Source: an uncultured Algibacter sp.
GTDB lineage: Bacteria; Bacteroidota; Bacteroidia; Flavobacteriales; Flavobacteriaceae
Length of the DNA: 64,000 nt
Direction: 5' to 3'
NCBI RefSeq assembly: GCF_947490405.1
Contig: NZ_CANLGU010000003.1
Coordinates: forward strand, 310,001-374,000
How positions within the stretch are numbered: the first letter of the stretch is position 1; every line of letters starts with the position of its first letter. Both the position numbers and the translations under genes were made by a program. Positions 1 through 64,000 of this stretch are shown here, in pieces. The notes beneath the pieces are model-generated. The model was not told where the DNA came from. It saw only the letters and a program-made list of their open reading frames with translations, and made no database searches.

Positions 1-213
1 ACCAGGTCCTGAATTTTCTTTAAAATAATAGGATATATTTAGTTTGTTGCTAAATGTTTCTACTACTGCTTTTGAGGTCTTTGTTGATCCGTCTTCCACA
101 ATTACAATTTCAAAAGGTATAGCTCCATCTAAAGCGTTAAAACTCTCCAGAAGTTCTTGAATTTCATCTGGCCTGTTATAAACTGGAATTATAAATGAGT
201 ATTGTAATTGCAT
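1..213 (-). CDS. Glycosyltransferase family 2, N-terminal part (runs off the left edge)
   Basis: The gene starts at 213 and continues beyond the window, so only 71 codons are visible. The translation opens with FIIPVYNRPDEIQELLES and continues with EIVIVEDGST. This is the start of a GT-A fold glycosyltransferase 2 domain: beta-strand 1, then the first nucleotide-sugar contacts, then the VEDGS turn that carries an early conserved aspartate. Such enzymes move a sugar from an activated donor to a lipid or glycan at the cytoplasmic face of the membrane. The acceptor cannot be told, because the DxD region and the C-terminus lie outside the window. Confidence 0.75.
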   Translation of the reverse strand, partial: MQLQYSFIIPVYNRPDEIQELLESFNALDGAIPFEIVIVEDGSTKTSKAVVETFSNKLNISYYFKENSGPG

Positions 214-282
214 GTTACAAATGTAATTAATCTTGTTGCATTTATTGGCAAAGTTGTAATCTCCTTTTAGGTTATACTTTTA

Positions 283-388
283 GTTGGCAGATAGGTGCGA
301 GAGCGATAGTAGTGGTTAGCTTTTGGCGAGGCGTGCATCGAGCCAAAACTAGTAACGGATAGCGCGGTTTTTATTTCAAAAACTCGCC
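283..388 (+). repeat. Dispersed structured repeat, copy A
   Basis: Copy A of a six-member intergenic family, in forward orientation. It shares long stretches with copy D, including TTTTGGCGAGGC and ATCGAGCCAAAACTAGTAA. Its outer ends differ from the family consensus but still pair: GCGAG at 297-301 with CTCGC at 383-387, replacing GCGTTA/TAACGC. The 3' hairpin is GTTTTT/AAAAAC (367-383) instead of the G/C-rich hairpin of other copies. A GTTGGCAG box at 283 is shared with copies C, E (reverse) and, loosely, F. It lies beyond the fabI terminator, between fabI and the glycosyltransferase gene. Confidence 0.85.
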
Positions 389-390
389 AT

Positions 391-420
391 AAAAAAAGCC
401 ACCCTTTTAAAGGCGGCTTT
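391..420 (-). terminator. Rho-independent terminator of fabI
   Basis: On the minus strand AAAGCCGCC pairs with GGTGGCTTT and a run of T follows. One pair is a G-U wobble in the minus transcript but would be an A-C mismatch in a plus transcript, which supports the minus direction and assigns it to fabI. Confidence 0.85.
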
Positions 421-440
421 GTATTATTGAGTATGCTTTT

Positions 441-1259
441 TTATTCTTCTCCTACAAAGGTAGACATTACGGCATCACTTACGCCCATGTTGCTAAATCC
501 ACCATCATTATAAAGGTTTTGCAAAGTAACACGTTTGGTTAAATCGCTAAATAACGACACTGTGTAGTTTGCACAATCCATGGCTGTAGCATTACCAAGT
601 GGCGACATTTTTTCTGCGTAAGAAATAAATCCATCAAACCCTTTTACACCACTTCCAGCTGTTGTTGGTGTTGGCGATTGTGAAATGGTGTTTACTCTTA
701 CTTTTTTGTCTCTTCCGAAGAAATACCCGAAACTACGTGCAATACTTTCTAAATAGGCTTTATTGTCTGCCATATCATTATAATCTGGAAAAACACGTTG
801 TGCTGCCATATAAGTTAATGCTACAATACTTCCCCATTCGTTCATGGCATCTGCCTTGTATAATGTTTGCATTACTTTATGAAAAGACATGGCTGAAACA
901 TCTGTTCCCTTTTGCGTCCAAGCGTAATTTTGATCTGTATAGTGTTTACCCTTTCTAACATTAATTGACATACCAATGGAGTGTAGTACAAAATCAATTT
1001 TACCTCCTAAAATCTCCATAGATTGCTCAACTAAATTTTGCAAATCCTCTTCGGAAGTGGCATCTGCAGGAATAATTTGAGAACCTGTTTTTTCTGCTAA
1101 CTCATTAATTTGCCCCATTCGCATTGCAACTGGTGCATTAGTTAACACAAATTGACCGCCTTCTTCATGAACACGCTCTGCAGTTTTCCAAGCAATTGAA
1201 TTTGAATCTAATGCTCCAAAAATGATTCCTTTTTTTCCTTTTAGTAAATTATATGACAT
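441..1259 (-). CDS. fabI: Enoyl-[acyl-carrier-protein] reductase, NADH-dependent
   Basis: Catalyses the last reduction of the type II fatty-acid elongation cycle in the cytoplasm (trans-2-enoyl-ACP to acyl-ACP with NADH). The 272-residue protein has the divergent SDR nucleotide loop of FabI (GALDSNSIAW, residues 15-24), HSIGMS after beta-strand 4, and the FabI-type catalytic spacing Y160-x6-K167 in YNDMADNK. Length is normal for the family. It is a single-gene unit with its own terminator at 391-420 and a 102-bp gap to recN upstream. The start gives the usual N-terminus MSYNLLKGKKGIIFG. Confidence 0.95.
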   Translation of the reverse strand: MSYNLLKGKKGIIFGALDSNSIAWKTAERVHEEGGQFVLTNAPVAMRMGQINELAEKTGSQIIPADATSEEDLQNLVEQSMEILGGKIDFVLHSIGMSINVRKGKHYTDQNYAWTQKGTDVSAMSFHKVMQTLYKADAMNEWGSIVALTYMAAQRVFPDYNDMADNKAYLESIARSFGYFFGRDKKVRVNTISQSPTPTTAGSGVKGFDGFISYAEKMSPLGNATAMDCANYTVSLFSDLTKRVTLQNLYNDGGFSNMGVSDAVMSTFVGEE

Positions 1260-1361
1260 ATTAGTAAACTATTTTAATTCTTATTTGTTAATTAGTGTGC
1301 TAAGATAATATTAAAATTATGATTTTCTATAATAGATTCTTGCTACTAAAGGCACATCAAG

Positions 1362-3014
1362 CTAGTTGAGCAACTCTTTGGCATGAGCTATTGCCGATGT
1401 AGTTAATTCTGAACCACCAAGCATTTGAGCTATCTCTACAATACGATCGTCATGATTTAATTTAATAAGATTAGTTTGCGTTACCTCACCTACATCTTCT
1501 TTATAAACTTTAAAATGCGAATGGCCTTTGGCAGCAATTTGTGGTAAATGCGTAATTGAAAATACTTGCATGTTCTTACTCATTTGCAGCATAATATCAC
1601 CCATTTTATTTGAAATCTCACCAGAAACTCCTGTATCAATCTCATCAAACATTATTGTTGGAAGCTGAATGTATTTTGATAGTATAGACTTTATAGCTAA
1701 CATGATTCTGGAAAGTTCTCCTCCTGAGGCGGCTTTTTTTAGCGCGTTAAAGCTACCTCCTTTATTTGCTGAAAATAAAAAAGACAGCTCGTCTTTTCCA
1801 TTGCTATAATAAGTATCACTGTTAAATACTTCAATTTTAAACTGTGCATTTGGCATCCCTAACTCTGCTAAAATAGTTTCTAATTGTGACTTTAAAAGCG
1901 GAATAACCTCTAAGCGATTTTTATGAATGGATTTTGAAATTGCATTAAGTTCTTTCTCTTTTGAAGAAATTTCAGTTTGCTTTTTCTTAATTGTATCATC
2001 AAGGTTTTCTGTAACCGACACTTTTTCTTTTAATTGATTTTTTATTCCAATTAACTCCGAAACATCTGAAGCTACATGCTTTTGCATCAAATTATGAATG
2101 ATTTTTAACTTTCCATCAACTACCGCAAGCCTGTTTGGGTCTGCGTCTAAGCCATCCTGTAACTCGTGAATTTCACTGTACAAATCATCCATTTCAATTA
2201 AGCAACTATTTGCTCTATTGAACAGTTCTTCATATTTTGAGGACAAACCTGATAGTTTCTGGAATACAGTCTTCAACGTAGTTAGTGATGTTAAAATACC
2301 AACTTGCTCTTCTCCTAAAAGCTGATAAGCTTCAGCTAGGTTTTCTTGAATACCCTCTATATTATTTAAGGTTTCATATTCTTCTTCTAAAGTTTCTACT
2401 TCGCCTTCAATTAGGTTAGCTTCAGTTAATTCATTTAACAAAAACGTGTTGTAATCATGCTCTTTTATGGCTTCAGCCTGAAAAGATAAAAGCGTATCAT
2501 ATTCTTTTTGGAGGTTTTTATAAACTTGTAACTCTTGTTTATACTTTTCAAGAACTACATCATGATTTGCCAAAGCATCAATTACTTGAAATTGAAAATC
2601 GTTACTTGTAAGTTGAAGGGTTTGATGCTGTGAATGAATATCTATTAAACGTTCTCCTAATAATTGTAGACTGGATAAATTTACTGGTGTATCATTAACA
2701 AACGCTCTAGATTTACCTGATGGTAATATTTCTCTTCTAATAATAGTTTGTGGTTCGTAATCTAAATCTTCAGAATTAAAAAGTTCCTTTAAATTGTAAT
2801 TAGAGATATTAAAAACAGCTTCAATGATACACTTTTTTGATGGCTCTTTTAAACTACTTAAATCTGCACGTTTACCTAAAATTAATGATAAACCACCTAA
2901 AAGTATTGATTTCCCTGCACCAGTTTCGCCAGTAATTATTGAGAATCCATCATTAAAATCTACATGAAGATTATCAATTAATGCATAGTTTTTTATAGAA
3001 AGGGACGTGAGCAT
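1362..3014 (-). CDS. recN: DNA repair protein RecN
   Basis: SMC-like ATPase that acts at double-strand breaks. The N-terminus holds a Walker A motif GETGAGKS (29-36). A long coiled-coil-rich middle (about 160-380) is followed by the ABC signature region GGELSRIMLAIK and Walker B with the D-loop, FDEIDTGVSGE. At 550 residues it matches RecN length. It heads a conserved flavobacterial order (recN, DUF4835, coaBC, rpoZ, bamD, dapA, all minus) as the downstream member, 55 bp after the DUF4835 gene. Confidence 0.95.
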   Translation of the reverse strand: MLTSLSIKNYALIDNLHVDFNDGFSIITGETGAGKSILLGGLSLILGKRADLSSLKEPSKKCIIEAVFNISNYNLKELFNSEDLDYEPQTIIRREILPSGKSRAFVNDTPVNLSSLQLLGERLIDIHSQHQTLQLTSNDFQFQVIDALANHDVVLEKYKQELQVYKNLQKEYDTLLSFQAEAIKEHDYNTFLLNELTEANLIEGEVETLEEEYETLNNIEGIQENLAEAYQLLGEEQVGILTSLTTLKTVFQKLSGLSSKYEELFNRANSCLIEMDDLYSEIHELQDGLDADPNRLAVVDGKLKIIHNLMQKHVASDVSELIGIKNQLKEKVSVTENLDDTIKKKQTEISSKEKELNAISKSIHKNRLEVIPLLKSQLETILAELGMPNAQFKIEVFNSDTYYSNGKDELSFLFSANKGGSFNALKKAASGGELSRIMLAIKSILSKYIQLPTIMFDEIDTGVSGEISNKMGDIMLQMSKNMQVFSITHLPQIAAKGHSHFKVYKEDVGEVTQTNLIKLNHDDRIVEIAQMLGGSELTTSAIAHAKELLN

Positions 3015-3069
3015 ATTGTATTATAAGTTAACAATTAGAATGAACCAATTTAAACTTTTTTAGTAAAAA

Positions 3070-3960
3070 TCAATATTTAATATTTTGCCATTTACTACTG
3101 TGCATTGGTGCAATACGCTGTAAGGTTTCTTTTAATTTCACGATGTTTACGTTAGGACCATCTGTAAAAATTTGCTCAACTTCTTCCGCTTTAGCATCAA
3201 AAAACGTACGTAACAGAAAAGAATTTGGTCTACGAGCATTCATAGCTTGAAATTTCTCTAAAGCTTTAGCAACAGCCTCTTTACCAGCTTTAACATCATC
3301 ACTCATAACATCCAATCCGTTTCTGTGATAGTCATATATAACATTCCGAAATTCTTTAAAGGTTGGAGATAACACATTATCGATTAACGTAAAACGACTT
3401 TGCAACCCATCTTCCAATTTCCATCCTTTAAAATTTCCTTGCTGCGAGTAATTGGTAATTATCTGAGCTTGTTTATAATAATCATCACCTCCTTTTTCTT
3501 CAAATGAATCCGCGTCTAAAGCCAAAATCATATTTATATGAAATGCTAAAACTGAAATTAAATTAGATTCAAATTGAGATGGATTATATATTAAATTTTG
3601 AAATTCTAAATATCTGAAGTTAAAATCTTTATCATTAAAGTTGTAAAGTGGTGTACTGAAAGAAGATCCATATATTGGTCTTGACGATTGCACTTGTAAT
3701 GTGGCTTGAAAGGTTTCGCCACTGTATTGGGTAACATTAATAAACATATTGCAACTAATACGTTCTTGATCTTTAAATGTTTTTTTAGTCCACTTAGTGT
3801 TATTAACAAACTCATTGAGTTGCTTTTCTAAAGTTTTAAAAATTGGAAAATTCTCGTTACCTGTTTGTTCTGCATTTACAACAACATTACAATTTAATTC
3901 TTGTGAAAACCCGGTTAAACTCAGGAAAACTATTAATATAACTAGAATATTACGCATCAA
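3070..3960 (-). CDS. DUF4835 family secreted protein
   Basis: A 296-residue protein with a signal peptide (hydrophobic residues 4-17, then FSQE as the likely cleavage area), so it is probably periplasmic or outer-membrane associated. No catalytic motif is recognised. I assign the DUF4835 family from its sequence style and its fixed place between coaBC and recN in flavobacteria. Its start overlaps the end of coaBC by 11 bp, so the two are translationally coupled. A second in-frame ATG one codon later is equally good. Function is unknown. Confidence 0.75.
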   Translation of the reverse strand: MMRNILVILIVFLSLTGFSQELNCNVVVNAEQTGNENFPIFKTLEKQLNEFVNNTKWTKKTFKDQERISCNMFINVTQYSGETFQATLQVQSSRPIYGSSFSTPLYNFNDKDFNFRYLEFQNLIYNPSQFESNLISVLAFHINMILALDADSFEEKGGDDYYKQAQIITNYSQQGNFKGWKLEDGLQSRFTLIDNVLSPTFKEFRNVIYDYHRNGLDVMSDDVKAGKEAVAKALEKFQAMNARRPNSFLLRTFFDAKAEEVEQIFTDGPNVNIVKLKETLQRIAPMHSSKWQNIKY

Positions 3961-5164
3961 TTTCTGATATAATTTTATTTAATAAATCTGAAGCAACTTC
4001 AGTTTTTGATTTTAACTGAAACGCTGTAACATTACCTTTGTCATCAAGAAATGTTACTTTGTTTGTATCTGTTTTAAAACCAGCTCCTTTATCATTTAAC
4101 GAATTTAATACAATTAAATTTAAATGCTTTTTTGTTAATTTCCCTTTAGCATTCTCTAATTCGTTATTGGTCTCTAGGGCAAATCCCACTAAATATTGCT
4201 GCTTTTTAATGTCTCCTAAAGATGCCAATATATCTTTAGTTTTTTCCAACTCTAAAACTAACGTATTAGAAGTCTTTTTTATTTTCTGTGTTGCTACTTC
4301 TTTTAGAGTAAAATCTGCTACAGCAGCTGAAAGAATAGCAATATCTGTTGTTTTGAAATGCTTATGTACCTCATCGTACATGTTCTGAGCACTCACAACA
4401 GGCTTTACATGTATTAAACTATGCGACACCTTTTGATATGTTGGTCCTGTAACCAAAATAACTTCAGCTCCTTTATTTGCAGCAGCCTTAGCTATTTCAA
4501 ACCCCATTTTACCGCTGGAATGATTTCCTATAAATCTTACAGGATCAATAGCCTCATAAGTTGGGCCGGCAGTAATTAAGACTTTTTTTCCACGCAGTGG
4601 AAGCTTATCTAAAATATCACTCTCTATAAACGTAACAATATCCTCAGGCTCAGCCATTCTTCCCTGACCTACTAACCCACTGGCTAATTCGCCACTGGTA
4701 GCTGGAATCATAATATTTCCAAAATTTTTAAGTTTTTCAAAAGATTGGAGTGTCGATGGATGTTTATACATATCCAAATCCATAGCTGGTGCAAAATAAA
4801 CAGGGCATTTTGCAGATAAATATGTTGCTAGCAATAAATTATCACTCGTACCATTGGACATTTTCGACAAGGTATTCGCTGTTGCTGGTGCAACAACAAA
4901 TAAATCTGCCCAAAGCCCTAAGTCTACATGATTATTCCAAACAGCGTTATCATCTTCTTCATTTGTGAAAGATGAATGTACAGGATGCTTTGATAAAGTT
5001 GATAAGGTTAATGGAGTTATAAAATCTTTAGCAGCAGGAGTCATCACCACCTTTACCTCTGCCCCTGATTTTATAAATAACCGCACTAAAGATGCTGTTT
5101 TATAAGCAGCAATGCCAGCAGTAATGCCAAGTAATATTTTCTTTCCGCCTAGTATACTCATCAA
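3950..5164 (-). CDS. coaBC: Bifunctional phosphopantothenoylcysteine decarboxylase / phosphopantothenate-cysteine ligase
   Basis: Makes 4'-phosphopantetheine for coenzyme A in two steps. The N-terminal CoaC flavoprotein domain (about 1-185) keeps the catalytic histidine H79 in HVDLGLWAD. The usual PxMNxxMW motif reads PAMDLDMY (D129 for Asn), and the usual ACG motif reads ELASGLVGQGRM (S162 for Cys). The C-terminal CoaB domain has AGPTYEAIDPVRFI, NHSSGKMG and AAVADF. At 404 residues, both domains are complete. The two CoaC substitutions look lineage-typical to me rather than damage, but they change residues shown to be important in the E. coli enzyme. Initiation may be at either of two adjacent ATG codons. 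Confidence 0.93.
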   Translation of the reverse strand: MMSILGGKKILLGITAGIAAYKTASLVRLFIKSGAEVKVVMTPAAKDFITPLTLSTLSKHPVHSSFTNEEDDNAVWNNHVDLGLWADLFVVAPATANTLSKMSNGTSDNLLLATYLSAKCPVYFAPAMDLDMYKHPSTLQSFEKLKNFGNIMIPATSGELASGLVGQGRMAEPEDIVTFIESDILDKLPLRGKKVLITAGPTYEAIDPVRFIGNHSSGKMGFEIAKAAANKGAEVILVTGPTYQKVSHSLIHVKPVVSAQNMYDEVHKHFKTTDIAILSAAVADFTLKEVATQKIKKTSNTLVLELEKTKDILASLGDIKKQQYLVGFALETNNELENAKGKLTKKHLNLIVLNSLNDKGAGFKTDTNKVTFLDDKGNVTAFQLKSKTEVASDLLNKIISEIDA

Positions 5165-5189
5165 TAAAGTGTGGTTTTAATAACCAAAC

Positions 5190-5227
5190 AAACTCCAACG
5201 CCATTTATTAAAACGGTATTGGAGTTT
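5190..5227 (-). other. Stem-loop between rpoZ and coaBC
   Basis: AAACTCCAA at 5190-5198 pairs with TTGGAGTTT at 5219-5227, a 9-bp perfect stem with a partly pairable loop. It follows the rpoZ stop codon by 25 bp on the minus strand. The following T-run is interrupted (GTTTGTTTGG), so it may be a weak terminator, an attenuator or a processing site within the operon. Confidence 0.55.
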
Positions 5228-5252
5228 ATTTAATGGTGCTTAAATTTAGAAA

Positions 5253-5582
5253 TTATTCTTGAGAATCTTCCTCAGTATTTCTAAAATAAATTTTATCTGT
5301 CAACCATTCTTGAACAGCTAATGCATGAGGCTTAGGCAGTTTCTCATAAAACTTAGAAACCTCAATTTGCTCTTTGTTTTCAAAGATTTCCTCAAGACTA
5401 TCATTGTAAGTAGCAAACTCCTCTAACTTATCAATAAGTTCTTTTTTAATCTCTGTGTTAATTTGTTCAGCGCGTCTGGATATGATAGAAATTGACTCGT
5501 AGATATTCTCTGTTGGCTCATCTATTTGATTTCTATCATACGTTACCGTATTAACTGGAGCATTAGTTTTTTTTAAATCCAT
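5253..5582 (-). CDS. rpoZ: RNA polymerase omega-type subunit (Bacteroidota Rpb6-like)
   Basis: A 109-residue protein containing ENIYESISIISRRAEQIN, the omega/Rpb6 core helix that clamps the beta' C-terminus. This is followed by an acidic helical tail specific to Bacteroidota. It lies 11 bp downstream of bamD and upstream of coaBC, the position where flavobacteria keep their omega subunit. It should aid assembly and stability of RNA polymerase. The divergence from proteobacterial omega makes the family call less certain than the neighbourhood does. Confidence 0.82.
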   Translation of the reverse strand: MDLKKTNAPVNTVTYDRNQIDEPTENIYESISIISRRAEQINTEIKKELIDKLEEFATYNDSLEEIFENKEQIEVSKFYEKLPKPHALAVQEWLTDKIYFRNTEEDSQE

Positions 5583-5593
5583 CCTTTTATAAT

Positions 5594-6433
5594 TTAACTT
5601 TTGGTGCTGTAATTGTTTAATTCCTTGCTTATTTCTGATGCCATTTCCTTAACATCCTCTATATATTTTGATTCAGCATAAGCTTCAATAAAAGCTTGTG
5701 AGTACTCTTTTGCTGTTTCTAAACGTTGCTTTTTTAGGTAAATAATTCCTTTTTGTATGGTATTTTTAACTTCTACGCTATTTATTGCTAACTTGTATGC
5801 TGAATCCAACCTATAAAACAAAGCATCTTCACGAAGTCTTGATCCTGGGAACTCAAATATAAAATTATCAAAAGATCTTACAGAGGCAGGGTAATCTGAT
5901 ATATGATTAAATTGTTTTGCTATTTCATAAGCCTTTTTCTCGAGTTTAAAATCTAATTCTTGTATTAGTGTATTAGCATCAGAAACATATTCGGAATCAG
6001 GAAATAGGTTTATGAATTCTTGCAACTTCTCAATAGCTTCTTTCGTTTCTGTTTGGTCTTTACTAAAAATAGGAGATAATTGATAATAACTCCTTGCTCC
6101 AAAAAATGAAGTTTCTTCTAATTTTTCGCTCTTAGGATAACTTGATGCAAAACGCTCAAATTGATAGCCTGCCACATAAAAGTCTTTCATTTTATAAAAT
6201 GTATTAGAGTATAAATACATTAACTTTTCTGCCTGTGGCTTCCCTCTATAGTTTGGTACTATTTGAGCAAAAAGTCTATTCGCTTTTTCAAATTTGCCTT
6301 GGTTATATAATTCTTCCCCCATTTTAAATTTTTTAGCAACAGCATCTTCACCATCAGCCTTTAGAACTTTCTGGTATTCGCTACAGCCACTTAAAATGAC
6401 TAATGAAAATATGATGTAGAGAAATTTATTCAT
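5594..6433 (-). CDS. bamD: Outer membrane protein assembly factor BamD (lipoprotein)
   Basis: Lipoprotein of the BAM complex that inserts beta-barrel proteins in the outer membrane. The chosen start MNKFLYIIFSLVILSGC gives a lipobox LSGC with the lipidated Cys at residue 17. TPR-like helical repeats follow (EELYNQGKFEKANRLFAQ, NTFYKMKDFYVAGYQFERF, EKLQEFINLFPDSEYV). An in-frame ATG at 6451 would add six residues. However, a -7-like box TAATTTTG ends only 2 nt before that ATG, so the transcript should start inside or after it, which favours 6433. It is followed directly by rpoZ. Confidence 0.92.
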   Translation of the reverse strand: MNKFLYIIFSLVILSGCSEYQKVLKADGEDAVAKKFKMGEELYNQGKFEKANRLFAQIVPNYRGKPQAEKLMYLYSNTFYKMKDFYVAGYQFERFASSYPKSEKLEETSFFGARSYYQLSPIFSKDQTETKEAIEKLQEFINLFPDSEYVSDANTLIQELDFKLEKKAYEIAKQFNHISDYPASVRSFDNFIFEFPGSRLREDALFYRLDSAYKLAINSVEVKNTIQKGIIYLKKQRLETAKEYSQAFIEAYAESKYIEDVKEMASEISKELNNYSTKS

Positions 6434-6452
6434 AGATTTTAAATACAGCATG

Positions 6453-6460
6453 CAAAATTA
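6453..6460 (-). promoter_or_regulatory. -7 box upstream of bamD (decides the start)
   Basis: TAATTTTG fits the Bacteroidota -7 consensus TAnnTTTG. The -33 position 19 bp upstream reads TTT rather than TTG, so the match is partial. The predicted transcript begins near 6447, downstream of the first ATG at 6451. Confidence 0.5.
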
Positions 6461-6551
6461 CGCTATTTATATGGATTTTAAAAATATAATTTCTTTGCTA
6501 AAATAACGGCTAAAACTTAGTAATTGTATGGTTTAAGTAATATTTAACACA

Positions 6552-7430
6552 CTAAAAAGAACGAGCAAAATCTGCTATTTTGGATTTTAAGGCATTTGAT
6601 GCTGGTACTAATGGTAATCTTACGATATCTTGACATAGATTTAAGGCTTCAAATACAGCTTTAATTCCAGCTGGGTTATTCTCTTCAAAAATATAACCTA
6701 TAACATCAATAAGTTTATAATGAAGCTTGTAAGCAGCTTCTGTTTCACCTTTTAGTCCTAAGCGAATCATGTTTGAAAATTCTTTTGGAAACGCTTGACC
6801 AATTACAGAAATGACACCTGAGCCACCTGCTAAGGTTACCCCTAGAGCTAAATCATCATCACCAGAAATAATTAAAAAATCTTTAGGTTTATTATTTATG
6901 AGCTCTAAATACTGTGTGGTATTGTTTCCTGCTTCCTTAACTGCTATTATGTTATCAAAATCGTTGGCTAATCTCAATGTGGTTTCAACCTCAACATTCT
7001 TAGAAGTTCGCCCAGGTACATTGTACAAAATAATATCAATCGGAGAAGCTTCAGCAATAGCTTTAAAATGCTGATAAATACCTTCTTGAGTAGGTTTGCT
7101 ATAATAAGGAGAAACTGATAAAATAGCATCAATACCACTTAAGTCTGTAGATTTTATTTCATCAATTACAGCCATGGTATTATTACCACCAATACCTAGA
7201 ACTAATGGTAATCTTCCATTATTAGCTATTGAAATAGTAGCAACAACATCTTTCTTCTCTTGTTTGGTTAATGTTACACTTTCCCCTGTTGTTCCACAAA
7301 TAACAAGGTAATCCGTACCATTTTCAATATTGTAATTAACAATATTGGTTAATGCTTCATGATCGATACTTAAATCAGAATTAAATGGTGTAACCAACGC
7401 AACTCCCGTTCCTACAAACTTACTATTCAT
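6552..7430 (-). CDS. dapA: 4-hydroxy-tetrahydrodipicolinate synthase
   Basis: Condenses pyruvate with aspartate semialdehyde, the first committed step to diaminopimelate and lysine. This TIM-barrel class I aldolase of 292 residues has CGTTGE (45-50), the proton-relay Y136 in YNVPGRT, and the Schiff-base K165 in VKEAGNN. All key residues are present. A 2-bp gap separates it from the DUF6913 gene upstream, so the two are probably cotranscribed. dapF, another enzyme of the same pathway, is at 23.5-24.3 kb. Confidence 0.95.
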   Translation of the reverse strand: MNSKFVGTGVALVTPFNSDLSIDHEALTNIVNYNIENGTDYLVICGTTGESVTLTKQEKKDVVATISIANNGRLPLVLGIGGNNTMAVIDEIKSTDLSGIDAILSVSPYYSKPTQEGIYQHFKAIAEASPIDIILYNVPGRTSKNVEVETTLRLANDFDNIIAVKEAGNNTTQYLELINNKPKDFLIISGDDDLALGVTLAGGSGVISVIGQAFPKEFSNMIRLGLKGETEAAYKLHYKLIDVIGYIFEENNPAGIKAVFEALNLCQDIVRLPLVPASNALKSKIADFARSF

Positions 7431-7432
7431 TA

Positions 7433-7954
7433 TTACTTAATTTTTTTTAAAATGGTTAGATATTTAAAAACTTCCTCTTTAAAGAGGTTAAATTGTTTTA
7501 AACTTGTTTTTATTATTAAATCATTTAAACGCTCGTCAGACTGCAATATGCCTATCTTAAATTTAGCTTTAGATTCAGCAGTTATCAATTTAAGCTCAAA
7601 AACTTCTTTTTCGTAGTAGCTAATTAAAACATCAAATGGTGTATCTAAAAACGCTTTGAGTTCCATATTTTTAATGACACCATTCCATCCAAAATCTTTT
7701 GGATTATAGCATTCATCCCAGGAATGAATATCATCTTTTTTACTTGAAGAAAAAGCTATAATTTTCAACCTATTTGGTCTTACTTTAATATAATCAGCTA
7801 ATTCCCTGAACACCTCAAAGTCATTAATTTCATCAGTATTTAAGATAACTCCTAAACTAACTACTTCATCAGCATTCACATTTACCTTGCGTTCTGCTAA
7901 CAATTTGTTTAGGTACTTTTTATTAGATTTTTGTTTAAAACCCTTTAAAATCAT
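7433..7954 (-). CDS. Conserved hypothetical protein (DUF6913-like)
   Basis: A 173-residue soluble alpha/beta protein without signal peptide. It starts with the basic stretch MILKGFKQKSNKKYLNKLL and contains VVSLGVILNTDEINDFEVF and PFDVLISYYEKE. I recognise it as a flavobacterial conserved family, probably DUF6913, usually beside dapA. It shows no catalytic motif. The coupling to dapA (2-bp gap) is seen in the sequence; its function is unknown. Confidence 0.65.
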   Translation of the reverse strand: MILKGFKQKSNKKYLNKLLAERKVNVNADEVVSLGVILNTDEINDFEVFRELADYIKVRPNRLKIIAFSSSKKDDIHSWDECYNPKDFGWNGVIKNMELKAFLDTPFDVLISYYEKEVFELKLITAESKAKFKIGILQSDERLNDLIIKTSLKQFNLFKEEVFKYLTILKKIK

Positions 7955-7981
7955 TTATCTTTATACTTTGCGCAAAGGTAG

Positions 7982-8012
7982 CAAAAGTACATTCAAAAAT
8001 TAGCTTATTCAA
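7982..8012 (-). promoter_or_regulatory. Promoter of the DUF6913-dapA unit
   Basis: On the minus strand TTG (8010-8012), a 20-bp spacer, then TACTTTTG (7982-7989). A second overlapping -7-like box TACCTTTG lies at 7973-7980 but lacks a -33. The -33 overlaps the start codon of the divergent plus-strand gene at 8012. Confidence 0.5.
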
Positions 8013-8770
8013 TGAGGTTTACACATTTCCTTTTTTTGTTATATTTTTTAAGTTTTCTGAATTGTAAAGATGAAAAACTAAAAATTATAAAAATTGAAGG
8101 ACAACAAATTATAATCTCAGATTCTCTTATTCTAGATGGAGAAATTGAAAACTTTATTAAACCTTTTAGAGATAATATTCAAAAAGATTTAGATAGTATT
8201 TTAGCATATTCAGCAGGAACTTACTCTAAAACTGATGGGGAATTAAATACGGCTGTAGGTAATTTTATGGCTGACGCTATTTATAGTGAGGCTAATCCAA
8301 TTTTTAAAAGCAGAACAGGGCACGACATTGACATGGTAATATTTAACCACGGTGCGATTAGATCTGCCTTAAACAAAGGAAATGTTTCTAAAAGGACCGC
8401 TTTTGAGCTGATGCCTTTTGAAAATACTGTGGTAGTTATCGCAATTAAAGGTACTCAAATTGACAGTTTAATTGATTTTTTAAGAACATCTAAAACCGCA
8501 CACCCCGTTTCCAAGCTTAAATTGGTTTTAAATCAAGAATTCAAAATAATGGAGGCCAAAATAAAAGGAAAAAACATCGATAAAAATAGAATCTATTACG
8601 TCGCAACTAGTAATTATGTATATAGTGGTGGTGATAATATGTCATTTTTTAAACCAAACGATAGCGTTTACAGATTAGATTACAAAATCAGAAATACTTT
8701 GATTGATAAGTTTATTAAACTTGACACCATAGAACCTGTTATTGACGATCGATTTATTCAAATTAAATAA
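8012..8770 (+). CDS. 5'-nucleotidase C-terminal domain lipoprotein
   Basis: A 252-residue protein equal to the substrate-binding (C-terminal) half of UshA-type 5'-nucleotidases. GNFMADAIY, FNHGAIRSAL and ELMPFENTVVV are the characteristic adenosine-binding-domain blocks, and YVATSNYVYSGGD is near the end. The N-terminus has a lipobox-like LSFLNC at the end of a hydrophobic segment, so it is likely an envelope lipoprotein. The metallophosphatase half is encoded separately 4 bp downstream. The pair most likely forms one two-subunit nucleotidase. Confidence 0.85.
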   Translation: MRFTHFLFLLYFLSFLNCKDEKLKIIKIEGQQIIISDSLILDGEIENFIKPFRDNIQKDLDSILAYSAGTYSKTDGELNTAVGNFMADAIYSEANPIFKSRTGHDIDMVIFNHGAIRSALNKGNVSKRTAFELMPFENTVVVIAIKGTQIDSLIDFLRTSKTAHPVSKLKLVLNQEFKIMEAKIKGKNIDKNRIYYVATSNYVYSGGDNMSFFKPNDSVYRLDYKIRNTLIDKFIKLDTIEPVIDDRFIQIK

Positions 8771-8774
8771 ACTC

Positions 8775-9683
8775 ATGAAGCGTAGAGATTTTATTCAACA
8801 AGCATCAGCAGGAACTGCTTTAGTAACCCTTGGCAGTTTAGGTTTGCAGTCTTTTACAAGTCTAAACAATACTACCAAAATCACTATCCTTCATACAAAT
8901 GATGTGCATAGCCATATTGATACTTTTGAAGAAGGTAGAAATGCCAATAAAGGCGGTGTAGCAAGACGTGCAAGTTTAATCGATTCAATTAGAAAAGAAA
9001 ACCCAAACACTTTATTACTAGACGCTGGTGATATTTTTCAGGGCACACCATATTTTAATTATTATGGAGGCGAGTTGGAATTTAAATTGATGAGCAAACT
9101 TAAATATGATGCTGCTACAATTGGTAATCATGACTTCGACAATGGCATTGATGGGTTATTTGCACAATTACCACACGCAAAATTTCAATTTATATCTGCT
9201 AATTATGATTTTTCGAATACTATTATGGATACTCAAACTAAACCTTATCAAGTATTCCAAAAAAATGGTATTAAAATAGGTGTTTTTGGTTTAGGTATTG
9301 AATTAAATGGTTTGGTAGCGCCTAACATGTTTAAAGAAACTAAATATCTAAATCCTCTAGAGATTAGCCAAGACATGTCTCGAATATTAAAAACGGAAGA
9401 AAAATGTGATTTGATTATCTGCTTATCTCACTTAGGATATAATTATAGAAATTCTAATAAAATTAGCGACTTATCTTTAGCAAAAGCAACAAAAGATATT
9501 GATTTAATTATTGGTGGGCATACACATACATTTCTCCCTAAACCCACCATAGTTAAAAATTCTGACAATAAAAATGTACTTGTTAACCAAGTAGGTTGCT
9601 ATGGTATTTATCTGGGTAAAATCGATTTTTATTTTGATTCAGACAAAAACAAATCTGCCAATGGCACCTCTATAATTGTTTAA
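8775..9683 (+). CDS. Metallophosphatase (N-terminal half of 5'-nucleotidase), Tat-exported
   Basis: A calcineurin-like phosphoesterase domain with the dimetal motifs in order: HTNDVHSH, DAGDIFQG, GNHDFD, SHLGYN and GGHTHTF. The N-terminus MKRRDFIQQASAGTALVTL is a twin-arginine signal (RRDF). That fixes the start at 8775 rather than an in-frame ATG at 8742 that would overlap the upstream gene and bury the signal. At 303 residues it lacks the nucleotide-binding C-terminal domain, which is the preceding gene. Expected to hydrolyse extracellular nucleotides in the periplasm. Confidence 0.88.
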   Translation: MKRRDFIQQASAGTALVTLGSLGLQSFTSLNNTTKITILHTNDVHSHIDTFEEGRNANKGGVARRASLIDSIRKENPNTLLLDAGDIFQGTPYFNYYGGELEFKLMSKLKYDAATIGNHDFDNGIDGLFAQLPHAKFQFISANYDFSNTIMDTQTKPYQVFQKNGIKIGVFGLGIELNGLVAPNMFKETKYLNPLEISQDMSRILKTEEKCDLIICLSHLGYNYRNSNKISDLSLAKATKDIDLIIGGHTHTFLPKPTIVKNSDNKNVLVNQVGCYGIYLGKIDFYFDSDKNKSANGTSIIV

Positions 9684-9751
9684 AACCATTTAGCTATATG
9701 TTAAGTATACTGGTTAAATACGTCTAAGCTTTTAACTAAAATATACCAATC

Positions 9752-10135
9752 ATGAAAAAATACATTCCCTTAGCACTTAGAATAATCGTAGCCTTAATTT
9801 TAATTCAAACCTTACGCTTTAAATTTTCCGCTCATCCAGATAGTGTATATATATTCGAAACAGTTGGTTTAGAACCTATCGGAAGAATAGGTATAGGTAT
9901 TCTAGAGCTTATAGCGGGTATTTTATTACTTATTCCAAAAACAGTATGGGTTGGAGCTAGCTTGACTTTGGGCATTATTGGAGGCGCCATTATAATGCAT
10001 TTAACACAGTTAGGAATTGACGTAAAAGGTGATGGTGGTTTACTTTTTGGAACTGCAGTATTTACTTTTATTCTGTCTGCAATTATTCTTTTCTTATATA
10101 AGAAAGATATTCCTTTTTTAAATAATAGAGTTTAA
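9752..10135 (+). CDS. DoxX-like integral membrane protein
   Basis: 127 residues with four predicted membrane helices (about 5-22, 45-62, 68-87 and 97-115). The first helix carries the LRIIVALILIQTLRFKF pattern and the second GRIGIGILELIAGILLLIP, typical of DoxX/DoxD-like small membrane proteins. The physiological role is unknown. It ends 5 bp before the end of a convergent gene, with no room for a separate terminator. Confidence 0.7.
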   Translation: MKKYIPLALRIIVALILIQTLRFKFSAHPDSVYIFETVGLEPIGRIGIGILELIAGILLLIPKTVWVGASLTLGIIGGAIIMHLTQLGIDVKGDGGLLFGTAVFTFILSAIILFLYKKDIPFLNNRV

Positions 10136-10140
10136 AAATA

Positions 10141-10878
10141 CTAATCTGCAACCAAATACCTCTCTTCATTATTAACAACATTCAATATTTTTGATTGCTG
10201 ATAAAAGAAATAAAAGGCTCCAAGAGCAAGTGTAGTGCCTAAAAAGTTTAAAAAACACCTTTGTGCAACATAAATGTATGCAATATCCATAACTTCAGAA
10301 AAAACAATACACAAAGCCCCTAGAAATAGGTAGAATGATTTCTTATTATCTCTGTAAAAATAGTTTAACAGTGCAACTGATAATAGTACGAGTACTACAA
10401 TATTATAGGTTAGCTCTAAATAATAATCACTCTCAAAAACTAGATTTGGATCTATTATAGCATGTAATACATACAGTAAATAAATATTTAAAACACTTAA
10501 AACTAATATGTGGATTTTAAAATATTTGACAACATGCATTAAATTCAATGAACTTGCAATTTTTACAACTAACACAATGTAAGCCAATATATATAAGCCG
10601 TTGCAAACATAATATTCAAAATTATAGAGGTTTTGAGACTCATCATATGGCAAATTAGCAATAACTACTCCCAATAAGTCGGACACAGAGTAGAAAATTA
10701 AGAACAATAAAAAGAGTTTGCTCTTTCTCTTAATAAACAATAAATAAAGTACAGTAATAAGAGGTACTATTGCAGAATGAAAATAATACGATACCATTTC
10801 GTGACCGCTAAATTCAAAAACAGTGAACAAAACATAGCATAGCAATACTAAACCTACCAAGACTTTCGACTTGTACAT
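10141..10878 (-). CDS. Polytopic membrane protein of unknown function
   Basis: 245 residues with about seven or eight hydrophobic helices and no soluble domain. The arrangement (FYSVSDLLGVV in the middle, FSEVMDIAYIY near the C-terminus) recalls the lysoplasmalogenase-like YhhN architecture, but I cannot confirm catalytic residues. A -7-like TATATTTG lies upstream at 10904-10911, without a clear -33. Convergent with the DoxX-like gene. Confidence 0.55.
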   Translation of the reverse strand: MYKSKVLVGLVLLCYVLFTVFEFSGHEMVSYYFHSAIVPLITVLYLLFIKRKSKLFLLFLIFYSVSDLLGVVIANLPYDESQNLYNFEYYVCNGLYILAYIVLVVKIASSLNLMHVVKYFKIHILVLSVLNIYLLYVLHAIIDPNLVFESDYYLELTYNIVVLVLLSVALLNYFYRDNKKSFYLFLGALCIVFSEVMDIAYIYVAQRCFLNFLGTTLALGAFYFFYQQSKILNVVNNEERYLVAD

Positions 10879-10967
10879 GAGAGCATTTAATTGTTAATAA
10901 AAACAAATATACACAAAAATTACAATTAAACGTATAAATTTTACATTTTATCGATAAAATAACAAGT

Positions 10968-13809
<2,842 letters not shown>

Positions 13810-13813
<4 letters not shown>

Positions 13814-14301
13814 AAATCCTTAATCATCCATAACCCACAAGAATAGTGCCCTGTGTTACCCAATGCATTGGGTAAGTATTTAAAGCCATAGCTTTCATAA
13901 ATATGAATGGCTGCTTTGAGCTGTGAGGCCGATTCTAAATAACATTTTTTGTAGCCCAAAACTTTTGCTGCTTGAAGGCATTTTTCAAATAAGACTTTGC
14001 CATAACCTTGCCCTCTTACTGTTGGTGAAAAATACATTTTTTGAATTTCGCATACTTTGTCTTCAATATCTTTTAAAGGTTTTATACCTCCACCACCTAA
14101 AATTTCACCATTACATTCTATAACATAATAAACATCATTATCATTTTGATAAGATTCGTACATTCTTGGAGTCTCAGCATCAGAATAAGCAGTTCCTTCT
14201 AAAGGTATTTTAAATTCATGGAAACAAGCACGAATAACCTCCTCTAATTCCTTGTTGTCTTGAGGCAGAATTTCTCGAATAACTATAGTATCTTTACTCA
14301 C
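13810..14301 (-). CDS. GNAT family N-acetyltransferase
   Basis: 163 residues with the acetyl-CoA-binding core: KMYFSPTVRGQGYGKVLFEKCL is motif A (RGQGYG pyrophosphate loop), followed by YESYGFKYLP (motif B). The substrate is unknown. First gene of a unit with prmC and ligA (4-bp overlap). The divergent gene on the plus strand starts 54 bp away. Confidence 0.85.
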
Positions 14302-14354
14302 TTTAATTGGTACTTTTAAGATAGTGAAGATACATTAAATCGAAAAAAAACATC

Positions 14355-14810
14355 ATGCGTAAACTTATAATCTTATCAACAATTTGTTTCGTTTTTTTAA
14401 GCTGTTCTGTTAATGAAAAACCTCAATTTATAGGTATTGAAAACATCAAAGTTCTAGAATCTACTTCAAAACAAGTAACGTTTACAGCTGATGCTTTTTT
14501 TATAAACCCTAATGATATTGGAGGTGAACTTCAAACTGACGAAATAAAAGTATTTGTTAACGACAATGAAATGGCTTCAGTCTCAACCGAAAGTTTTAAA
14601 GTTCCCGCAAAAAAAGAGTTTTCCATTCCTTTAAAAACCATTGTCCCAACAGATAGTTTGTTTAGCAACAAAAGCATTGGCGGATTAATAGGCAGTTTAT
14701 TTAGCAAGAAAGTTAAAGTGCAATACAAAGGAGATATCAAATATAAAGTTTTAGGATTCTCATACACCTATGAGATCGATAAAACCGAAGATGTGAAAAT
14801 TAAATTTTAG
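14355..14810 (+). CDS. LEA type 2-like lipoprotein
   Basis: 151 residues. The signal peptide ends in the lipobox FLSC, with lipidation expected at Cys17. The mature part is a beta-sandwich resembling LEA14/WHy proteins (KQVTFTADAFFINPNDIGGEL, SFKVPAKKEFSIPLKT). Probably anchored in the envelope, with an unknown role. ribD starts 2 bp after its stop, so it heads an operon with ribD, a HAD hydrolase and yigZ. Confidence 0.7.
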   Translation: MRKLIILSTICFVFLSCSVNEKPQFIGIENIKVLESTSKQVTFTADAFFINPNDIGGELQTDEIKVFVNDNEMASVSTESFKVPAKKEFSIPLKTIVPTDSLFSNKSIGGLIGSLFSKKVKVQYKGDIKYKVLGFSYTYEIDKTEDVKIKF

Positions 14811-14812
14811 TA

Positions 14813-15817
14813 TTGAAATCTCACGAAGTTTACATATCACGATGCATAGAAATTGCTAAAAATGGCTTAGGCAACACGCGTCCAAACCCAATGGTTGGCG
14901 CTGTAATTGTTTCCAATAACAAAATAATTGGTGAAGGTTATACGAGTGCTTACGGAGGATCTCATGCTGAAGTTAACGCCATTAATTCAGTTGGAAACAA
15001 ATCATTGCTTAAAGAAGCAACATTATACGTAACACTTGAACCTTGCTCGCACTTCGGAAAAACACCACCCTGCAGCGACCTTATCATTAAACACAAAATC
15101 CCAAATGTTGTTATTGGTTGCATTGATGATAATATAAAAGTAGCCGGCCAAGGCATCAAAAAGCTTAAGAATGCAGGTTGCAAGGTTATTGTTGGTGTTT
15201 TAAAACATGAATGTAAAACTCATCATAAACGCTTTTTCACCTTTCACAATAAAAAACGTCCATATATTATTTTAAAATGGGCTGAAACACCTGATGGCTT
15301 TATTGCTCCTAAAACCAAACAAGAGCAAAAACCAATATGGATTACCAATAGTTATTCAAGACAATTAGTACACAAGTGGCGTTCTGAAGAACAAGCAATT
15401 TTAGTGGGTACAAATACAGTTTTAGAGGACAATCCGAGTTTAACTACTAGAACCTGGACTGGAGAAAACCCCATAAGAGTTGTGATTGATGAAAACGAAA
15501 AACTACCAAAAACCTTAAATGTTTTTAATAACGAAACAGAAACTATTTTAGTTTCAAATAAGATAATAGATTTTTCAAAAAATGTGGTACAACAAATTTG
15601 CGATTTACTTTTTAAAAAAAATATAAACTCTATTATTATAGAAGGCGGAGCAAAAACACTTCAAACTTTTATCGATACAAATCTTTGGGATGAAGCTCGA
15701 GTTTTTATTGGGCCATCTAAATTCATAAATGGCATAAAAGCTCCAAAATTAAGAGGGAAATTAATTTCAGAAGAAAAAATAGATACTGACAATCTTAAAA
15801 TTTACGTGAATGATTAA
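14813..15817 (+). CDS. ribD: Bifunctional riboflavin deaminase/reductase RibD (TTG start)
   Basis: Performs the deaminase and reductase steps after GTP cyclohydrolase II in riboflavin synthesis. The N-terminal deaminase has HAE (51-53) and the zinc cysteines C78 and C87 in EPCSHFGKTPPCSD. The C-terminal reductase domain (about 145-334) includes WAETPDGFIAP and IIEGGAKTL. No ATG is available: the homologous N-terminus begins at a TTG 2 bp after the preceding stop codon. It overlaps the next gene by 8 bp. Confidence 0.93.
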   Translation: MKSHEVYISRCIEIAKNGLGNTRPNPMVGAVIVSNNKIIGEGYTSAYGGSHAEVNAINSVGNKSLLKEATLYVTLEPCSHFGKTPPCSDLIIKHKIPNVVIGCIDDNIKVAGQGIKKLKNAGCKVIVGVLKHECKTHHKRFFTFHNKKRPYIILKWAETPDGFIAPKTKQEQKPIWITNSYSRQLVHKWRSEEQAILVGTNTVLEDNPSLTTRTWTGENPIRVVIDENEKLPKTLNVFNNETETILVSNKIIDFSKNVVQQICDLLFKKNINSIIIEGGAKTLQTFIDTNLWDEARVFIGPSKFINGIKAPKLRGKLISEEKIDTDNLKIYVND

Positions 15818-16421
15818 AACCATTATTTTCGATTTTGGTAATGTTTTTATTAATCTAGATATAGAGGGTGCACATAAAAGCGCTTTAAAAAGTTTGAAAA
15901 TTGATGGTTTTTCAGATGAATTACTCGAAGTTTTTGAGAGTTTTGAAAAAGGGCTTATTGGAACAAACAGTTTTGCAAAATTAGTTACAGATAAATATCC
16001 ACATATTTCAAAAAGTGAGTTTATAGACATGTGGAATTTCATGTTGAAAGATTTTCCAAAATATCGCTTAGATTTTTTAGTAAACCTGAAACAATCATCA
16101 AAATACAAATTAATTTTACTAAGTAATACCAATGATATACATATTAATTACATAAAAGAAAATGTTTCTTTCTATGAAACTTTTAAAAACTGTTTCGATG
16201 AATTCTACCTGTCTCATGAAATTCATTTAATAAAACCTAACAATAATATTTTTGAGTTTGTGTTGAATAACAACAATCTTAAACCCGAAGAGTGTCTTTT
16301 TGTTGATGATAATGCAGATAATATAAATACAGCAAATAAAATAAACATCAATACTTGGCACATTGACCCCAAAACAGAAGATGTAATCAACCTCTTCAAA
16401 ACCAAAACGGATTTATTCTAA
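15810..16421 (+). CDS. HAD-superfamily hydrolase (YihX-like)
   Basis: 203 residues with the HAD motifs. Motif I is IFDFGNVFIN, in which the second aspartate of DxD is glycine, as in the YihX subgroup. Motif II is LLSNTND, the motif III lysine is in HLIKPN, and motif IV is FVDDNADN. Probably a small phosphatase of sugar phosphates or FMN. Its position right after ribD makes a role in dephosphorylating a riboflavin intermediate possible, but this is inference. Overlaps ribD by 8 bp. Confidence 0.8.
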   Translation: MIKTIIFDFGNVFINLDIEGAHKSALKSLKIDGFSDELLEVFESFEKGLIGTNSFAKLVTDKYPHISKSEFIDMWNFMLKDFPKYRLDFLVNLKQSSKYKLILLSNTNDIHINYIKENVSFYETFKNCFDEFYLSHEIHLIKPNNNIFEFVLNNNNLKPEECLFVDDNADNINTANKININTWHIDPKTEDVINLFKTKTDLF

Positions 16422-16425
16422 TTCA

Positions 16426-17034
16426 TTGTTAGAAAAAGACACATATAAAACTATTGCTAAAGTTTCTGAGCCTGTTTTATTTAAAGATAAAAACAGTAAA
16501 TTTTTTGGTTATGCCTTTCCAGTAAGCAATGAAACCGAAATAAAATCTAGACTAAAAGAAGTTAAAAAAGAACACCACTCTGCAAGACATTGGTGTTATG
16601 CATATCAAATAGGAACAGAATCTATATTGTATAGAACTAATGATGACGGGGAACCAAGTAATTCTGCTGGTAAGCCTATTTATGGACAAATTCAATCTTT
16701 TGAGGTTACTAATGTTTTAATTATTGTAGTAAGATATTTTGGCGGTGTAAAATTAGGTGTTGGTGGATTAATTAATGCTTATAGATCTACAGCTCAATTA
16801 GCTCTAGATGCATCGTCAATTATTGAAAAAACTATAAACATAGAGTATCTTATAATTTTTGATTATGAGCATATGAATACGGTTATGCGTATAATTAAAG
16901 AGAAATCACTTGATATTATTAATCAGAAATTAGGACTCGATTGTCAGATAACTATTTCGGTAAGAAAAAATAACTCCAATTTTGTATTTGAAACCTTTAG
17001 TAAACTACATAAAATTAATATCAAGAAGCTCTGA
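16426..17034 (+). CDS. YigZ/IMPACT family protein (TTG start)
   Basis: 202 residues. The N-terminal UPF0029/IMPACT domain has AKVSEPVLFKDKNSKFFGYA, RHWCYAYQIG and RTNDDGEPSNSAGKPIYGQI. A DUF1949-like C-terminal domain follows. Bacterial members are implicated in translation control, but the precise role is not established. The N-terminus MLEKDTYKTIAK requires a TTG start at 16426, 4 bp after the HAD gene. Its stop abuts the stop of the convergent thioesterase with no spacer. Confidence 0.85.
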   Translation: MLEKDTYKTIAKVSEPVLFKDKNSKFFGYAFPVSNETEIKSRLKEVKKEHHSARHWCYAYQIGTESILYRTNDDGEPSNSAGKPIYGQIQSFEVTNVLIIVVRYFGGVKLGVGGLINAYRSTAQLALDASSIIEKTINIEYLIIFDYEHMNTVMRIIKEKSLDIINQKLGLDCQITISVRKNNSNFVFETFSKLHKINIKKL

Positions 17035-17433
17035 TCAACCTTCAATTAAGTCAAGAAGATATTGTGGTGCTCTCGTAGGCCTATTGGTTTTCATATCTAT
17101 AAAAACCAAAACTGTTTCTGCAGTTGTCAAAATTTCGCCTTTTTCATTAGTAATTTCGTACTCAAATTCAATCTTAGCAGTTGGGGTTCTTTTTAGTTGA
17201 GTTTTTACATTAATTACATCGTCATAACCTGCTGATTTTTTATAGTTTATATTAAGAGAAACAACAGGTAACATAATACCATTCTCTTCCATTGATTTGT
17301 ATGAAACTCCAAGTTTTCTCAACCACTCAATTCGCCCCATTTCAAGATATAGTGCATAATTACCGTGATACACAACTCCCATTTGGTCGGTTTCACCGTA
17401 TCTCACTCTTATTTGTATTTCATCGATTTTCAT
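17035..17433 (-). CDS. Acyl-CoA thioesterase, YbgC-like hotdog fold
   Basis: 132 residues of the 4HBT type. RYGETDQMGVVYHGNY carries the catalytic Asp (ETDQMG) and the following hotdog helix (YLEMGRIEWLRKLG). The C-terminal strand reads TAETVLVFID. Hydrolyses acyl-CoA thioesters; chain length cannot be told. Convergent with yigZ, divergent from dnaA. Confidence 0.87.
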   Translation of the reverse strand: MKIDEIQIRVRYGETDQMGVVYHGNYALYLEMGRIEWLRKLGVSYKSMEENGIMLPVVSLNINYKKSAGYDDVINVKTQLKRTPTAKIEFEYEITNEKGEILTTAETVLVFIDMKTNRPTRAPQYLLDLIEG

Positions 17434-17564
17434 GAGTTTTATTGAATATTTTTTTGTAGTTTCGGCAAGAGGCCAAACATGAGGAAAAATTTCTTAAAAT
17501 TCAATAGTAAATCATTTTTTTTTTAAGAATTTTGTTCACATATTTGTTGCTCAATTAAGGGGGA

Positions 17565-17580
17565 AGACATTTATATGTCT
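17565..17580 (+). other. Perfect hairpin in the dnaA leader
   Basis: AGACAT-TTAT-ATGTCT forms a 6-bp stem with a 4-nt loop, 43 bp before the dnaA ATG and just after GGGGGA. A -7-like box with one mismatch (CATATTTG, 17539-17546) lies upstream, so this hairpin would be in the 5' leader. No DnaA-box cluster is visible in the 190-bp gap. Confidence 0.4.
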
Positions 17581-17623
17581 CTTATACATATAACTAACAA
17601 AAACCAAAAAATAAGATTAACAA

Positions 17624-19051
17624 ATGGGGATAACTGCGCAATCGGTCTGGAATAATTGTCTCGAATTCATAAAGGATAACATCCAACCGCAAGCATATAA
17701 AACTTGGTTTGAACCAATTAAAGCAGTTAAACTAACAGATAATGCATTGAGCGTTCAAGTTCCTAGTAAGTTCTTTTATGAATGGCTTGAAGAGCATTAT
17801 GTTAAAATCTTAAAAGTTGCCCTTACCAAAGAATTGGGTGAAACTGCCAAACTTGTTTACATAATTAAAATGGAAAACACGTATGGCAACAAACAACCTT
17901 TTACTGAAAAAATTCCGAGTTCTAATAGAGGTGCACTCAAATCTCAAGATGTTGACGTCCCTTTAAACAATAAAAGCCCAGAGTTACGTAATCCATTTGT
18001 AATACCAGGGATTAGAAACGTAAAGATTGAATCGCAATTAAATCCTAATTATAGTTTTGAAAATTTCTTAGAAGGAGATTCTAATCGCTTAGCTCGAAGC
18101 GCAGGATTAGCTGTTGCTAACAAACCCGGAGGCACATCCTTTAATCCATTATTAATATTTGGTGGTGTTGGATTAGGGAAAACACATTTAGCTCACGCTA
18201 TAGGTGTTGATATTAAAGATAAGTATCCTGAAAAAACAGTTTTATACATTTCTGCTGAGAAGTTCACACAACAATACATTGATGCCGTAAAAAAGAATAA
18301 CAGAAATGATTTTATTCATTTTTATCAAATTATTGATGTCCTTATTATAGATGATGTACAATTTCTTTCAGGAAAAAGTGGAACACAAGATGTATTCTTC
18401 CATATTTTCAATCACCTACATCAAAATGGAAAGCAAGTTATTTTAACTAGTGACAAGGCTCCTGTTGATATGCAGGATATTGAACAACGTTTATTATCAA
18501 GATTTAAGTGGGGTTTATCTGCTGAATTACAGAATCCTGATTTTGAAACGCGCGTATCTATACTTAAAAACAAATTGTATCGAGATGGTGTTGAAATGCC
18601 TGATGATATAGTTGAGTATGTTGCCAAAAACATAAAAACAAACGTAAGAGAACTTGAAGGTGCAATTATTTCCTTAATTGCTCAATCATCTTTCAATAAA
18701 AAAGAAATCACCCTTGATTTAGCAAGAATTATTGTAGAGAAATTTGTTAAGAATACTAAACGTGAGGTTTCTATTGATTATATCCAAAAAGTAGTTTCAG
18801 ATTACTTCCAAATGGATATCGATACATTACAATCAAAAACAAGAAAGCGTCATATTGTTCAGGCTCGTCAATTAGCTATGTTTTTTGCAAAAAAATTCAC
18901 TAAAGCATCTCTTGCTAGTATTGGCTCTCAGATTGGAAAGCGTGATCATGCCACTGTTCTACATGCATGTAAAACGGTTGACAATCTATCTTCAACAGAT
19001 AAACAATTTAGAAAATACGTTGAAGATATTACCAAAAAACTTTCTGTTTAA
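17624..19051 (+). CDS. dnaA: Chromosomal replication initiator DnaA
   Basis: Binds DnaA boxes and unwinds the origin. The 475-residue protein has domain I (about 1-80), a linker, and the AAA+ domain with Walker A GGVGLGKTH (about 180-188), Walker B VLIIDDVQFL and a sensor region with QRLLSRFKWGL. The C-terminal domain IV has the DnaA signature GKRDHATVLHAC. Complete. Followed 8 bp later by the phosphatase gene. The local gap holds no clear origin. Confidence 0.97.
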   Translation: MGITAQSVWNNCLEFIKDNIQPQAYKTWFEPIKAVKLTDNALSVQVPSKFFYEWLEEHYVKILKVALTKELGETAKLVYIIKMENTYGNKQPFTEKIPSSNRGALKSQDVDVPLNNKSPELRNPFVIPGIRNVKIESQLNPNYSFENFLEGDSNRLARSAGLAVANKPGGTSFNPLLIFGGVGLGKTHLAHAIGVDIKDKYPEKTVLYISAEKFTQQYIDAVKKNNRNDFIHFYQIIDVLIIDDVQFLSGKSGTQDVFFHIFNHLHQNGKQVILTSDKAPVDMQDIEQRLLSRFKWGLSAELQNPDFETRVSILKNKLYRDGVEMPDDIVEYVAKNIKTNVRELEGAIISLIAQSSFNKKEITLDLARIIVEKFVKNTKREVSIDYIQKVVSDYFQMDIDTLQSKTRKRHIVQARQLAMFFAKKFTKASLASIGSQIGKRDHATVLHACKTVDNLSSTDKQFRKYVEDITKKLSV

Positions 19052-19059
19052 ATAATTTC

Positions 19060-19512
19060 ATGATGACAAAGATTTTGATGGTTTGCTTAGGAAACATTTG
19101 TCGTTCTCCTCTAGCAGAAGGCATCTTAAAATCAAAACTTTCAAAAAACTTTATTGTAGACTCTGCAGGAACCGCAAGCTACCATATTGAAAGTTCCCCA
19201 GATAAACGTTCTATTGCTGTTGCCAAAAAACACGGACTAGATATATCTAATTTAAGAGGTCGTCAATTTGAAGTTTCAGATTTTGATGGTTTTGATCTAA
19301 TTTATGTTATGGATGAATCCAATTTTCAAAATGTTGTTAAACTAGCTAGAACCCCTGAAGATACTGGCAAGGTGAAAATGATTTTAAATGAAGTACACCC
19401 AAATAAAAACTACGAAGTACCAGATCCCTACTATGGAGGAGACCATGGTTTTGAAAATGTCTACCAAATGCTTGATGAGGCTTGTGAAATTATAGCCCAA
19501 CAACTACAATAA
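19060..19512 (+). CDS. Low-molecular-weight protein-tyrosine phosphatase
   Basis: 150 residues with the phosphate loop C9-L-G-N-I-C-R15-S at the N-terminus and the general-acid region VPDPYYGG. Dephosphorylates phosphotyrosine proteins or small arsenate/phosphate esters. In Bacteroidota such genes commonly accompany surface polysaccharide or housekeeping units; here it is immediately followed (no gap) by a tetrapyrrole methylase. Either of two adjacent ATG codons may be used. Confidence 0.9.
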   Translation: MMTKILMVCLGNICRSPLAEGILKSKLSKNFIVDSAGTASYHIESSPDKRSIAVAKKHGLDISNLRGRQFEVSDFDGFDLIYVMDESNFQNVVKLARTPEDTGKVKMILNEVHPNKNYEVPDPYYGGDHGFENVYQMLDEACEIIAQQLQ

Positions 19513-20229
19513 ATGAACACACAAAAAGGCAAATTATACCTTATACCAAATACTTTAGGAGACAATGAACCTCTTGAGGTTTTACCTATTACCGTTAAAG
19601 AAACCATCAACAAGATTGATACTTTTATTGTTGAAAACGACAAAGCTGCTAGACGTTTTATAAAAAGAATATGTCCAGAAAAATCTCAACCATCACTTCA
19701 TTTATTTCATTTAAATAAATTCACAAATGTAGCCGATTTACCCACTTTTTTAAACCCTTGTTTACAAGGAATTGATGTTGGTCTTCTGTCTGATGCGGGA
19801 TGTCCAGGAGTAGCTGATCCTGGTGCGGATATTGTAAAAATTGCTCATGAGAAAAGCATTAAGGTTATTCCGCTAGTTGGACCATCCTCAATATTGATGG
19901 CTATTATGAGTTCTGGAATGAATGGTCAAAGCTTTGCTTTTAATGGTTATTTACCCATTGATAAAGGTGAACGAAAAAGCGAAATTAAACGTTTAGAGCG
20001 TCTATCTTTTGAGCATAATCAATCGCAACTATTTATTGAAACACCCTACAGGAATAATAAAATGCTTGACGATTTATCGTCAATTTTAGAAAACAATACC
20101 CATGTTTGTGTAGCTTGTGATATAACTTTAAAAAGTGAGTTTATAAAAACGCTAACAGCCAACCAATGGAAAAAAAATAAGGTAGACCTCCATAAGAGAC
20201 CTACCATATTTATAATTCATAAAAACTAA
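19513..20229 (+). CDS. SAM-dependent methyltransferase, tetrapyrrole methylase (RsmI-like) family
   Basis: 238 residues with LIPNTLGDN at the N-terminus, LLSDAGCPGVADPG (the family glycine-rich loop), VGPSSILMAIMSSGMNG and FIETPYRN. These match the RsmI branch, which 2'-O-methylates 16S rRNA C1402. It is shorter than typical RsmI (about 280 residues) and lacks its C-terminal part, so it is a relative and the substrate is uncertain. Ends 5 bp before a convergent gene. Confidence 0.8.
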   Translation: MNTQKGKLYLIPNTLGDNEPLEVLPITVKETINKIDTFIVENDKAARRFIKRICPEKSQPSLHLFHLNKFTNVADLPTFLNPCLQGIDVGLLSDAGCPGVADPGADIVKIAHEKSIKVIPLVGPSSILMAIMSSGMNGQSFAFNGYLPIDKGERKSEIKRLERLSFEHNQSQLFIETPYRNNKMLDDLSSILENNTHVCVACDITLKSEFIKTLTANQWKKNKVDLHKRPTIFIIHKN

Positions 20230-20234
20230 AGTAT

Positions 20235-20894
20235 TTAAATAGCTTTAGCCTTTTTATCTGCTTTTACAAAAGAGGTATCATATCCTGAAAAACGCTTCAT
20301 GTAATAATACACTGTAGTTCCATAACCATCAGCAAAATTATGTAAGCCATAACTTCTTAAATATTTCTTTACACTTCCTGGTCCTGCTAAATGCGCTGCA
20401 GCTAATATTCCAGATTCTGTAATAATAATTCCATTAATACGCTTACCTACAAAGTTCTTAATATCACGTCTTAAAATCCATTTGTTACGAGCTGCATTTG
20501 CAATAAATGCCTTTTCTTGTAATCTTGGGCTGTTTAAAAACTTTACAGGATTTTTAATCCCAATAAGCTTAAGTGTTTCTGCTCCAAATTGGTATTTACC
20601 AAGGTAACCGTAAGTGTTTACAGAAGAATAATCACCTCCAGACTCTTTAAATGCTAATGCTTCTTTAAAGCCAACAAAGGATTTTCCTAAATACGGTGAG
20701 AATTCATTTTTAGCATCGTTAGTCACCAAAGCATTATCTAAATCAATAACATCTTTACTAACAGTGTAATTTAAGTCTAAGCCTTCAGTTGAATACTTAC
20801 TTAAATCAATCGCTTCATCTGTTTGAAACGATACATACAATAGTGCTAATATTGTAAGCGTCAGGGTAATGTAACTTGCAATATTTTTTACCAT
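20235..20894 (-). CDS. Envelope lytic-transglycosylase-like protein
   Basis: 219 residues. The N-terminal membrane anchor or signal is at about 6-23. It is followed by an SLT-like fold: FKEALAFKESGGDYSSVN has the putative catalytic Glu in KESGG, GYLGKYQFGAETL is the usual partner motif, and AAHLAGPGSVKKYL is the conserved C-terminal helix. Probably cleaves peptidoglycan glycan strands. It has its own well-formed promoter (20953-20982). Confidence 0.72.
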   Translation of the reverse strand: MVKNIASYITLTLTILALLYVSFQTDEAIDLSKYSTEGLDLNYTVSKDVIDLDNALVTNDAKNEFSPYLGKSFVGFKEALAFKESGGDYSSVNTYGYLGKYQFGAETLKLIGIKNPVKFLNSPRLQEKAFIANAARNKWILRRDIKNFVGKRINGIIITESGILAAAHLAGPGSVKKYLRSYGLHNFADGYGTTVYYYMKRFSGYDTSFVKADKKAKAI

Positions 20895-20952
20895 AATTTT
20901 AAATTTTTTCAGCTTATTTTTAATTTAAAATATGCCTTGAAATTTGAGCGTG

Positions 20953-20982
20953 CAAAATTAGTCTTTTTTTTAATAACTTCAA
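20953..20982 (-). promoter_or_regulatory. Promoter of the lytic-transglycosylase-like gene
   Basis: Minus-strand TTG (20980-20982), exactly 19 bp, then TAATTTTG (20953-20960): a full match to the Bacteroidota primary sigma promoter. It leaves a leader of roughly 50-55 nt. Confidence 0.75.
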
Positions 20983-21005
20983 AATTAATCGTTTAATGTC
21001 TGTTT

Positions 21006-21917
21006 TTAGTTGTACAATAGATGAAATACTGTTCCATTTTTGTTGAATTCTATAGTTGGAAGTGGTATTTTCACCATGTTCAAAACGTCAAAAATAGACC
21101 TCAATAACTTTGAGTTTGTCCTAATTCTATCCAAATTTAAATCAAAACTTAAATAGTACTGCCTATATCGTTGATTAGTTGTTAACAGGGAATTGTCAAT
21201 ATCTTTTGTACCCGAGAGCATGCCGTCTCCCCCATAGCCAAAAGCCACATTAAGCCATTTTGGGAGCTTACTTTCTTTAAAAAAAGAATGTAAATTAACA
21301 CTTAGCCAATAGGTTTGCCCGTTGTAATCTTTCAAAATTTGCTCTAAATACGTTTCTCCAAGTTTATCTGGACGTGCTTTTGAATATTTAGTATGATGAA
21401 ATGAATACTTTATGGCAATTCTTTGCTCATTCCACAATAATTCTTGCCCAATATAAAGTCCTGTGCCCGCACCATTTGCCAAAATATCACCCCAGGAAAA
21501 CCCCCACTCATTAGAGTAACCATCAAGAACCTCTACCGCTGTTAAAAAGGTAAAACCTAAAGTAGCGCCATACATCAACTGATGCTTCTTACTTACACCA
21601 CTCCAGTTTAAAAGTTGTGCACCATGCTTTCCTAATTGATAGGATGTAAAGGCATGACCTAATTTATCTATTTGTAACCACTCATTATTATCATTTATGG
21701 TGTGAAATTTTGAGCGGTCAAAATCTGAATACCAAAGTTGGTTTAAACCAACAAGCGTGATAGTACCTATAGTGGCTTCCGAAATAACAACAGTATTTCG
21801 CCTTGGTTTATTGAGTGTGTCACTTGGTGTTAAAAAGGAATCTAACTTAGATTGAGAAAATGTAATAACTGGCAATAAAACAAATAGAATACTATGTTTT
21901 AGTATAGAATGACGCAC
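21006..21917 (-). CDS. DUF2279 (YfiM-like) envelope protein
   Basis: 303 residues with a signal peptide (SILFVLLPVITFSQS). The block DKLGHAFTSYQLGKHGAQLL and the following GATLGFTFLTAVEVLDGYS and WGDILANGAGTGLYI are typical of the DUF2279/YfiM family, which may span or contact the outer membrane. Function unknown. Its start overlaps the stop of mltG by one base, so it is coupled to a peptidoglycan enzyme. Confidence 0.75.
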   Translation of the reverse strand: MRHSILKHSILFVLLPVITFSQSKLDSFLTPSDTLNKPRRNTVVISEATIGTITLVGLNQLWYSDFDRSKFHTINDNNEWLQIDKLGHAFTSYQLGKHGAQLLNWSGVSKKHQLMYGATLGFTFLTAVEVLDGYSNEWGFSWGDILANGAGTGLYIGQELLWNEQRIAIKYSFHHTKYSKARPDKLGETYLEQILKDYNGQTYWLSVNLHSFFKESKLPKWLNVAFGYGGDGMLSGTKDIDNSLLTTNQRYRQYYLSFDLNLDRIRTNSKLLRSIFDVLNMVKIPLPTIEFNKNGTVFHLLYN

Positions 21918-22963
21918 TATTTATTTATCCCTTGTGATGATAAGTAACGCTGATATTCTCGAGCATTAACAGTATGTTGCGCTAAAGTTTTAGCAAATTT
22001 ATGGTACCCAAAACGTTTTGCATCTGCTGCAAAATATAAGTATTTATGCTTCTCATGATTTAAAACCGCATTAATAGCCGAAATATCTGGCATTGCAATT
22101 AAACCTGGTGGCAAACCTCTTCTCTTATATGTATTGTAAGGTGATTCTATCTCTTTATGCACATTTAAAACACGCTTTATAACTGTGTTTTTATACTTTG
22201 GTAATTTATATGCGGCGAATTTTAAAGTAGGATCTGCTTGAAGTGGCATCCCAATTCTTAGTCTATTCATATAAACTCCAGCAATTCTAGGTTGCTCTGA
22301 AGCCGCTTTTGATTCTTCGTAAACAATAGATGCTAGAGCTATTACTTGGTCTGGAGACAAACCAATGTTATTGGCTTTTTTAATTTTTTCATCTGTCCAA
22401 AAGCGTTTATACTCTTTGAGCATACGTTTTCTAAAAGACTCCGCAGAGGTATTCCAGAAAAACTCATAACTATTAGGTAAATACATTCCCAGAGCTGTTT
22501 CTGCTTTAAAACCGTTTTCTGTTAAAAAAGAAACATCTTTCATAGCATTAATAAGCGATGTGCTATCTGCTTCAATTTGGTTAGCTACACGACCTGCAAG
22601 TTTCTCAAGGGTTTCTTGATTATTAAAAGCCACAGTAATTGGAAGATTTTTACTTCTGATGGAATTGATAATATCATTATTAGTCATTCCTTTTTTTATT
22701 TCAAAACGACCTGCTTTAATGTTAGTTGTGTATTTTTTTTGTGCAGCTAAATCATCAAAAGAATCAATATCTTCCAACAAAGGTTCCAATTGCTCTCGAA
22801 CTTCTTGATAGGTCGCATCTGTTGGCACAAATATATAAGCTGATTCATTATTAAAAGCGGTATTAGGCTTTAACATCGCTTTGTAGACAAAATTTGCAAA
22901 AAATGCTGCTACAATAAGACCAATAATGAGTATTACTAATAGTATTTTTTTTATATAGTTCAT
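21917..22963 (-). CDS. mltG: Endolytic transglycosylase MltG
   Basis: Inner-membrane enzyme that cuts nascent peptidoglycan and sets glycan length. A single membrane helix (6-27) is followed by a LysM-like part and the YceG catalytic domain. ASIVYEESKAASEQPRIAGVYMNRL contains the catalytic Glu at about residue 217, in register with E. coli E218. GMPLQADPT and SPYNTYKRRGLPPG follow. The 348-residue length fits. Next to the GNAT gene (no gap). Confidence 0.93.
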   Translation of the reverse strand: MNYIKKILLVILIIGLIVAAFFANFVYKAMLKPNTAFNNESAYIFVPTDATYQEVREQLEPLLEDIDSFDDLAAQKKYTTNIKAGRFEIKKGMTNNDIINSIRSKNLPITVAFNNQETLEKLAGRVANQIEADSTSLINAMKDVSFLTENGFKAETALGMYLPNSYEFFWNTSAESFRKRMLKEYKRFWTDEKIKKANNIGLSPDQVIALASIVYEESKAASEQPRIAGVYMNRLRIGMPLQADPTLKFAAYKLPKYKNTVIKRVLNVHKEIESPYNTYKRRGLPPGLIAMPDISAINAVLNHEKHKYLYFAADAKRFGYHKFAKTLAQHTVNAREYQRYLSSQGINK

Positions 22964-23488
22964 CTATTTATTAATAAGTTGAAATAAATATTCGTTTTTG
23001 TAAGAACCATTAACGTAGTTCCAATCGTTTTTTAACCCTATCTGCTCAAAACCTTTATTTTTAAACAACTGGATACTGGCATCGTTTTCTTCAGAAATAT
23101 TACAATATAACTGATGCAAATCTAAATGATTAAAAGCATAATTGATTAACAAACCAAGTGCTTCTTTTCCGTAACCTTTTAATCTATCATTGGGTTCTTT
23201 AACTAAGATACCTACTCCTGCCCTTTTATTTTTAAAATCAAAATCAAACAAATCAATCATACCTAAAGCAGCGTCTTGATAATTTGAAATAACTAATCGT
23301 AATTGTTTCACTTCAAAAATATCTTTGTGCGCATGTTCTAAATATTGTTTGATTAGAAATTTAGAATATGGTGTTTGGGTATTACTAATTTCCCAAATGG
23401 TTTCATCATTTTCAATGGTATGGATAAACTCTAAATCTTCAGGCTCTAAAGCACGTAAATAAATATTATCGCCTTTTAGAGTTATCAT
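22964..23488 (-). CDS. GNAT acetyltransferase, RimJ/RimL type
   Basis: 174 residues starting MITLKGDNIYLRALEPEDLEF, the typical RimJ/RimL opening. The acetyl-CoA loop is DRLKGYGKEAL, and QLYCNISEENDASIQLFKNKGF is motif B. Could act on protein N-termini or small amines such as spermidine. Overlaps dapF by 4 bp and abuts mltG, in a dapF-GNAT-mltG-DUF2279 operon. Confidence 0.85.
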   Translation of the reverse strand: MITLKGDNIYLRALEPEDLEFIHTIENDETIWEISNTQTPYSKFLIKQYLEHAHKDIFEVKQLRLVISNYQDAALGMIDLFDFDFKNKRAGVGILVKEPNDRLKGYGKEALGLLINYAFNHLDLHQLYCNISEENDASIQLFKNKGFEQIGLKNDWNYVNGSYKNEYLFQLINK

Positions 23489-24258
23489 ATCGTGCCTTTA
23501 AAAACAAAAGTTGCTAGACCGATAAGCCATACATTGGTATAGGTATTATTATCTGCATCGAAACAAACTTCTAACTTTCCGCCCTCAACATTTAAAGTAA
23601 CGTGATTTTTTTCGGTTTCACCAATATAATGCATTGCTATTGCAACAGCTGTAACACCTGTACCACAAGATAAGGTTTCGTCTTCCACCCCACGCTCGTA
23701 AGTCCTTACTTTAAAAGCATCATCAGATTGCTTTTTTACAAAATTCACGTTGCTTCCAGCTTCATTATATGGTGCACCATATCGAATTTCCGCACCTTTG
23801 GATTTTATATTGAAATCTTCTATTTTATTTTCAAATTGCACATGATGCGGAGAACCTGTATTTAAGAATACGTGAGTTTTATGGTTTTCTACAGTGTTAA
23901 CATCCAACATTTGTAATTTAACAATATCACCATTAACTTCGGCATGGTGTAAACCATCAATGGCTTCAAAAACTGCTTGATCTTTTATGACACCGAGTTG
24001 TTTTGCAAAAGCAACCAAACAACGCCCACCGTTACCACACATAGAACTTTCATTACCATCTGCATTATAATATACCATCTTGAAATCATACTCAGGATGG
24101 TTTTCCAGCAGAATTAAACCATCTGCCCCTATGCCAAAACGTCTGTCACATAAAAACTTAACGCGTTTGGTATCATTTTTGTCGAATGTTTGTTGACGAT
24201 TATCAATCATCACAAAATCGTTTCCAGTTCCTTGGTATTTGTAAAAAGTTTGCTGCAT
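23485..24258 (-). CDS. dapF: Diaminopimelate epimerase
   Basis: Interconverts LL- and meso-diaminopimelate for peptidoglycan and lysine. The start MQQTFYKYQGTGNDF at 24258 gives the canonical N-terminus. An extended frame from a TTG at 24270 is rejected because the -7 box (24268-24275) overlaps that codon. The catalytic cysteine pair lies in SSMCGNGGRC and LSCGTGVTA. 257 residues, complete. Confidence 0.95.
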   Translation of the reverse strand: MQQTFYKYQGTGNDFVMIDNRQQTFDKNDTKRVKFLCDRRFGIGADGLILLENHPEYDFKMVYYNADGNESSMCGNGGRCLVAFAKQLGVIKDQAVFEAIDGLHHAEVNGDIVKLQMLDVNTVENHKTHVFLNTGSPHHVQFENKIEDFNIKSKGAEIRYGAPYNEAGSNVNFVKKQSDDAFKVRTYERGVEDETLSCGTGVTAVAIAMHYIGETEKNHVTLNVEGGKLEVCFDADNNTYTNVWLIGLATFVFKGTI

Positions 24259-24267
24259 AATATGTGA

Positions 24268-24275
24268 CAAAGATA
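24268..24275 (-). promoter_or_regulatory. -7 box upstream of dapF (decides the start)
   Basis: TATCTTTG fits TAnnTTTG and ends 10 nt before the dapF ATG, giving a very short leader. No TTG is seen at the expected -33 position. Confidence 0.45.
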
Positions 24276-24365
24276 AAGAAGTGTTTTTAATTTTTTTATG
24301 ATTTTAATTGAGTTATTGCCAGTAATAAAAAAGCTTATTTAATACCTTAATTTTGAATGGGAGTT

Positions 24366-24491
24366 GCGTTAGGGATTGTAATGGAAATCCTTTTTTGAGA
24401 CTATCGAAACCAAAATATTTTTTGGTTGAAGATACCGAAGCGAAGCTTTAAAAAAGATTGTATTGGAAAGCCCGACCCTTGTGGTAACGCC
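24366..24491 (+). repeat. Dispersed structured repeat, copy B
   Basis: Forward orientation. It begins GCGTTAGGGATTGTAA and ends GGAAAGCCCGACCC...GGTAACGCC, so the ends pair as GCGTTA/TAACGC. At 126 nt it is the longest copy. The central arm is enlarged, with AATC..TTTTTT pairing AAAAAAGATT and an inner AACCAAA/TTTGGTT hairpin. It fills most of the 339-bp gap between divergent dapF and degQ; the rest of the gap holds only the two promoters. Confidence 0.88.
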
Positions 24492-24513
24492 AAAATAAGA
24501 TAGAGTGAATGGA

Positions 24514-24542
24514 TTGTTAAATAGTCGTTAAAGTTGTATTTG
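24514..24542 (+). promoter_or_regulatory. Candidate promoter of degQ
   Basis: TTG (24514-24516), 18 bp, then TGTATTTG (24535-24542), one mismatch from TAnnTTTG. It lies 23 bp after repeat copy B and 55 bp before the degQ ATG. Confidence 0.45.
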
Positions 24543-24597
24543 CAATTCAATATTTAATTAATTTTAATCGTTAATAAATAAAACTTAAACGCACATT

Positions 24598-25995
24598 ATG
24601 AAGAAGATTTTAACATTAGTATTGGTTTCGGCTTTAGGTGGTATTTTTACATTAGGAGCCTACAAATTTTTTTTAGAAAAAGAACAACCAGTTGTTGTAG
24701 CAGAACAGATTAAACCTGCTTTTTTGCCTACAAGTAACGTAAACGCGTTTTTAAATAATGAAGACGCACCAGATTTTACCTTGGCTGCAGAAAACACAGT
24801 AAATGCTGTAGTACACGTAAAAAATGTTACGCTTAGCTCTGGGCAATTTACATTACAAGATTTGTTTTCTGGAAGAAACTCGCAACGTGCTCAACTGGGA
24901 ACAGGATCTGGAGTTATTATTAATGCAGACGGGTATATTATTACAAATAACCATGTTATAAATAACGCTCATGAACTTTCTGTAACCCTAAATAATAACA
25001 AAACCTACGTTGCAGAATTAATTGGAGCAGATGAAAAAACAGATATTGCTCTTTTAAAAATTGAAGCAGATGAGGATTTACCATATGTAACGTTTGCTGA
25101 TTCTGACAATGCTAAAATTGGCGAATGGGTTTTAGCTGTTGGCAACCCTTTTAATTTAACATCTACCGTTACTGCTGGTATCATTAGTGCTAAATCGAGA
25201 GATTTGTCTGGAACTAGCAGACAATCCTTTATACAAACTGATGCCGCTGTAAACCCAGGTAATTCTGGTGGTGCACTTGTAAACACAGAAGGGCAATTGG
25301 TAGGTATTAATACAGCTATTTCTTCGCAAACAGGCTCTTATGTAGGGTACTCATTTGCCGTACCTAGCAACATTGCTAGAAAAGTTATTGAAGATATTAT
25401 GGAATATGGTAATGTACAAAACGGTATTCTGGGTATTCAAGGTGGTGCTTTAAATAGCATTATGGCTGAAAAAATAGGTGTTTCGGATACCGAGGGTGTT
25501 TATATTGATAGCGTTATTGAAGATTCTGGAGCAGAAAAAGCTGGAGTACTAAAAGGAGATATTATTAAAGAAATTGATAATATCAAAATCTCTAAATTCT
25601 CTGATTTAACTGGTCATTTAAATACAAAACGTCCTGATGATGTTGTAAACTTAAGAGTGTTAAGAGATGGAGAAAGCAGAACAATTCCTGTTACTTTAGC
25701 CAGAAATGAGACCTTTACAATGCCTTTGGTTGGTAGAGTTAAAAATGCAAAATCCTCTGACCTAAAAAGATTCAAAGCGAGTCATGGAGTTAAAATTACA
25801 GAATTGAATTCCCAATATGCCGACTATTGGCAGAAAAATGGTATTGAAGAGGGTTGCATTATAACCTCTGTAAATGATGTTAAAATCACATCTGTTGATG
25901 ATATACAAAATGCTCTAAAAAAATCTAATTCTGAGGCTTTAAGAATAGAACTTATTAATACCAACGGAGAAAAAGAGCGCTATAATTTTAGATAA
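24598..25995 (+). CDS. degQ: DegQ/HtrA-type periplasmic serine protease
   Basis: Periplasmic quality-control protease and chaperone. A signal anchor at 5-23 is followed by a trypsin-like domain with the triad H119 (TNNHV), D149 (KTDIALL) and S223 (NPGNSGGAL), then two PDZ domains (about 265-355 and 390-465). 465 residues. Followed by its own strong terminator. Naming it degQ rather than degP is by architecture only. Confidence 0.92.
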   Translation: MKKILTLVLVSALGGIFTLGAYKFFLEKEQPVVVAEQIKPAFLPTSNVNAFLNNEDAPDFTLAAENTVNAVVHVKNVTLSSGQFTLQDLFSGRNSQRAQLGTGSGVIINADGYIITNNHVINNAHELSVTLNNNKTYVAELIGADEKTDIALLKIEADEDLPYVTFADSDNAKIGEWVLAVGNPFNLTSTVTAGIISAKSRDLSGTSRQSFIQTDAAVNPGNSGGALVNTEGQLVGINTAISSQTGSYVGYSFAVPSNIARKVIEDIMEYGNVQNGILGIQGGALNSIMAEKIGVSDTEGVYIDSVIEDSGAEKAGVLKGDIIKEIDNIKISKFSDLTGHLNTKRPDDVVNLRVLRDGESRTIPVTLARNETFTMPLVGRVKNAKSSDLKRFKASHGVKITELNSQYADYWQKNGIEEGCIITSVNDVKITSVDDIQNALKKSNSEALRIELINTNGEKERYNFR

Positions 25996-26019
25996 AATTG
26001 TTCGTTTACCGAATTAATT

Positions 26020-26059
26020 AACCCTTCAAATATATAAATTTTTGAAGGGTTATTTTTTT
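26020..26059 (+). terminator. Terminator of degQ
   Basis: AACCCTTCAAA pairs with TTTGAAGGGTT, followed by ATTTTTTT. Confidence 0.9.
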
Positions 26060-26070
26060 ATTAAAATAGC

Positions 26071-26101
26071 TTACGAAAACGTTTGAAATATGGTACTTTT
26101 G
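26071..26101 (+). promoter_or_regulatory. Candidate promoter of the GAPDH gene
   Basis: TACTTTTG (26094-26101) is a full -7 match. The -33 position 20 bp upstream is TTA (26071-26073), a one-base deviation. Leader about 30 nt. Confidence 0.5.
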
Positions 26102-26137
26102 CCAAAATTGATCAAATCAAACTAAACTATTTAAGCT

Positions 26138-27586
26138 ATGAGTTCTAACAAAACTTATGAAAAAGAATTAGCATTTCAAGCAGACCGAAGAAAAGCTACC
26201 GTTGAATTTATTAAAACAGTCAGTGATTTGTGGTATGACAAGTCTATTGAGTTAGTTTTATTCCGTAATCAACTTATTGATAGAAATGTAAGTCAAATTT
26301 TAAATCTGCATGAATATGCAGGTCAATTTGTACAAAAACCCATTTCAATTTTTGATTCCGTAGAAATTGCTCAGGCTATTAAAAGTTTAAACGTGCCTCC
26401 TGCAAAATTAGATATTGGCAAATTAACTTACGAGTATCATTTAGATGATAACAAACATAACAACGCCAAAGCATTTGTAGCTTCAAAACTTAAAGATGCT
26501 AGTAAAAACGGAAATATAGAGCCTAAGGATGTTGTGCTTTATGGTTTTGGTAGAATTGGACGATTAGTGGCTAGAGAGCTTATGGTAAGAACGGGAAAAG
26601 GTAGCCAACTACGATTAAGAGCTATAGTAACTCGAGGAGCAATCGATGCTCAAATACTAGAAAAAAGAGCATCGTTACTACGTAATGATTCTGTACATGG
26701 CGATTTCCCAGGTACAGTTTCTATTGACGAAGCCAATAATGCTTTAATAATTAACGGTACAACCGTAAAAATTATCTCTGCAAACTCACCAGAAGAGATA
26801 GATTATACAAAATTCAACATCAATAACGCTTTGGTTATTGATAATACAGGTGCTTTCAGAGATAAAGCAGCACTTAGTAAACACCTAAAATCTAAAGGCG
26901 TAGATAAAGTATTACTAACTGCACCAGGAAAAGGGGTTCCAAACATTGTTTACGGTGTTAATCATAAAGAAAATGATCCGGATAAAGTGAATATTTTTTC
27001 GGCAGCATCTTGTACAACTAATGCTATTAGTCCTGTTTTAAAGGCCGTAGAAGATTCTTTTGGAGTTAAAAGTGGCCATTTAGAAACCATTCATGCTTAT
27101 ACTAACGACCAAAATTTGGTTGATAATTTTCATAAAAAATACCGTCGCGGAAGAGCTGCAGGTTTAAACATGGTAATTACAGAAACTGGTGCAGGAAGTG
27201 CCGTGGCAAAGGCATTACCAAGTTTAGAAGGTAAATTAACATCAAACGCTATTAGAGTACCAGTCCCTAATGGTTCGTTGGCTATCCTTAACTTAGAATT
27301 AGAAAACAAAACATCACTTAATGGCGTAAATACCATTTTAAAGAAATATGCTTTAGAAGGTGATTTAGTTGAACAAATAAAGTACGAATTAAGTGATGAG
27401 CTTGTTTCTAGCGATATTGTGGGTAGTTCAGCACCATCTATTTATGATAGTAAAGCCACTATAGTTAGAAAAGACGGTAAAAATGTATTGCTATATATTT
27501 GGTATGATAACGAGTATGGCTATAGCCATCAAGTTATACGTTTAGCAAAATACATCGCTAAAGTTAGACGCTACACATACTATTAA
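26138..27586 (+). CDS. gap: Glyceraldehyde-3-phosphate dehydrogenase with long N-terminal extension
   Basis: The catalytic core from about residue 130 has GFGRIGRL (136-143), SCTTN with the nucleophile C292, and the C-terminal WYDNEYGYSHQ. It oxidises or reduces the C3 phosphate in glycolysis or gluconeogenesis. Standard GAPDH is about 335 residues. This one has 482, with about 130 extra N-terminal residues forming a helical domain (AFQADRRKATVEFIKTVSDL) with no motif I recognise. Transcribed alone. A repeat copy lies in its 3' region, before the terminator at 27810. Confidence 0.92.
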   Translation: MSSNKTYEKELAFQADRRKATVEFIKTVSDLWYDKSIELVLFRNQLIDRNVSQILNLHEYAGQFVQKPISIFDSVEIAQAIKSLNVPPAKLDIGKLTYEYHLDDNKHNNAKAFVASKLKDASKNGNIEPKDVVLYGFGRIGRLVARELMVRTGKGSQLRLRAIVTRGAIDAQILEKRASLLRNDSVHGDFPGTVSIDEANNALIINGTTVKIISANSPEEIDYTKFNINNALVIDNTGAFRDKAALSKHLKSKGVDKVLLTAPGKGVPNIVYGVNHKENDPDKVNIFSAASCTTNAISPVLKAVEDSFGVKSGHLETIHAYTNDQNLVDNFHKKYRRGRAAGLNMVITETGAGSAVAKALPSLEGKLTSNAIRVPVPNGSLAILNLELENKTSLNGVNTILKKYALEGDLVEQIKYELSDELVSSDIVGSSAPSIYDSKATIVRKDGKNVLLYIWYDNEYGYSHQVIRLAKYIAKVRRYTYY

Positions 27587-27608
27587 AATAAATATGATAT
27601 AAAATTTT

Positions 27609-27716
27609 AGGGCGTTACCCCGCTTATTGCGGGGTCGGGCTTTACGTTACAAGTCCTCGCTCGTACCTCGCTGTGGGCTTTCCTCTTCAATCCCTAACGC
27701 GGGTATAACTGCCAAC
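27609..27716 (-). repeat. Dispersed structured repeat, copy C
   Basis: Reverse orientation: read on the minus strand it runs GTTGGCAG, a short linker, GCGTTAGGGATTGAAGAGG..., then ...CCCGACCCCGCAATAAGCGGGG and TAACGCCC. Outer stem GCGTTA/TAACGC; 3' hairpin CCCCGC/GCGGGG, the strongest of the family. It lies within the 323-bp gap after GAPDH and upstream of the only terminator there, so GAPDH read-through RNA would contain its complement. Confidence 0.9.
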
Positions 27717-27809
27717 AATATACACCATAACAAAACTCATAGTTTCTTTGCTGTAGCCTCGGCAACGTAAAGAGAAAATCCAATTTCATATTTGAATCGT
27801 ATATACATT

Positions 27810-27833
27810 AGCCTCATTTTTATGAGGCTTTTT
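27810..27833 (+). terminator. Terminator downstream of GAPDH and repeat C
   Basis: AGCCTCA pairs with TGAGGCT across a TTTTTA loop and is followed by TTTT. It is 224 bp after the GAPDH stop codon. Confidence 0.8.
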
Positions 27834-27909
27834 AATAATTTATAATCAATTAATTCACAATATTTTATAAATTCGCATACCAAATACAACCAATAAATCC
27901 ATTTTAAAA

Positions 27910-28533
27910 ATGAATCCTATCAAATCTTTACTTTTAATAGTATTTACATGTTTAATAAGCTTAACCTCATTTTCTCAAGTAAAACAAGACGATGACAAAT
28001 TATCCTTATACAATGGCACTATCGATAATCAGTTTGAGTATATTTTAAGAAAATCTGGCAACTTTAAAGGCACAAACGGTCAAGCTTATGAAGCAGTAAA
28101 ACGCAGTATGTTTTTAGCCTTAAGAGCACATACTTTAGATTCTTTAAAAACGGTTCATAAAAACCTAGCAGAAACTCAAGCTGTAGTTAAAACACAAGCC
28201 AAAGAAATCGCTAATTTAAAAACAAACCTTTCTAGCACACAAACCAATTTAGATAAAACCAACGAAGAAAAAAATAACATGGCATTATTTGGCATGCAAA
28301 TGAGCAAAACCAATTACAATGTGCTTATGTGGGCTATTATTGGAGGGTTATTAGCATTATTAATTTTATTTATATATAAGTTCAAAAGTAGTAATGCCAT
28401 AACTCGAGAAGCAAAACACAACTTAGCTGAAATTGAAGAAGAGTTTGAAGAGCACCGCAGAACAGCTCTAGAGCGTGAGCAAAAAGTTAGACGTCAACTG
28501 CAAGATGAAATAAACAAACAAAAGAAAGGTTAA
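27910..28533 (+). CDS. Membrane-anchored coiled-coil protein of unknown function
   Basis: 207 residues: signal peptide (LLIVFTCLISLTSFSQ), a periplasmic helical domain, and a coiled coil (about 85-130, AKEIANLKTNLSSTQTNLDK). One membrane helix follows (about 138-157), then a highly charged cytoplasmic coiled coil (EEEFEEHRRTALEREQKVRR). I do not recognise a catalytic domain. Related proteins in databases sometimes carry a tRNA-methyltransferase label, which nothing in this sequence supports. Confidence 0.65.
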   Translation: MNPIKSLLLIVFTCLISLTSFSQVKQDDDKLSLYNGTIDNQFEYILRKSGNFKGTNGQAYEAVKRSMFLALRAHTLDSLKTVHKNLAETQAVVKTQAKEIANLKTNLSSTQTNLDKTNEEKNNMALFGMQMSKTNYNVLMWAIIGGLLALLILFIYKFKSSNAITREAKHNLAEIEEEFEEHRRTALEREQKVRRQLQDEINKQKKG

Positions 28534-28556
28534 TTACACCACATAAAATTATAATT

Positions 28557-28591
28557 AAAAAGGTTGAATTTTAAAATTCAACCTTTTTTTG
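28557..28591 (+). terminator. Terminator of the coiled-coil protein gene
   Basis: AAAAAGGTTGAATTT pairs with AAATTCAACCTTTTTTT; long perfect stem with a T-run. Confidence 0.92.
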
Positions 28592-28629
28592 TTTTAAAAT
28601 AGCGGTGTATTTATTTATTAAATATTTAA

Positions 28630-28683
28630 AAAAAGTTTGCATTCTTATGCAAACTTTTCGAGTTAAGTGAGGAGAGCAGGATT
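28630..28683 (-). pseudogene. Remnant of a tRNA 3' end with its terminator
   Basis: GAGGAGAGCAGGATT at 28669-28683 matches the 3' end of the adjacent tRNA-Tyr (28789-28803) in 14 of 15 bases, then diverges. On the same side, at the same relative distance, lies a terminator-type hairpin (AAAAGTTTGCA/TGCAAACTTTT, 28632-28656), as for the real tRNA. So acceptor and T-arm bases plus terminator are duplicated while the rest of the tRNA is gone. It lies in the 433-bp gap between 28534 and 28966, which otherwise holds only terminators, the tRNA and its promoter. Confidence 0.55.
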
Positions 28684-28743
28684 AAATACCCTAATTCCCC
28701 AATCCTGAAAACTACGTTTTGAAAATAGAAAAACCTACAAAAT

Positions 28744-28776
28744 AAAAAAGCAAGCTTTATATTTTGCTTGCTTTTT
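28744..28776 (-). terminator. Terminator of tRNA-Tyr
   Basis: Minus strand: AAAAAGCAAGC pairs with GCTTGCTTTTTT, starting 12 nt after the tRNA 3' end. Confidence 0.85.
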
Positions 28777-28787
28777 CTATTTATCCG

Positions 28788-28869
<82 letters not shown>

Positions 28870-28880
28870 AAAACTGAGCG

Positions 28881-28910
28881 CAAATATATTATTGTTTCTT
28901 AATTCTGCAA
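28881..28910 (-). promoter_or_regulatory. Promoter of tRNA-Tyr
   Basis: Minus-strand TTG (28908-28910), exactly 19 bp, TATATTTG (28881-28888). The same -7 octamer and spacing serve tRNA-Met at 57.8 kb. Confidence 0.85.
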
Positions 28911-28966
28911 AAGGAAAAATAATTTTTTGTTACATCTAGCTATAAAACAAATTCAGGAGCATCAAA

Positions 28967-31711
28967 TCATAATTCATAACGTACTCTAAATGAAACAAAT
29001 CGAGGTTGAATAAATGTTTCCAAATTACGAACAGATAAATTACTAGCACTGTTTCTTATTCTAGAATCTATATCTAATAAGTTAGTTGCCTTAATTTCAT
29101 ATTCCCATTTAGAGTCTTCATCTTTTCTATAAGCCAATGATGCATCCCAAGTTTCAAAAGATTGTGATGGATTTACTCCATCATCCTGATTACTATACGT
29201 GTAATCTGTTCTAAAAGTTAATGATTTCCAGATATAGGCATCAAAATTTATTGATGGCGCATTAGTAACAAATTTTGTTGAATTAGTACCTTGGTTATTA
29301 TCTGAAACACTGTAACGGTATCTAAATCTCACATTAGGTGCTTCTCTAAAATTTGTTCTTAACTCTGGGATATAACTCTGTGTAAAACGCTCATTTAAAG
29401 ATTGCCTGCCTTGAATAAACTGATTGATTTTACTATAATTAAAACTTGTTGTTAATGATGCTCTTAACTTACCAAAAGTACGTTGTATACGTCCGTTAGC
29501 AGAAACACTTTCATCTGCAAAATTAGAATTGAAAAATGAGCTCGTTCTAATAACATTATCAAAATTAGTTAAGCCCCGTATTTGGTCTATATTTTTATTA
29601 TAAGATAAACGCGCAAACACATTAGTATAATTAAACAGATTAAAACTTCTGTAAAATAAACTCACATTATGTGACAATGCATTTTGCAATTCTGGCTCAC
29701 CATATTGTATACTATTAAAGTTATTAAATACCAAACCTTCTGCTAAACGTGTAACATCTGTAAATTGATTCCTCATACTGTAACGCAATGTTAAACTTTC
29801 ACTCTTTTTGAATTGAATACGGGTTTCAAAATCTGGCAAAAACCTAAAGAAATTATCTTCATAAGTTTCTCCAAACTGACTGTTTTTATTGCCGTAGGCA
29901 TGTAATGAAAACCCAGGAGTAAATGTAAATTTACCAGCTTTAAGTGTGTAGTGCACACCTAAATACAAGTCCGTAAAGTTATATTCGGTATCATTTGTAG
30001 CACTTAACAAATCCCCATCATCGTTGGGAATAGTTGGTGTTGGTTCAAACTGAGTACCATCCTCTAAAAAATGAAAGATATTAGAATTAAATTCTTGCTT
30101 GCTTAAAATGGTACCAAGTGTGAAATTGATATTACTTTTATCATTAAGAATATTATAATAATCCAATTTAGCATCCACTTGATTAGATTTTATACGTCGG
30201 TTTTGTCCTAAATCATAATTATCAAGAGACGTAATAAATCCAATAGATTCGGCAGTCCTATCAAAAGCATCTCTATCAATGTCATCTCCATTAGTATCAG
30301 GGTTGTTTTCTAAAAGAGCGTTATAAAAAGGGTCCTCATTCTTTATTAAATGTTGTATTTCAAAAGCAAAAATATTAGTCTCGTTTAGCGTGTAATAATA
30401 GTTTAGGTTTTGATTAATACTAAAAGGTGTTACTTCATCTAACTGATTGGTGTTTAAAACAATCGACGAAAAAAGGTTTTGGGTTTGTACATCTTTAGAA
30501 AAGCGTCCTAAAACATCATAATCCATTTGATTATTAACATTAGGTTTATAGGAAGCACTCAGTTTTAAAAGCCCTTGGTTAGAACGTTCTTTACTTTTCT
30601 GAGTAATTTCTTCATCAGGAATACCTGAATCGGTGTATTGGATAAAACTTTCTTCTCTTGATAGGATTCTACTACTGTTATAAATAGCAAATCCACTAAT
30701 ATCTAAAGCACTGTTTGGTGAGTAACTAAAATTGGATGCAGCAAGTTTGTTTTCAATCTCTAACGCATTATTTTGAGTTGTTAAAAAACTTAAACTGTTG
30801 TCTCCAAGATTTATAGACGTACCACTACTCCTGCTTGGAGCTCTAAAACCACCTCCAAAACCTCTTATATCTCGTCGTGTTAAAGCTAACTCCCCTGTAT
30901 TATTTAAATCGCCAATAAAGTTTAAACTAAACTTAGGACTGTAATAAAATAGTTTTGGCTGCACTAAATACAATTCATTATCAGGAGAACTGCCCGCACC
31001 TGCTGTAACATTACCAAACCAAAAGTTTTCTTTACCTTCTTTAAGCTTAATATTTAAAGCTACATTATCTTGATTATTAGTTACACTCCTTAATTGCCCA
31101 ACTTCAGAATAATTTCGTAAAACCTGTACTTTATCAACAGCATTAGATGGTATATTTTTAATACCTAATTTGGTATCACCATCAAAAAAATCTTTACCAT
31201 TAACCATAAGCTTATTAACTACTTTTCCCTCTACTTCAACTTGACCATCATCATTAATTTCAACACCAGGAAGCTTCTCTAAAACATCTTCCAACTTACG
31301 TTCCGAGCCATTTTTAAAAGAATCAGCATTATAAATTAAAGTATCGCCTTTAACCGTTACAGGCATTTCATAAGTTAGCTCTACAGCATCTAGAGCATTG
31401 TCGGCAGTAAGTACAATATCTTTAGTTATATCAGTAGTTTTTGTTGTTACTGTTTCTGTGAAGGTTTTCATTCCAATATAACTTACTTGAATGCTATAAG
31501 TAGAATTTTTAGATAAGCTAAGTTTGTAAAAACCTTTTTGATCTGTTATACCATAAGATTGTAAGGTTTTAGATTCCTGATTAATGGCTATAACATTTGC
31601 TAGTTCTAATGGAGATCCAATGCTATCTTTTACAATACCTTGCATTTTTACTTGCGTAAATGAAAGATGCGTTACTAAAAGTAACATCGTTATAATTAGT
31701 TTTTTTATCAT
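28967..31711 (-). CDS. TonB-dependent-receptor-type outer membrane beta-barrel protein
   Basis: 914 residues. A signal peptide (about 1-19) is followed by a carboxypeptidase-like regulatory domain (about 24-107, VKDSIGSPLELANVIAIN). Then comes a plug domain (about 125-225, LEDVLEKLPGVEINDDGQVEVEGK), then a long beta-barrel ending FVSFRVRYEL. The substrate is not evident. It is the last gene of a four-gene minus unit with three GLPGLI proteins, 38 bp after the nearest one, so it probably works with them in the outer membrane or periplasm. Confidence 0.88.
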   Translation of the reverse strand: MIKKLIITMLLLVTHLSFTQVKMQGIVKDSIGSPLELANVIAINQESKTLQSYGITDQKGFYKLSLSKNSTYSIQVSYIGMKTFTETVTTKTTDITKDIVLTADNALDAVELTYEMPVTVKGDTLIYNADSFKNGSERKLEDVLEKLPGVEINDDGQVEVEGKVVNKLMVNGKDFFDGDTKLGIKNIPSNAVDKVQVLRNYSEVGQLRSVTNNQDNVALNIKLKEGKENFWFGNVTAGAGSSPDNELYLVQPKLFYYSPKFSLNFIGDLNNTGELALTRRDIRGFGGGFRAPSRSSGTSINLGDNSLSFLTTQNNALEIENKLAASNFSYSPNSALDISGFAIYNSSRILSREESFIQYTDSGIPDEEITQKSKERSNQGLLKLSASYKPNVNNQMDYDVLGRFSKDVQTQNLFSSIVLNTNQLDEVTPFSINQNLNYYYTLNETNIFAFEIQHLIKNEDPFYNALLENNPDTNGDDIDRDAFDRTAESIGFITSLDNYDLGQNRRIKSNQVDAKLDYYNILNDKSNINFTLGTILSKQEFNSNIFHFLEDGTQFEPTPTIPNDDGDLLSATNDTEYNFTDLYLGVHYTLKAGKFTFTPGFSLHAYGNKNSQFGETYEDNFFRFLPDFETRIQFKKSESLTLRYSMRNQFTDVTRLAEGLVFNNFNSIQYGEPELQNALSHNVSLFYRSFNLFNYTNVFARLSYNKNIDQIRGLTNFDNVIRTSSFFNSNFADESVSANGRIQRTFGKLRASLTTSFNYSKINQFIQGRQSLNERFTQSYIPELRTNFREAPNVRFRYRYSVSDNNQGTNSTKFVTNAPSINFDAYIWKSLTFRTDYTYSNQDDGVNPSQSFETWDASLAYRKDEDSKWEYEIKATNLLDIDSRIRNSASNLSVRNLETFIQPRFVSFRVRYEL

Positions 31712-31749
31712 GATTTTTTGATTGATTAGCGCATGAAATGTTTCGAAGT

Positions 31750-32619
31750 CTAATTTCGCCTTCCTCCCGGTCTGCCACCTCCTCGCCTTCGACTATCTCT
31801 AAATTCCTGCATTTTTTTTGTGATGATTTCGTTATACTCCATTTTAGTAACTTGTTCACCTTTTTCTGGAGCTTCAATTTTAGTTTTTTCTTCTGGGTTT
31901 ATAATAATTTTTGAACAAAGCATGGTTGTGTTGCCTGCACTAACTTCTAATATTAAACCAGGCAATCCCCAATATTCAGAAGGCCCATGACTAACAGGGA
32001 TTTGTGGCGAATACCAAGCAACAACTTCAATCATCTTAACGTTATCTTCTTCGTTTTCAACTGCGTCTTTGATCTTCAAAGAATCTGGCTTCTTTTCGTT
32101 TTCTTCTCGTCGTCTTGGTGGAAATTCAACATCTGTAGATTCTTTTTTAGCTGTTGCCTTAAAACATAAATACTGTCCTATTTGTTTAGTTTCAGTACCC
32201 ATTACCCAGTCTAATGGTTTAAGTGCTTCTTTAATTAAAAATTGTTTTCCGAAGAACTCTTGATCTTGCAAAAACAAATGCTCCTTGATATTTTTGTACT
32301 GTGGACCTGCAGAAAAGCTACTTCCAAACATACTTGGCCCTCTACCATTACCTGGCATAGCTAATTTCTCATCTTCTTTATAAATAGACGCTTCTTTGTT
32401 GAACGTTAAAATGTATGTTTTCTCGAACATAGATTTCAAACGTTCAGCCATTTGTTTTTTCTGTTGTTCATTCAATTGTCTTCCTCTACCAAAGCGGCTC
32501 ATATCCATCGTTGTTTTCGAAAAATAATAAGCTTTGCCCTGAAAATCTTGAGCACTTGAAGAAAAAGAAATAAAAAAAATAAAAAGAAAAACCGTTAATT
32601 TTAAAGGTAATGTTTTCAT
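31750..32619 (-). CDS. GLPGLI family protein, copy 1
   Basis: 289 residues: signal peptide ending SSSAQ, the shared opening DFQGKAYYFSKTTM, then YILTFNKEASIYKEDEKL, and the family motif GLPGLI at 218-223 in EYWGLPGLILEV. The C-terminus is a run of Arg and Gly (SRRRGGGRPGGRRN) not seen in copy 3. The family is Bacteroidota-specific with unknown function, often next to TonB-dependent receptors as here. A palindrome lies in its upstream gap (32638-32656). Confidence 0.88.
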   Translation of the reverse strand: MKTLPLKLTVFLFIFFISFSSSAQDFQGKAYYFSKTTMDMSRFGRGRQLNEQQKKQMAERLKSMFEKTYILTFNKEASIYKEDEKLAMPGNGRGPSMFGSSFSAGPQYKNIKEHLFLQDQEFFGKQFLIKEALKPLDWVMGTETKQIGQYLCFKATAKKESTDVEFPPRRREENEKKPDSLKIKDAVENEEDNVKMIEVVAWYSPQIPVSHGPSEYWGLPGLILEVSAGNTTMLCSKIIINPEEKTKIEAPEKGEQVTKMEYNEIITKKMQEFRDSRRRGGGRPGGRRN

Positions 32620-32637
32620 AGAGGTGTGAAATTACAT

Positions 32638-32656
32638 GTATCTTAGACCAAGATAC
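32638..32656. promoter_or_regulatory. Palindrome upstream of GLPGLI copy 1
   Basis: GTATCTT-AGACC-AAGATAC, 7-bp perfect arms around 5 nt, 18 bp before the gene start. It could be an operator or an RNA hairpin in the leader. Only one copy was seen. Confidence 0.45.
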
Positions 32657-32720
32657 CACCTTTAGGTTTAAAACTGAGACGTTAATATTTCGTTAAAAAA
32701 ACAACTTGTTTTTATTACTA

Positions 32721-33557
32721 TTAAGGGCGTCTTCTTCCACGATTATCTCTAAACTCTTTCATTTTTTCCATTACAATAGATTGATATTCCTTTTTGGTAA
32801 CCACTTCACCTTTATCAGAAGCCTCTAGTTTAGTTTTTTCTTTCGGATTCAAAATGACTTTAGAACATAATATAGTTGTATTTCCTACGCTAACTTCTAA
32901 AATTAAACCTGGCAACCCCCAATACTCTAAAGGTCCCTGACTTATAGGAATTTGTGGCGAGTACCATGCTACTATCTGTGTCATTGGAATCTCTTCTATA
33001 TCAGTTTCTTCAGTTTTTTCGGAGCTCTCATTTTTTTCTTGATTTCTTAATTTATCCCAAGAAAATGACCACCAATTCAATTCAGAATCTGGTATTACTG
33101 TCACCGCTTTAAAGCAGGTATAATTCCCTATCATTTTAGTCTCATCCCCCATCACCCAGTCTAATTTTTGTAATGCATCTTTTATTAAAAACTTCTTACC
33201 ATAAAACTCTTGTTCTTGCATCAATAGATTATCTTTTACATTTTTGTATTGTGGTCCCGGAGTGAAATTCTGACCCCACGAGTCTGTTGCTCCAGACATA
33301 GCATCTAATTTTTCATCCTCTTTAAAATAAGATTCTTCTTTGTTAAAAGTCAAAATATAAGTCTTCTCTAATCTATTTTTTAAGCGTTCCTGAACTTGTT
33401 TTTTTTGTTGAGCACTAAGTTTAGCTCCCCATTTACCCAATTCCATAGTTGACTTTGAATAATAATAAGCTTTTCCTTGAAAATCTTGAGATTTTACAGA
33501 AAATGACACTAATACCAATAAGGACAAAACAATAATTTTAATACTCCAACTTTCCAT
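32721..33557 (-). CDS. GLPGLI family protein, copy 2
   Basis: 278 residues. The closest paralogue is copy 1: both share DFQGKAYYxSKxTM, LEKTYILTFNKE, a KLDWVMG stretch and the motif GLPGLI at 214-219. It has a signal peptide (LSLLVLVSFSVKSQ) and a short basic tail NRGRRRP. Middle and internal acidic loops differ strongly, so the duplication is not recent. Two TATATTTG -7-like boxes lie upstream (33577-33584 and 33626-33633) without good -33 boxes. Confidence 0.88.
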   Translation of the reverse strand: MESWSIKIIVLSLLVLVSFSVKSQDFQGKAYYYSKSTMELGKWGAKLSAQQKKQVQERLKNRLEKTYILTFNKEESYFKEDEKLDAMSGATDSWGQNFTPGPQYKNVKDNLLMQEQEFYGKKFLIKDALQKLDWVMGDETKMIGNYTCFKAVTVIPDSELNWWSFSWDKLRNQEKNESSEKTEETDIEEIPMTQIVAWYSPQIPISQGPLEYWGLPGLILEVSVGNTTILCSKVILNPKEKTKLEASDKGEVVTKKEYQSIVMEKMKEFRDNRGRRRP

Positions 33558-33635
33558 AATAGTCTATTTTGTTTAACAAATATATAAATTTATTAAACAC
33601 CATTATTTGATAGCTCTTAGAATACCAAATATATA

Positions 33636-34454
33636 CTATCCTCCAATCCTTATCATTAATCGCTCTCCATTGTTATCCCGTCCGCTTTTAGATTTGAATT
33701 GTTGCATCATTTCTTGAGATTTTTTTTCTCGAATGTCATCAAATTCCTTTTGATTAACTTCTTTTCCTTTACTGGGTTCAACAATCTTTACTTCCTCTTC
33801 GGGGTTCAAAACAATCTTGGTACATACTAAAGTTAAGTCGCCATCATTCATTTCTAAAATCAAACCGGGTAATCCAAAATATTCTGCTGGACCATTATTA
33901 ATGGGTATTTGTGGTGTATACCAAACAGTCGTTGTTCTAGGTTTGGTAACCTTTTCAATTACTCCCATTTCTGTTAAAGTTTCAGTGGTATATTCATCTT
34001 TAAAAACTGCTTTAAAACAAGTGTAATTCCCAATGTTTTTAGTTTCGTTTACGAGTTCCCATTTTCTATTAGTCAATGTGTCCTTTATTAGAAATACCTT
34101 TCCATAAATTTCAGATTTATTTAAAAATCTGCCTTCTTTTATATTCTTATATAAAATATCTGATGCCTGTGATACTTTAATTTTAATTCCAGATTGAAAA
34201 GGATTAGGAGCCGCTAACTTTTCTTCTTTTTTGTAAATAGATTCATGCTTGTTAAATGTAAGTGTATACTCTTGCTGAAACTGTTTTCTCAATTGTTCTT
34301 GAATTTGCTTCTGCTTTTCATCACTCATCTCCTTATTACCCATTTTTAAATTTACTTTTCGGTGCGATTTGTAGGTGGCAACCCCTTGGAAATTTTGTGC
34401 TATTACGCTTGTAGTAAATAGCAATAACAAGAAATAGACATAGTTGTTTTTCAT
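33636..34454 (-). CDS. GLPGLI family protein, copy 3 (first gene of the unit)
   Basis: 272 residues, the most divergent copy. Signal peptide FLLLLFTTSVIAQ, opening NFQGVATYKSHRKV, ETKNIGNYTCFKAV in the centre, GLPGLI at 194-199 (EYFGLPGLILEM). No Arg/Gly tail. It lies next to the divergent regulatory region shared with the sensor kinase, so it should be the promoter-proximal gene of the receptor unit. Confidence 0.88.
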   Translation of the reverse strand: MKNNYVYFLLLLFTTSVIAQNFQGVATYKSHRKVNLKMGNKEMSDEKQKQIQEQLRKQFQQEYTLTFNKHESIYKKEEKLAAPNPFQSGIKIKVSQASDILYKNIKEGRFLNKSEIYGKVFLIKDTLTNRKWELVNETKNIGNYTCFKAVFKDEYTTETLTEMGVIEKVTKPRTTTVWYTPQIPINNGPAEYFGLPGLILEMNDGDLTLVCTKIVLNPEEEVKIVEPSKGKEVNQKEFDDIREKKSQEMMQQFKSKSGRDNNGERLMIRIGG

Positions 34455-34512
34455 AATTGTTCGTTTTTTGATTAATGAAGTACAAATATGTAGTAGAATT
34501 TCTGTATTTAAA

Positions 34513-34538
34513 GTTAACTAGTGTTAACGTGTGTTAAC
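34513..34538. promoter_or_regulatory. Three GTTAAC boxes at 10-bp spacing (putative response-regulator operator)
   Basis: GTTAAC occurs at 34513, 34523 and 34533, each separated by 4 bp, thus once per helical turn on one DNA face. It lies in the 124-bp region between the GLPGLI unit and the sensor kinase gene, immediately upstream of the candidate -33 boxes on both sides. Such tandem direct repeats are the usual site type of OmpR-family regulators, one of which is encoded two genes away. Confidence 0.65.
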
Positions 34539-34541
34539 CGA

Positions 34542-34573
34542 TTGGTTTTATTGATTTTTAACATTTACTTTTG
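34542..34573 (+). promoter_or_regulatory. Candidate promoter of the sensor kinase gene
   Basis: TTG (34542-34544), 21 bp, TACTTTTG (34566-34573). The -7 ends 5 nt before the ATG, so the transcript would be nearly leaderless. The GTTAAC repeats end 4 bp upstream of the -33. Confidence 0.5.
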
Positions 34574-34578
34574 GATTA

Positions 34579-36045
34579 ATGAACGAGCAAAAATACAGAT
34601 GGCTACTCTATATAATTGTTACTACTATTATTCTAACCATAGTAGTACAAGGTTATTGGAATTATAAAAATTATCTACTAAATAAGCAGAATTTTATAAA
34701 TCAAGTACAGGTAAGTTTAGATAATGCTTTAGATACTTATTATGCTGAACTTGCAGAATCTAATAACTTAACTTTAATTGAAACAGACACCCTGTCTATA
34801 TTGAACCAAGGGAAGCTAAAATTAAACACAGATTCAATTCTAAATAGTATAACCAAGGAACATAAAGTTTTAAGTGGCAAAGGTATTTCTGGCTTCACAC
34901 AACTGAAAGGCAATGATAGTGGTTTTACATTTCGTAAAGGAAAAAACCATATTTCTCAAGTACGTGTTATAAAAGGTACAAAAGCTGCAGATAGTATTAA
35001 ACTCCTTAAAGGTATCACTTCTATATTTATCTCTATAAAGAACGACACCTTAGATTTTGCAAAGCTAAACCCTTTAATAAAAAGTGAGTTTAACAGAAAG
35101 AAATTAGAATTTGAGTATGTTTTAAAACATTATAAGCACGATAGTTTATTTAATATATTTAATGCAGAAAAGGAAAAACCAAACTTCTTAAAAGCTCGGT
35201 CTAAATCAACATTTTTAAAACAAAATGAAGTTTTAGAAATAGCCTATCCAAATGCTACAAGTATTATTTTAAAACAAAGTTTTGGTAGTATCATAATTTC
35301 TATATTATTAGTAGTCTCTATTATTAGCGCTTTATTCTATTTACTTAAGGTTATAAAAAACCAGAAACAGTTAGCTGAAATTAAAAATGATTTAATTAGT
35401 AATATTACACATGAGTTTAAAACGCCCATTGCTACTATTGGTGTGGCTCTAGAAAGTATTAATAGTTTTAACGCCATTAATGATAAAGAAAAAACGAAAA
35501 AGTATGTTGATATGTCATCTAATCAGCTTTCAAAGTTAAATCTTATGGTTGAAAAACTATTGGAAACCGCTACTTTGGATAGTGAATCCTTAGAATTTCA
35601 TAAAGAATCTTTAGATCTCGTTGCGCTTCTTGATAATTTAATAACTCGATATAAAACTCATAACCCAGATAAATTATTCAAATCTCATATTAATGTAAAA
35701 ATGTTGAATATTAGTGCTGATAAATTTCACTTTGAAAATGCGCTAAACAATATTTTAGATAACGCGATTAAATATGGAGGAGACGAAATTTCTATTGCAC
35801 TCAATAATAATTCTAAGTACATAGAAATCTCCATTTCAGATAATGGCAATACTTTAAGAGCAGAAAACAAACAACGTATTTTCGAAAAGTTTTATAGAAT
35901 TCCAAAAGGAAACACACACGATGTAAAGGGCTATGGTATTGGTTTATACTACACAAAAACTATCATTGACAAGCATGGAGGTAATATTCATTTAGACTTA
36001 AAAAACAAACTAACAACATTCAAAATTTCTATACCTCATGCATAA
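34579..36045 (+). CDS. Membrane sensor histidine kinase
   Basis: 488 residues: membrane helix 8-25, a periplasmic sensor domain of about 205 residues with no recognised fold, and membrane helix 235-256. HisKA has the phosphorylated H278 in SNITHEFKTP. HATPase_c has N box NNILDNAIKYGG, F box FEKFYRIP and G box GYGIGLYYTK. It overlaps the response regulator gene by 8 bp. Divergent from the GLPGLI-receptor unit, so it is a good candidate to sense envelope state or a substrate of that unit. Confidence 0.93.
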   Translation: MNEQKYRWLLYIIVTTIILTIVVQGYWNYKNYLLNKQNFINQVQVSLDNALDTYYAELAESNNLTLIETDTLSILNQGKLKLNTDSILNSITKEHKVLSGKGISGFTQLKGNDSGFTFRKGKNHISQVRVIKGTKAADSIKLLKGITSIFISIKNDTLDFAKLNPLIKSEFNRKKLEFEYVLKHYKHDSLFNIFNAEKEKPNFLKARSKSTFLKQNEVLEIAYPNATSIILKQSFGSIIISILLVVSIISALFYLLKVIKNQKQLAEIKNDLISNITHEFKTPIATIGVALESINSFNAINDKEKTKKYVDMSSNQLSKLNLMVEKLLETATLDSESLEFHKESLDLVALLDNLITRYKTHNPDKLFKSHINVKMLNISADKFHFENALNNILDNAIKYGGDEISIALNNNSKYIEISISDNGNTLRAENKQRIFEKFYRIPKGNTHDVKGYGIGLYYTKTIIDKHGGNIHLDLKNKLTTFKISIPHA

Positions 36046-36721
36046 GCCTGTAAAAATTTTATTAGCTGAAGATGAAGCTGCTCTTGGACAAATTATAAAA
36101 GAAAGTCTTGAAACTAGGGGTTTTGAAGTTAAACTTTGCGAAAATGGCGAGGTTGCATTAAAAAAATATCAAGTTGAAACACCAGATTTATTAGTTTTAG
36201 ATGTAATGATGCCAAAAAAAGATGGTTTTACATTAGCCAAAGAAATCCGAAATATTGATGATACCATTCCTATTATATTTTTAACAGCAAAATCGCAAAC
36301 ACAGGATGTTGTAGAAGGGTTTTCTATTGGTGGTAACGACTATCTAAAAAAACCATTTAGCATGGAAGAGTTAATCGTTAGAATCAATAACCTATTGAAC
36401 CGAAGTAAAAAGCAAAAACATTCAGCTCTCATTGAGATTAGCCAGTATACTTTTAATTTCCCAAAGCAAACGCTTCAGTTTAAAGACGAAGACAAAATTC
36501 CATTAACGCATCGTGAATCTCATTTACTGTTTCATCTTGTAAAAAATAAAAATCAGGTCTTAAATCGTTCTTTAATTTTAAATAAACTTTGGGGAAATGA
36601 TGATTTTTTCAGTGCAAGAAGTATGGATGTATTTATAACCAAGCTTAGAAAAAAGCTAAAGCAAGATTCTAATATTGAAATAATTAATGTTAGAGGCTTT
36701 GGCTATAAACTAATTTACTAA
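36038..36721 (+). CDS. OmpR-family response regulator
   Basis: 227 residues: receiver domain with the acidic pocket EDE, the phospho-acceptor D55 in LVLDVMMP, the switch Thr in FLTAK and the lysine in YLKKPF. A winged-helix DNA-binding domain follows, ending NVRGFGYKLIY. Pairs with the kinase by overlap. The most likely target is the GTTAAC triple repeat at 34.5 kb, by inference from position. Confidence 0.95.
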   Translation: MHKPVKILLAEDEAALGQIIKESLETRGFEVKLCENGEVALKKYQVETPDLLVLDVMMPKKDGFTLAKEIRNIDDTIPIIFLTAKSQTQDVVEGFSIGGNDYLKKPFSMEELIVRINNLLNRSKKQKHSALIEISQYTFNFPKQTLQFKDEDKIPLTHRESHLLFHLVKNKNQVLNRSLILNKLWGNDDFFSARSMDVFITKLRKKLKQDSNIEIINVRGFGYKLIY

Positions 36722-36755
36722 AAAGTGGTTTGATTTTTGTACTTTTCAAGCTGCT

Positions 36756-37535
36756 ATGAGAGCTATAATTTACATGTTCCTGTTTTTTACACTTTATACA
36801 AGTGCACAAAAGCCTATAGAAACAACTTCAATAAAAAAAACAGATATAGTATTCGATAAACTTGTAGCCATAGATAATTTTGGAACAATCTTCTATTTGA
36901 AAGATGATGTTATTCTAAAAAAAGTAGAGAATACCTTGATTACTTATAATAACTTACAACTTGGTAATATTGCATCTGCAAACGCATTCAACCCTTTAAA
37001 AATCAATTTACTTTATAAAGATTTTAATACCGTAATCATTCTTGATAATCGTTTAGCAGAAATATTTAAAATAGATTTTAACAGTTTAATTCCATACAAG
37101 AACGTCACTCATATTTCAACTGGGCACGATAATACCATTTGGGTATTTAATCAAGACTTACAAAAGCTAGAATTATTTGATTATAAGAGCAGAACCTCAA
37201 GAGCACAAACTGTACCTGTGCAAAGTTCAGTACTTGATTTAAAAAGTAATTATAATTTTTGTTGGTTGCTTACAGAAAACTATTTGTATAAATATAATTA
37301 CTTCGGGAGTTTAGTTAAAAAAATTAAAAATATAGGGTATACAGAATTAGCTGAAACTAACGGGGATATAATCCTTAAAAAAGAAAACAAACTCTTATAC
37401 AACAAAAAAAACACAGATAATATTTTTCCTATAAAAACAGGAAATTTGTTAATAAATCAGTTTTTTGTAACCAACGAAACCTTGTATATTTACAACTCTG
37501 AATTTTTGCAGGAATTTCAATTAAAAATCGATTAA
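36756..37535 (+). CDS. Secreted conserved hypothetical protein, beta-propeller-like
   Basis: 259 residues with a signal peptide (IYMFLFFTLYTSAQK). It is rich in short hydrophobic strands, with repeated patterns such as AIDNFGTIFYLKDD and STGHDNTIWVFNQDLQKLELFD that suggest a partial WD/NHL-like propeller. No active-site motif. Sits 2 bp before the deoxynucleoside kinase gene and 35 bp after the regulator gene, so it may be transcribed with either. Confidence 0.6.
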   Translation: MRAIIYMFLFFTLYTSAQKPIETTSIKKTDIVFDKLVAIDNFGTIFYLKDDVILKKVENTLITYNNLQLGNIASANAFNPLKINLLYKDFNTVIILDNRLAEIFKIDFNSLIPYKNVTHISTGHDNTIWVFNQDLQKLELFDYKSRTSRAQTVPVQSSVLDLKSNYNFCWLLTENYLYKYNYFGSLVKKIKNIGYTELAETNGDIILKKENKLLYNKKNTDNIFPIKTGNLLINQFFVTNETLYIYNSEFLQEFQLKID

Positions 37536-37537
37536 CC

Positions 37538-38149
37538 ATGCACATTGCTATTGCCGGAAATATTGGGGCTGGAAAAACTACGCTCACTAAATTATTAGCA
37601 AAACATTACAACTGGGAAGCGCAATTAGAAGATGTAGTGGATAATCCTTACTTAGATGATTTCTACAATCAAATGGAACGTTGGAGTTTCAATCTACAGG
37701 TATATTTTCTAAATAGTAGATTTCGTCAGGTTTTACAAATTCGTCAAAGCGGTAGAGACATTATTCAAGATCGTACCATTTATGAAGACGCCCACATTTT
37801 TGCACCAAATTTGCATGCCATGGGCTTAATGACTAATCGAGATTTTGAAAACTACAAATCTCTTTTCGATTTAATGGAATCTCTTGTAAAAGGTCCCGAT
37901 GTTCTAATCTATTTACGTAGCTCAATACCTAATTTAGTTTCGCAAATTCACAAACGTGGTCGTGACTACGAAAACTCAATAAGTATTGATTATTTAAGCA
38001 GGCTTAACGAACGCTATGAAGCTTGGATTCACGATTATAAAGGTAAATTACTAATCATAGACGTCGATAATTTAAACTTTGTGGATAACCCTGAAGACTT
38101 AGGAAACGTTATTAATACCATAGACGCTGAGATAAACGGGTTGTTTTAA
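37538..38149 (+). CDS. Deoxynucleoside kinase
   Basis: 203 residues: P-loop GNIGAGKTT (7-15), the family motif QDRTIYEDAHIFA (DRS/ERS-like general base region) and the lid arginines in HKRGRDYE. Phosphorylates deoxynucleosides in the salvage pathway. The specificity (dA/dG versus dC/dT) cannot be fixed by eye. Followed by repeat copy D. Confidence 0.88.
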   Translation: MHIAIAGNIGAGKTTLTKLLAKHYNWEAQLEDVVDNPYLDDFYNQMERWSFNLQVYFLNSRFRQVLQIRQSGRDIIQDRTIYEDAHIFAPNLHAMGLMTNRDFENYKSLFDLMESLVKGPDVLIYLRSSIPNLVSQIHKRGRDYENSISIDYLSRLNERYEAWIHDYKGKLLIIDVDNLNFVDNPEDLGNVINTIDAEINGLF

Positions 38150-38153
38150 TTAT

Positions 38154-38251
38154 GGCGTTACCCAGAAGGGTCGGGCTTTCCATTACTAGTTTTGGCTCGA
38201 TGCATGCCTCGCCAAAAGCTATCCTTTACAATCCCTAACGCATTTACCAAC
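38154..38251 (-). repeat. Dispersed structured repeat, copy D
   Basis: Reverse orientation, 98 nt, between convergent genes. Read on the minus strand it begins GTTGGTAAATGCGTTAGGGA and ends ACCCTTCTGGGTAACGCC. Outer stem GCGTTA/TAACGC, central hairpin TTTTGGC/GCCAAAA, 3' hairpin CCC/GGG. The central arm is almost identical to copy A, which is on the opposite strand 38 kb away. Confidence 0.9.
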
Positions 38252-38287
38252 TTAGGTTATTGCTTTACCAAAAAACATTTTACTTTT

Positions 38288-39286
38288 TCAAGCAATAAAG
38301 CCATTAATCTTAGCATGCTTAATAGCATCACTGGTACTATCAACCAATAAAACAGGAATCTTTGTATAATCTTTATATAAGTTAATCACCCTTAACATTT
38401 TCTTTTTATGATTAACACTTCTTAAATAAATAGCCAAAATTCTACCTGGATACATTTCTGCAACTTCCATATAAATATCAGGATCATGTTCGCCACTATC
38501 TCCAATTAAAACAAACTCAAGCTTAGGGTACGTCTTTAAAAGATTAATAATCTCTTTTTGCTTTTGAGGTTTTTCGTCTTTCTGCCTTCTAGCAAAAGGT
38601 TTAGGAAAATTTCTGAGTATAATAGGTCCTTTGGGAAAATTATTCTTTTTTAAAAAAAATTCTAAATATCGGTATAGGTTCCAAGGACTATGGCTTACAT
38701 AAAATATGGGGTTTGCCTCTTTCCCTGTTTTACCTTGATGCAGTAAATTATAAAATTCTGGAGCACCTTCCAAAGGCAATCTTTGATCTGCCGAAGTCAA
38801 CAAAGTATTAATTAAAACACGCCATTTTAATATGGAAGTTAAACCTGTGTGAAGAATCGTATCATCAATATCGCTAATTACCCCAAAAGCTGCTTTATTT
38901 GAAGGAATTAACATCTGTCCTGAGAAACGATTATCAGATTGTATGACACGTTTAAGTTGCTCTTCACGATATGAAAACTCTAATTGTATCCACCCTTCTT
39001 TATTTGCATAAACACTTATATCTTCAACCTGTTCATCTATTAGAAAATAACCTCTGTTATCTGTTTTCGCATAAAATGTTTTCTCTTTTCCAATTTTTAC
39101 ACTAAGCGCTGTATACTTTATTTCATCAGTCTCAAAACGTTTCCACGCATTAATAAACAACTTAAATGCACCGCGCTTTTCTAAGTTTATACTTTCATCC
39201 TCTAAAGCTCTCCCTCTTAAATACAAATGGTTTTTAGTGCCATAGGTTTGAAAACCTATGATTTGAAGTGGGTCTTTTTTAAACAT
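38288..39286 (-). CDS. App1-type phosphatidate phosphatase family protein (DUF2183)
   Basis: 332 residues. An N-terminal beta-rich part (RGRALEDESINLEKRGAF) precedes the catalytic domain with the HAD-like motif DIDDT (139-143) in VISDIDDTILHTG. Then come YVSHSPWNLYRYLEFF and the closing FVLIGDSGEHDPDIY. The family hydrolyses phosphatidate in yeast; for bacteria the substrate is not established. Cytoplasmic by the lack of a signal peptide. Confidence 0.85.
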   Translation of the reverse strand: MFKKDPLQIIGFQTYGTKNHLYLRGRALEDESINLEKRGAFKLFINAWKRFETDEIKYTALSVKIGKEKTFYAKTDNRGYFLIDEQVEDISVYANKEGWIQLEFSYREEQLKRVIQSDNRFSGQMLIPSNKAAFGVISDIDDTILHTGLTSILKWRVLINTLLTSADQRLPLEGAPEFYNLLHQGKTGKEANPIFYVSHSPWNLYRYLEFFLKKNNFPKGPIILRNFPKPFARRQKDEKPQKQKEIINLLKTYPKLEFVLIGDSGEHDPDIYMEVAEMYPGRILAIYLRSVNHKKKMLRVINLYKDYTKIPVLLVDSTSDAIKHAKINGFIA

Positions 39287-39318
39287 TAAAACAGCATTAT
39301 TTTTTCAATTTAAAAATA

Positions 39319-39347
39319 CAAAAAACCACGCTTTGTAGCGTGGTTTT
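39319..39347 (-). terminator. Terminator of the membrane pyrophosphatase gene
   Basis: Minus strand: AAAACCACGC pairs with GCGTGGTTTTTT around a TACAAA loop, 27 bp after the stop codon. Confidence 0.88.
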
Positions 39348-39373
39348 ATATCATCTTAAAAAAGTAAAAGGTT

Positions 39374-41794
39374 TTAGTTTACAACCGCTTCCTCTAACTC
39401 TTTTACAATCTTTTTTGTTTCAACAATAATATCTCTACCATCTTCTTTTAAAGCATTAATATTGGCTTTAACTTCTGCTTCAGTACCTTCAAAAGTTTCA
39501 TAAGCTGTTGATAATTCTCCATTTTTAGTGGTAACTGTTGTAACAACTGCTTTTGTAGTTCCATCATCATTTTTTGTCATTTCTACTTTAACTTCTTTTA
39601 AAACTTCTGCCTGTTCTGTTGCATTAGTAGTATCAGCATAAGCCGTTAAGCTATCCGCAGAAATAGCGATACTTGGTGCTATAACTAAAGCTACAACAGA
39701 CATTAATTTTAATAAAATATTTAAAGAAGGGCCTGAAGTATCTTTAAAAGGGTCTCCAACAGTATCACCAACAACAGCTGCTTTGTGTGCATCTGTTCCT
39801 TTTCTACCTTCTTCTTCTATAGTTTTCTTAGCATTATCCCAAGCACCACCAGCGTTAGACTGGAAAATTGCCATAAGCACACCACAAGTAGTAACACCAG
39901 CTAAAAGACCTCCTAACATTTCTGCACCTCCTAAAAAACCAACAGCAACTGGAACAGCAATAGCTAATAAACCAGGTAATACCATTTCTTTAATAGAGGC
40001 TTTAGTTGAAATATCTATACATTTTCCATAATCTGCAACACCATCAGCTTCATCAAATATTTTTCTTTGTTCTGCAGTCGCTTTTGTCATATCCGAATCA
40101 ACTGCTCTCATAACTTCTAAAGCAGCTTTTAATTTAGGAATATCTCTAAATTGACGACGAACTTCTTCAATCATTGCCATAGCTGCACGCCCTACAGCAT
40201 TCATTGATAATGCAGAAAACACAAATGGCAACATACCACCTATTAATAAACCAGCCATAATATCTGGTCTAGACACATCAATTGAAGTTACATTAGCTGT
40301 TTTCATAAACGCAGCAAATAATGCTAAAGCAGTTAATGCTGCAGAAGCAATAGCAAATCCTTTTCCAATAGCAGCAGTTGTATTTCCAACAGCATCTAAT
40401 TTATCAGTACGCTCTCTAACTTCACTTGGCAATTCTGCCATTTCAGCAATACCTCCAGCATTATCACAAATTGGTCCGTAGGCATCAACAGCCAATTGTA
40501 TTCCTGTATTTGCTAACATACCTACTGCCGCAATAGCAATACCATATAACCCTGCAAAATGATGAGACACCATAATAGCAGCAGCAATTAAAAGAATTGG
40601 GATTGCTGTACTCATCATACCAACACCCAAACCAGAAATAATATTCGTTGCAGCCCCTGTTTCAGATTGCTTTACAATAGATAATACAGGCTTTTTTCCT
40701 GTTGCAGTATAATACTCAGTTATTTTACCTACTGCTAAACCAGCTACCAAACCAGCAATAGTTGCCCAAAACACACCCATAGATGTGTATGTTGTTCCTG
40801 CATCAACCCATGATTCTGGTAACATACCATTAATTATAAAATAAGATGCTACTAACATTAAACCGGCAGAACCAAATTCTCCAATGTTTAAAGCTGTCTG
40901 TGGGTTTCCACCATCTTTAACTCGTACAAAAAATGTTCCTAGAATAGACATTACAATACCTACCGCTGCAAGCACTAGAGGTAAATAAACAGCGCCTAAA
41001 CCATCAAAAGCTCCTTGAAACTCTGGTAACGTTGCATAAATAGCTCCTAATACCATAGTACCAATAATTGATCCTACATATGATTCGAATAAATCGGCTC
41101 CCATACCAGCAACATCACCTACATTATCACCTACATTATCAGCGATTGTAGCAGGATTTAATGGATGATCTTCTGGAATACCAGCTTCAACTTTACCAAC
41201 TAAATCAGCTCCAACATCGGCAGCTTTAGTATAAATACCACCACCAACACGAGCAAATAAAGCAATTGAAGAAGCACCAAGAGAAAAACCAGAAAGTACA
41301 TTAAGAATTTCTCCTATTTCCCAGCCTTGTCCACTATATATCATGAATAAACCACTCAGTCCTAAAACACCAAGACCTACAACACCTAAGCCCATAACTG
41401 CACCTCCAGCAAAAGCAACTTCTAATGCGCGACCTAAAGAGTGTCTTGCAGCTTGTGTGGTTCTTACATTGGCTTTAGTTGCTACTTTCATTCCTATAAA
41501 TCCAGCAAGTGCAGAACAAATAGCACCTACAATAAATGAAACAGCTACCATCCCGTTAGAGCCTTCTTCCGCATTTCCTTTAAAGTATAACAGAACCGCT
41601 ACTGCAGCAACAAAAACTGCTAAAACTTTATATTCGGCTTTTAAAAAAGCCATGGCACCGTCAGAGATGTTTTTAGCAATTCGTGCCATTTTAGCTTCTC
41701 CAACGTCTTGCTTAGAAACCCAAACATTTTTAATAAATACAAACGCTAAAGCCAGAACACCAAAAAGCGGTAAAAATTTTACTATTAATTCCAT
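39374..41794 (-). CDS. hppA: Membrane-bound cation-pumping pyrophosphatase, K+-dependent type
   Basis: 806 residues with about 16 membrane helices. It couples PPi hydrolysis to H+ or Na+ export. Signature stretches are [39 protein letters not shown] and [22 protein letters not shown] has Ala where K+-independent enzymes have Lys, so it should need K+. After the last helix there is an extra hydrophilic tail of roughly 90 residues (starting [17 protein letters not shown]). The soluble pyrophosphatase is the next gene upstream; the 297-bp gap between them holds only AT-rich DNA and a terminator. Confidence 0.93.
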
Positions 41795-42039
41795 ATTAGT
41801 TAGTTAATTTTAATTAATTATTTTTTTAACTCGACCAAAATATGAAAATATAAGTGATAAAAAAAGCCTACATAAATTAAAGATAATATATTTAATAAGC
41901 CATTAAATTATTATATTAATAATACTATGACAATTATTAGTTTTTAAGTTCTTATCGATTGAATTTTAAAATAACTTTTAAACTATTAAATAGATATTAT
42001 TAATACTAAAAAAGGTAAAAACAAAACAACACATAAACA

Positions 42040-42072
42040 AAAAACCACCATAATTATATATGGTGGTTTTTT
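42040..42072 (-). terminator. Terminator of the soluble pyrophosphatase gene
   Basis: AAAAAACCACCATA pairs with TATGGTGGTTTTTT; near-perfect and T-flanked on both strands. It is 20 bp after the ppa stop. The rest of 41795-42039 is AT-rich, with no further feature seen. Confidence 0.9.
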
Positions 42073-42091
42073 ATAATTTACAAGAGAGCAA

Positions 42092-42625
42092 CTAAATTGT
42101 AAATGTTCTCTTTTTCTTATGCTCACTATTATTATAGCGTTCTATACATTCGTGGTAAATTTTAATAGCTTCTTCAGCATTTCCCCATCCGCCTGTATCT
42201 ACTTTTTTCTCTTCTAAATCTTTGTAAACCTGGAAAAAATGTTCAATTTCCTTTAGTCTATGTGGATTCAAATCTGAAATATCGCTTCTTTTACTCCAAA
42301 CAGGATCAGAAACTGGAACACAAATAATTTTTTCATCTGGTCCTTTCTCGTCTGTCATATGAAAAACACCAATGGGTCTCACTTCCATTACCACCATGGG
42401 ATAAGATGGTTCTGTTGAAAGTACTAAAACATCTAAAGGATCTTGATCTAAAGCTAAAGTTTCGGGTACAAATCCATAATCCCCTGGATACATCATTGAA
42501 GAAAACAAAGTTCTATCAAAACGAATTTTATGTAATGCAAAATCATATTCATATTTATTTCTACTTCCTTTTGGGATTTCAATTAAAACATCAAATGTTA
42601 CCGTTTTTTTCTTTTTATTACTCAT
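42092..42625 (-). CDS. ppa: Inorganic pyrophosphatase, family I
   Basis: 177 residues. The catalytic metal-binding motif is ALDQDPLDVLVL (DxDPxD), preceded by MMYPGDYGFVPET and the substrate-binding VLIEIPKGSRNKYE. Hydrolyses PPi in the cytoplasm. The basic ends (MSNKKKKTV, HKKKRTF) are unremarkable for the group. It stands next to the membrane PPase, so both routes of PPi removal are encoded in one place. Confidence 0.95.
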   Translation of the reverse strand: MSNKKKKTVTFDVLIEIPKGSRNKYEYDFALHKIRFDRTLFSSMMYPGDYGFVPETLALDQDPLDVLVLSTEPSYPMVVMEVRPIGVFHMTDEKGPDEKIICVPVSDPVWSKRSDISDLNPHRLKEIEHFFQVYKDLEEKKVDTGGWGNAEEAIKIYHECIERYNNSEHKKKRTFTI

Positions 42626-42678
42626 TTCAATATATTTTAATCTATAACTTAGGTTTATTGTTCATTAATTTAAGATTG

Positions 42679-42709
42679 CAAATGTACAGAACGCTTTAAC
42701 CTTAAACAA
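42679..42709 (-). promoter_or_regulatory. Promoter of ppa
   Basis: Minus-strand TTG (42707-42709), 20 bp, TACATTTG (42679-42686); leader about 45-50 nt. Confidence 0.65.
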
Positions 42710-42837
42710 TTATTAAATAAAGCTTAATATTCTTTTCACATAAGTATAATTTTAACATATTCAAATTGAATAATTCCTACAATCTCAACTCATTATTTGT
42801 TATATTGTGCATGACTAACTTAAATAATTAATTAATC

Positions 42838-45063
42838 ATGCGTTTAACAATTTGTTTTCTTCTTTTTTCATTAAGTATTCAAGCTCAAAATCAACCCTGG
42901 AAAGGTAAATTTGAGCCCATCGATAATATGATTTCTCCTCCAAACGCTTACAGGTCTGCTAGTGGTGCTCCAGGAAGTGCCTATTGGCAACAACGAGCAG
43001 ACTATAAAATTAAAGCCATTCTGGATGAAAAGAATAATACTATTACAGGTGAAGAAACTATAACCTATTACAACAACTCTCCTGATGATTTAACTTACGT
43101 TTGGATTCAATTAGAACAAAATGTAAATAAAAAAGAGAATGAGGATTTTGGTAGCATCAATAACAGAATGCGAGATTCTATGACAACTAGACAATTACAA
43201 TTTTTAACTAGGGCTATAGATTTTCCTGCTGGTTATTCTATAAAATCTGTAAAAGATGGTAATGGAAAAAACATAAAAACCATGGTGAATAACACCATGA
43301 TGAAAGTAAAACTAAATAATGTCTTAAAATCTGGGGAAACTACCAAACTATCTATAAGTTGGTCTTACCCTATTACAGATAGAAGCATGTATCTATTATC
43401 CAGAGAAGGTTATGAATATTTCCCAGAGGATGATAATACAGTGTATTTAATTGCACATTGGTTCCCAAGAATGGCTGTTTATAATGATACTGAAGGATGG
43501 CAAAATCAACAATTTCAAAAATTGGGAGAATTTGCTCTAGAGTTTGGTGATTATGAAGTTGAAATTACAGTGCCTGAAGATCATATTATCGCCTCAACAG
43601 GAACATTACTAAATCCTGAATCTGTTTTAACCAAAACACAACGTAAAAGATTAGAGCAAGCTAAAAAATCTTTTGACAAACCTGTTATGGTAATTACTAA
43701 AGAAGAAGCAGAGGCTAATGAGAAACAAAAATCTACAAAACAAAAAACTTGGAAGTTTAATGCAAAAAACGTTAGAGATTTTGCATTTGCCTCTTCAAGA
43801 AAATTTATGTGGGATGCACAGGCTGTAAAACTATCATCTAATAATGTTATGGCCATGTCATTTTATCCAAAAGAAGGTTTGCCGGTATGGCAGGAAGAAT
43901 CTACCAAAGCTATCATGCATGGTTTACAGGTCTATTCTGAAGCTACCTTTGATTATCCTTATCCTGTTTGCATCTCAGTGAACACTTCTAATATAGGTAT
44001 GGAATTTCCTATGATTAGTTTTAATGGAGGACGACCAAAAAATGGAAAAATTAGCGATGGTGCTAGGCAAGGAATGGTTGGTACAATAATTCATGAAGTT
44101 GGGCACAATTGGTTTCCAATGATTGTGAGTTCTGATGAGCGCAAATGGATGTGGATGGATGAAGGTTTAAACACCTTTTTACACCAACGTACAGTTGCTG
44201 AACGTTACCCTGGCTGGAATAGTGTTACTCCAAAATCTATTGTACCGTTTATGAGTGGAGACAAGAATATATTAAGACCCATAATGACGAATTCTGATAA
44301 TGAATTATTATCTCAATTTGGCGCAAACTTCTATTTAAAACCAACTGTTGGCCTACAAATATTAAGAAACTCAGTTATGGGGAAAGAGCTCTTTGATGAA
44401 GCTTTCAAAGAATATGCTAACCGATGGAAATATAAACACCCAAACCCTGCAGACTTATTTAGAACTTTAGAGGATGCATCAGCAACAGATTTAGATTGGT
44501 TTTATAGAGGATGGTTTTTTTCAACGGATAATGTTGATATGGAATTAAGCAATGTAAAATGGTTTAAGGTTTATGAGCAAGACACTAATATTGAAGATCA
44601 GAAAAGTAAATCGCAAACAAAAATAGCTGCAAATGGCAATAATGCCGAAGAAGCCTCCAAAGACTTCAGTAATGGCCCCGAAGTTATTACCATGACATCG
44701 ACTCCAGACAATTCATATGGTCAGTTTTTATCAAGGCTAGACGAACCCGCTTTAAGAAAGCAAGTATCTGGAAAAAACATTTATGAAGTTACTATAAAAA
44801 ACCTTGGTGGATTAGTAATGCCTGTAACCATTGAATGGGTATTTACAGATGGCACCAAAGAAATAGATACATTGCCAGCCGACATTTGGAGAAGAAATGA
44901 ATATGAAATTCAAGAAACTTTCATTAAAGACAAAGAAGTTAAGCAAGTAAATCTAGATCCAAATTTCGAATTTGCTGATACAAATATGGATAATAATACA
45001 TTCCCAAAAAGTGAATCAGTTTCTGAATTTGATGAATTTAAAACCAAAAAAAATAAGCCTTAA
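42838..45063 (+). CDS. M1 family metallopeptidase
   Basis: 741 residues with a signal peptide (CFLLFSLSIQAQ). It has the aminopeptidase-N-like N-terminal beta domain and the substrate motif IGMEFPMISF (a GAMEN variant). The zinc motif is HEVGHNWF (419-426), with the third ligand Glu in WMDEGLNTF. A beta-rich C-terminal part replaces the usual helical domain. Probably a periplasmic or surface aminopeptidase. No C-terminal secretion domain of the type IX kind is seen. The stop codon lies within a long stem-loop. Confidence 0.9.
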   Translation: MRLTICFLLFSLSIQAQNQPWKGKFEPIDNMISPPNAYRSASGAPGSAYWQQRADYKIKAILDEKNNTITGEETITYYNNSPDDLTYVWIQLEQNVNKKENEDFGSINNRMRDSMTTRQLQFLTRAIDFPAGYSIKSVKDGNGKNIKTMVNNTMMKVKLNNVLKSGETTKLSISWSYPITDRSMYLLSREGYEYFPEDDNTVYLIAHWFPRMAVYNDTEGWQNQQFQKLGEFALEFGDYEVEITVPEDHIIASTGTLLNPESVLTKTQRKRLEQAKKSFDKPVMVITKEEAEANEKQKSTKQKTWKFNAKNVRDFAFASSRKFMWDAQAVKLSSNNVMAMSFYPKEGLPVWQEESTKAIMHGLQVYSEATFDYPYPVCISVNTSNIGMEFPMISFNGGRPKNGKISDGARQGMVGTIIHEVGHNWFPMIVSSDERKWMWMDEGLNTFLHQRTVAERYPGWNSVTPKSIVPFMSGDKNILRPIMTNSDNELLSQFGANFYLKPTVGLQILRNSVMGKELFDEAFKEYANRWKYKHPNPADLFRTLEDASATDLDWFYRGWFFSTDNVDMELSNVKWFKVYEQDTNIEDQKSKSQTKIAANGNNAEEASKDFSNGPEVITMTSTPDNSYGQFLSRLDEPALRKQVSGKNIYEVTIKNLGGLVMPVTIEWVFTDGTKEIDTLPADIWRRNEYEIQETFIKDKEVKQVNLDPNFEFADTNMDNNTFPKSESVSEFDEFKTKKNKP

Positions 45064-45084
45064 GTAAAATTCTTAAGGCTTATT
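45052..45084 (+). terminator. Stem-loop overlapping the M1 peptidase stop codon
   Basis: AATAAGCCTTAAG pairs with CTTAAGGCTTATT, a 13-bp perfect stem with a 7-nt loop. No long T-run follows, so termination is likely but not certain. Confidence 0.6.
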
Positions 45085-45199
45085 GATAATCAACTCAAAC
45101 TAAACTAAACTAAATTTTATTTTTATTTATTATTAAATTATATTTCGTTTCCCTAAGCAAATATAGCACACACTATTAATATATTTTTATTTATATTTT

Positions 45200-45236
45200 T
45201 TATGTAATACATAAACTACACTTATGTATCACATAA
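45200..45236. promoter_or_regulatory. Double palindromic operator upstream of the SGNH hydrolase
   Basis: TTATGT-AAT-ACATAA at 45200-45214 and TTATGT-ATC-ACATAA at 45222-45236: two perfect 6-bp half-site palindromes with 3-bp spacers, 22 bp apart (two helical turns). It ends 25 bp before the ATG, where a promoter would lie, so it looks like a dimeric regulator site, possibly repressing. The regulator is unknown. Confidence 0.7.
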
Positions 45237-45261
45237 AAAAGCAAACGATAATTTTTGCTAT

Positions 45262-45891
45262 ATGGCTTTCAATACATTGAAAAAATTTTTTCTATTAACA
45301 CTATTTTTTTGTTTTAAGTTTAATGCTGAAGCGCAAAACAAATCTGAGATAAACACCATATTATATATAGGAAATAGTTTAACATATACCAATAGCCTTC
45401 CTGTTTTAATACAAAAGAAAGCTAAGTATTCTGGATATAATATAAATTTTGAAATGGTTGCATTACCAAATTATGCATTTTCAGACCATTGGAGAGAGGG
45501 AAAAGTTCAAAAACTTATTTCTAGTAAAAAATTTGATATTGTTATCATTCAACAAGGACCTTCTTCACAATCCAAAGGAAAAAACACCCTTATTAACTAT
45601 GGAAAAAAGTACAAAGAACTCTGTAAAGAAAACAATACCCTTTTAGCCTATTTTATGGTATGGCCATCATTACAATATTATGATACATTTGATGATGTTA
45701 TTAAAAACTATGAACTAGCAGCTAAAGAGAACAACGCTATTTTATGCCCTGTTGGAAAAGTTTGGAAGACATATTTCGATAAAACCAAAAAATTTGATTA
45801 CTACAGTGAAGATAGTTTTCACCCATCAAAAAAAGGGACTACTGTGGCGGCGCAAGTTATTTTTAACTCACTAAGAAAATACTTAAAATAA
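45262..45891 (+). CDS. Secreted SGNH/GDSL-type hydrolase
   Basis: 209 residues with a signal peptide (FLLTLFFCFKFNAEAQ). Block I YIGNSLTY has the putative nucleophile S39. IIQQGPSSQS is the block III region. The catalytic Asp/His pair is in EDSFHPS (D184, H187). An esterase or lipase of unknown substrate. It has a dedicated regulatory region with two identical palindromes, unlike its neighbours. Confidence 0.8.
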   Translation: MAFNTLKKFFLLTLFFCFKFNAEAQNKSEINTILYIGNSLTYTNSLPVLIQKKAKYSGYNINFEMVALPNYAFSDHWREGKVQKLISSKKFDIVIIQQGPSSQSKGKNTLINYGKKYKELCKENNTLLAYFMVWPSLQYYDTFDDVIKNYELAAKENNAILCPVGKVWKTYFDKTKKFDYYSEDSFHPSKKGTTVAAQVIFNSLRKYLK

Positions 45892-45989
45892 ATATTTTAA
45901 CAATAAAAACAGGTTCTATTTTTGATAAAAACATAGTATTTTTATAAGAAATTCCTTATATTTGATTACCCAACCAACCTATACAGTGT

Positions 45990-46373
45990 ATGAGAATCAA
46001 TTTCTCTATAATTGTCTTACTTTTCAGCTCGACACTATTCTGTCAAAACACATCTTGTCTTGAATTTAAAACAGGTAAATATATATATTCAAATCCTGAA
46101 TATACCAATTGGACAATTACAAGAACAGATAGCACTCAAATAGAAACAAATAACAAAACGGGTATTGAGATTATAAGCACCATTGATTGGATATCTGATT
46201 GTAGTTATATTTTAACTTGCAAAAGCGTATCTACCACAAACTTAACAAACATTATAGGTAAAGTGTTTCATGTGTCTATTACAGAAACATCTAAAGAACG
46301 TTACAAGTGTGTGTCTAAACGCAATGATGTTCAACCCAAAGACCTATTTTTAGAAATGATAAAAATAAAATAG
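45990..46373 (+). CDS. Small secreted protein of unknown function
   Basis: 127 residues with a signal peptide (IIVLLFSSTLFCQ), then TSCLEFKTGKYIYSNPEY and four further cysteines that could pair in the periplasm. Similar flavobacterial proteins exist, but I know of no function; labels such as topoisomerase that circulate for such proteins are not supported here. A -7-like TATATTTG lies at 45957-45964. Confidence 0.6.
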   Translation: MRINFSIIVLLFSSTLFCQNTSCLEFKTGKYIYSNPEYTNWTITRTDSTQIETNNKTGIEIISTIDWISDCSYILTCKSVSTTNLTNIIGKVFHVSITETSKERYKCVSKRNDVQPKDLFLEMIKIK

Positions 46374-46458
46374 CTAGAAAACCTACTACAAAATAAGTAT
46401 ATATACGTATTTGATTTGAATGTTTATAGCAATATATTGCACTATAAACCAATGCATT

Positions 46459-46692
46459 ATGATACGCCTCAACTTAAAACCTTCAGTTATAAAAAATTTA
46501 AACTTCAACAAAAAAGACAAAACACTAGAAATAGAATTTAAGCATCATATCAATACAGCACAGCATATTAATATTCCTTTAAAAGTTATAAAAGATTATG
46601 TAGAAGCTCTAAAATATGATGATATTCTATCAGAGGATAGCGAGTCTTTTGAATCTTACCTAAAAGTAGTGCATTCTAATTTTAGAAATTAA
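46459..46692 (+). CDS. Small conserved hypothetical protein
   Basis: 77 residues from the ATG at 46459 (MIRLNLKPSVIKNLNF). An in-frame ATG at 46420 would add 13 cysteine-containing residues of unlikely composition. Charged alpha/beta protein, no signal peptide, no motif recognised. Its stop codon overlaps the stop codon of convergent murA. Confidence 0.55.
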   Translation: MIRLNLKPSVIKNLNFNKKDKTLEIEFKHHINTAQHINIPLKVIKDYVEALKYDDILSEDSESFESYLKVVHSNFRN

Positions 46693-47999
46693 TCCACACG
46701 TTCAATTCTAGCACCAATAGCTCTTAAGCGTTCATCAATATTTTCATACCCTCGATCAATCTGCTCAATATTTTGAATAGTAGAAGTTCCCTTTGCCGAT
46801 AATGCAGCAATTAATAACGATACACCTGCACGAATATCAGGCGACGTCATGGTTGTTGCTTTTAATGTAGATTTATAGTCATGACCTATTACAGTTGCAC
46901 GATGTGGGTCGCAAAGAATAATTTTTGCTCCCATGTCTATCAATTTATCCACAAAGAATAAACGACTTTCAAACATCTTTTGATGGATTAAAACACTTCC
47001 TCTAGCCTGGGTAGCAACAACCAAAATAATACTTAATAAATCTGGTGTAAATCCTGGCCAAGGCGCATCAGAAATCGTTAAAATAGAACCGTCAATAAAA
47101 CTCTGAATTTCGTAACCATCAGTATGAGCAGGAATATAGATATCATCACCTTTTCTTTCAACCGTAATACCGAGTTTTCTGAATGTTTCAGGTATTAAAC
47201 CCAAATCTTCCCAGGATACATTGGTAATGGTCAATTCACTTTTTGTCATAGCGGCTAGACCAATCCAACTTCCTATTTCAATCATATCAGGAAGCATTCT
47301 ATGCTCTGTTCCACCTAAATTAGCAACACCATCAATAATTAACATATTAGAACCAACACCACTAATCTTGGCGCCCATTCTGTTTAGCATTTTACATAGT
47401 TGCTGTAAATAAGGCTCACAAGCCGCATTATATATAGTAGTTTGTCCTTCAGCTAAAACCGCAGCCATTAAAATATTTGCAGTCCCTGTTACTGAAGCTT
47501 CTTCAAGCAACATATAAGTTCCCTTAAGTTTTTCAGCTTCAACACCATAAAACTGTTCTTCTTTGCTATACCCAAATTTAGCTCCCAACTTAATAAGACC
47601 CTCAAAATGCGTATCTAAACGGCGTCTACCAATTTTATCACCTCCTGGTTTTGGAATATAACCTTTACCAAAACGTGCTAAAAGTGGTCCAACAATCATG
47701 ATAGATCCCCGTAAACCGCGACCATCAATTTTAAATTGATCAGATTCTAAATATTCTAAATTAACGTCATCGGCTTGAAACGTATAAGACCCTTTACCGA
47801 TTTTCTCTACTTTAACACCAAGCTTTTTTAATAAACTAATTAGCTTATTAACATCAACAATATCAGGTATGTTATTTATTGTTACACGTTCTGGAGTTAA
47901 TAAAACAGCACATAAAATTTGTAATGCTTCGTTTTTGGCACCTTGCGGTTGAATTTTCCCTTTTAAACGGTGACCACCCTCAATTTTAAATGTTCCCAT
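46689..47999 (-). CDS. murA: UDP-N-acetylglucosamine 1-carboxyvinyltransferase (Asp-type active site)
   Basis: First committed step of peptidoglycan synthesis: transfers enolpyruvyl from PEP to UDP-GlcNAc. 436 residues with the inside-out alpha/beta barrel pattern (QGAKNEALQIL near the N-terminus). The active-site loop reads PKPGGDKIGRRRLD, with D121 where E. coli MurA has Cys115, the residue attacked by fosfomycin. Asp variants in other bacteria are active but fosfomycin-insensitive. Coupled to the DUF4290 gene 6 bp upstream. Confidence 0.94.
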   Translation of the reverse strand: MGTFKIEGGHRLKGKIQPQGAKNEALQILCAVLLTPERVTINNIPDIVDVNKLISLLKKLGVKVEKIGKGSYTFQADDVNLEYLESDQFKIDGRGLRGSIMIVGPLLARFGKGYIPKPGGDKIGRRRLDTHFEGLIKLGAKFGYSKEEQFYGVEAEKLKGTYMLLEEASVTGTANILMAAVLAEGQTTIYNAACEPYLQQLCKMLNRMGAKISGVGSNMLIIDGVANLGGTEHRMLPDMIEIGSWIGLAAMTKSELTITNVSWEDLGLIPETFRKLGITVERKGDDIYIPAHTDGYEIQSFIDGSILTISDAPWPGFTPDLLSIILVVATQARGSVLIHQKMFESRLFFVDKLIDMGAKIILCDPHRATVIGHDYKSTLKATTMTSPDIRAGVSLLIAALSAKGTSTIQNIEQIDRGYENIDERLRAIGARIERVD

Positions 48000-48005
48000 G
48001 CTTAT

Positions 48006-48662
48006 TTAGTAGCGTTTTCTTTGGCGGTTATTAGAATTTTTCTTGTGGTGCTTCTTATTATTATTGTTATTGTTGTTGGAGTATTTCCCCTTAGTTCGAA
48101 GCAAACTAGAAGACTCAGATAAATCTTCATCAGAGTTTTTCAAATTTATTTTCCCTCCAGAAAGTTCAAATAAATGATCAAAAATCACATCATCCTCAAC
48201 GGTATCTTTATTCCAATTTAAAAAACACTTTTTCATGTGGTTTGCTATGGTATAAAGCAGAGCTTCTTTTAATTCTCCTTCTTCCCAAGTATTAGCTACA
48301 TCAATCATAGTTTTAATATTGTTTCCGTAAAAACGATATTTTGGATGATTCTGCGGGTATTTTAAAGGTTCTGGACGCTCTTCAAACAGTTCTTTTGTAG
48401 GCTTTTCATAAGGAGAATCTACATCCAACTCAAAATTAGCCATTATAAAAAGTTGATCCCAAAGTTTATGCTGAAAATCTGGAACATCTCTTAAATGTGG
48501 TTGCATATTTCCCATCACAGAAATTATAGCCTTAGCCACCTTATTACGTTCCTCTTTAGTTTCTATAGTTTTAGCATGATTAATCATTTTTTGCAAATGA
48601 CGCCCATATTCGGGAATAATTAAATGTTCACGCTCTGTGTTATATTCTAAGTTATCTATCAA
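48006..48662 (-). CDS. DUF4290 family protein
   Basis: 218 residues, soluble and helical, with LEYNTEREHLIIPEYGRHLQ at the start and YRFYGNNIKTMIDVANTWEE in the centre. The C-terminal 35 residues are a low-complexity tail of Asn, Lys, His and Arg (coded partly by a run of AAT/AAC-type triplets), probably disordered and nucleic-acid-attracting. Its constant partner is murA. Function unknown. Confidence 0.78.
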   Translation of the reverse strand: MIDNLEYNTEREHLIIPEYGRHLQKMINHAKTIETKEERNKVAKAIISVMGNMQPHLRDVPDFQHKLWDQLFIMANFELDVDSPYEKPTKELFEERPEPLKYPQNHPKYRFYGNNIKTMIDVANTWEEGELKEALLYTIANHMKKCFLNWNKDTVEDDVIFDHLFELSGGKINLKNSDEDLSESSSLLRTKGKYSNNNNNNNKKHHKKNSNNRQRKRY

Positions 48663-48727
48663 AATAAATGTGTAGAGTTAAATGTTTTACACGTAGTTCT
48701 TGTGCCTGCGCAAAATACAAAAAAAAA

Positions 48728-49021
48728 CTAAAGACTAATTACGCCTTCTACTTTTTCTGCCACTTCTTTGTATTTTTCAATTACTGCATCTGGGTTTTTC
48801 ATTCTCACGTTTATAGAAACGCTTGTATACTTACCGTTTTTCGATTCTTTTGTCTCAATTACAGCACCTAAATGATTAAAAATAGAAGCAATATCCTTAA
48901 TCTTCATCTTATCAGAAATCACAATAAATTTGTACAAATACTCGGTAGGCCATAGTGCCGTATCTTGCAATTGCGTTTTTAATTTCTTGTAAAACTCTTC
49001 AGAATTTGGAGGTGTGCTCAT
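48728..49021 (-). CDS. DUF493 family protein
   Basis: 97 residues from MSTPPNSEEFYKKLK. A ferredoxin-like ACT-type fold with YKFIVISDK and YTSVSINVRM, as in E. coli YbeD. An upstream in-frame ATG at 49063 is excluded because a TATATTTG -7 box (49040-49047) lies between the two, placing transcription start after it. Role unknown, possibly regulatory ligand binding. Confidence 0.78.
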   Translation of the reverse strand: MSTPPNSEEFYKKLKTQLQDTALWPTEYLYKFIVISDKMKIKDIASIFNHLGAVIETKESKNGKYTSVSINVRMKNPDAVIEKYKEVAEKVEGVISL

Positions 49022-49039
49022 AAATGTAAAAATAAAGTG

Positions 49040-49047
49040 CAAATATA
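49040..49047 (-). promoter_or_regulatory. -7 box of the DUF493 gene (decides the start)
   Basis: TATATTTG on the minus strand, 18 nt before the ATG at 49021. No clear TTG at -33. Confidence 0.45.
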
Positions 49048-49090
49048 CGGCTCCAAAATACATTTTAAAATATTAAGTAATTAATTATTT

Positions 49091-49190
49091 GGGCGCTACC
49101 CCAAAAAAGGGGTCTGGCTTTACGCTATATCTTTTTCTCGTGCCTCAAAAAAGGATGCCGCTTCAATCCTTAGCGCACAAACCTGCCAAC
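49091..49190 (-). repeat. Dispersed structured repeat, copy E
   Basis: Reverse orientation, 100 nt, between divergent genes. On the minus strand: GTTGGCAGGTTTGT, GCGCTAAGGATTGAAGCGG, then a central arm ATCCTTTTTT...GAAAAAGAT, and AGACCCCTTTTTTGGGGTAGCGCCC. Both outer ends carry a T-to-C/A-to-G pair change relative to the family (GCGCTA/TAGCGC). 3' hairpin CCCC/GGGG. Confidence 0.9.
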
Positions 49191-49286
49191 AAAAACATAA
49201 CCAAAAGTCACTACATATTTGCATTAGTTTCTACTCCACTTTTTTTTCAACATATAAATACCGATTTTTACAGCAAATATTTAAGG

Positions 49287-49826
49287 TTGAGCACAAAAAA
49301 AATAGTCATCACTGGAGGACCAGGTACTGGAAAATCTACACTAATCAATAACCTGATAGAAAAAGGACACATTTGTCTTGAAGAAATTTCACGTCAAGTC
49401 ACCCTCGATGCCCAAAAACAAGGTATAGACCAATTGTTTTTAACCAACCCATTACTATTTAGCGAACTCCTATTAAAAGGCAGACAAAAACAATATATCG
49501 ATGCAAACATCTATAAAAACCAAACCGTTTTTTTCGATAGAGGTATTCCAGATGTATTAGCATACATGGATTATATTGGAGATGCTTATCCAAAAAACTT
49601 TGTACAAGCCTGTAAAAATTCAACATACAACAGTGTATTTATTTTAAAACCCTGGGAAGCCATCTATAAAAGTGATAACGAACGTTACGAAAATTTTGAG
49701 CAAGCTTTAAAAATACACGACCATTTAGTAAACACTTACCAAAACTACAATTATGAGTTAATTGATGTGCCTTTTGACACGGTAGAAAACCGAACAAACT
49801 TTATTCTCAAAACACTAAACATGTAG
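49287..49826 (+). CDS. AAA family ATPase / nucleoside-kinase-like (TTG start)
   Basis: 179 residues from the TTG at 49287 (MSTKKIVITGGPGTGKST), preceded by TAAGG. A longer frame from 49089 would translate repeat copy E and an unrelated stretch, so it is rejected. P-loop GGPGTGKST at 9-17, FFDRGIPDVLAYMDY as the second conserved block. Resembles the AAA_28/Ttd14-like group. Substrate unknown. One bp before recQ, thus cotranscribed. Confidence 0.78.
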   Translation: MSTKKIVITGGPGTGKSTLINNLIEKGHICLEEISRQVTLDAQKQGIDQLFLTNPLLFSELLLKGRQKQYIDANIYKNQTVFFDRGIPDVLAYMDYIGDAYPKNFVQACKNSTYNSVFILKPWEAIYKSDNERYENFEQALKIHDHLVNTYQNYNYELIDVPFDTVENRTNFILKTLNM

Positions 49827-49827
49827 T

Positions 49828-51732
49828 ATGGCACACCCCATTAACATATTAGAGCGTTATTGGAAGTTTACTAGTTTTAGGCCAGAGCAAGAAGCCATAA
49901 TCAATTCAGTGATTGAGGGCGAAGATACTTTTGTTCTGCTCCCAACAGGTGGCGGAAAATCATTATGTTTTCAAATCCCAGCATTAGCTAAAAAAGGCAT
50001 TTGTATTGTGGTATCGCCGCTTATTGCACTCATGAAAGATCAAGTGCAAACCTTAAACAACAAAGGCATCAAAGCCATGACCATTACAAGTGGTATCAGT
50101 TATAAGCAATTAGACACGTTATTAGACAATTGTATATATGGCAACTATAAATTTCTCTACCTCTCGCCAGAACGTTTACAACAAGAACTCGTTCAAGATA
50201 GGATTAGACAAATGCATGTTAACCTCATTGCAGTAGACGAAGCACATTGTATCTCACAATGGGGAAGCGATTTTAGGCCAGCATACAAAAACATAACCAT
50301 ATTAAGGCAACTACAGCCTAGTGTAAATGTGGTAGCCTTAACAGCTTCTGCAAAACCAGATGTAGTACAAGACATTGTAAAAGAACTCGATTTTATAAAC
50401 CCAAAAATCTTTAAGCAATCGTTTTTAAGACCCAATTTGGCATACATGGTGTTTCATGAAAACGATAAACATCATCGTCTTGAAATCATCTTAAAAAAGA
50501 ATCCCGAATCGTCTATTATATATGTTAGAAACAGAAAACTAACCTTAGAGCTTAGTGCGTTTTTAAACTCAAAAAACATTACAGCAACCCACTATCATGG
50601 TGGACTCTCAAATATTGAGAAAGACACCAACATGTTGGGGTGGTTAAACAACCAAAAACAAGTTATGGTCGCTACTAATGCCTTTGGTATGGGTATTGAT
50701 AAGCCAGATGTAAAAACAGTTATACATTTAAACTTACCAGAAAGTATAGAAAGTTACTTTCAAGAAGCTGGTAGAGTTGGACGAAATGGAGAAAAAGCCT
50801 TTGCCTTAATTTTAAAAAACGATAGTGATAAAGCGTTAGTTAAAAATCAATTTTTAAGTGTTTTACCAGATGTAGATTTGGTAAAACAGGTGTATAGAAA
50901 ACTCTGTAGCTATTTTCAAATTTCTTATGGAGAGGGTGAATACCAAACCTTCGATTTTGATTTCAACACTTTTTGTAAAACCTATAATTTTAGCTCAATT
51001 TTATGCTATAATGCCATTTTGTTACTAGACAGAAATAGCATTATAAGCTTATCCAAACAGTTTAAAAACAAGGTTACTGTCCAATTTACAACATCAAATA
51101 ATGTACTTTTTAGATATCTAGAAACACATGATAATATAAGTATTATAGTAAAATCCATTTTGCGCTTGTATGGAGGTATTTTTGATCATGTTACCAAAAT
51201 AGATTTATCTAAAATATCCGAAAAAGCTTCGGTTACAGAACACACTATAATTCAAACACTTAAAAAACTAGAAAGCGATAAAATTATTGATTTAAGCTTA
51301 GCAAAAACCGATGCACAAATTACGTTTTTAGAACCGCGAGAAGATGATAAAACCATCAACAGAATTGCCTCTATAATAAACCAACAAAACAAACTAAAGC
51401 AACGCCAAGTTAAGGCAATGCTTGATTATATTGAGGATGATTCGGTTTGTAAAAGTATGCAACTCCTCGCCTATTTTGGAGAAAAAAAATTAGAACCTTG
51501 TGGTGTGTGTTCTGTTTGCATAAACACAAAAAGGAAAAAGAAGCCACAAGATTTAAAAAGTGTAAAAAAAGACATCATTCAATTACTAGAAAAAGGAGAA
51601 CAATCTTCCAGAGCCATAGTAGCCCATTTAGATTGTGAAGACAAGGATATAAAAACGGTTTTAAAGCTCTTATTAGAGCACCAAATTATTAGCATTACAC
51701 CATCAAACACCTATAAATTAAGTCATTTATAA
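49828..51732 (+). CDS. recQ: RecQ family ATP-dependent DNA helicase
   Basis: 634 residues: helicase motif I LLPTGGGKS, motif II DEAHCISQWGSDFRP, motif III ALTAS, motif VI EAGRVGRNG. The C-terminus has the RQC zinc-binding part with CGVCSVC and a short winged-helix tail. The HRDC domain is absent. A 3'-5' helicase in recombination and repair. Bacteroidota often encode more than one RecQ, and this shorter form may be the second type. Confidence 0.9.
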   Translation: MAHPINILERYWKFTSFRPEQEAIINSVIEGEDTFVLLPTGGGKSLCFQIPALAKKGICIVVSPLIALMKDQVQTLNNKGIKAMTITSGISYKQLDTLLDNCIYGNYKFLYLSPERLQQELVQDRIRQMHVNLIAVDEAHCISQWGSDFRPAYKNITILRQLQPSVNVVALTASAKPDVVQDIVKELDFINPKIFKQSFLRPNLAYMVFHENDKHHRLEIILKKNPESSIIYVRNRKLTLELSAFLNSKNITATHYHGGLSNIEKDTNMLGWLNNQKQVMVATNAFGMGIDKPDVKTVIHLNLPESIESYFQEAGRVGRNGEKAFALILKNDSDKALVKNQFLSVLPDVDLVKQVYRKLCSYFQISYGEGEYQTFDFDFNTFCKTYNFSSILCYNAILLLDRNSIISLSKQFKNKVTVQFTTSNNVLFRYLETHDNISIIVKSILRLYGGIFDHVTKIDLSKISEKASVTEHTIIQTLKKLESDKIIDLSLAKTDAQITFLEPREDDKTINRIASIINQQNKLKQRQVKAMLDYIEDDSVCKSMQLLAYFGEKKLEPCGVCSVCINTKRKKKPQDLKSVKKDIIQLLEKGEQSSRAIVAHLDCEDKDIKTVLKLLLEHQIISITPSNTYKLSHL

Positions 51733-51745
51733 AATATAACATGAC

Positions 51746-51775
51746 TTGACTTTGTAAAAAATTCAGCTACCTTCG
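51746..51775 (+). promoter_or_regulatory. Promoter of the Crp/Fnr-type gene
   Basis: TTG (51746-51748), exactly 19 bp, TACCTTCG (51768-51775), one mismatch in the -7. It implies a leader of about 100 nt. Confidence 0.6.
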
Positions 51776-51783
51776 TTTAACAT

Positions 51784-51838
51784 CGGATATAAAACACCTG
51801 TGCTGAACTTGTTTCAGTATTAAAACGACGCATATCCG
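51784..51838 (+). other. Structured 5' leader of the Crp/Fnr-type gene
   Basis: CGGATAT (51784-51790) pairs with ATATCCG (51832-51838), closing a 41-nt loop with an inner CTGAA/TTCAG hairpin. It lies between the promoter and the ATG at 51885. No known riboswitch is recognised. Confidence 0.45.
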
Positions 51839-51884
51839 TAAAAACACTGTGTATAAGTGCTGAAAAAAACCTGAAAAACCAAAA

Positions 51885-52451
51885 ATGAATAGATTAATAA
51901 CAAAATTAAACTCTGTCTTACCTATTTCATTAGAAGAACAAAATTTAATAGAAAATAATATTAATTTAGAAACTATTAATAAAGGTGAAATTTATTCTGA
52001 ACGCGGGAAAATTTGCCAAAAATTGGGTTTCGTATTAGATGGTGTGTTTAAAGTTGTTAGAACAAACTCTAATGACGATGAATTTATACAATATTTTACT
52101 ACAGAAGGACATTTTGCTGTAGATATAGACAGTTTTACTAATAAAACACCATCAAAAGAATACATTAAGGCTTTAACAAGGTGTTCAGTCCTAACAATAA
52201 CAGACAACTCTTTCAAATTATTTGAAGATAAAATTGTTAATTTTTCTAAAATAATAAGTTTAATTAAAGAACAAGCATTACTTGAAAAATATAACTTAAA
52301 AAGTGAAATGTTTGTAGATGACGCACTAACAAAATATAATAAATTATTACAACGACACCCATCAATAATTCAACGTATTCCTCAAAATCAAATTGCGTCT
52401 TTTTTAGGGATCACTCAATATACTCTTAGTCGAATAAGAGCAAAAAAGTAA
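51885..52451 (+). CDS. Crp/Fnr-type transcriptional regulator
   Basis: 188 residues. The N-terminal cyclic-nucleotide-binding-like jelly roll (GEIYSERGKICQKLGFVLDGVFKV, EFIQYFTTEGHF) lacks an obvious phosphate-binding cassette. The C-terminal helix-turn-helix is IPQNQIASFLGITQYTLSRIRA. Common Bacteroidota type of one-component regulator with unknown ligand. It is followed at 71 bp by an SDR and a methyltransferase gene and probably controls them. Confidence 0.82.
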   Translation: MNRLITKLNSVLPISLEEQNLIENNINLETINKGEIYSERGKICQKLGFVLDGVFKVVRTNSNDDEFIQYFTTEGHFAVDIDSFTNKTPSKEYIKALTRCSVLTITDNSFKLFEDKIVNFSKIISLIKEQALLEKYNLKSEMFVDDALTKYNKLLQRHPSIIQRIPQNQIASFLGITQYTLSRIRAKK

Positions 52452-52522
52452 TTTTTTGTCATAGAGCAAACTTTTTGTTTTTTTATTACTCTAGTTTTAT
52501 TCTAAATTAATAAAATTAGATA

Positions 52523-53263
52523 ATGACCAAATTAAAAAATAAAACAGCAATAGTTACAGGTGCTTCAAAAGGTATTGGAGCTGAAATAGCAAAAGCAATA
52601 GCAAGAGAAGGAGCAAAAGTTATCGTTAATTATTTTTCAGACCATAACGGAGCTGAATCTGTTGTGAAAACGATTAAAAAAAACGGAGGTACTGCAATAG
52701 CTATAAAAGCTAACATCACAAAATCAGAAGATGTAAAAAATCTATTTGAGCAATCCAATAAAGCATTTGGAAATCTTGATATACTAATAAATAATGCTGG
52801 GGTATATAATTTTGAACCCATAGAGGTTGTTACCGAAAAAGAATTTTACCATCAATTTAGCAACAATGTTTTAAGTACAATAATTTGTATTCAAGAGGCA
52901 TTAAAAATTTTCAATAAAAATGGTGCCAGCATTATAAATATTAGCTCTATTGCAAGTGTTAAACCTACACCTATGTCCGTAGTTTATTCTGCTAGTAAAA
53001 GTGCTGTAGATTCTATTACTCAAACATTATCAAAAGAATTAGGTGCAAAAAACATTCGCGTAAATTCAATTTTGCCTGGTCCAACTCAAACAGAAGGAAA
53101 TCAAATTGCAGGAACAGAGATAGAAAATTTTGTAGTCGCAAACACTTCATTGGGGAGAATTGGACAGCCTAAGGACATCTCTGAATTAGCTGTCTTTTTA
53201 GCTTCCGATGATTCTTCTTGGATTACAGGGCAAAAAATAGGTGTTTCAGGAGGTTTTGAATAA
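52523..53263 (+). CDS. Short-chain dehydrogenase/reductase (FabG-like)
   Basis: 246 residues: TGASKGIG (12-19), NNAG, catalytic Tyr/Lys in YSASKSAV, and the glycine-rich end ITGQKIGVSGGF. Prefers NADP(H) by general family rules, but the substrate is unknown. Not in a fatty-acid cluster, so a role in a small-molecule reduction under Crp/Fnr-type control is more likely than in lipid synthesis. Confidence 0.87.
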   Translation: MTKLKNKTAIVTGASKGIGAEIAKAIAREGAKVIVNYFSDHNGAESVVKTIKKNGGTAIAIKANITKSEDVKNLFEQSNKAFGNLDILINNAGVYNFEPIEVVTEKEFYHQFSNNVLSTIICIQEALKIFNKNGASIINISSIASVKPTPMSVVYSASKSAVDSITQTLSKELGAKNIRVNSILPGPTQTEGNQIAGTEIENFVVANTSLGRIGQPKDISELAVFLASDDSSWITGQKIGVSGGFE

Positions 53264-53274
53264 AAAAATAAACA

Positions 53275-53982
53275 ATGATAAAATCAACAGTAAAAGAAAT
53301 AAAAGAACGTTTTGATAATGATGTCGAAAGATTTTCAAATCTAGATACTGGTCAAGTAGCTACAATTGATGCAAAAATATCTCTTGAACTTTTAACCGAA
53401 GCTTCTAAAAGAATTGTACCTAATGCTAAAAACTTATTAGATATAGGTTGTGGAGCAGGGAATTATAGTTTGAAAATGTTAACTAAAATAGCTAACTTAA
53501 ACTGTACTTTAGTTGATTTGAGCAAACCTATGTTAGATAAAGCAAAGGAAAGAGTCTCTGCCAAAACCAACAATAAAGTAGAAACTATCCAAGGAGACAT
53601 TCGTGAAGTAGAGTTAAAAGAAAAAAGTTTTGACATTATATTAGCTGGAGCAGTATTGCACCATCTACGAGATGACAACGACTGGGAAACTACTTTTAAT
53701 AAACTATATAATTTACTTAAACCAGGGGGATGTTTAATGATTTCAGACTTAATAACTCAAGAAACTAATACTGTTAATGAATATACTTGGGAACGCTATG
53801 GCGATTATCTAGAAAGTATAGACGGAAAGGAATACAGAGATAAAGTTCTAGATTATGTAGAGAAAGAAGATTCACCTAGGTCAATGACTTATCAGCTAGA
53901 ATTAATGAGAAAAGTAGGTTTCAAAAAGACTGAAATTTTACACAAAAATATGTGCTTTGGTGCGTTTGGAGGTATTAAATAA
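53275..53982 (+). CDS. Class I SAM-dependent methyltransferase
   Basis: 235 residues: motif I LLDIGCGAGNYS, the acidic residue of motif II in CTLVDLSKPML, and ILAGAVLHHLRDDND as post-motif II. Small-molecule type without a substrate domain I recognise. 11 bp after the SDR gene, so the two are cotranscribed. Confidence 0.85.
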   Translation: MIKSTVKEIKERFDNDVERFSNLDTGQVATIDAKISLELLTEASKRIVPNAKNLLDIGCGAGNYSLKMLTKIANLNCTLVDLSKPMLDKAKERVSAKTNNKVETIQGDIREVELKEKSFDIILAGAVLHHLRDDNDWETTFNKLYNLLKPGGCLMISDLITQETNTVNEYTWERYGDYLESIDGKEYRDKVLDYVEKEDSPRSMTYQLELMRKVGFKKTEILHKNMCFGAFGGIK

Positions 53983-54014
53983 AAACCTACACACAACAAT
54001 GTATAAAAAACATA

Positions 54015-54052
54015 GGGCATTTGGTACTTAATCGAATGTCCTTTTATTTTTT
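54015..54052 (+). terminator. Terminator of the Crp/Fnr-SDR-methyltransferase unit
   Basis: GGGCATTTG pairs with CGAATGTCC (two G-U wobbles), followed by TTTTATTTTTT. Confidence 0.75.
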
Positions 54053-54058
54053 AAAGTC

Positions 54059-54118
54059 GCCAAATATAAAATATAGCATTTTCAACAAAAAAGATAAAAG
54101 CAAAATATTATATTTGGC
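54059..54118. repeat. Perfect 11-bp inverted repeat with 38-nt loop
   Basis: GCCAAATATAA (54059-54069) and TTATATTTGGC (54108-54118). It lies in the 379-bp gap before fmt, between the terminator and repeat copy F. It could be a remnant of a small mobile element or a transcription-independent structure. The rest of the gap (54119-54225) shows nothing recognisable. Confidence 0.5.
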
Positions 54119-54225
54119 TAAGTAATAAACCCAAACGATAGTGCTTTTCACCTGCCCTACGTTTCTTATACTGAACGCTAAACGAAACTCTCCAAAAATT
54201 AAAAAAATCCAAATAAAAAACAGAA

Positions 54226-54339
54226 GTTTGCAGATATGCCCGCGTTAGGGATAGTAGAGGAAAGCCCACAGCTTTTTCGCCTTAGCGCAAAAGCGAGGAC
54301 TTGTAACGGATAGCCCGCCCCCTTTTCGGGGTAACGCCC
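54226..54339 (+). repeat. Dispersed structured repeat, copy F
   Basis: Forward orientation, 114 nt, ending 22 bp before fmt. GTTTGCAGATATGCCC, then GCGTTAGGGATAGTAGAGG, a central arm GCTTTT(T)CGC/GCG(C)AAAAGC, and CCCGCCCCCTTTTCGGGG with TAACGCCC. Outer stem GCGTTA/TAACGC, 3' hairpin C4-5/G4. It occupies the likely fmt leader. Confidence 0.9.
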
Positions 54340-54361
54340 AAATTTTAAAATATAAAAATAA

Positions 54362-55309
54362 ATGAAAAAATTAAGAATTGTTTTTATGGGTACGCCAGAT
54401 TTTGCGGTGGCTACTTTAAAAACTCTGGTAGAACATAATTATGATATTGTAGGTGTAATTACGGCTCCTGACAAACCTGCTGGACGTGGTAGAAAACTTA
54501 ATGAAAGTGCTGTAAAAAAGTATGCAAAATCTCAAGACTTAAATATTTTGCAGCCTACAAACTTAAAAAACGAAGATTTTCTTGAAGAATTAAAAGCGTT
54601 ACGTGCAAACCTACAAATAGTTGTAGCTTTTAGGATGTTACCTAAAGTGGTTTGGCAAATGCCAGAATTTGGGACGTTTAATTTACACGCTTCGTTATTA
54701 CCTAACTATAGAGGTGCGGCACCAATAAATTGGGCTATTATTAATGGGGAAACAAAAACTGGGGTTTCAACTTTTTTTATTGATGAGAAAATAGATACTG
54801 GCGATATGATTCTTCAAGAAGATATTGACATTAAACCAGATGAGAATGCTGGGAGCCTACATGATAAACTCATGGCTATTGGTAGCCAATTGGTTTTAAA
54901 AACGGTAAAATCTATCGAGGAAGGTGATGTAAAAACGATACCTCAAACTGAAACGAAAAACATAAAAACGGCTTACAAACTTAATAGAGATAATTGTAAA
55001 ATTGATTGGACGGCTTCTATTGATCACATTTATAATCATATTCGTGGACTATCGCCTTATCCTGCTGCGTGGTGTACATTAATTAATGGAGATGATGATT
55101 TAGATATTAAGGTATATAAAGTTGATAAAGAATTGGATAATCATGCTCTAAGCAATGGGACTATTGTAGCATCAAAAAAAGAATTAAAGGTTGCCGTAAC
55201 AAAAGGTTATATAATTATTAATGAAATTAAGCTTCCGGGGAAACGTGCTATGGATGTAAAATCGCTGTTAAATGGTTATACCTTTCATGAAAATGCTAAA
55301 ATGCTCTAA
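54362..55309 (+). CDS. fmt: Methionyl-tRNA formyltransferase
   Basis: Formylates initiator Met-tRNA with 10-formyl-THF. 315 residues: FMGTPDFAV at the N-terminus, the catalytic region FNLHASLLPNYRGAAPINWA (Asn/His/Asp set), DTGDMI. The C-terminal OB-like domain ends at GKRAMDVKSLLNGY. Complete. Preceded by repeat copy F at 22 bp. Confidence 0.95.
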   Translation: MKKLRIVFMGTPDFAVATLKTLVEHNYDIVGVITAPDKPAGRGRKLNESAVKKYAKSQDLNILQPTNLKNEDFLEELKALRANLQIVVAFRMLPKVVWQMPEFGTFNLHASLLPNYRGAAPINWAIINGETKTGVSTFFIDEKIDTGDMILQEDIDIKPDENAGSLHDKLMAIGSQLVLKTVKSIEEGDVKTIPQTETKNIKTAYKLNRDNCKIDWTASIDHIYNHIRGLSPYPAAWCTLINGDDDLDIKVYKVDKELDNHALSNGTIVASKKELKVAVTKGYIIINEIKLPGKRAMDVKSLLNGYTFHENAKML

Positions 55310-55320
55310 ACCCTTACCCC

Positions 55321-55387
55321 TGTTGATATTGACAAAAAATCGATAAAAAGCACTTCCTTTATTAACAAATGTCTCAAGTTATCAACA
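55321..55387. other. Three DnaA-box-like nonamers upstream of the HU gene
   Basis: TGTTGATAT (55321-55329, complement ATATCAACA), TTATTAACA (55359-55367) and TTATCAACA (55379-55387) resemble the DnaA box TTATCCACA with one or two mismatches, within 67 bp. They could be chance in AT-rich DNA, or sites controlling HU. Confidence 0.3.
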
Positions 55388-55413
55388 AAACTGTGTTTTT
55401 CCCTTGCCTGTAC

Positions 55414-55443
55414 TTGCGTGATTGCATAATCCGTATAAATTTG
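55414..55443 (+). promoter_or_regulatory. Promoter of the HU gene
   Basis: TTG (55414-55416), exactly 19 bp, TAAATTTG (55436-55443); full consensus. Leader about 45-50 nt, A/T-rich. Confidence 0.85.
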
Positions 55444-55497
55444 TAAAGGATTTAACAAAAATGTTTAACCGATTTATTAATAATTAAATTTTATATT

Positions 55498-55770
55498 ATG
55501 AACAAAACAGATTTAATCGACGCAATGGCAGAACACGCTGGAATTACTAAAGCAGCTGCAAAAAAAGCATTAGAATGTGCTTTAATTGAAATTGAAGGTT
55601 CTTTACAAAAAGGTAATAGAGTTTCTTTAGTAGGATTTGGTTCTTGGTCAGTGTCTAAAAGAGCAGCAAGAGAAGGAAGAAATCCTCAAACTGGTGCTAC
55701 AATCAAAATCAAAGCTAAAAACGTTGTTAAGTTTAAAGCTGGATCTGATTTATCAAGTGCAGTAAACTAA
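55498..55770 (+). CDS. hup: HU-type DNA-binding protein
   Basis: 90 residues: MNKTDLIDAMAEHAGITKAA, then the beta-arm region VGFGSWSVSKRAAREGRNPQTG with the intercalating proline, and a C-terminal helix. Nucleoid architectural protein, homodimer. Own strong promoter and terminator indicate high monocistronic expression. Confidence 0.96.
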   Translation: MNKTDLIDAMAEHAGITKAAAKKALECALIEIEGSLQKGNRVSLVGFGSWSVSKRAAREGRNPQTGATIKIKAKNVVKFKAGSDLSSAVN

Positions 55771-55792
55771 TTAATTAGTTATTATACCATAT

Positions 55793-55824
55793 AAAAAGCT
55801 TCCATATATTGGAAGCTTTTTTTA
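55793..55824 (+). terminator. Terminator of the HU gene
   Basis: AAAAAGCTTCC pairs with GGAAGCTTTTTTT across ATATATT. Confidence 0.95.
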
Positions 55825-55892
55825 TATATTTTACTTTGAGTTGCATTTTTAATAAATAAATATTAGATTTAATTATTAATTCCTCAAAAAAC

Positions 55893-56453
55893 ATGGTTAC
55901 AACAAAACCCAAAAAAGGAGATTTATTAATCGCTGAACCTGCAATTATAGGTGATGTTTCATTTAATCGTTCTATCGTTTTGCTTGCTGACCATTCTGAT
56001 GAAGGTTCTATTGGTTTTATTCTTAACAAGCCTCTTGAATACAATATAAATGATTTAATCCCTGAAGTTGAGGCCACTTTTAAGGTATACAACGGAGGCC
56101 CTGTGGAACAAGACAACTTATACTTTATTCATAAAATACCACACCTTATTCCAAATAGCATAGAAATATCTCTAGGTATTTTTTGGGGTGGAGATTTTAC
56201 AAAAGTTGCAGAACTTATTAAAAACAATACCATAAAGGAAAACGATATTAAGTTTTTCTTGGGTTACTCGGGTTGGGAATCGAGTCAGTTAGAGAATGAG
56301 CTAAAAGCAAGTTCTTGGGTTGTAACTGAAAATATTTACAAAAAGAATATCATAGAAAAAGACTACGAAACATTTTGGAAAGAAAAAATGCTTGAGTTTG
56401 GAGGCGAATACAGCATCTGGTCTAATGCTCCAGAAAACCCTAGTTATAACTAA
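55893..56453 (+). CDS. YqgE/AlgH family protein (UPF0301)
   Basis: 186 residues with the family opening KPKKGDLLIAEPAIIGDVSFNRSIVLL and GFILNKPLEYNINDLIPEV; the centre has YNGGPVEQDNLYFIH, and near the end FLGYSGWESSQLENEL. Cytoplasmic; general function unknown. Overlaps the stop region of the convergent aminotransferase gene by 4 bp. Confidence 0.88.
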   Translation: MVTTKPKKGDLLIAEPAIIGDVSFNRSIVLLADHSDEGSIGFILNKPLEYNINDLIPEVEATFKVYNGGPVEQDNLYFIHKIPHLIPNSIEISLGIFWGGDFTKVAELIKNNTIKENDIKFFLGYSGWESSQLENELKASSWVVTENIYKKNIIEKDYETFWKEKMLEFGGEYSIWSNAPENPSYN

Positions 56454-57292
56454 GTTAATCTTATTTTTACATTTAGCTTCTGAAGTATAGTCTTACTTGT
56501 AGAATTACTGAATATCTTTTTTCTATACTTACTAACGGGTTGAATGCCTGTGATTACATTTGTTATAAATAATTCATCAGCTTTTTGAATTTCAAACGGA
56601 GAGATAGAATCTTCAACTAACTCAAATTCTGGAGTTTTTTCAATAATACCTAAAACTTGAGTTCGCATTACTCCTTTTAAACACCCATCACTTAAAGGAG
56701 CTGTTTTTATCTTATTGCCTTTTACCAAAAACACATTACCATTTAAGGCCTCAACAACCTGTTTATTGGTGTTTAATAACAAGCAATTATTCAAACTATT
56801 TTCTTTTGCATAAATGCTAGCTACAACGTTTAAAGCCTTGTTATTCGTTTTTAAAGTTGAAAGCAAACTTGGAGACACATAATAATCTTTGAATAAGTCA
56901 ACTTCATAAAAATCTTCATTCAATAAATAAAAGTCTTCAGATATAGGTTTTACTGAAATCACAAAATTAATATGATTTGTTTCTGGAGTATATAAACCAC
57001 CCTCTTTTCTGTGTACTTGTAGCTTAATTCTTGATGACACCTGAGATAATGAATTAGCCTCTATGGTTTTGTGAATTTCACTTTCTAAAAATTCCATGGT
57101 AAAGTTCATAGGAATTTCCATGCGCATAATACGCATTGAAGCTATTAATCTAAAATAATGATCTTCCCAAAATAATATCTTTCCATTTACTACTTTGATT
57201 GTTTCAAACAAAGCATCTCCATAAGCATAACCCCTATTGGCTATGGAAACGTGAGTATTATTCTCTAAAATAGAGCCATCAAAATTTATCAT
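56450..57292 (-). CDS. Class IV aminotransferase / aminodeoxychorismate lyase-like
   Basis: 280 residues of the PLP fold type IV. RGYAYGDALFETIKV at the N-terminus, the Schiff-base K148 in STLKTNNK, SDGCLKGVMR and the C-terminal ADELFITNVITGIQPV. The F-E-T region favours PabC-like 4-amino-4-deoxychorismate lyase over branched-chain transaminase, but the assignment is tentative. 63 bp after the START-like gene on the same strand. Confidence 0.8.
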   Translation of the reverse strand: MINFDGSILENNTHVSIANRGYAYGDALFETIKVVNGKILFWEDHYFRLIASMRIMRMEIPMNFTMEFLESEIHKTIEANSLSQVSSRIKLQVHRKEGGLYTPETNHINFVISVKPISEDFYLLNEDFYEVDLFKDYYVSPSLLSTLKTNNKALNVVASIYAKENSLNNCLLLNTNKQVVEALNGNVFLVKGNKIKTAPLSDGCLKGVMRTQVLGIIEKTPEFELVEDSISPFEIQKADELFITNVITGIQPVSKYRKKIFSNSTSKTILQKLNVKIRLT

Positions 57293-57355
57293 AAAAAAAG
57301 TCCGCTACTTTAATACGTTAAGCGCGGACAAATATAAGATTAAAATAGGTTTTAA

Positions 57356-57748
57356 TTATACAGAACCTAGTACTTGTTTTAAATCTGAAATTTGATTTTC
57401 CCAAAGCATTTTTGCTTCATCAACCTCATCATCATCAGCAAAATCTGTAACCATTAAAGAGACATCTTTAGTGATTTCATCTACTTGAATTCTAATTTCA
57501 AAATAGCATGATAAATCATCTTCTTCATCAGCCAACCATCTAAACTTAACACGCTCTCCACTTTTCTTACTTAATAATTTTGCCTGTTCTTCGCTATCAT
57601 CCCAAATAAATGTAAACAACTCTCCACGAGAATTTACATTATCTGAGAACCATTCAGATAAACCAGACGGTGTAGATATGTATTGATATAATAATTGTGG
57701 TGAAGCATGAATAGGAAATTCTATTTCAAATTTAACTTTGTCGTCCAT
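57356..57748 (-). CDS. START-like (SRPBCC) domain protein
   Basis: 130 residues, strongly acidic (for example WLADEEDDL, DFADDDEVDE). The opening FEIEFPIHASPQLLYQYISTPSGLSEWF is typical of the AHSA1/START-like fold that binds hydrophobic ligands. Conserved in Bacteroidota beside the aminotransferase gene, with unknown role. Divergent from tRNA-Met. Confidence 0.75.
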   Translation of the reverse strand: MDDKVKFEIEFPIHASPQLLYQYISTPSGLSEWFSDNVNSRGELFTFIWDDSEEQAKLLSKKSGERVKFRWLADEEDDLSCYFEIRIQVDEITKDVSLMVTDFADDDEVDEAKMLWENQISDLKQVLGSV

Positions 57749-57838
57749 TATTTGTTTTTAAAATTAAGCGTTGCTCAATATATACATTAATTGATAAGAT
57801 TTACAATTATTTTTCATAATATTTTGCACAAGTTATGT

Positions 57839-57868
57839 TTGCGCACTTTAAATTTGTTGTTATATTTG
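57839..57868 (+). promoter_or_regulatory. Promoter of tRNA-Met
   Basis: TTG (57839-57841), exactly 19 bp, TATATTTG (57861-57868), 12 nt before the tRNA 5' end. Confidence 0.88.
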
Positions 57869-57880
57869 CAACCTCAAAAT

Positions 57881-57954
57881 GGCGAGGTAGCTCAGTTGGT
57901 TAGAGCGTCGGATTCATAACCCGGAGGTCGGGGGATCGTGCCCCCCTCTCGCTA
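57881..57954 (+). tRNA. tRNA-Met (anticodon CAT), elongator type
   Basis: 74 nt. Anticodon CAT at 57915-57917 in loop TTCATAA; D arm GCTC/GAGC. It lacks the three G-C pairs and C1xA72 of initiators, so elongator Met, or an Ile-decoding CAT tRNA, is meant. Odd points: G1-U72 and G7-U66 wobbles in the acceptor stem, A31xC39 in the anticodon stem, and T loop ATCGTGC, in which positions 54 and 58 are A and T instead of T and A. CCA not encoded. The 360-bp gap 57749-58108 holds only this tRNA, its promoter and terminator. Confidence 0.92.
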
Positions 57955-57956
57955 CT

Positions 57957-57988
57957 AAAAAGCCAAGAATTTAATTCTTGGCTTTTTT
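57957..57988 (+). terminator. Terminator of tRNA-Met
   Basis: AAAAAGCCAAGAA pairs with TTCTTGGCTTTTTT directly after the tRNA. Confidence 0.93.
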
Positions 57989-58108
57989 AAATTCCAGGAA
58001 CTACCAAGATTTTATTTTTAATATTTTTAAAAGCGCTAGTAACCATATTAAACTTCTTTTTTAGACTTTTAAATTTCTTCTAAATGTATAGCTTATTTGT
58101 TACTTTTA

Positions 58109-59179
58109 TTACTCATTCACAGCCCTTAAAGCTGCTTTCATAAAGCCCATTGCATAAGCCATACCTGCGTACCAAGAACCATCACAACTCATTTGCGGTG
58201 TATGGTCGGGAATTAAAATGCCTTCAAAATTATTCTGTTTTAAAATTTCTAAAATTTTAAACATATCAATATCTCCTTCATCCACAAATACCTCTTTATA
58301 ATTAGGTACCTTACCTACTACATTTCTAAAATGGATATAAGCAATTTTATTTTGTTTACTATACTGATTTGTTGCTTCGTAAACGCTGCCATCTGTCATT
58401 TCTGCTATGGTGCCTAAGCAAAATTCAAGATTATTACTTTCACTGGGTTGCATGTCTATAAGACGCTGATACATATCTGGTTGATAAACCAATCGCGGTG
58501 TGTTTCTAACATAGGGCATTGGTGGGTCGTCTGGGTGTGCCGCCATTTTCACACCCGCTTTTTCTGCAACAGGTATAATTTCATCTAGAAAATACTGCAA
58601 CCTTTCCCATAAGGTATCATGAGATACGCGTTCTACTGTTCCTTCCGGAGCATTTTCATCATAGACCATGTTCCAAACCATCCCATTAGGAATAGGGGTT
58701 TCATCTACTGAACCTTCCATCCCAACAGAAACAGCGCCTCCTCTGGCAAATGGTTTTTCAACTCTACTAGAGACGCCTGCTAAAGAAAAATTGTATCCAA
58801 AAACAGGTATTCCTGCTTTACCAACAATACGAATCTGCTCTTTAACCAATTCTATTTGTGCTGCTTTTTTCGGGCCATCCAAAAGAATATCATGCCAAAT
58901 AGAAGGGTCGAAATTTTCTATAGCATACCATTCCAAACCATGACTATTTATCTCTTTTTTAATTTTAAGAAGTTCTTCTAAAGTCCATAGCTCGCCATTA
59001 CCTGCTTTACCCCAACCTCTATCGCCTCCAATAGGTTGGTTGGCGTTAGATTTACTGTTGTCTGCATTACCAAAATAATCTACCATGTGTACCACTAAAT
59101 GTGTAGCACCACATTGTTTTGCAAACTTATAATGCTGTTCATTGAGCATGTGACGGTATAATCCAAATCCTAGTTTCAT
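58109..59179 (-). CDS. Mannonate dehydratase-like enzyme (UxuA family)
   Basis: 356 residues of a xylose-isomerase-like TIM barrel. The metal site of UxuA is in place: H215 in AAHPDDPP, C254 in EFCLGT, H283 in YIHFRN and D325 in LIPDHTP. UxuA dehydrates D-mannonate to 2-keto-3-deoxygluconate. The length is that of the short (Firmicutes-type) form. Here it is not with uxaC/uxaB or kdgK but at the end of an operon with CoA-linked enzymes, so the true substrate may be another aldonate. 6-bp gap to the CoA-transferase gene. Confidence 0.85.
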   Translation of the reverse strand: MKLGFGLYRHMLNEQHYKFAKQCGATHLVVHMVDYFGNADNSKSNANQPIGGDRGWGKAGNGELWTLEELLKIKKEINSHGLEWYAIENFDPSIWHDILLDGPKKAAQIELVKEQIRIVGKAGIPVFGYNFSLAGVSSRVEKPFARGGAVSVGMEGSVDETPIPNGMVWNMVYDENAPEGTVERVSHDTLWERLQYFLDEIIPVAEKAGVKMAAHPDDPPMPYVRNTPRLVYQPDMYQRLIDMQPSESNNLEFCLGTIAEMTDGSVYEATNQYSKQNKIAYIHFRNVVGKVPNYKEVFVDEGDIDMFKILEILKQNNFEGILIPDHTPQMSCDGSWYAGMAYAMGFMKAALRAVNE

Positions 59180-59185
59180 CTTATA

Positions 59186-60373
59186 CTATTTTTGTTTTAA
59201 AAATGCTTTAATCTCTTCATCTGTATAGCTACTAAAGTGTTTCAATATCTCTTCGGCATGTTGATTTAATAATGGCGCTGGTTTATCAATTTTTTGTGGT
59301 GTATCACTAAATTGAACAGGAAAACCTGTAGTTTTCACTTTACCTATCGTAGGATGTTCATATTCTAAAATCATGTTGTTGTGCTGTATCTGAGGGTCTT
59401 CTACCATCTCTTTAAAACTATTAACTTGGGAACACCAAATATCTTCTGCTAGCAATATATCTAACCATTCGGTAGTAGTTTTTGTTTTAAAAATAGCATT
59501 GAAGTCATTACGAATCTCATCCCTTCCTTCTATAATATTATTTGAATCGAATGCTTCATTATCATACTTATCCAAACGGATGACCTGGGCTAATTTTCGA
59601 ACAGAATTCATGCCTATAGCAATATAGCCATCACTTGTATCGTACAATCCATATGGCGCTCCAAGCCACGGATTTGGAATACCACTTTCACTACGTTCAG
59701 GATTTTCGCCTTTGTGTAAAAACGCCGTAATTTCCTGAGTATGAAATCCTACTGCCGAACTCAATAAATTAGCTTCTATTTTCTGTCCTTTTCCTGTAAC
59801 GCTGCGTGAATAAATAGCTGCCAAAATCGATTGTACAATAAATAAACTCGTTAATAAATCTGCTTGTCCAACGGCAGTCACTACGGGTAAATCTCCTTTT
59901 CTTCCATTTAGAAATGGCCCACCACTAATAGATTGTGCCAGTAAATCTTGCCCTGGTCGTTTTAAATAAGGGCCAGATGCACCGTAACCCGAGCTTGAAC
60001 AATACACCAATTTGGGATTTAATACTTTCATATCTTCATAGCCTAATCCCAAACGCTCCATAACGCCAGGGCGAAAATTTTCTAGAAGGATATCCGCTTT
60101 GGCAATAATATCTTTTGCTATTTGTTTGCCCTCATCCGTTTTCATATCGAGGGCAATACTTTTTTTATTTCTGTTGAAGCTAATAAACGAAATACTCTCG
60201 CCTTTTGGATACAAATTCCCATACGCATAATGCCTTAACCAATCGCCTTTTGGAGGCTCTATTTTTATGATTTCCGCACCCATGTCTCCTAACATCTGTG
60301 TTGCCCAAGGGCCTTGTGCTAATTGTGAAAAATCGGCAACAACTAATCCTTTTAATGGTCCGTTTTGTTCCAT
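59186..60373 (-). CDS. CaiB/BaiF family (class III) CoA-transferase
   Basis: 395 residues. Opening LKGLVVADFSQLAQGPWATQMLGDMGAEIIKIEPP, CoA-binding NRNKKSIALDMK, and the catalytic aspartate D172 in VGQADLL (equivalent to formyl-CoA transferase D169). Moves CoA between carboxylic acids through a glutaryl/aspartyl anhydride. Complete and well conserved. Between a crotonase (2-bp gap) and the dehydratase, so the substrate is probably a sugar- or hydroxy-acid-derived carboxylate; this is inference. Confidence 0.88.
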   Translation of the reverse strand: MEQNGPLKGLVVADFSQLAQGPWATQMLGDMGAEIIKIEPPKGDWLRHYAYGNLYPKGESISFISFNRNKKSIALDMKTDEGKQIAKDIIAKADILLENFRPGVMERLGLGYEDMKVLNPKLVYCSSSGYGASGPYLKRPGQDLLAQSISGGPFLNGRKGDLPVVTAVGQADLLTSLFIVQSILAAIYSRSVTGKGQKIEANLLSSAVGFHTQEITAFLHKGENPERSESGIPNPWLGAPYGLYDTSDGYIAIGMNSVRKLAQVIRLDKYDNEAFDSNNIIEGRDEIRNDFNAIFKTKTTTEWLDILLAEDIWCSQVNSFKEMVEDPQIQHNNMILEYEHPTIGKVKTTGFPVQFSDTPQKIDKPAPLLNQHAEEILKHFSSYTDEEIKAFLKQK

Positions 60374-60375
60374 AG

Positions 60376-61146
60376 TTATTTTTCTGATTTTTTTATAAAA
60401 CTTTGAATGGCCTGTTGTGCTTCATCATGCAAAAACAATTTTTTAACGGTGCGTGCTTCATTGTTTATGCGTTCTTCAAAAGGGGTTGCCGTAGTACTCA
60501 AGTTTACCAAGCGTTTCAACTGCGCAATAGACTGCCGTGGTCTTCTAGATAATTTACTCGCGTAATCCATAGCCTGAGAAAGAAAGTCATCATTTGAAAA
60601 TATGACGTTAACAATACCCCAATTGTTTAAGGTTTTAGCATCGTATTGCTCTCCTAAAAACAGCATTTCCTTAACACGGTTTACGCCTATCTTTTGAATC
60701 AATCGTTGTGTGCCACCACCACCAGGAATTAATCTTAAAAACACTTCTGGCAACCCCATTTTGGCATCTTCTGAAGCTACAATCATATCACAAGACAAGG
60801 CAATTTCAAAACCACCCCCTAGCGCAAAACCGTTTACGGCGGCAACCCATGGTTTTGATGCATGTTCTATAGCATCATACAATTGCATTCCTTTTTCCTG
60901 AAACGCATCAAACTCTTCAGCAGTTTGACTGCCATATTCTTTAATATCGGCTCCAGCCATAAACGCTCTTCCTTCTCCGGTTATGACAGCGACGTTTACT
61001 TTATTATTTGAATTGATCCATCGGATACCTTCAACAATTTCATCCATCATCAAGCGATTCATGGCATTTAATTGACTTGAACGATTAAATTTCAAGACAG
61101 CTATTTTATCTATAACTTCAATTTGTATCGTTTTAAATACTTTCAT
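60376..61146 (-). CDS. Enoyl-CoA hydratase/isomerase family protein (crotonase)
   Basis: 256 residues. Oxyanion-hole residues in FMAGADIKEYG and NGFALGGGFEIALSCD; both hydratase glutamates are present (E114, E134 in GLPEVF), followed by IPGGGGTQRL. So a real syn-hydration/dehydration of an enoyl-CoA is possible. No beta-oxidation partners (thiolase, acyl-CoA dehydrogenase) are in the window. Its 2-3 bp spacings to neighbours show close coupling. Confidence 0.87.
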   Translation of the reverse strand: MKVFKTIQIEVIDKIAVLKFNRSSQLNAMNRLMMDEIVEGIRWINSNNKVNVAVITGEGRAFMAGADIKEYGSQTAEEFDAFQEKGMQLYDAIEHASKPWVAAVNGFALGGGFEIALSCDMIVASEDAKMGLPEVFLRLIPGGGGTQRLIQKIGVNRVKEMLFLGEQYDAKTLNNWGIVNVIFSNDDFLSQAMDYASKLSRRPRQSIAQLKRLVNLSTTATPFEERINNEARTVKKLFLHDEAQQAIQSFIKKSEK

Positions 61147-61149
61147 TTA

Positions 61150-62289
61150 TTAAATCGATTTATAAAATTCGTTTAAATCTTTCATGATAATTTCAGAGCT
61201 TATATTTTTCAATATCCCTTCATGGATAATATCTGCACCTTGCTCTTGAAATTGATTCCATCCTGGATGTTGTGGGCGTATATAAGCGTTTTCAATGGTT
61301 AACTTAGTGTCTTTAAAAAAGTTATTACACAGCACGTTGTTCTCTGCATTTTCCCAAGCAATTTTACTTGCGGGTTGCCCTCCATTTAAAGTAAAAACAC
61401 CTTTTTGAATAGCTGCACTTGCGGCATACATCACAAAATTTGCAGCTATTGAAGGGTGCTTACATAAAGCTGACACTGCTAGTCCTACACCTCCCATTAT
61501 TGTTGACACGTTTTGTTGCCGGCCAACTGGACTATTGGTGAAATGCACGATGTTTTTGGTGTAATTTTTTCGGGAATAGTTGGTGTATCCAAATAAGTAC
61601 GGTGAATAAATGATTTCATCTTCATTACCCATTTTGTATAATATTTGAATAGGATTCCAATTTAAAGACTCTGGATGACTATGCGTTGCATGAAACTTTA
61701 TATCGTCTAATGCCTCCACTCCAACTTGCGTGTTTATATGTTTGTTTTGAATAAAATCTTTACCATAATTCTGAGCACAAAGGCTTAGAAATGTACACCA
61801 GATATCGGTTGGACATAGTGCCCATGCTACTGAAAACTGTGATGGTAATTTTTTATAAAACGCTTTGAGTTCGTCACGGTTTTTTGGCAAGTTTAAACCT
61901 GTATTTTTAAGAAGGTCTTTTCTATATGAAGCCACCAAAGCCGCTGCATCTATTGGTGTTGCATAAAAACAACTGTTATAATTATAAATATCATAGCATT
62001 TGCCTAAAACGTCAGCTTTTAATATTTGCAATTCTTCTGATGGAATACATGTTTCCAATTTAAGTAACAATCCATTTTTATCGGCTTGCCCCATGTAAGG
62101 ATGGTCAATAGTTATAAAATCGTACTTATCGATTAAATCTTCTATAGGCGTATCTCCAAATTCTTTTAAAGAGCGAACATCCCATTGAATATTTACCTTG
62201 GGATTTGTCTTTTTAAATGCTTTAGTTGTTGCGATTAAGGGTTCGTAACCTCTTGGATGATCCCACGCAATGCCTTTTAATTCAATCAT
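61150..62289 (-). CDS. Solute-binding-protein-like protein without signal peptide
   Basis: 379 residues similar to ABC extracellular solute-binding proteins of the sugar type: LKGIAWDHPRGYEPLIATTKAF at the start, then YDFITIDHPYMGQADKNGLL, FYATPIDAAALVASYRKDLL and GGVGLAVSALCKHP. The protein begins directly with the mature-type strand and has no signal peptide, lipobox or membrane helix. No in-frame extension with one was seen upstream. No permease or ATPase gene is adjacent. Thus it seems cytoplasmic, possibly a ligand binder or a recruited enzyme subunit. 3-bp gap to the crotonase gene. Confidence 0.75.
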   Translation of the reverse strand: MIELKGIAWDHPRGYEPLIATTKAFKKTNPKVNIQWDVRSLKEFGDTPIEDLIDKYDFITIDHPYMGQADKNGLLLKLETCIPSEELQILKADVLGKCYDIYNYNSCFYATPIDAAALVASYRKDLLKNTGLNLPKNRDELKAFYKKLPSQFSVAWALCPTDIWCTFLSLCAQNYGKDFIQNKHINTQVGVEALDDIKFHATHSHPESLNWNPIQILYKMGNEDEIIYSPYLFGYTNYSRKNYTKNIVHFTNSPVGRQQNVSTIMGGVGLAVSALCKHPSIAANFVMYAASAAIQKGVFTLNGGQPASKIAWENAENNVLCNNFFKDTKLTIENAYIRPQHPGWNQFQEQGADIIHEGILKNISSEIIMKDLNEFYKSI

Positions 62290-62311
62290 TTTAGATTGCT
62301 TTACTTGTGTT

Positions 62312-63376
62312 TTACAACCAGCAAATATTTACTGGTGTTTGTACTTCTAATTTTGATTTCTCCTGTAGCAGTCCATTTTTTGGATTGATTTGAAATACCG
62401 CCAATGTATTCGAATCTTGATTTGCTGCTATGAGCCAGTTACCCGTTCTATCAATGTTGAAATCCCTTGGTGTTTTACCTAGAGTGGATTGATGTTCGAC
62501 CAAACTCAATTGTTTAGAAGTATTATCAATTCTGAATATTGTAATCGTTTCTGAACCTCGATTTGAAGCATACAAAAACCTCCCATTTGGATGTATTCTA
62601 ATCGCAGCGCCGCCAATAGCTCCCGTATGATTTTCTGGAATAAAACTTAGTTTTTGTACGATTTCAGGTTTACTTCCTCGTAAGTCAGCCACAGAAATTT
62701 CTCCTGTTAATTCCCCTAATATATAAGCAAAACCTTCGGTGTTATCCATAACCATATGTCTTGAACCGCTACCCTTCTCAATTGTAATATCAAGATTTGG
62801 TTTAGCCTCCCAAGCTTTAGAAGTGTTATTTAGTTGATAGGCTATGGCAGTATCTAAAGTTAGGTCTACGCCATACATTTTATCTTCTCCAAAAGGGTAT
62901 ATCATATGGGCATGTGCAGCTTCCTGTCGTTCTGTATTAGGTCCTGTACCCTTGTGTTTAATCTCTTGTGAACAAGGGGCTAAACTCCCATCGTTTAGAA
63001 TTGGAAAAGACAATAAATTTCCTGAAACATAATTAGCCAGTACCAACCTATCTTTAATAATAGCTAAATGGCATGCATAATCGCCATCTATTTTTTGTGA
63101 GTTTAAAAGTGTTAATGCCCCATCTTTTTCAATTTTATACGCATACACTTTAGGATTTAAATTTTCAAACATTTCCTCAAGAGCATAGAGATATTTTTTG
63201 TCTTCAGAAATGGTTAGATAACTGGGGTTACGTTGTTTTGTATAATGCAGGTTTTTAATTTCTCCTGTTTCAATGTTTAATTGAAAGCATCCTATACCAG
63301 CTCCTGTTGGGTTTTCGGCAGGTGCGCCTGCTTGTGTGTAACTTCCTGTATAGAATATTGCCTTATTTTTTAGCAT
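62312..63376 (-). CDS. Lactonase family beta-propeller protein (6-phosphogluconolactonase-like)
   Basis: 354 residues of a seven-bladed propeller: YTGSYTQAGAPAENPTGAGIG, NPSYLTISEDKKYLYALEE, the family's HAHMIYPFGEDKMYGVDLTLD and LYASNRGSETITIFRID. No signal peptide. The family opens sugar lactones or related compounds. In this operon it lies right after an SDR, so the pair can act as dehydrogenase plus lactonase making an aldonic acid. Confidence 0.83.
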   Translation of the reverse strand: MLKNKAIFYTGSYTQAGAPAENPTGAGIGCFQLNIETGEIKNLHYTKQRNPSYLTISEDKKYLYALEEMFENLNPKVYAYKIEKDGALTLLNSQKIDGDYACHLAIIKDRLVLANYVSGNLLSFPILNDGSLAPCSQEIKHKGTGPNTERQEAAHAHMIYPFGEDKMYGVDLTLDTAIAYQLNNTSKAWEAKPNLDITIEKGSGSRHMVMDNTEGFAYILGELTGEISVADLRGSKPEIVQKLSFIPENHTGAIGGAAIRIHPNGRFLYASNRGSETITIFRIDNTSKQLSLVEHQSTLGKTPRDFNIDRTGNWLIAANQDSNTLAVFQINPKNGLLQEKSKLEVQTPVNICWL

Positions 63377-63416
63377 TATTGTTATGAGAATTGATTCTAT
63401 TAAAAATTATGAATTC

Positions 63417-64000
63417 CTATTTTTTACGTGGTGGGCGTGGATCGTACTGTATGGTCTGATTCATATACGCACCGTCTATATACAAGTCTGAACCATTAAT
63501 ATACGCTGCCATATCACTAGCAAGAAAAGCTACCGTATTGGCAACTTCGGTAACACTACCAACTCTACCGGACGGAATCCAATTGTTGAATTTTTCTCGA
63601 CCAAATTTGTTGATTTCTTCTCTATTCATATTGGTTTCTATGGCACCCGGAGCTACCGAAACCACCCTTATATTGCTCTCTGCTAATTCTAAAGACAAAC
63701 ATTTAGAAAACATTTTTAATCCTGCCTTAGCAGAACAATAATGAATTAAGCCTTTTCTTGGTACAGCATCATGAATGGAGGATATATTTATAATGACACC
63801 CGATTTATTTAATTCCATTCTTCGCCCTGCTTCTTGAGCACACAAAAAAGGTCCTTTTAGATTGATATTTATTACTCTATCCCATTCATCTTCTTCTAAA
63901 TCTAAAACATGCTCTACGCTCTCACTACCCGCATTATTTACTAAAATATCTAAACTGCCGAGTTCTTCATCTAGTTTGTTAAACATAGCTTTAACGTCAC
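63417..64000 (-). CDS. Short-chain dehydrogenase, partial (N-terminus outside the window)
   Basis: The gene enters from the right edge. The reading frame is open to the last base, where codons for D-V-K-A precede the first visible Met, so that Met is internal. Visible are NNAG, ISSIH, catalytic Tyr/Lys in YCSAKAGL and the end NGSDLYIDGAYMNQ. The missing part must hold the TGxxxGIG loop. Resembles glucose 1-dehydrogenase-like SDRs. It is the first visible gene of the operon; the promoter lies outside. Confidence 0.85.
   Translation of the reverse strand, partial: DVKAMFNKLDEELGSLDILVNNAGSESVEHVLDLEEDEWDRVININLKGPFLCAQEAGRRMELNKSGVIINISSIHDAVPRKGLIHYCSAKAGLKMFSKCLSLELAESNIRVVSVAPGAIETNMNREEINKFGREKFNNWIPSGRVGSVTEVANTVAFLASDMAAYINGSDLYIDGAYMNQTIQYDPRPPRKK

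Follow-up and report, generated by a model that had tools for sequence, protein, structure and literature searches.

The window analysed here, a 64-kb stretch of the genome of an uncultured Algibacter sp., contains six copies of a short folded repeat, three on each strand, at the positions given in an earlier note (6/6) and, as that note had held, between genes. Of the listed open reading frames of at least 80 aa that are contained within the window, none that is credible as a gene encloses a copy; the one frame that overlaps a copy (49089-49826) has a doubtful TTG start and matches AAA_28 from residue 71 only. On the forward strand, the copy at 297-388 (first reported as 283-388; Rfam match 278-373, 42.9 bits) has the outer stem GCGAG/CTCGC and the 3' hairpin GTTTTT/AAAAAC, the copy at 24366-24491 (48.9 bits) has the outer stem GCGTTA/TAACGC and a central arm of type B with a long nested hairpin, and the copy at 54242-54339 (29.6 bits) has an arm of type D and the inner-pair variant GATAG/GATAGC. 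The reverse strand carries the copies at 27610-27700 (34.4 bits; arm type D, 3' hairpin CCCCGC/GCGGGG), at 38154-38241 (39.1 bits; arm type C, the predicted DNA fold being a three-way junction) and at 49091-49176 (43.6 bits; outer stem GCGCTA/TAGCGC, arm type A). All stem and 3' hairpin variants described earlier were present as quoted. The left end GCGTTAGGGATTG was matched with at most two mismatches eight times in the window, where 0.72 matches would be expected. No shuffle of 100 reached eight, and five of these eight matches are copies, the copy at 283 having diverged too far to be among them. For the right end GGAAAGCCCGACCC, at most three mismatches being allowed, there were five occurrences against 0.77 expected (0/100 shuffles reached five), and all five are copies, the one at 283 being absent among them. 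A loosely conserved leader, TTRGCRRAT plus 3-5 nt, recognised by eye, stands directly 5' of the unit at 27701-27716 on the reverse strand. This leader precedes many copies and, judged by eye, is mostly unshared between closely matching ones.

The six repeats belong to Rfam family RF01705 (Flavo-1), a relation that had been raised only as a possibility. The Rfam search matched all six, three above and three below the gathering cut-off of 42 bits, the latter with E values of 8e-05 to 0.033, and in the whole genome there were 67 matches at E<=0.001, of which 44 were over the cut-off. The core arm CCG/CGG or GGG/CCC, the UU/AA and the GNA loops are common to the Rfam model and the window copies. 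In the parts of the literature consulted, Flavo-1 has been catalogued since 2010 as a bacterial RNA with no function given (PMC2864571, PMC9723704, PMC9029176), and a 2022 review ranks it with the most abundant sRNA families (PMC9029176). Rfam classes it as Gene; sRNA. The consulted portions of CC-licensed PMC papers held no account of a copied unit, mobility, plasmid or spirochaetal relatives, or function of Flavo-1. What is already known is the family itself, and what is new is its fuller anatomy, the rarity of G-U pairs, the copied unit, the history of sites and arms, and the relatives on plasmids and in Spirochaetota.

Structural analysis showed that the pairs of the element follow a three-way junction, in which the outer stem P1, the main arm P2 and the 3' hairpin P3 are joined at P1, and P2 contains an invariant A.G mismatch and an internal loop of the form GNA/GNA. 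The earlier note had allowed that the element might prove fully described in Rfam; the family is indeed there, but the Rfam model covers 76 positions with unpaired 8-nt tails, and P1 and P3 of this subfamily fall outside it. In this genome 64 of the 69 copies were anchored, five copies of another subtype being left out, and 801 of their 832 pair cells were Watson-Crick, with many two-sided changes, which supports the earlier proposal that paired changes reflect selection on a fold. The A.G mismatch was kept in 64/64 of these copies and the GNA loop in 64/64 on the left and 62/64 on the right. A second count on 62 elements of the same genome gave 677 paired cells out of 682, where independence of the two sides would predict 596. 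Spirochaetal relatives reached a covariation score of 0.532 versus 0.135 in shuffles (0/500 as high), with 185 cells altered on both sides versus 3 on one side. Two-sided stem changes were also found at single sites, namely loci 2 and 7 and the 0.3 kb copy, where congener G002 has GCAAG/CTTGC in place of GCGAG/CTCGC. The cell counts over orthologous sites (642 same, 36 changed on both sides, 39 carrying a single G-T, 78 broken in one and 4 broken in both) were set aside as evidence because they include wrong right anchors, such as the locus 2 rows reading CACAGGGAGG. One alignment whose rows were badly cut was likewise excluded. Covariation is the basis of the case for a fold, and energy alone is unimpressive: the six window copies had RNA folding-energy z-scores of 0.76, -2.55, -2.18, -0.18, -0.76 and -0.08, weak for four of the six, and DNA folding-energy z-scores of -0.84, -3.18, -2.34, -1.64, -0.56 and -2.02.

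The strong covariation would also suit a structured non-coding RNA, made from many loci and acting in trans or in UTRs, whose function keeps the stems. Such an RNA accords with the scoring of Weinberg et al. 2010 (RNA 'y', cis-regulatory 'n', switch 'n'; PMC2864571) and, in the part of the F. psychrophilum study consulted, with several 5' transcribed regions that coincide with Flavo-1 matches, but that same part reports matches lying sense or antisense to transcribed regions and many in no transcribed region (PMC9723704). At the consensus pairs, G-U occurred at about a tenth of its frequency in tRNA stems (6/832 vs 19/228; Fisher p 5.6e-9, the cells not being independent). Orientation to the neighbouring genes was random, with 17 copies in tandem sense, 19 in tandem antisense, 19 convergent and 12 divergent. 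Folded DNA fits better than one RNA strand because of this G-U rarity together with the random gene orientation, and the presence of copies on plasmids also speaks against an RNA gene. Only the fixed consensus pairs were discriminating, since whole minimum-energy folds showed no clear G-U depletion (5.9% in spirochaetal copies, 8.0% in genus copies, 10.9% in tRNAs and 14.4% in shuffles, with 6.5% and 11.0% on the reverse strands). In the second count G-T cells outnumbered A-C cells (18 vs 7), a point in favour of the RNA and a mild sign that one strand matters. Taken together, a functional RNA is an unlikely source of the pattern.

Evidence for copying came from the units themselves. The similarity between closely matching copies mostly spans GCGTTA to about CGCCCAAA, in two lineages, this genome and a Bacteroidales MAG. 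The best pairs in the genome were 97% identical (3 kb apart, inverted) and 96% identical (the copy at 24366-24491 and one on another contig), and the copies of the Bacteroidales MAG reached 95% identity over the whole unit. Closely matching units occupy different sites, as is expected of a mobile repeat. Because all copies share both ends, the point at which the similarity ends is not necessarily where cutting took place. The 27.6 kb copy was absent from the orthologous site in 7/7 other congeners recovered (G006 was not recovered), and the simplest account is a gain in the lineage that this genome shares with G009. About 75 nt lying 5' of the unit are part of the extra DNA at this gain, and the insertion is therefore larger than the shared unit. 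An upstream TTRGC motif, a conceivable pre-existing target, could not be seen at the 27.6 kb sites that lack the copy. No target-site duplication was seen at this one dated gain, whose flanks are too diverged for a base-precise empty site.

Other sites have a longer history. Orthologous sites were occupied in 19/21 cases at 86-92% flank identity and in 122/165 at flank identity below 86%, figures inflated by the selection of some compared stretches for Flavo-1 matches, and this high occupancy implies that the sites are old and more stable than an active element would lead one to expect. Between species, a shared site can have entirely different arms, with P1 and the base of P2 retained. The 24366-24491 site carries arm type D in eight congeners and type B here, the 49091-49176 site keeps an identical stem in seven genomes despite alternating arm types, and the 54242-54339 site is also occupied in congener G002. 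The occupancy, the minority stem GCGCTA/TAGCGC kept at locus 3 in all seven copy-bearing genomes, and the two-sided stem changes at one site would be expected of a DNA site kept by the host for nucleoid or topoisomerase binding or for recombination, a former spreading repeat now selected at fixed intergenic places. The lineage gain and the closely matching copies indicate continued spread instead, the distribution over genomes is patchy, and the inflated occupancy weakens the argument, so that we regard a host-kept site as improbable.

A reversed-pattern control for the patchy distribution gave one match in 148 genomes and none in 149. Relatives of Flavo-1 were found on 80 plasmid records, some of these plasmids being typed as conjugative, and one plasmid junction falls within 1 nt of the 5' end of the element. 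Copies at three plasmid loci scored only 28.8-32.8 bits with RF01705. Plasmids of gut Bacteroides and of Moraxella have the shared frame, as do Spirochaetota, where one Spirochaetales MAG contains 189 exact left ends. The Spirochaetales branch has two extra hairpins, and its stems vary between copies yet remain paired. Four spirochaetal loci (62 kb) gave no RF01705 match up to E 0.05; they share with Flavo-1 the frame and a T-A to A-T pair swap.

We therefore favour, with a probability of roughly 0.55, the reading that Flavo-1 copies are a REP/MITE-like mobile element that is non-autonomous and is probably recognised as folded DNA and not as a transcript. This reading draws on the Rfam identity, covariation here and in the spirochaetal relatives, G-U rarity, random gene orientation, close copies with the same ends, the 27.6 kb gain, the plasmid copies with their junction and the patchy spread. 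Against it stand the failure to find a transposase, a target-site duplication or a precise excision, the insertion that exceeds the unit, the old sites, the excess of G-T over A-C, the indistinct G-U content of whole folds and the weak RNA z-scores. The absence of replication-strand bias counts against it as well. Single-strand transposition often shows such a bias, and none was found in 46 elements (25 positive, p 0.15 corrected; 27 positive, p 0.10 raw); an apparent GC-skew bias towards lagging-strand insertion proved local and non-significant at the 20-kb scale. In the proposed mechanism, the recognised form would be a single strand or a cruciform, and a protein acting on the folded scaffold would copy the unit. 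Hairpin arms may be exchanged between copies through template switching or recombination over short tracts, since what the scaffold constrains is the pairing, not the letters.

A wider proposal, which we put forward tentatively and hold to be less probable than its opposite, is that Flavo-1, rather than being an RNA gene, belongs to a class of folded-DNA mobile elements that spans phyla and of which it is the first branch to become known. Such a class would have a fixed three-way-junction frame and exchangeable hairpin cassettes, its arms would be swapped at occupied sites, it would travel between phyla on plasmids, and its Spirochaetales branch would be the most diversified. A frame shared by Bacteroides and Moraxella plasmids and Spirochaetota would mean a wide-ranging repeat. 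If the element is folded mobile DNA, Flavo-1 sRNA annotations need revising and covariation by itself is no proof of RNA; G-U depletion together with random orientation would be a simple test applicable to other orphan "RNA" motifs.

The earlier suggestion of a REP-like mobile repeat gained the close copies at different sites and one gain within the genus, but no transposase could be assigned to the copies in the Y1_Tnp searches and the checks of unpaired ends and of genes between copies. In a search of the stretches sampled for an autonomous element with a gene in its loop, 161/167 left ends had a right end within 300 nt. Twelve ends, 6 left and 6 right, were unpaired: a single minimal copy (L189) accounts for two of them, masked bases truncate one, others resemble chance or decayed matches, and five have another end 0.7-3.1 kb away. 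A composite element was rejected at the C5 copies at 193.9 and 197.1 kb, which are 97% alike and inverted, as the genes between them look like those of a DEAD-box helicase and a surface-type protein, not of a transposase. A large element suggested by long identical flanks of Algibacter copies was dismissed since the flanks are rRNA operons, and an integron attC-like site was set aside, its core bases seeming not to fit.

Mobilisation as a REPIN-type element by a Y1 (RAYT) transposase of the same genome is very improbable: the copies are short, folded and intergenic at tens to hundreds per genome, 18/22 Flavo-1-positive genomes have a Y1_Tnp match and one of two Y1_Tnp genes of the Spirochaetales MAG is followed by a copy some 200 nt downstream, but 88/126 other genomes have Y1_Tnp too, copy-rich genomes lack it (two congeners with 70 and 31 Flavo-1 matches, G092 and G146 with 28 and 27, and three of four further copy-bearing genomes), and a copy that has both ends lies within about 1.5 kb at 2/13 Y1_Tnp loci of the genus, roughly what copy density predicts by our own reckoning. 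No link was found in the genus, the phylum, the four other genomes or the flanks of the 13 loci, and Y1 (RAYT-type) transposases are not required.

MITEs are small, non-coding and dispersed, with paired ends. Flavo-1 copies resemble them in all these respects, their ends pairing as GCGTTA/TAACGC, and differ in having no recognised autonomous relative and no target-site duplication seen. Like REP and REPIN sequences, they are short DNA repeats that fold, lie between genes, occur in many copies and have mixed orientation. A conserved tetranucleotide GTAG/CGTC beside the hairpin is described for REPIN/RAYT systems. A REP is a short palindrome, whereas Flavo-1 is a three-way junction of about 80-160 nt for which no tie to Y1_Tnp was seen.

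All six intergenic copies in the window (at 0.3, 24.4, 27.6, 38.2, 49.1, and 54.2 kb), whose coordinates in the earlier note were correct, were assigned by Rfam to Flavo-1 (RF01705), the family suggested there; three of the six exceeded the 42-bit cut-off and three missed it. The own genome (GCF_947490405.1; 3.69 Mb, 23 contigs) contained at least 67 matches with E≤0.001 and at least 44 above the cut-off, both being lower bounds because 150 of the 854 candidates were scored. Two window copies (27.6 and 38.2 kb) added to the 67 matches brought the number of copies read to 69. Each of the 10 genomes of the genus sample, the own genome counted, carried 31-77 matches, and no match was found in 14 named control genomes. 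Besides the elements that guided the choice of stretches, 400 kb of stretches held 20 extra elements, a density that extrapolates to about 185 per genome. The window gene at 26138-27586 encodes a glyceraldehyde-3-phosphate dehydrogenase with about 130 residues ahead of the first Pfam match.

The copies were aligned on the anchors GCGTTAGGGATTG and AAAGCCCGACCC, with pairing unused except for the GC of one 3' anchor, and a common plan emerged, in which an outer stem (P1, GCGTTA with TAACGC) closed a three-way junction of a main arm (P2) and a 3' hairpin (P3). P2 began with GGG/CCC, a fixed A.G mismatch (64/64 copies), and TT/AA. Beyond these came a 3x3 internal loop with GNA (left side 64/64, right side 62/64), then two base pairs, another loop, and an arm of variable sequence. 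P3 varied in sequence, CCC-TTGT-GG being the most frequent, and a clear P3 was missing in the copies L012 and L028. Sorted by eye, the arms fell into four main types: A (CATCC..GATATAG), B (AAATCC..GATTGTA), C (TAGCTTTTGGC..GCCAAAAC), and D (AAAGCCCACAGC..GCGAGGACTTGTA). Five copies (L001-L005) had older-type ends, TTTAGCCCCGAT..GCGGGAAATAGCT, and were excluded from the pair counts. A minimal copy from Breznakibacter (L189) lacked the entire central arm, as though a deletion had joined two inner direct repeats, and the loops of the long copies L034, L035, L036, and L039 contained other dispersed-looking repeats, such as GATTGCCACGTCG..CTCCTCGCAATGACG.

The paired stem changes claimed in the earlier note were borne out both by the pair counts and by two-sided changes at single orthologous sites. 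Watson-Crick pairs occupied 801 of 832 cells (64 own-genome copies by 13 pairs), which are not independent events since the copies are related. The rest were G-T (6), A-C (1), and other combinations (24), the latter falling mostly at the last P1 pair and the second P2c pair. The pair P1.4 was TA in 56 copies, CG in 5, and GC, AT, and TG in 1 each, while the inner pair P2b.2 was TA in 46 and AT in 18, with no other combination. Both sides of P1 changed at one orthologous site from GCGAG/CTCGC to GCAAG/CTTGC, at locus 2 from GCGTTA/TAACGC to GCGCTA/TAGCGC, and at locus 7 from GCGTTA/TAACGC to GCATTA/GAATGC, with loss of the last pair. When the count was widened to 175 distinct elements drawn from every source, 1854/1925 cells were Watson-Crick, compared with 1672 expected under independent sides. 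This excess stems from the own genome (677/682 vs 596 expected) and the genus (587/616 vs 502); there was little or no excess in the plasmid copies (120/121 vs 118) or in 43 genome-contig elements picked by the exact right-end pattern (444/473 vs 443).

Orthologous sites were surveyed for 92 elements in all directions, with each pair counted from both sides and part of the stretches picked because of Flavo-1 hits; occupancy was 6/6 at flank identity ≥92%, 19/21 at 86-92% (2 degenerate), and 122/165 below 86% (36 absent, 7 degenerate). Of the 67 orthologous pairs with assigned types, 22 had different arm types. The seven copy-bearing genomes at locus 3, the site of the 49.1 kb copy, all had the minority stem GCGCTA/TAGCGC, and their arms switched between types D and A; the 24.4 kb site carried type B in the own genome and type D in eight other genomes. 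The small palindromes TCCCGATAGCTATCGGGA and CCTGCCTACCGGCAGGCAGG had entered Flavo-1 arms (the 38 kb site of the congener G009, the copy L109, and site C of the congener G003), in one case joined at a common GGGA. Hairpin modules thus appear to have been exchanged between copies.

Closely matching copies at separate sites shared the sequence from GCGTTA to about CGCCCAAA. Two inverted copies 3 kb apart on contig C5 were 97% identical, and the 24.4 kb copy was 96% identical to a copy on contig C1. Similarity started within 2 nt of GCGTTA in 33 of the 40 pairs listed for the own genome and in 24 of the 40 listed pairs (49 in total) among 18 copies of a Bacteroidales MAG, where the other listed pairs reached 13-63 nt further 5' or matched elsewhere. 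Besides the own genome, G009 had the 27.6 kb copy, in a decayed state (88.5% identity). The copy was missing in all seven other congeners with the site recovered (G006 was not recovered); from this distribution it would most simply be a gain. The extra DNA at this site exceeded the unit by about 75 nt, and no target duplication was visible. Two Bacteroides plasmids, 99.86% alike over 14.9 kb, diverged within 1 nt of the 5' end of the unit.

In the otherwise near-identical Bacteroides plasmids L226 and L225, the segment 5' of Flavo-1 carried a LuxR-type gene in one plasmid and winged-helix genes in the other, so the element marks a junction of exchanged modules. Three Algibacter miyuki loci (L188, L193, and L201) belonged to repeated rRNA operons and had a copy on the 5' side of the 16S rRNA, at a distance of about 660 bp; the mutual identity of the operons ended at the Flavo-1 3' end. 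Around the 69 own-genome copies, G outnumbered C on the element-carrying strand for 1.5 kb to either side, with a mean skew of about +0.05 that reached as much as +0.09 within 500 nt; this skew faded past 1.5 kb and survived correction for gene direction.

The Y1 (RAYT-type) transposase domain Y1_Tnp, considered as a mobiliser, was present in 18/22 Flavo-1-positive and 88/126 other genomes, and was not found in two congeners holding 70 and 31 Flavo-1 matches; three of the four additional genomes with copies also lacked it. The right end lay within 300 nt of the left end in 161/167 cases, and five unpaired ends had a partner end farther off.

The type D query matched 80 of 72,556 plasmid records (Bacteroides 58, Phocaeicola 11, Parabacteroides 9, Butyricimonas 1, Moraxella 1), 48 of which were typed conjugative. 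A second Moraxella plasmid (pMOV1) was matched by other queries; the copies on the two Moraxella plasmids numbered 4 and 2 and had a different arm. No match was found in E. coli genomes, or in phage records with the 27.6 kb copy as the query; type D gave one weak phage match (E 5e-3), and a left-end pattern had three exact matches among the viral contigs. Among one-per-species genomes, the exact right end occurred in 46 stretches (20 from a single MAG), which by record title were 30 Bacteroidales, 11 Flavobacteriia, 2 Chitinophagales, and 3 Spirochaetes. RF01705 was found under stricter filters in 22/148 Bacteroidota genomes. The 16-mer left end GCGTTAGGGATTGNAG was present in 7/148 Bacteroidota genomes and in 7/149 genomes of the phylum of a Spirochaetales MAG; the reversed-pattern control gave a single match in the first set and none in the second. 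The 16-mer occurred 55 times in the own genome and 189 times in that MAG. Misbinning of single spirochaetal cases is possible because both named spirochaetal genomes are MAGs. Of 40 candidates read in the Spirochaetales MAG, 34 were aligned, the others being 2 chance matches, 2 with another arm type, and 2 with shortened arms. These copies again had the P2 base, the GNA loop and, in 2/34, the swap between T-A and A-T; next came two long hairpins that varied in sequence between copies with pairing kept. An Rfam scan of four spirochaetal loci (62 kb) gave no match except a tRNA.

The orientation of the 69 own-genome copies relative to neighbouring genes was random (17 tandem sense, 19 tandem antisense, 19 convergent, 12 divergent, 1 within an ORF, and 1 unclassified). 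G-U accounted for 0.7% of Flavo-1 cells compared with 8.3% in the acceptor and T stems of the 19 tRNAs detected in the sequences analysed (Fisher p 5.6e-9). In the spirochaetal alignment, both sides had changed in 185 cells and one side in 3, and G-U occurred in 12/782 cells, every one in the least well aligned helix. Random orientation, rare G-U, and the spirochaetal two-sided changes argue against a single functional RNA strand. In the F. psychrophilum transcriptome, hits are reported to be sense or antisense to transcribed regions, and many to lie in none (PMC9723704). Against a DNA fold speak the excess of G-T (18) over A-C (7) in the wider count, the whole minimum-energy folds, in which no clear G-U depletion was seen, and the weak energy z-scores of the folds; because of these, we infer rather than assert that Flavo-1 folds as DNA and not as a single RNA strand. 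Its most likely nature is that of a folded mobile DNA repeat. Flavo-1 is an already known family, and its anatomy, spread, and behaviour as set out here were not found described in the literature searched; the Rfam model RF01705 differs from the present copies in leaving its 8-nt ends unpaired, without the P1 stem and the P3 hairpin.
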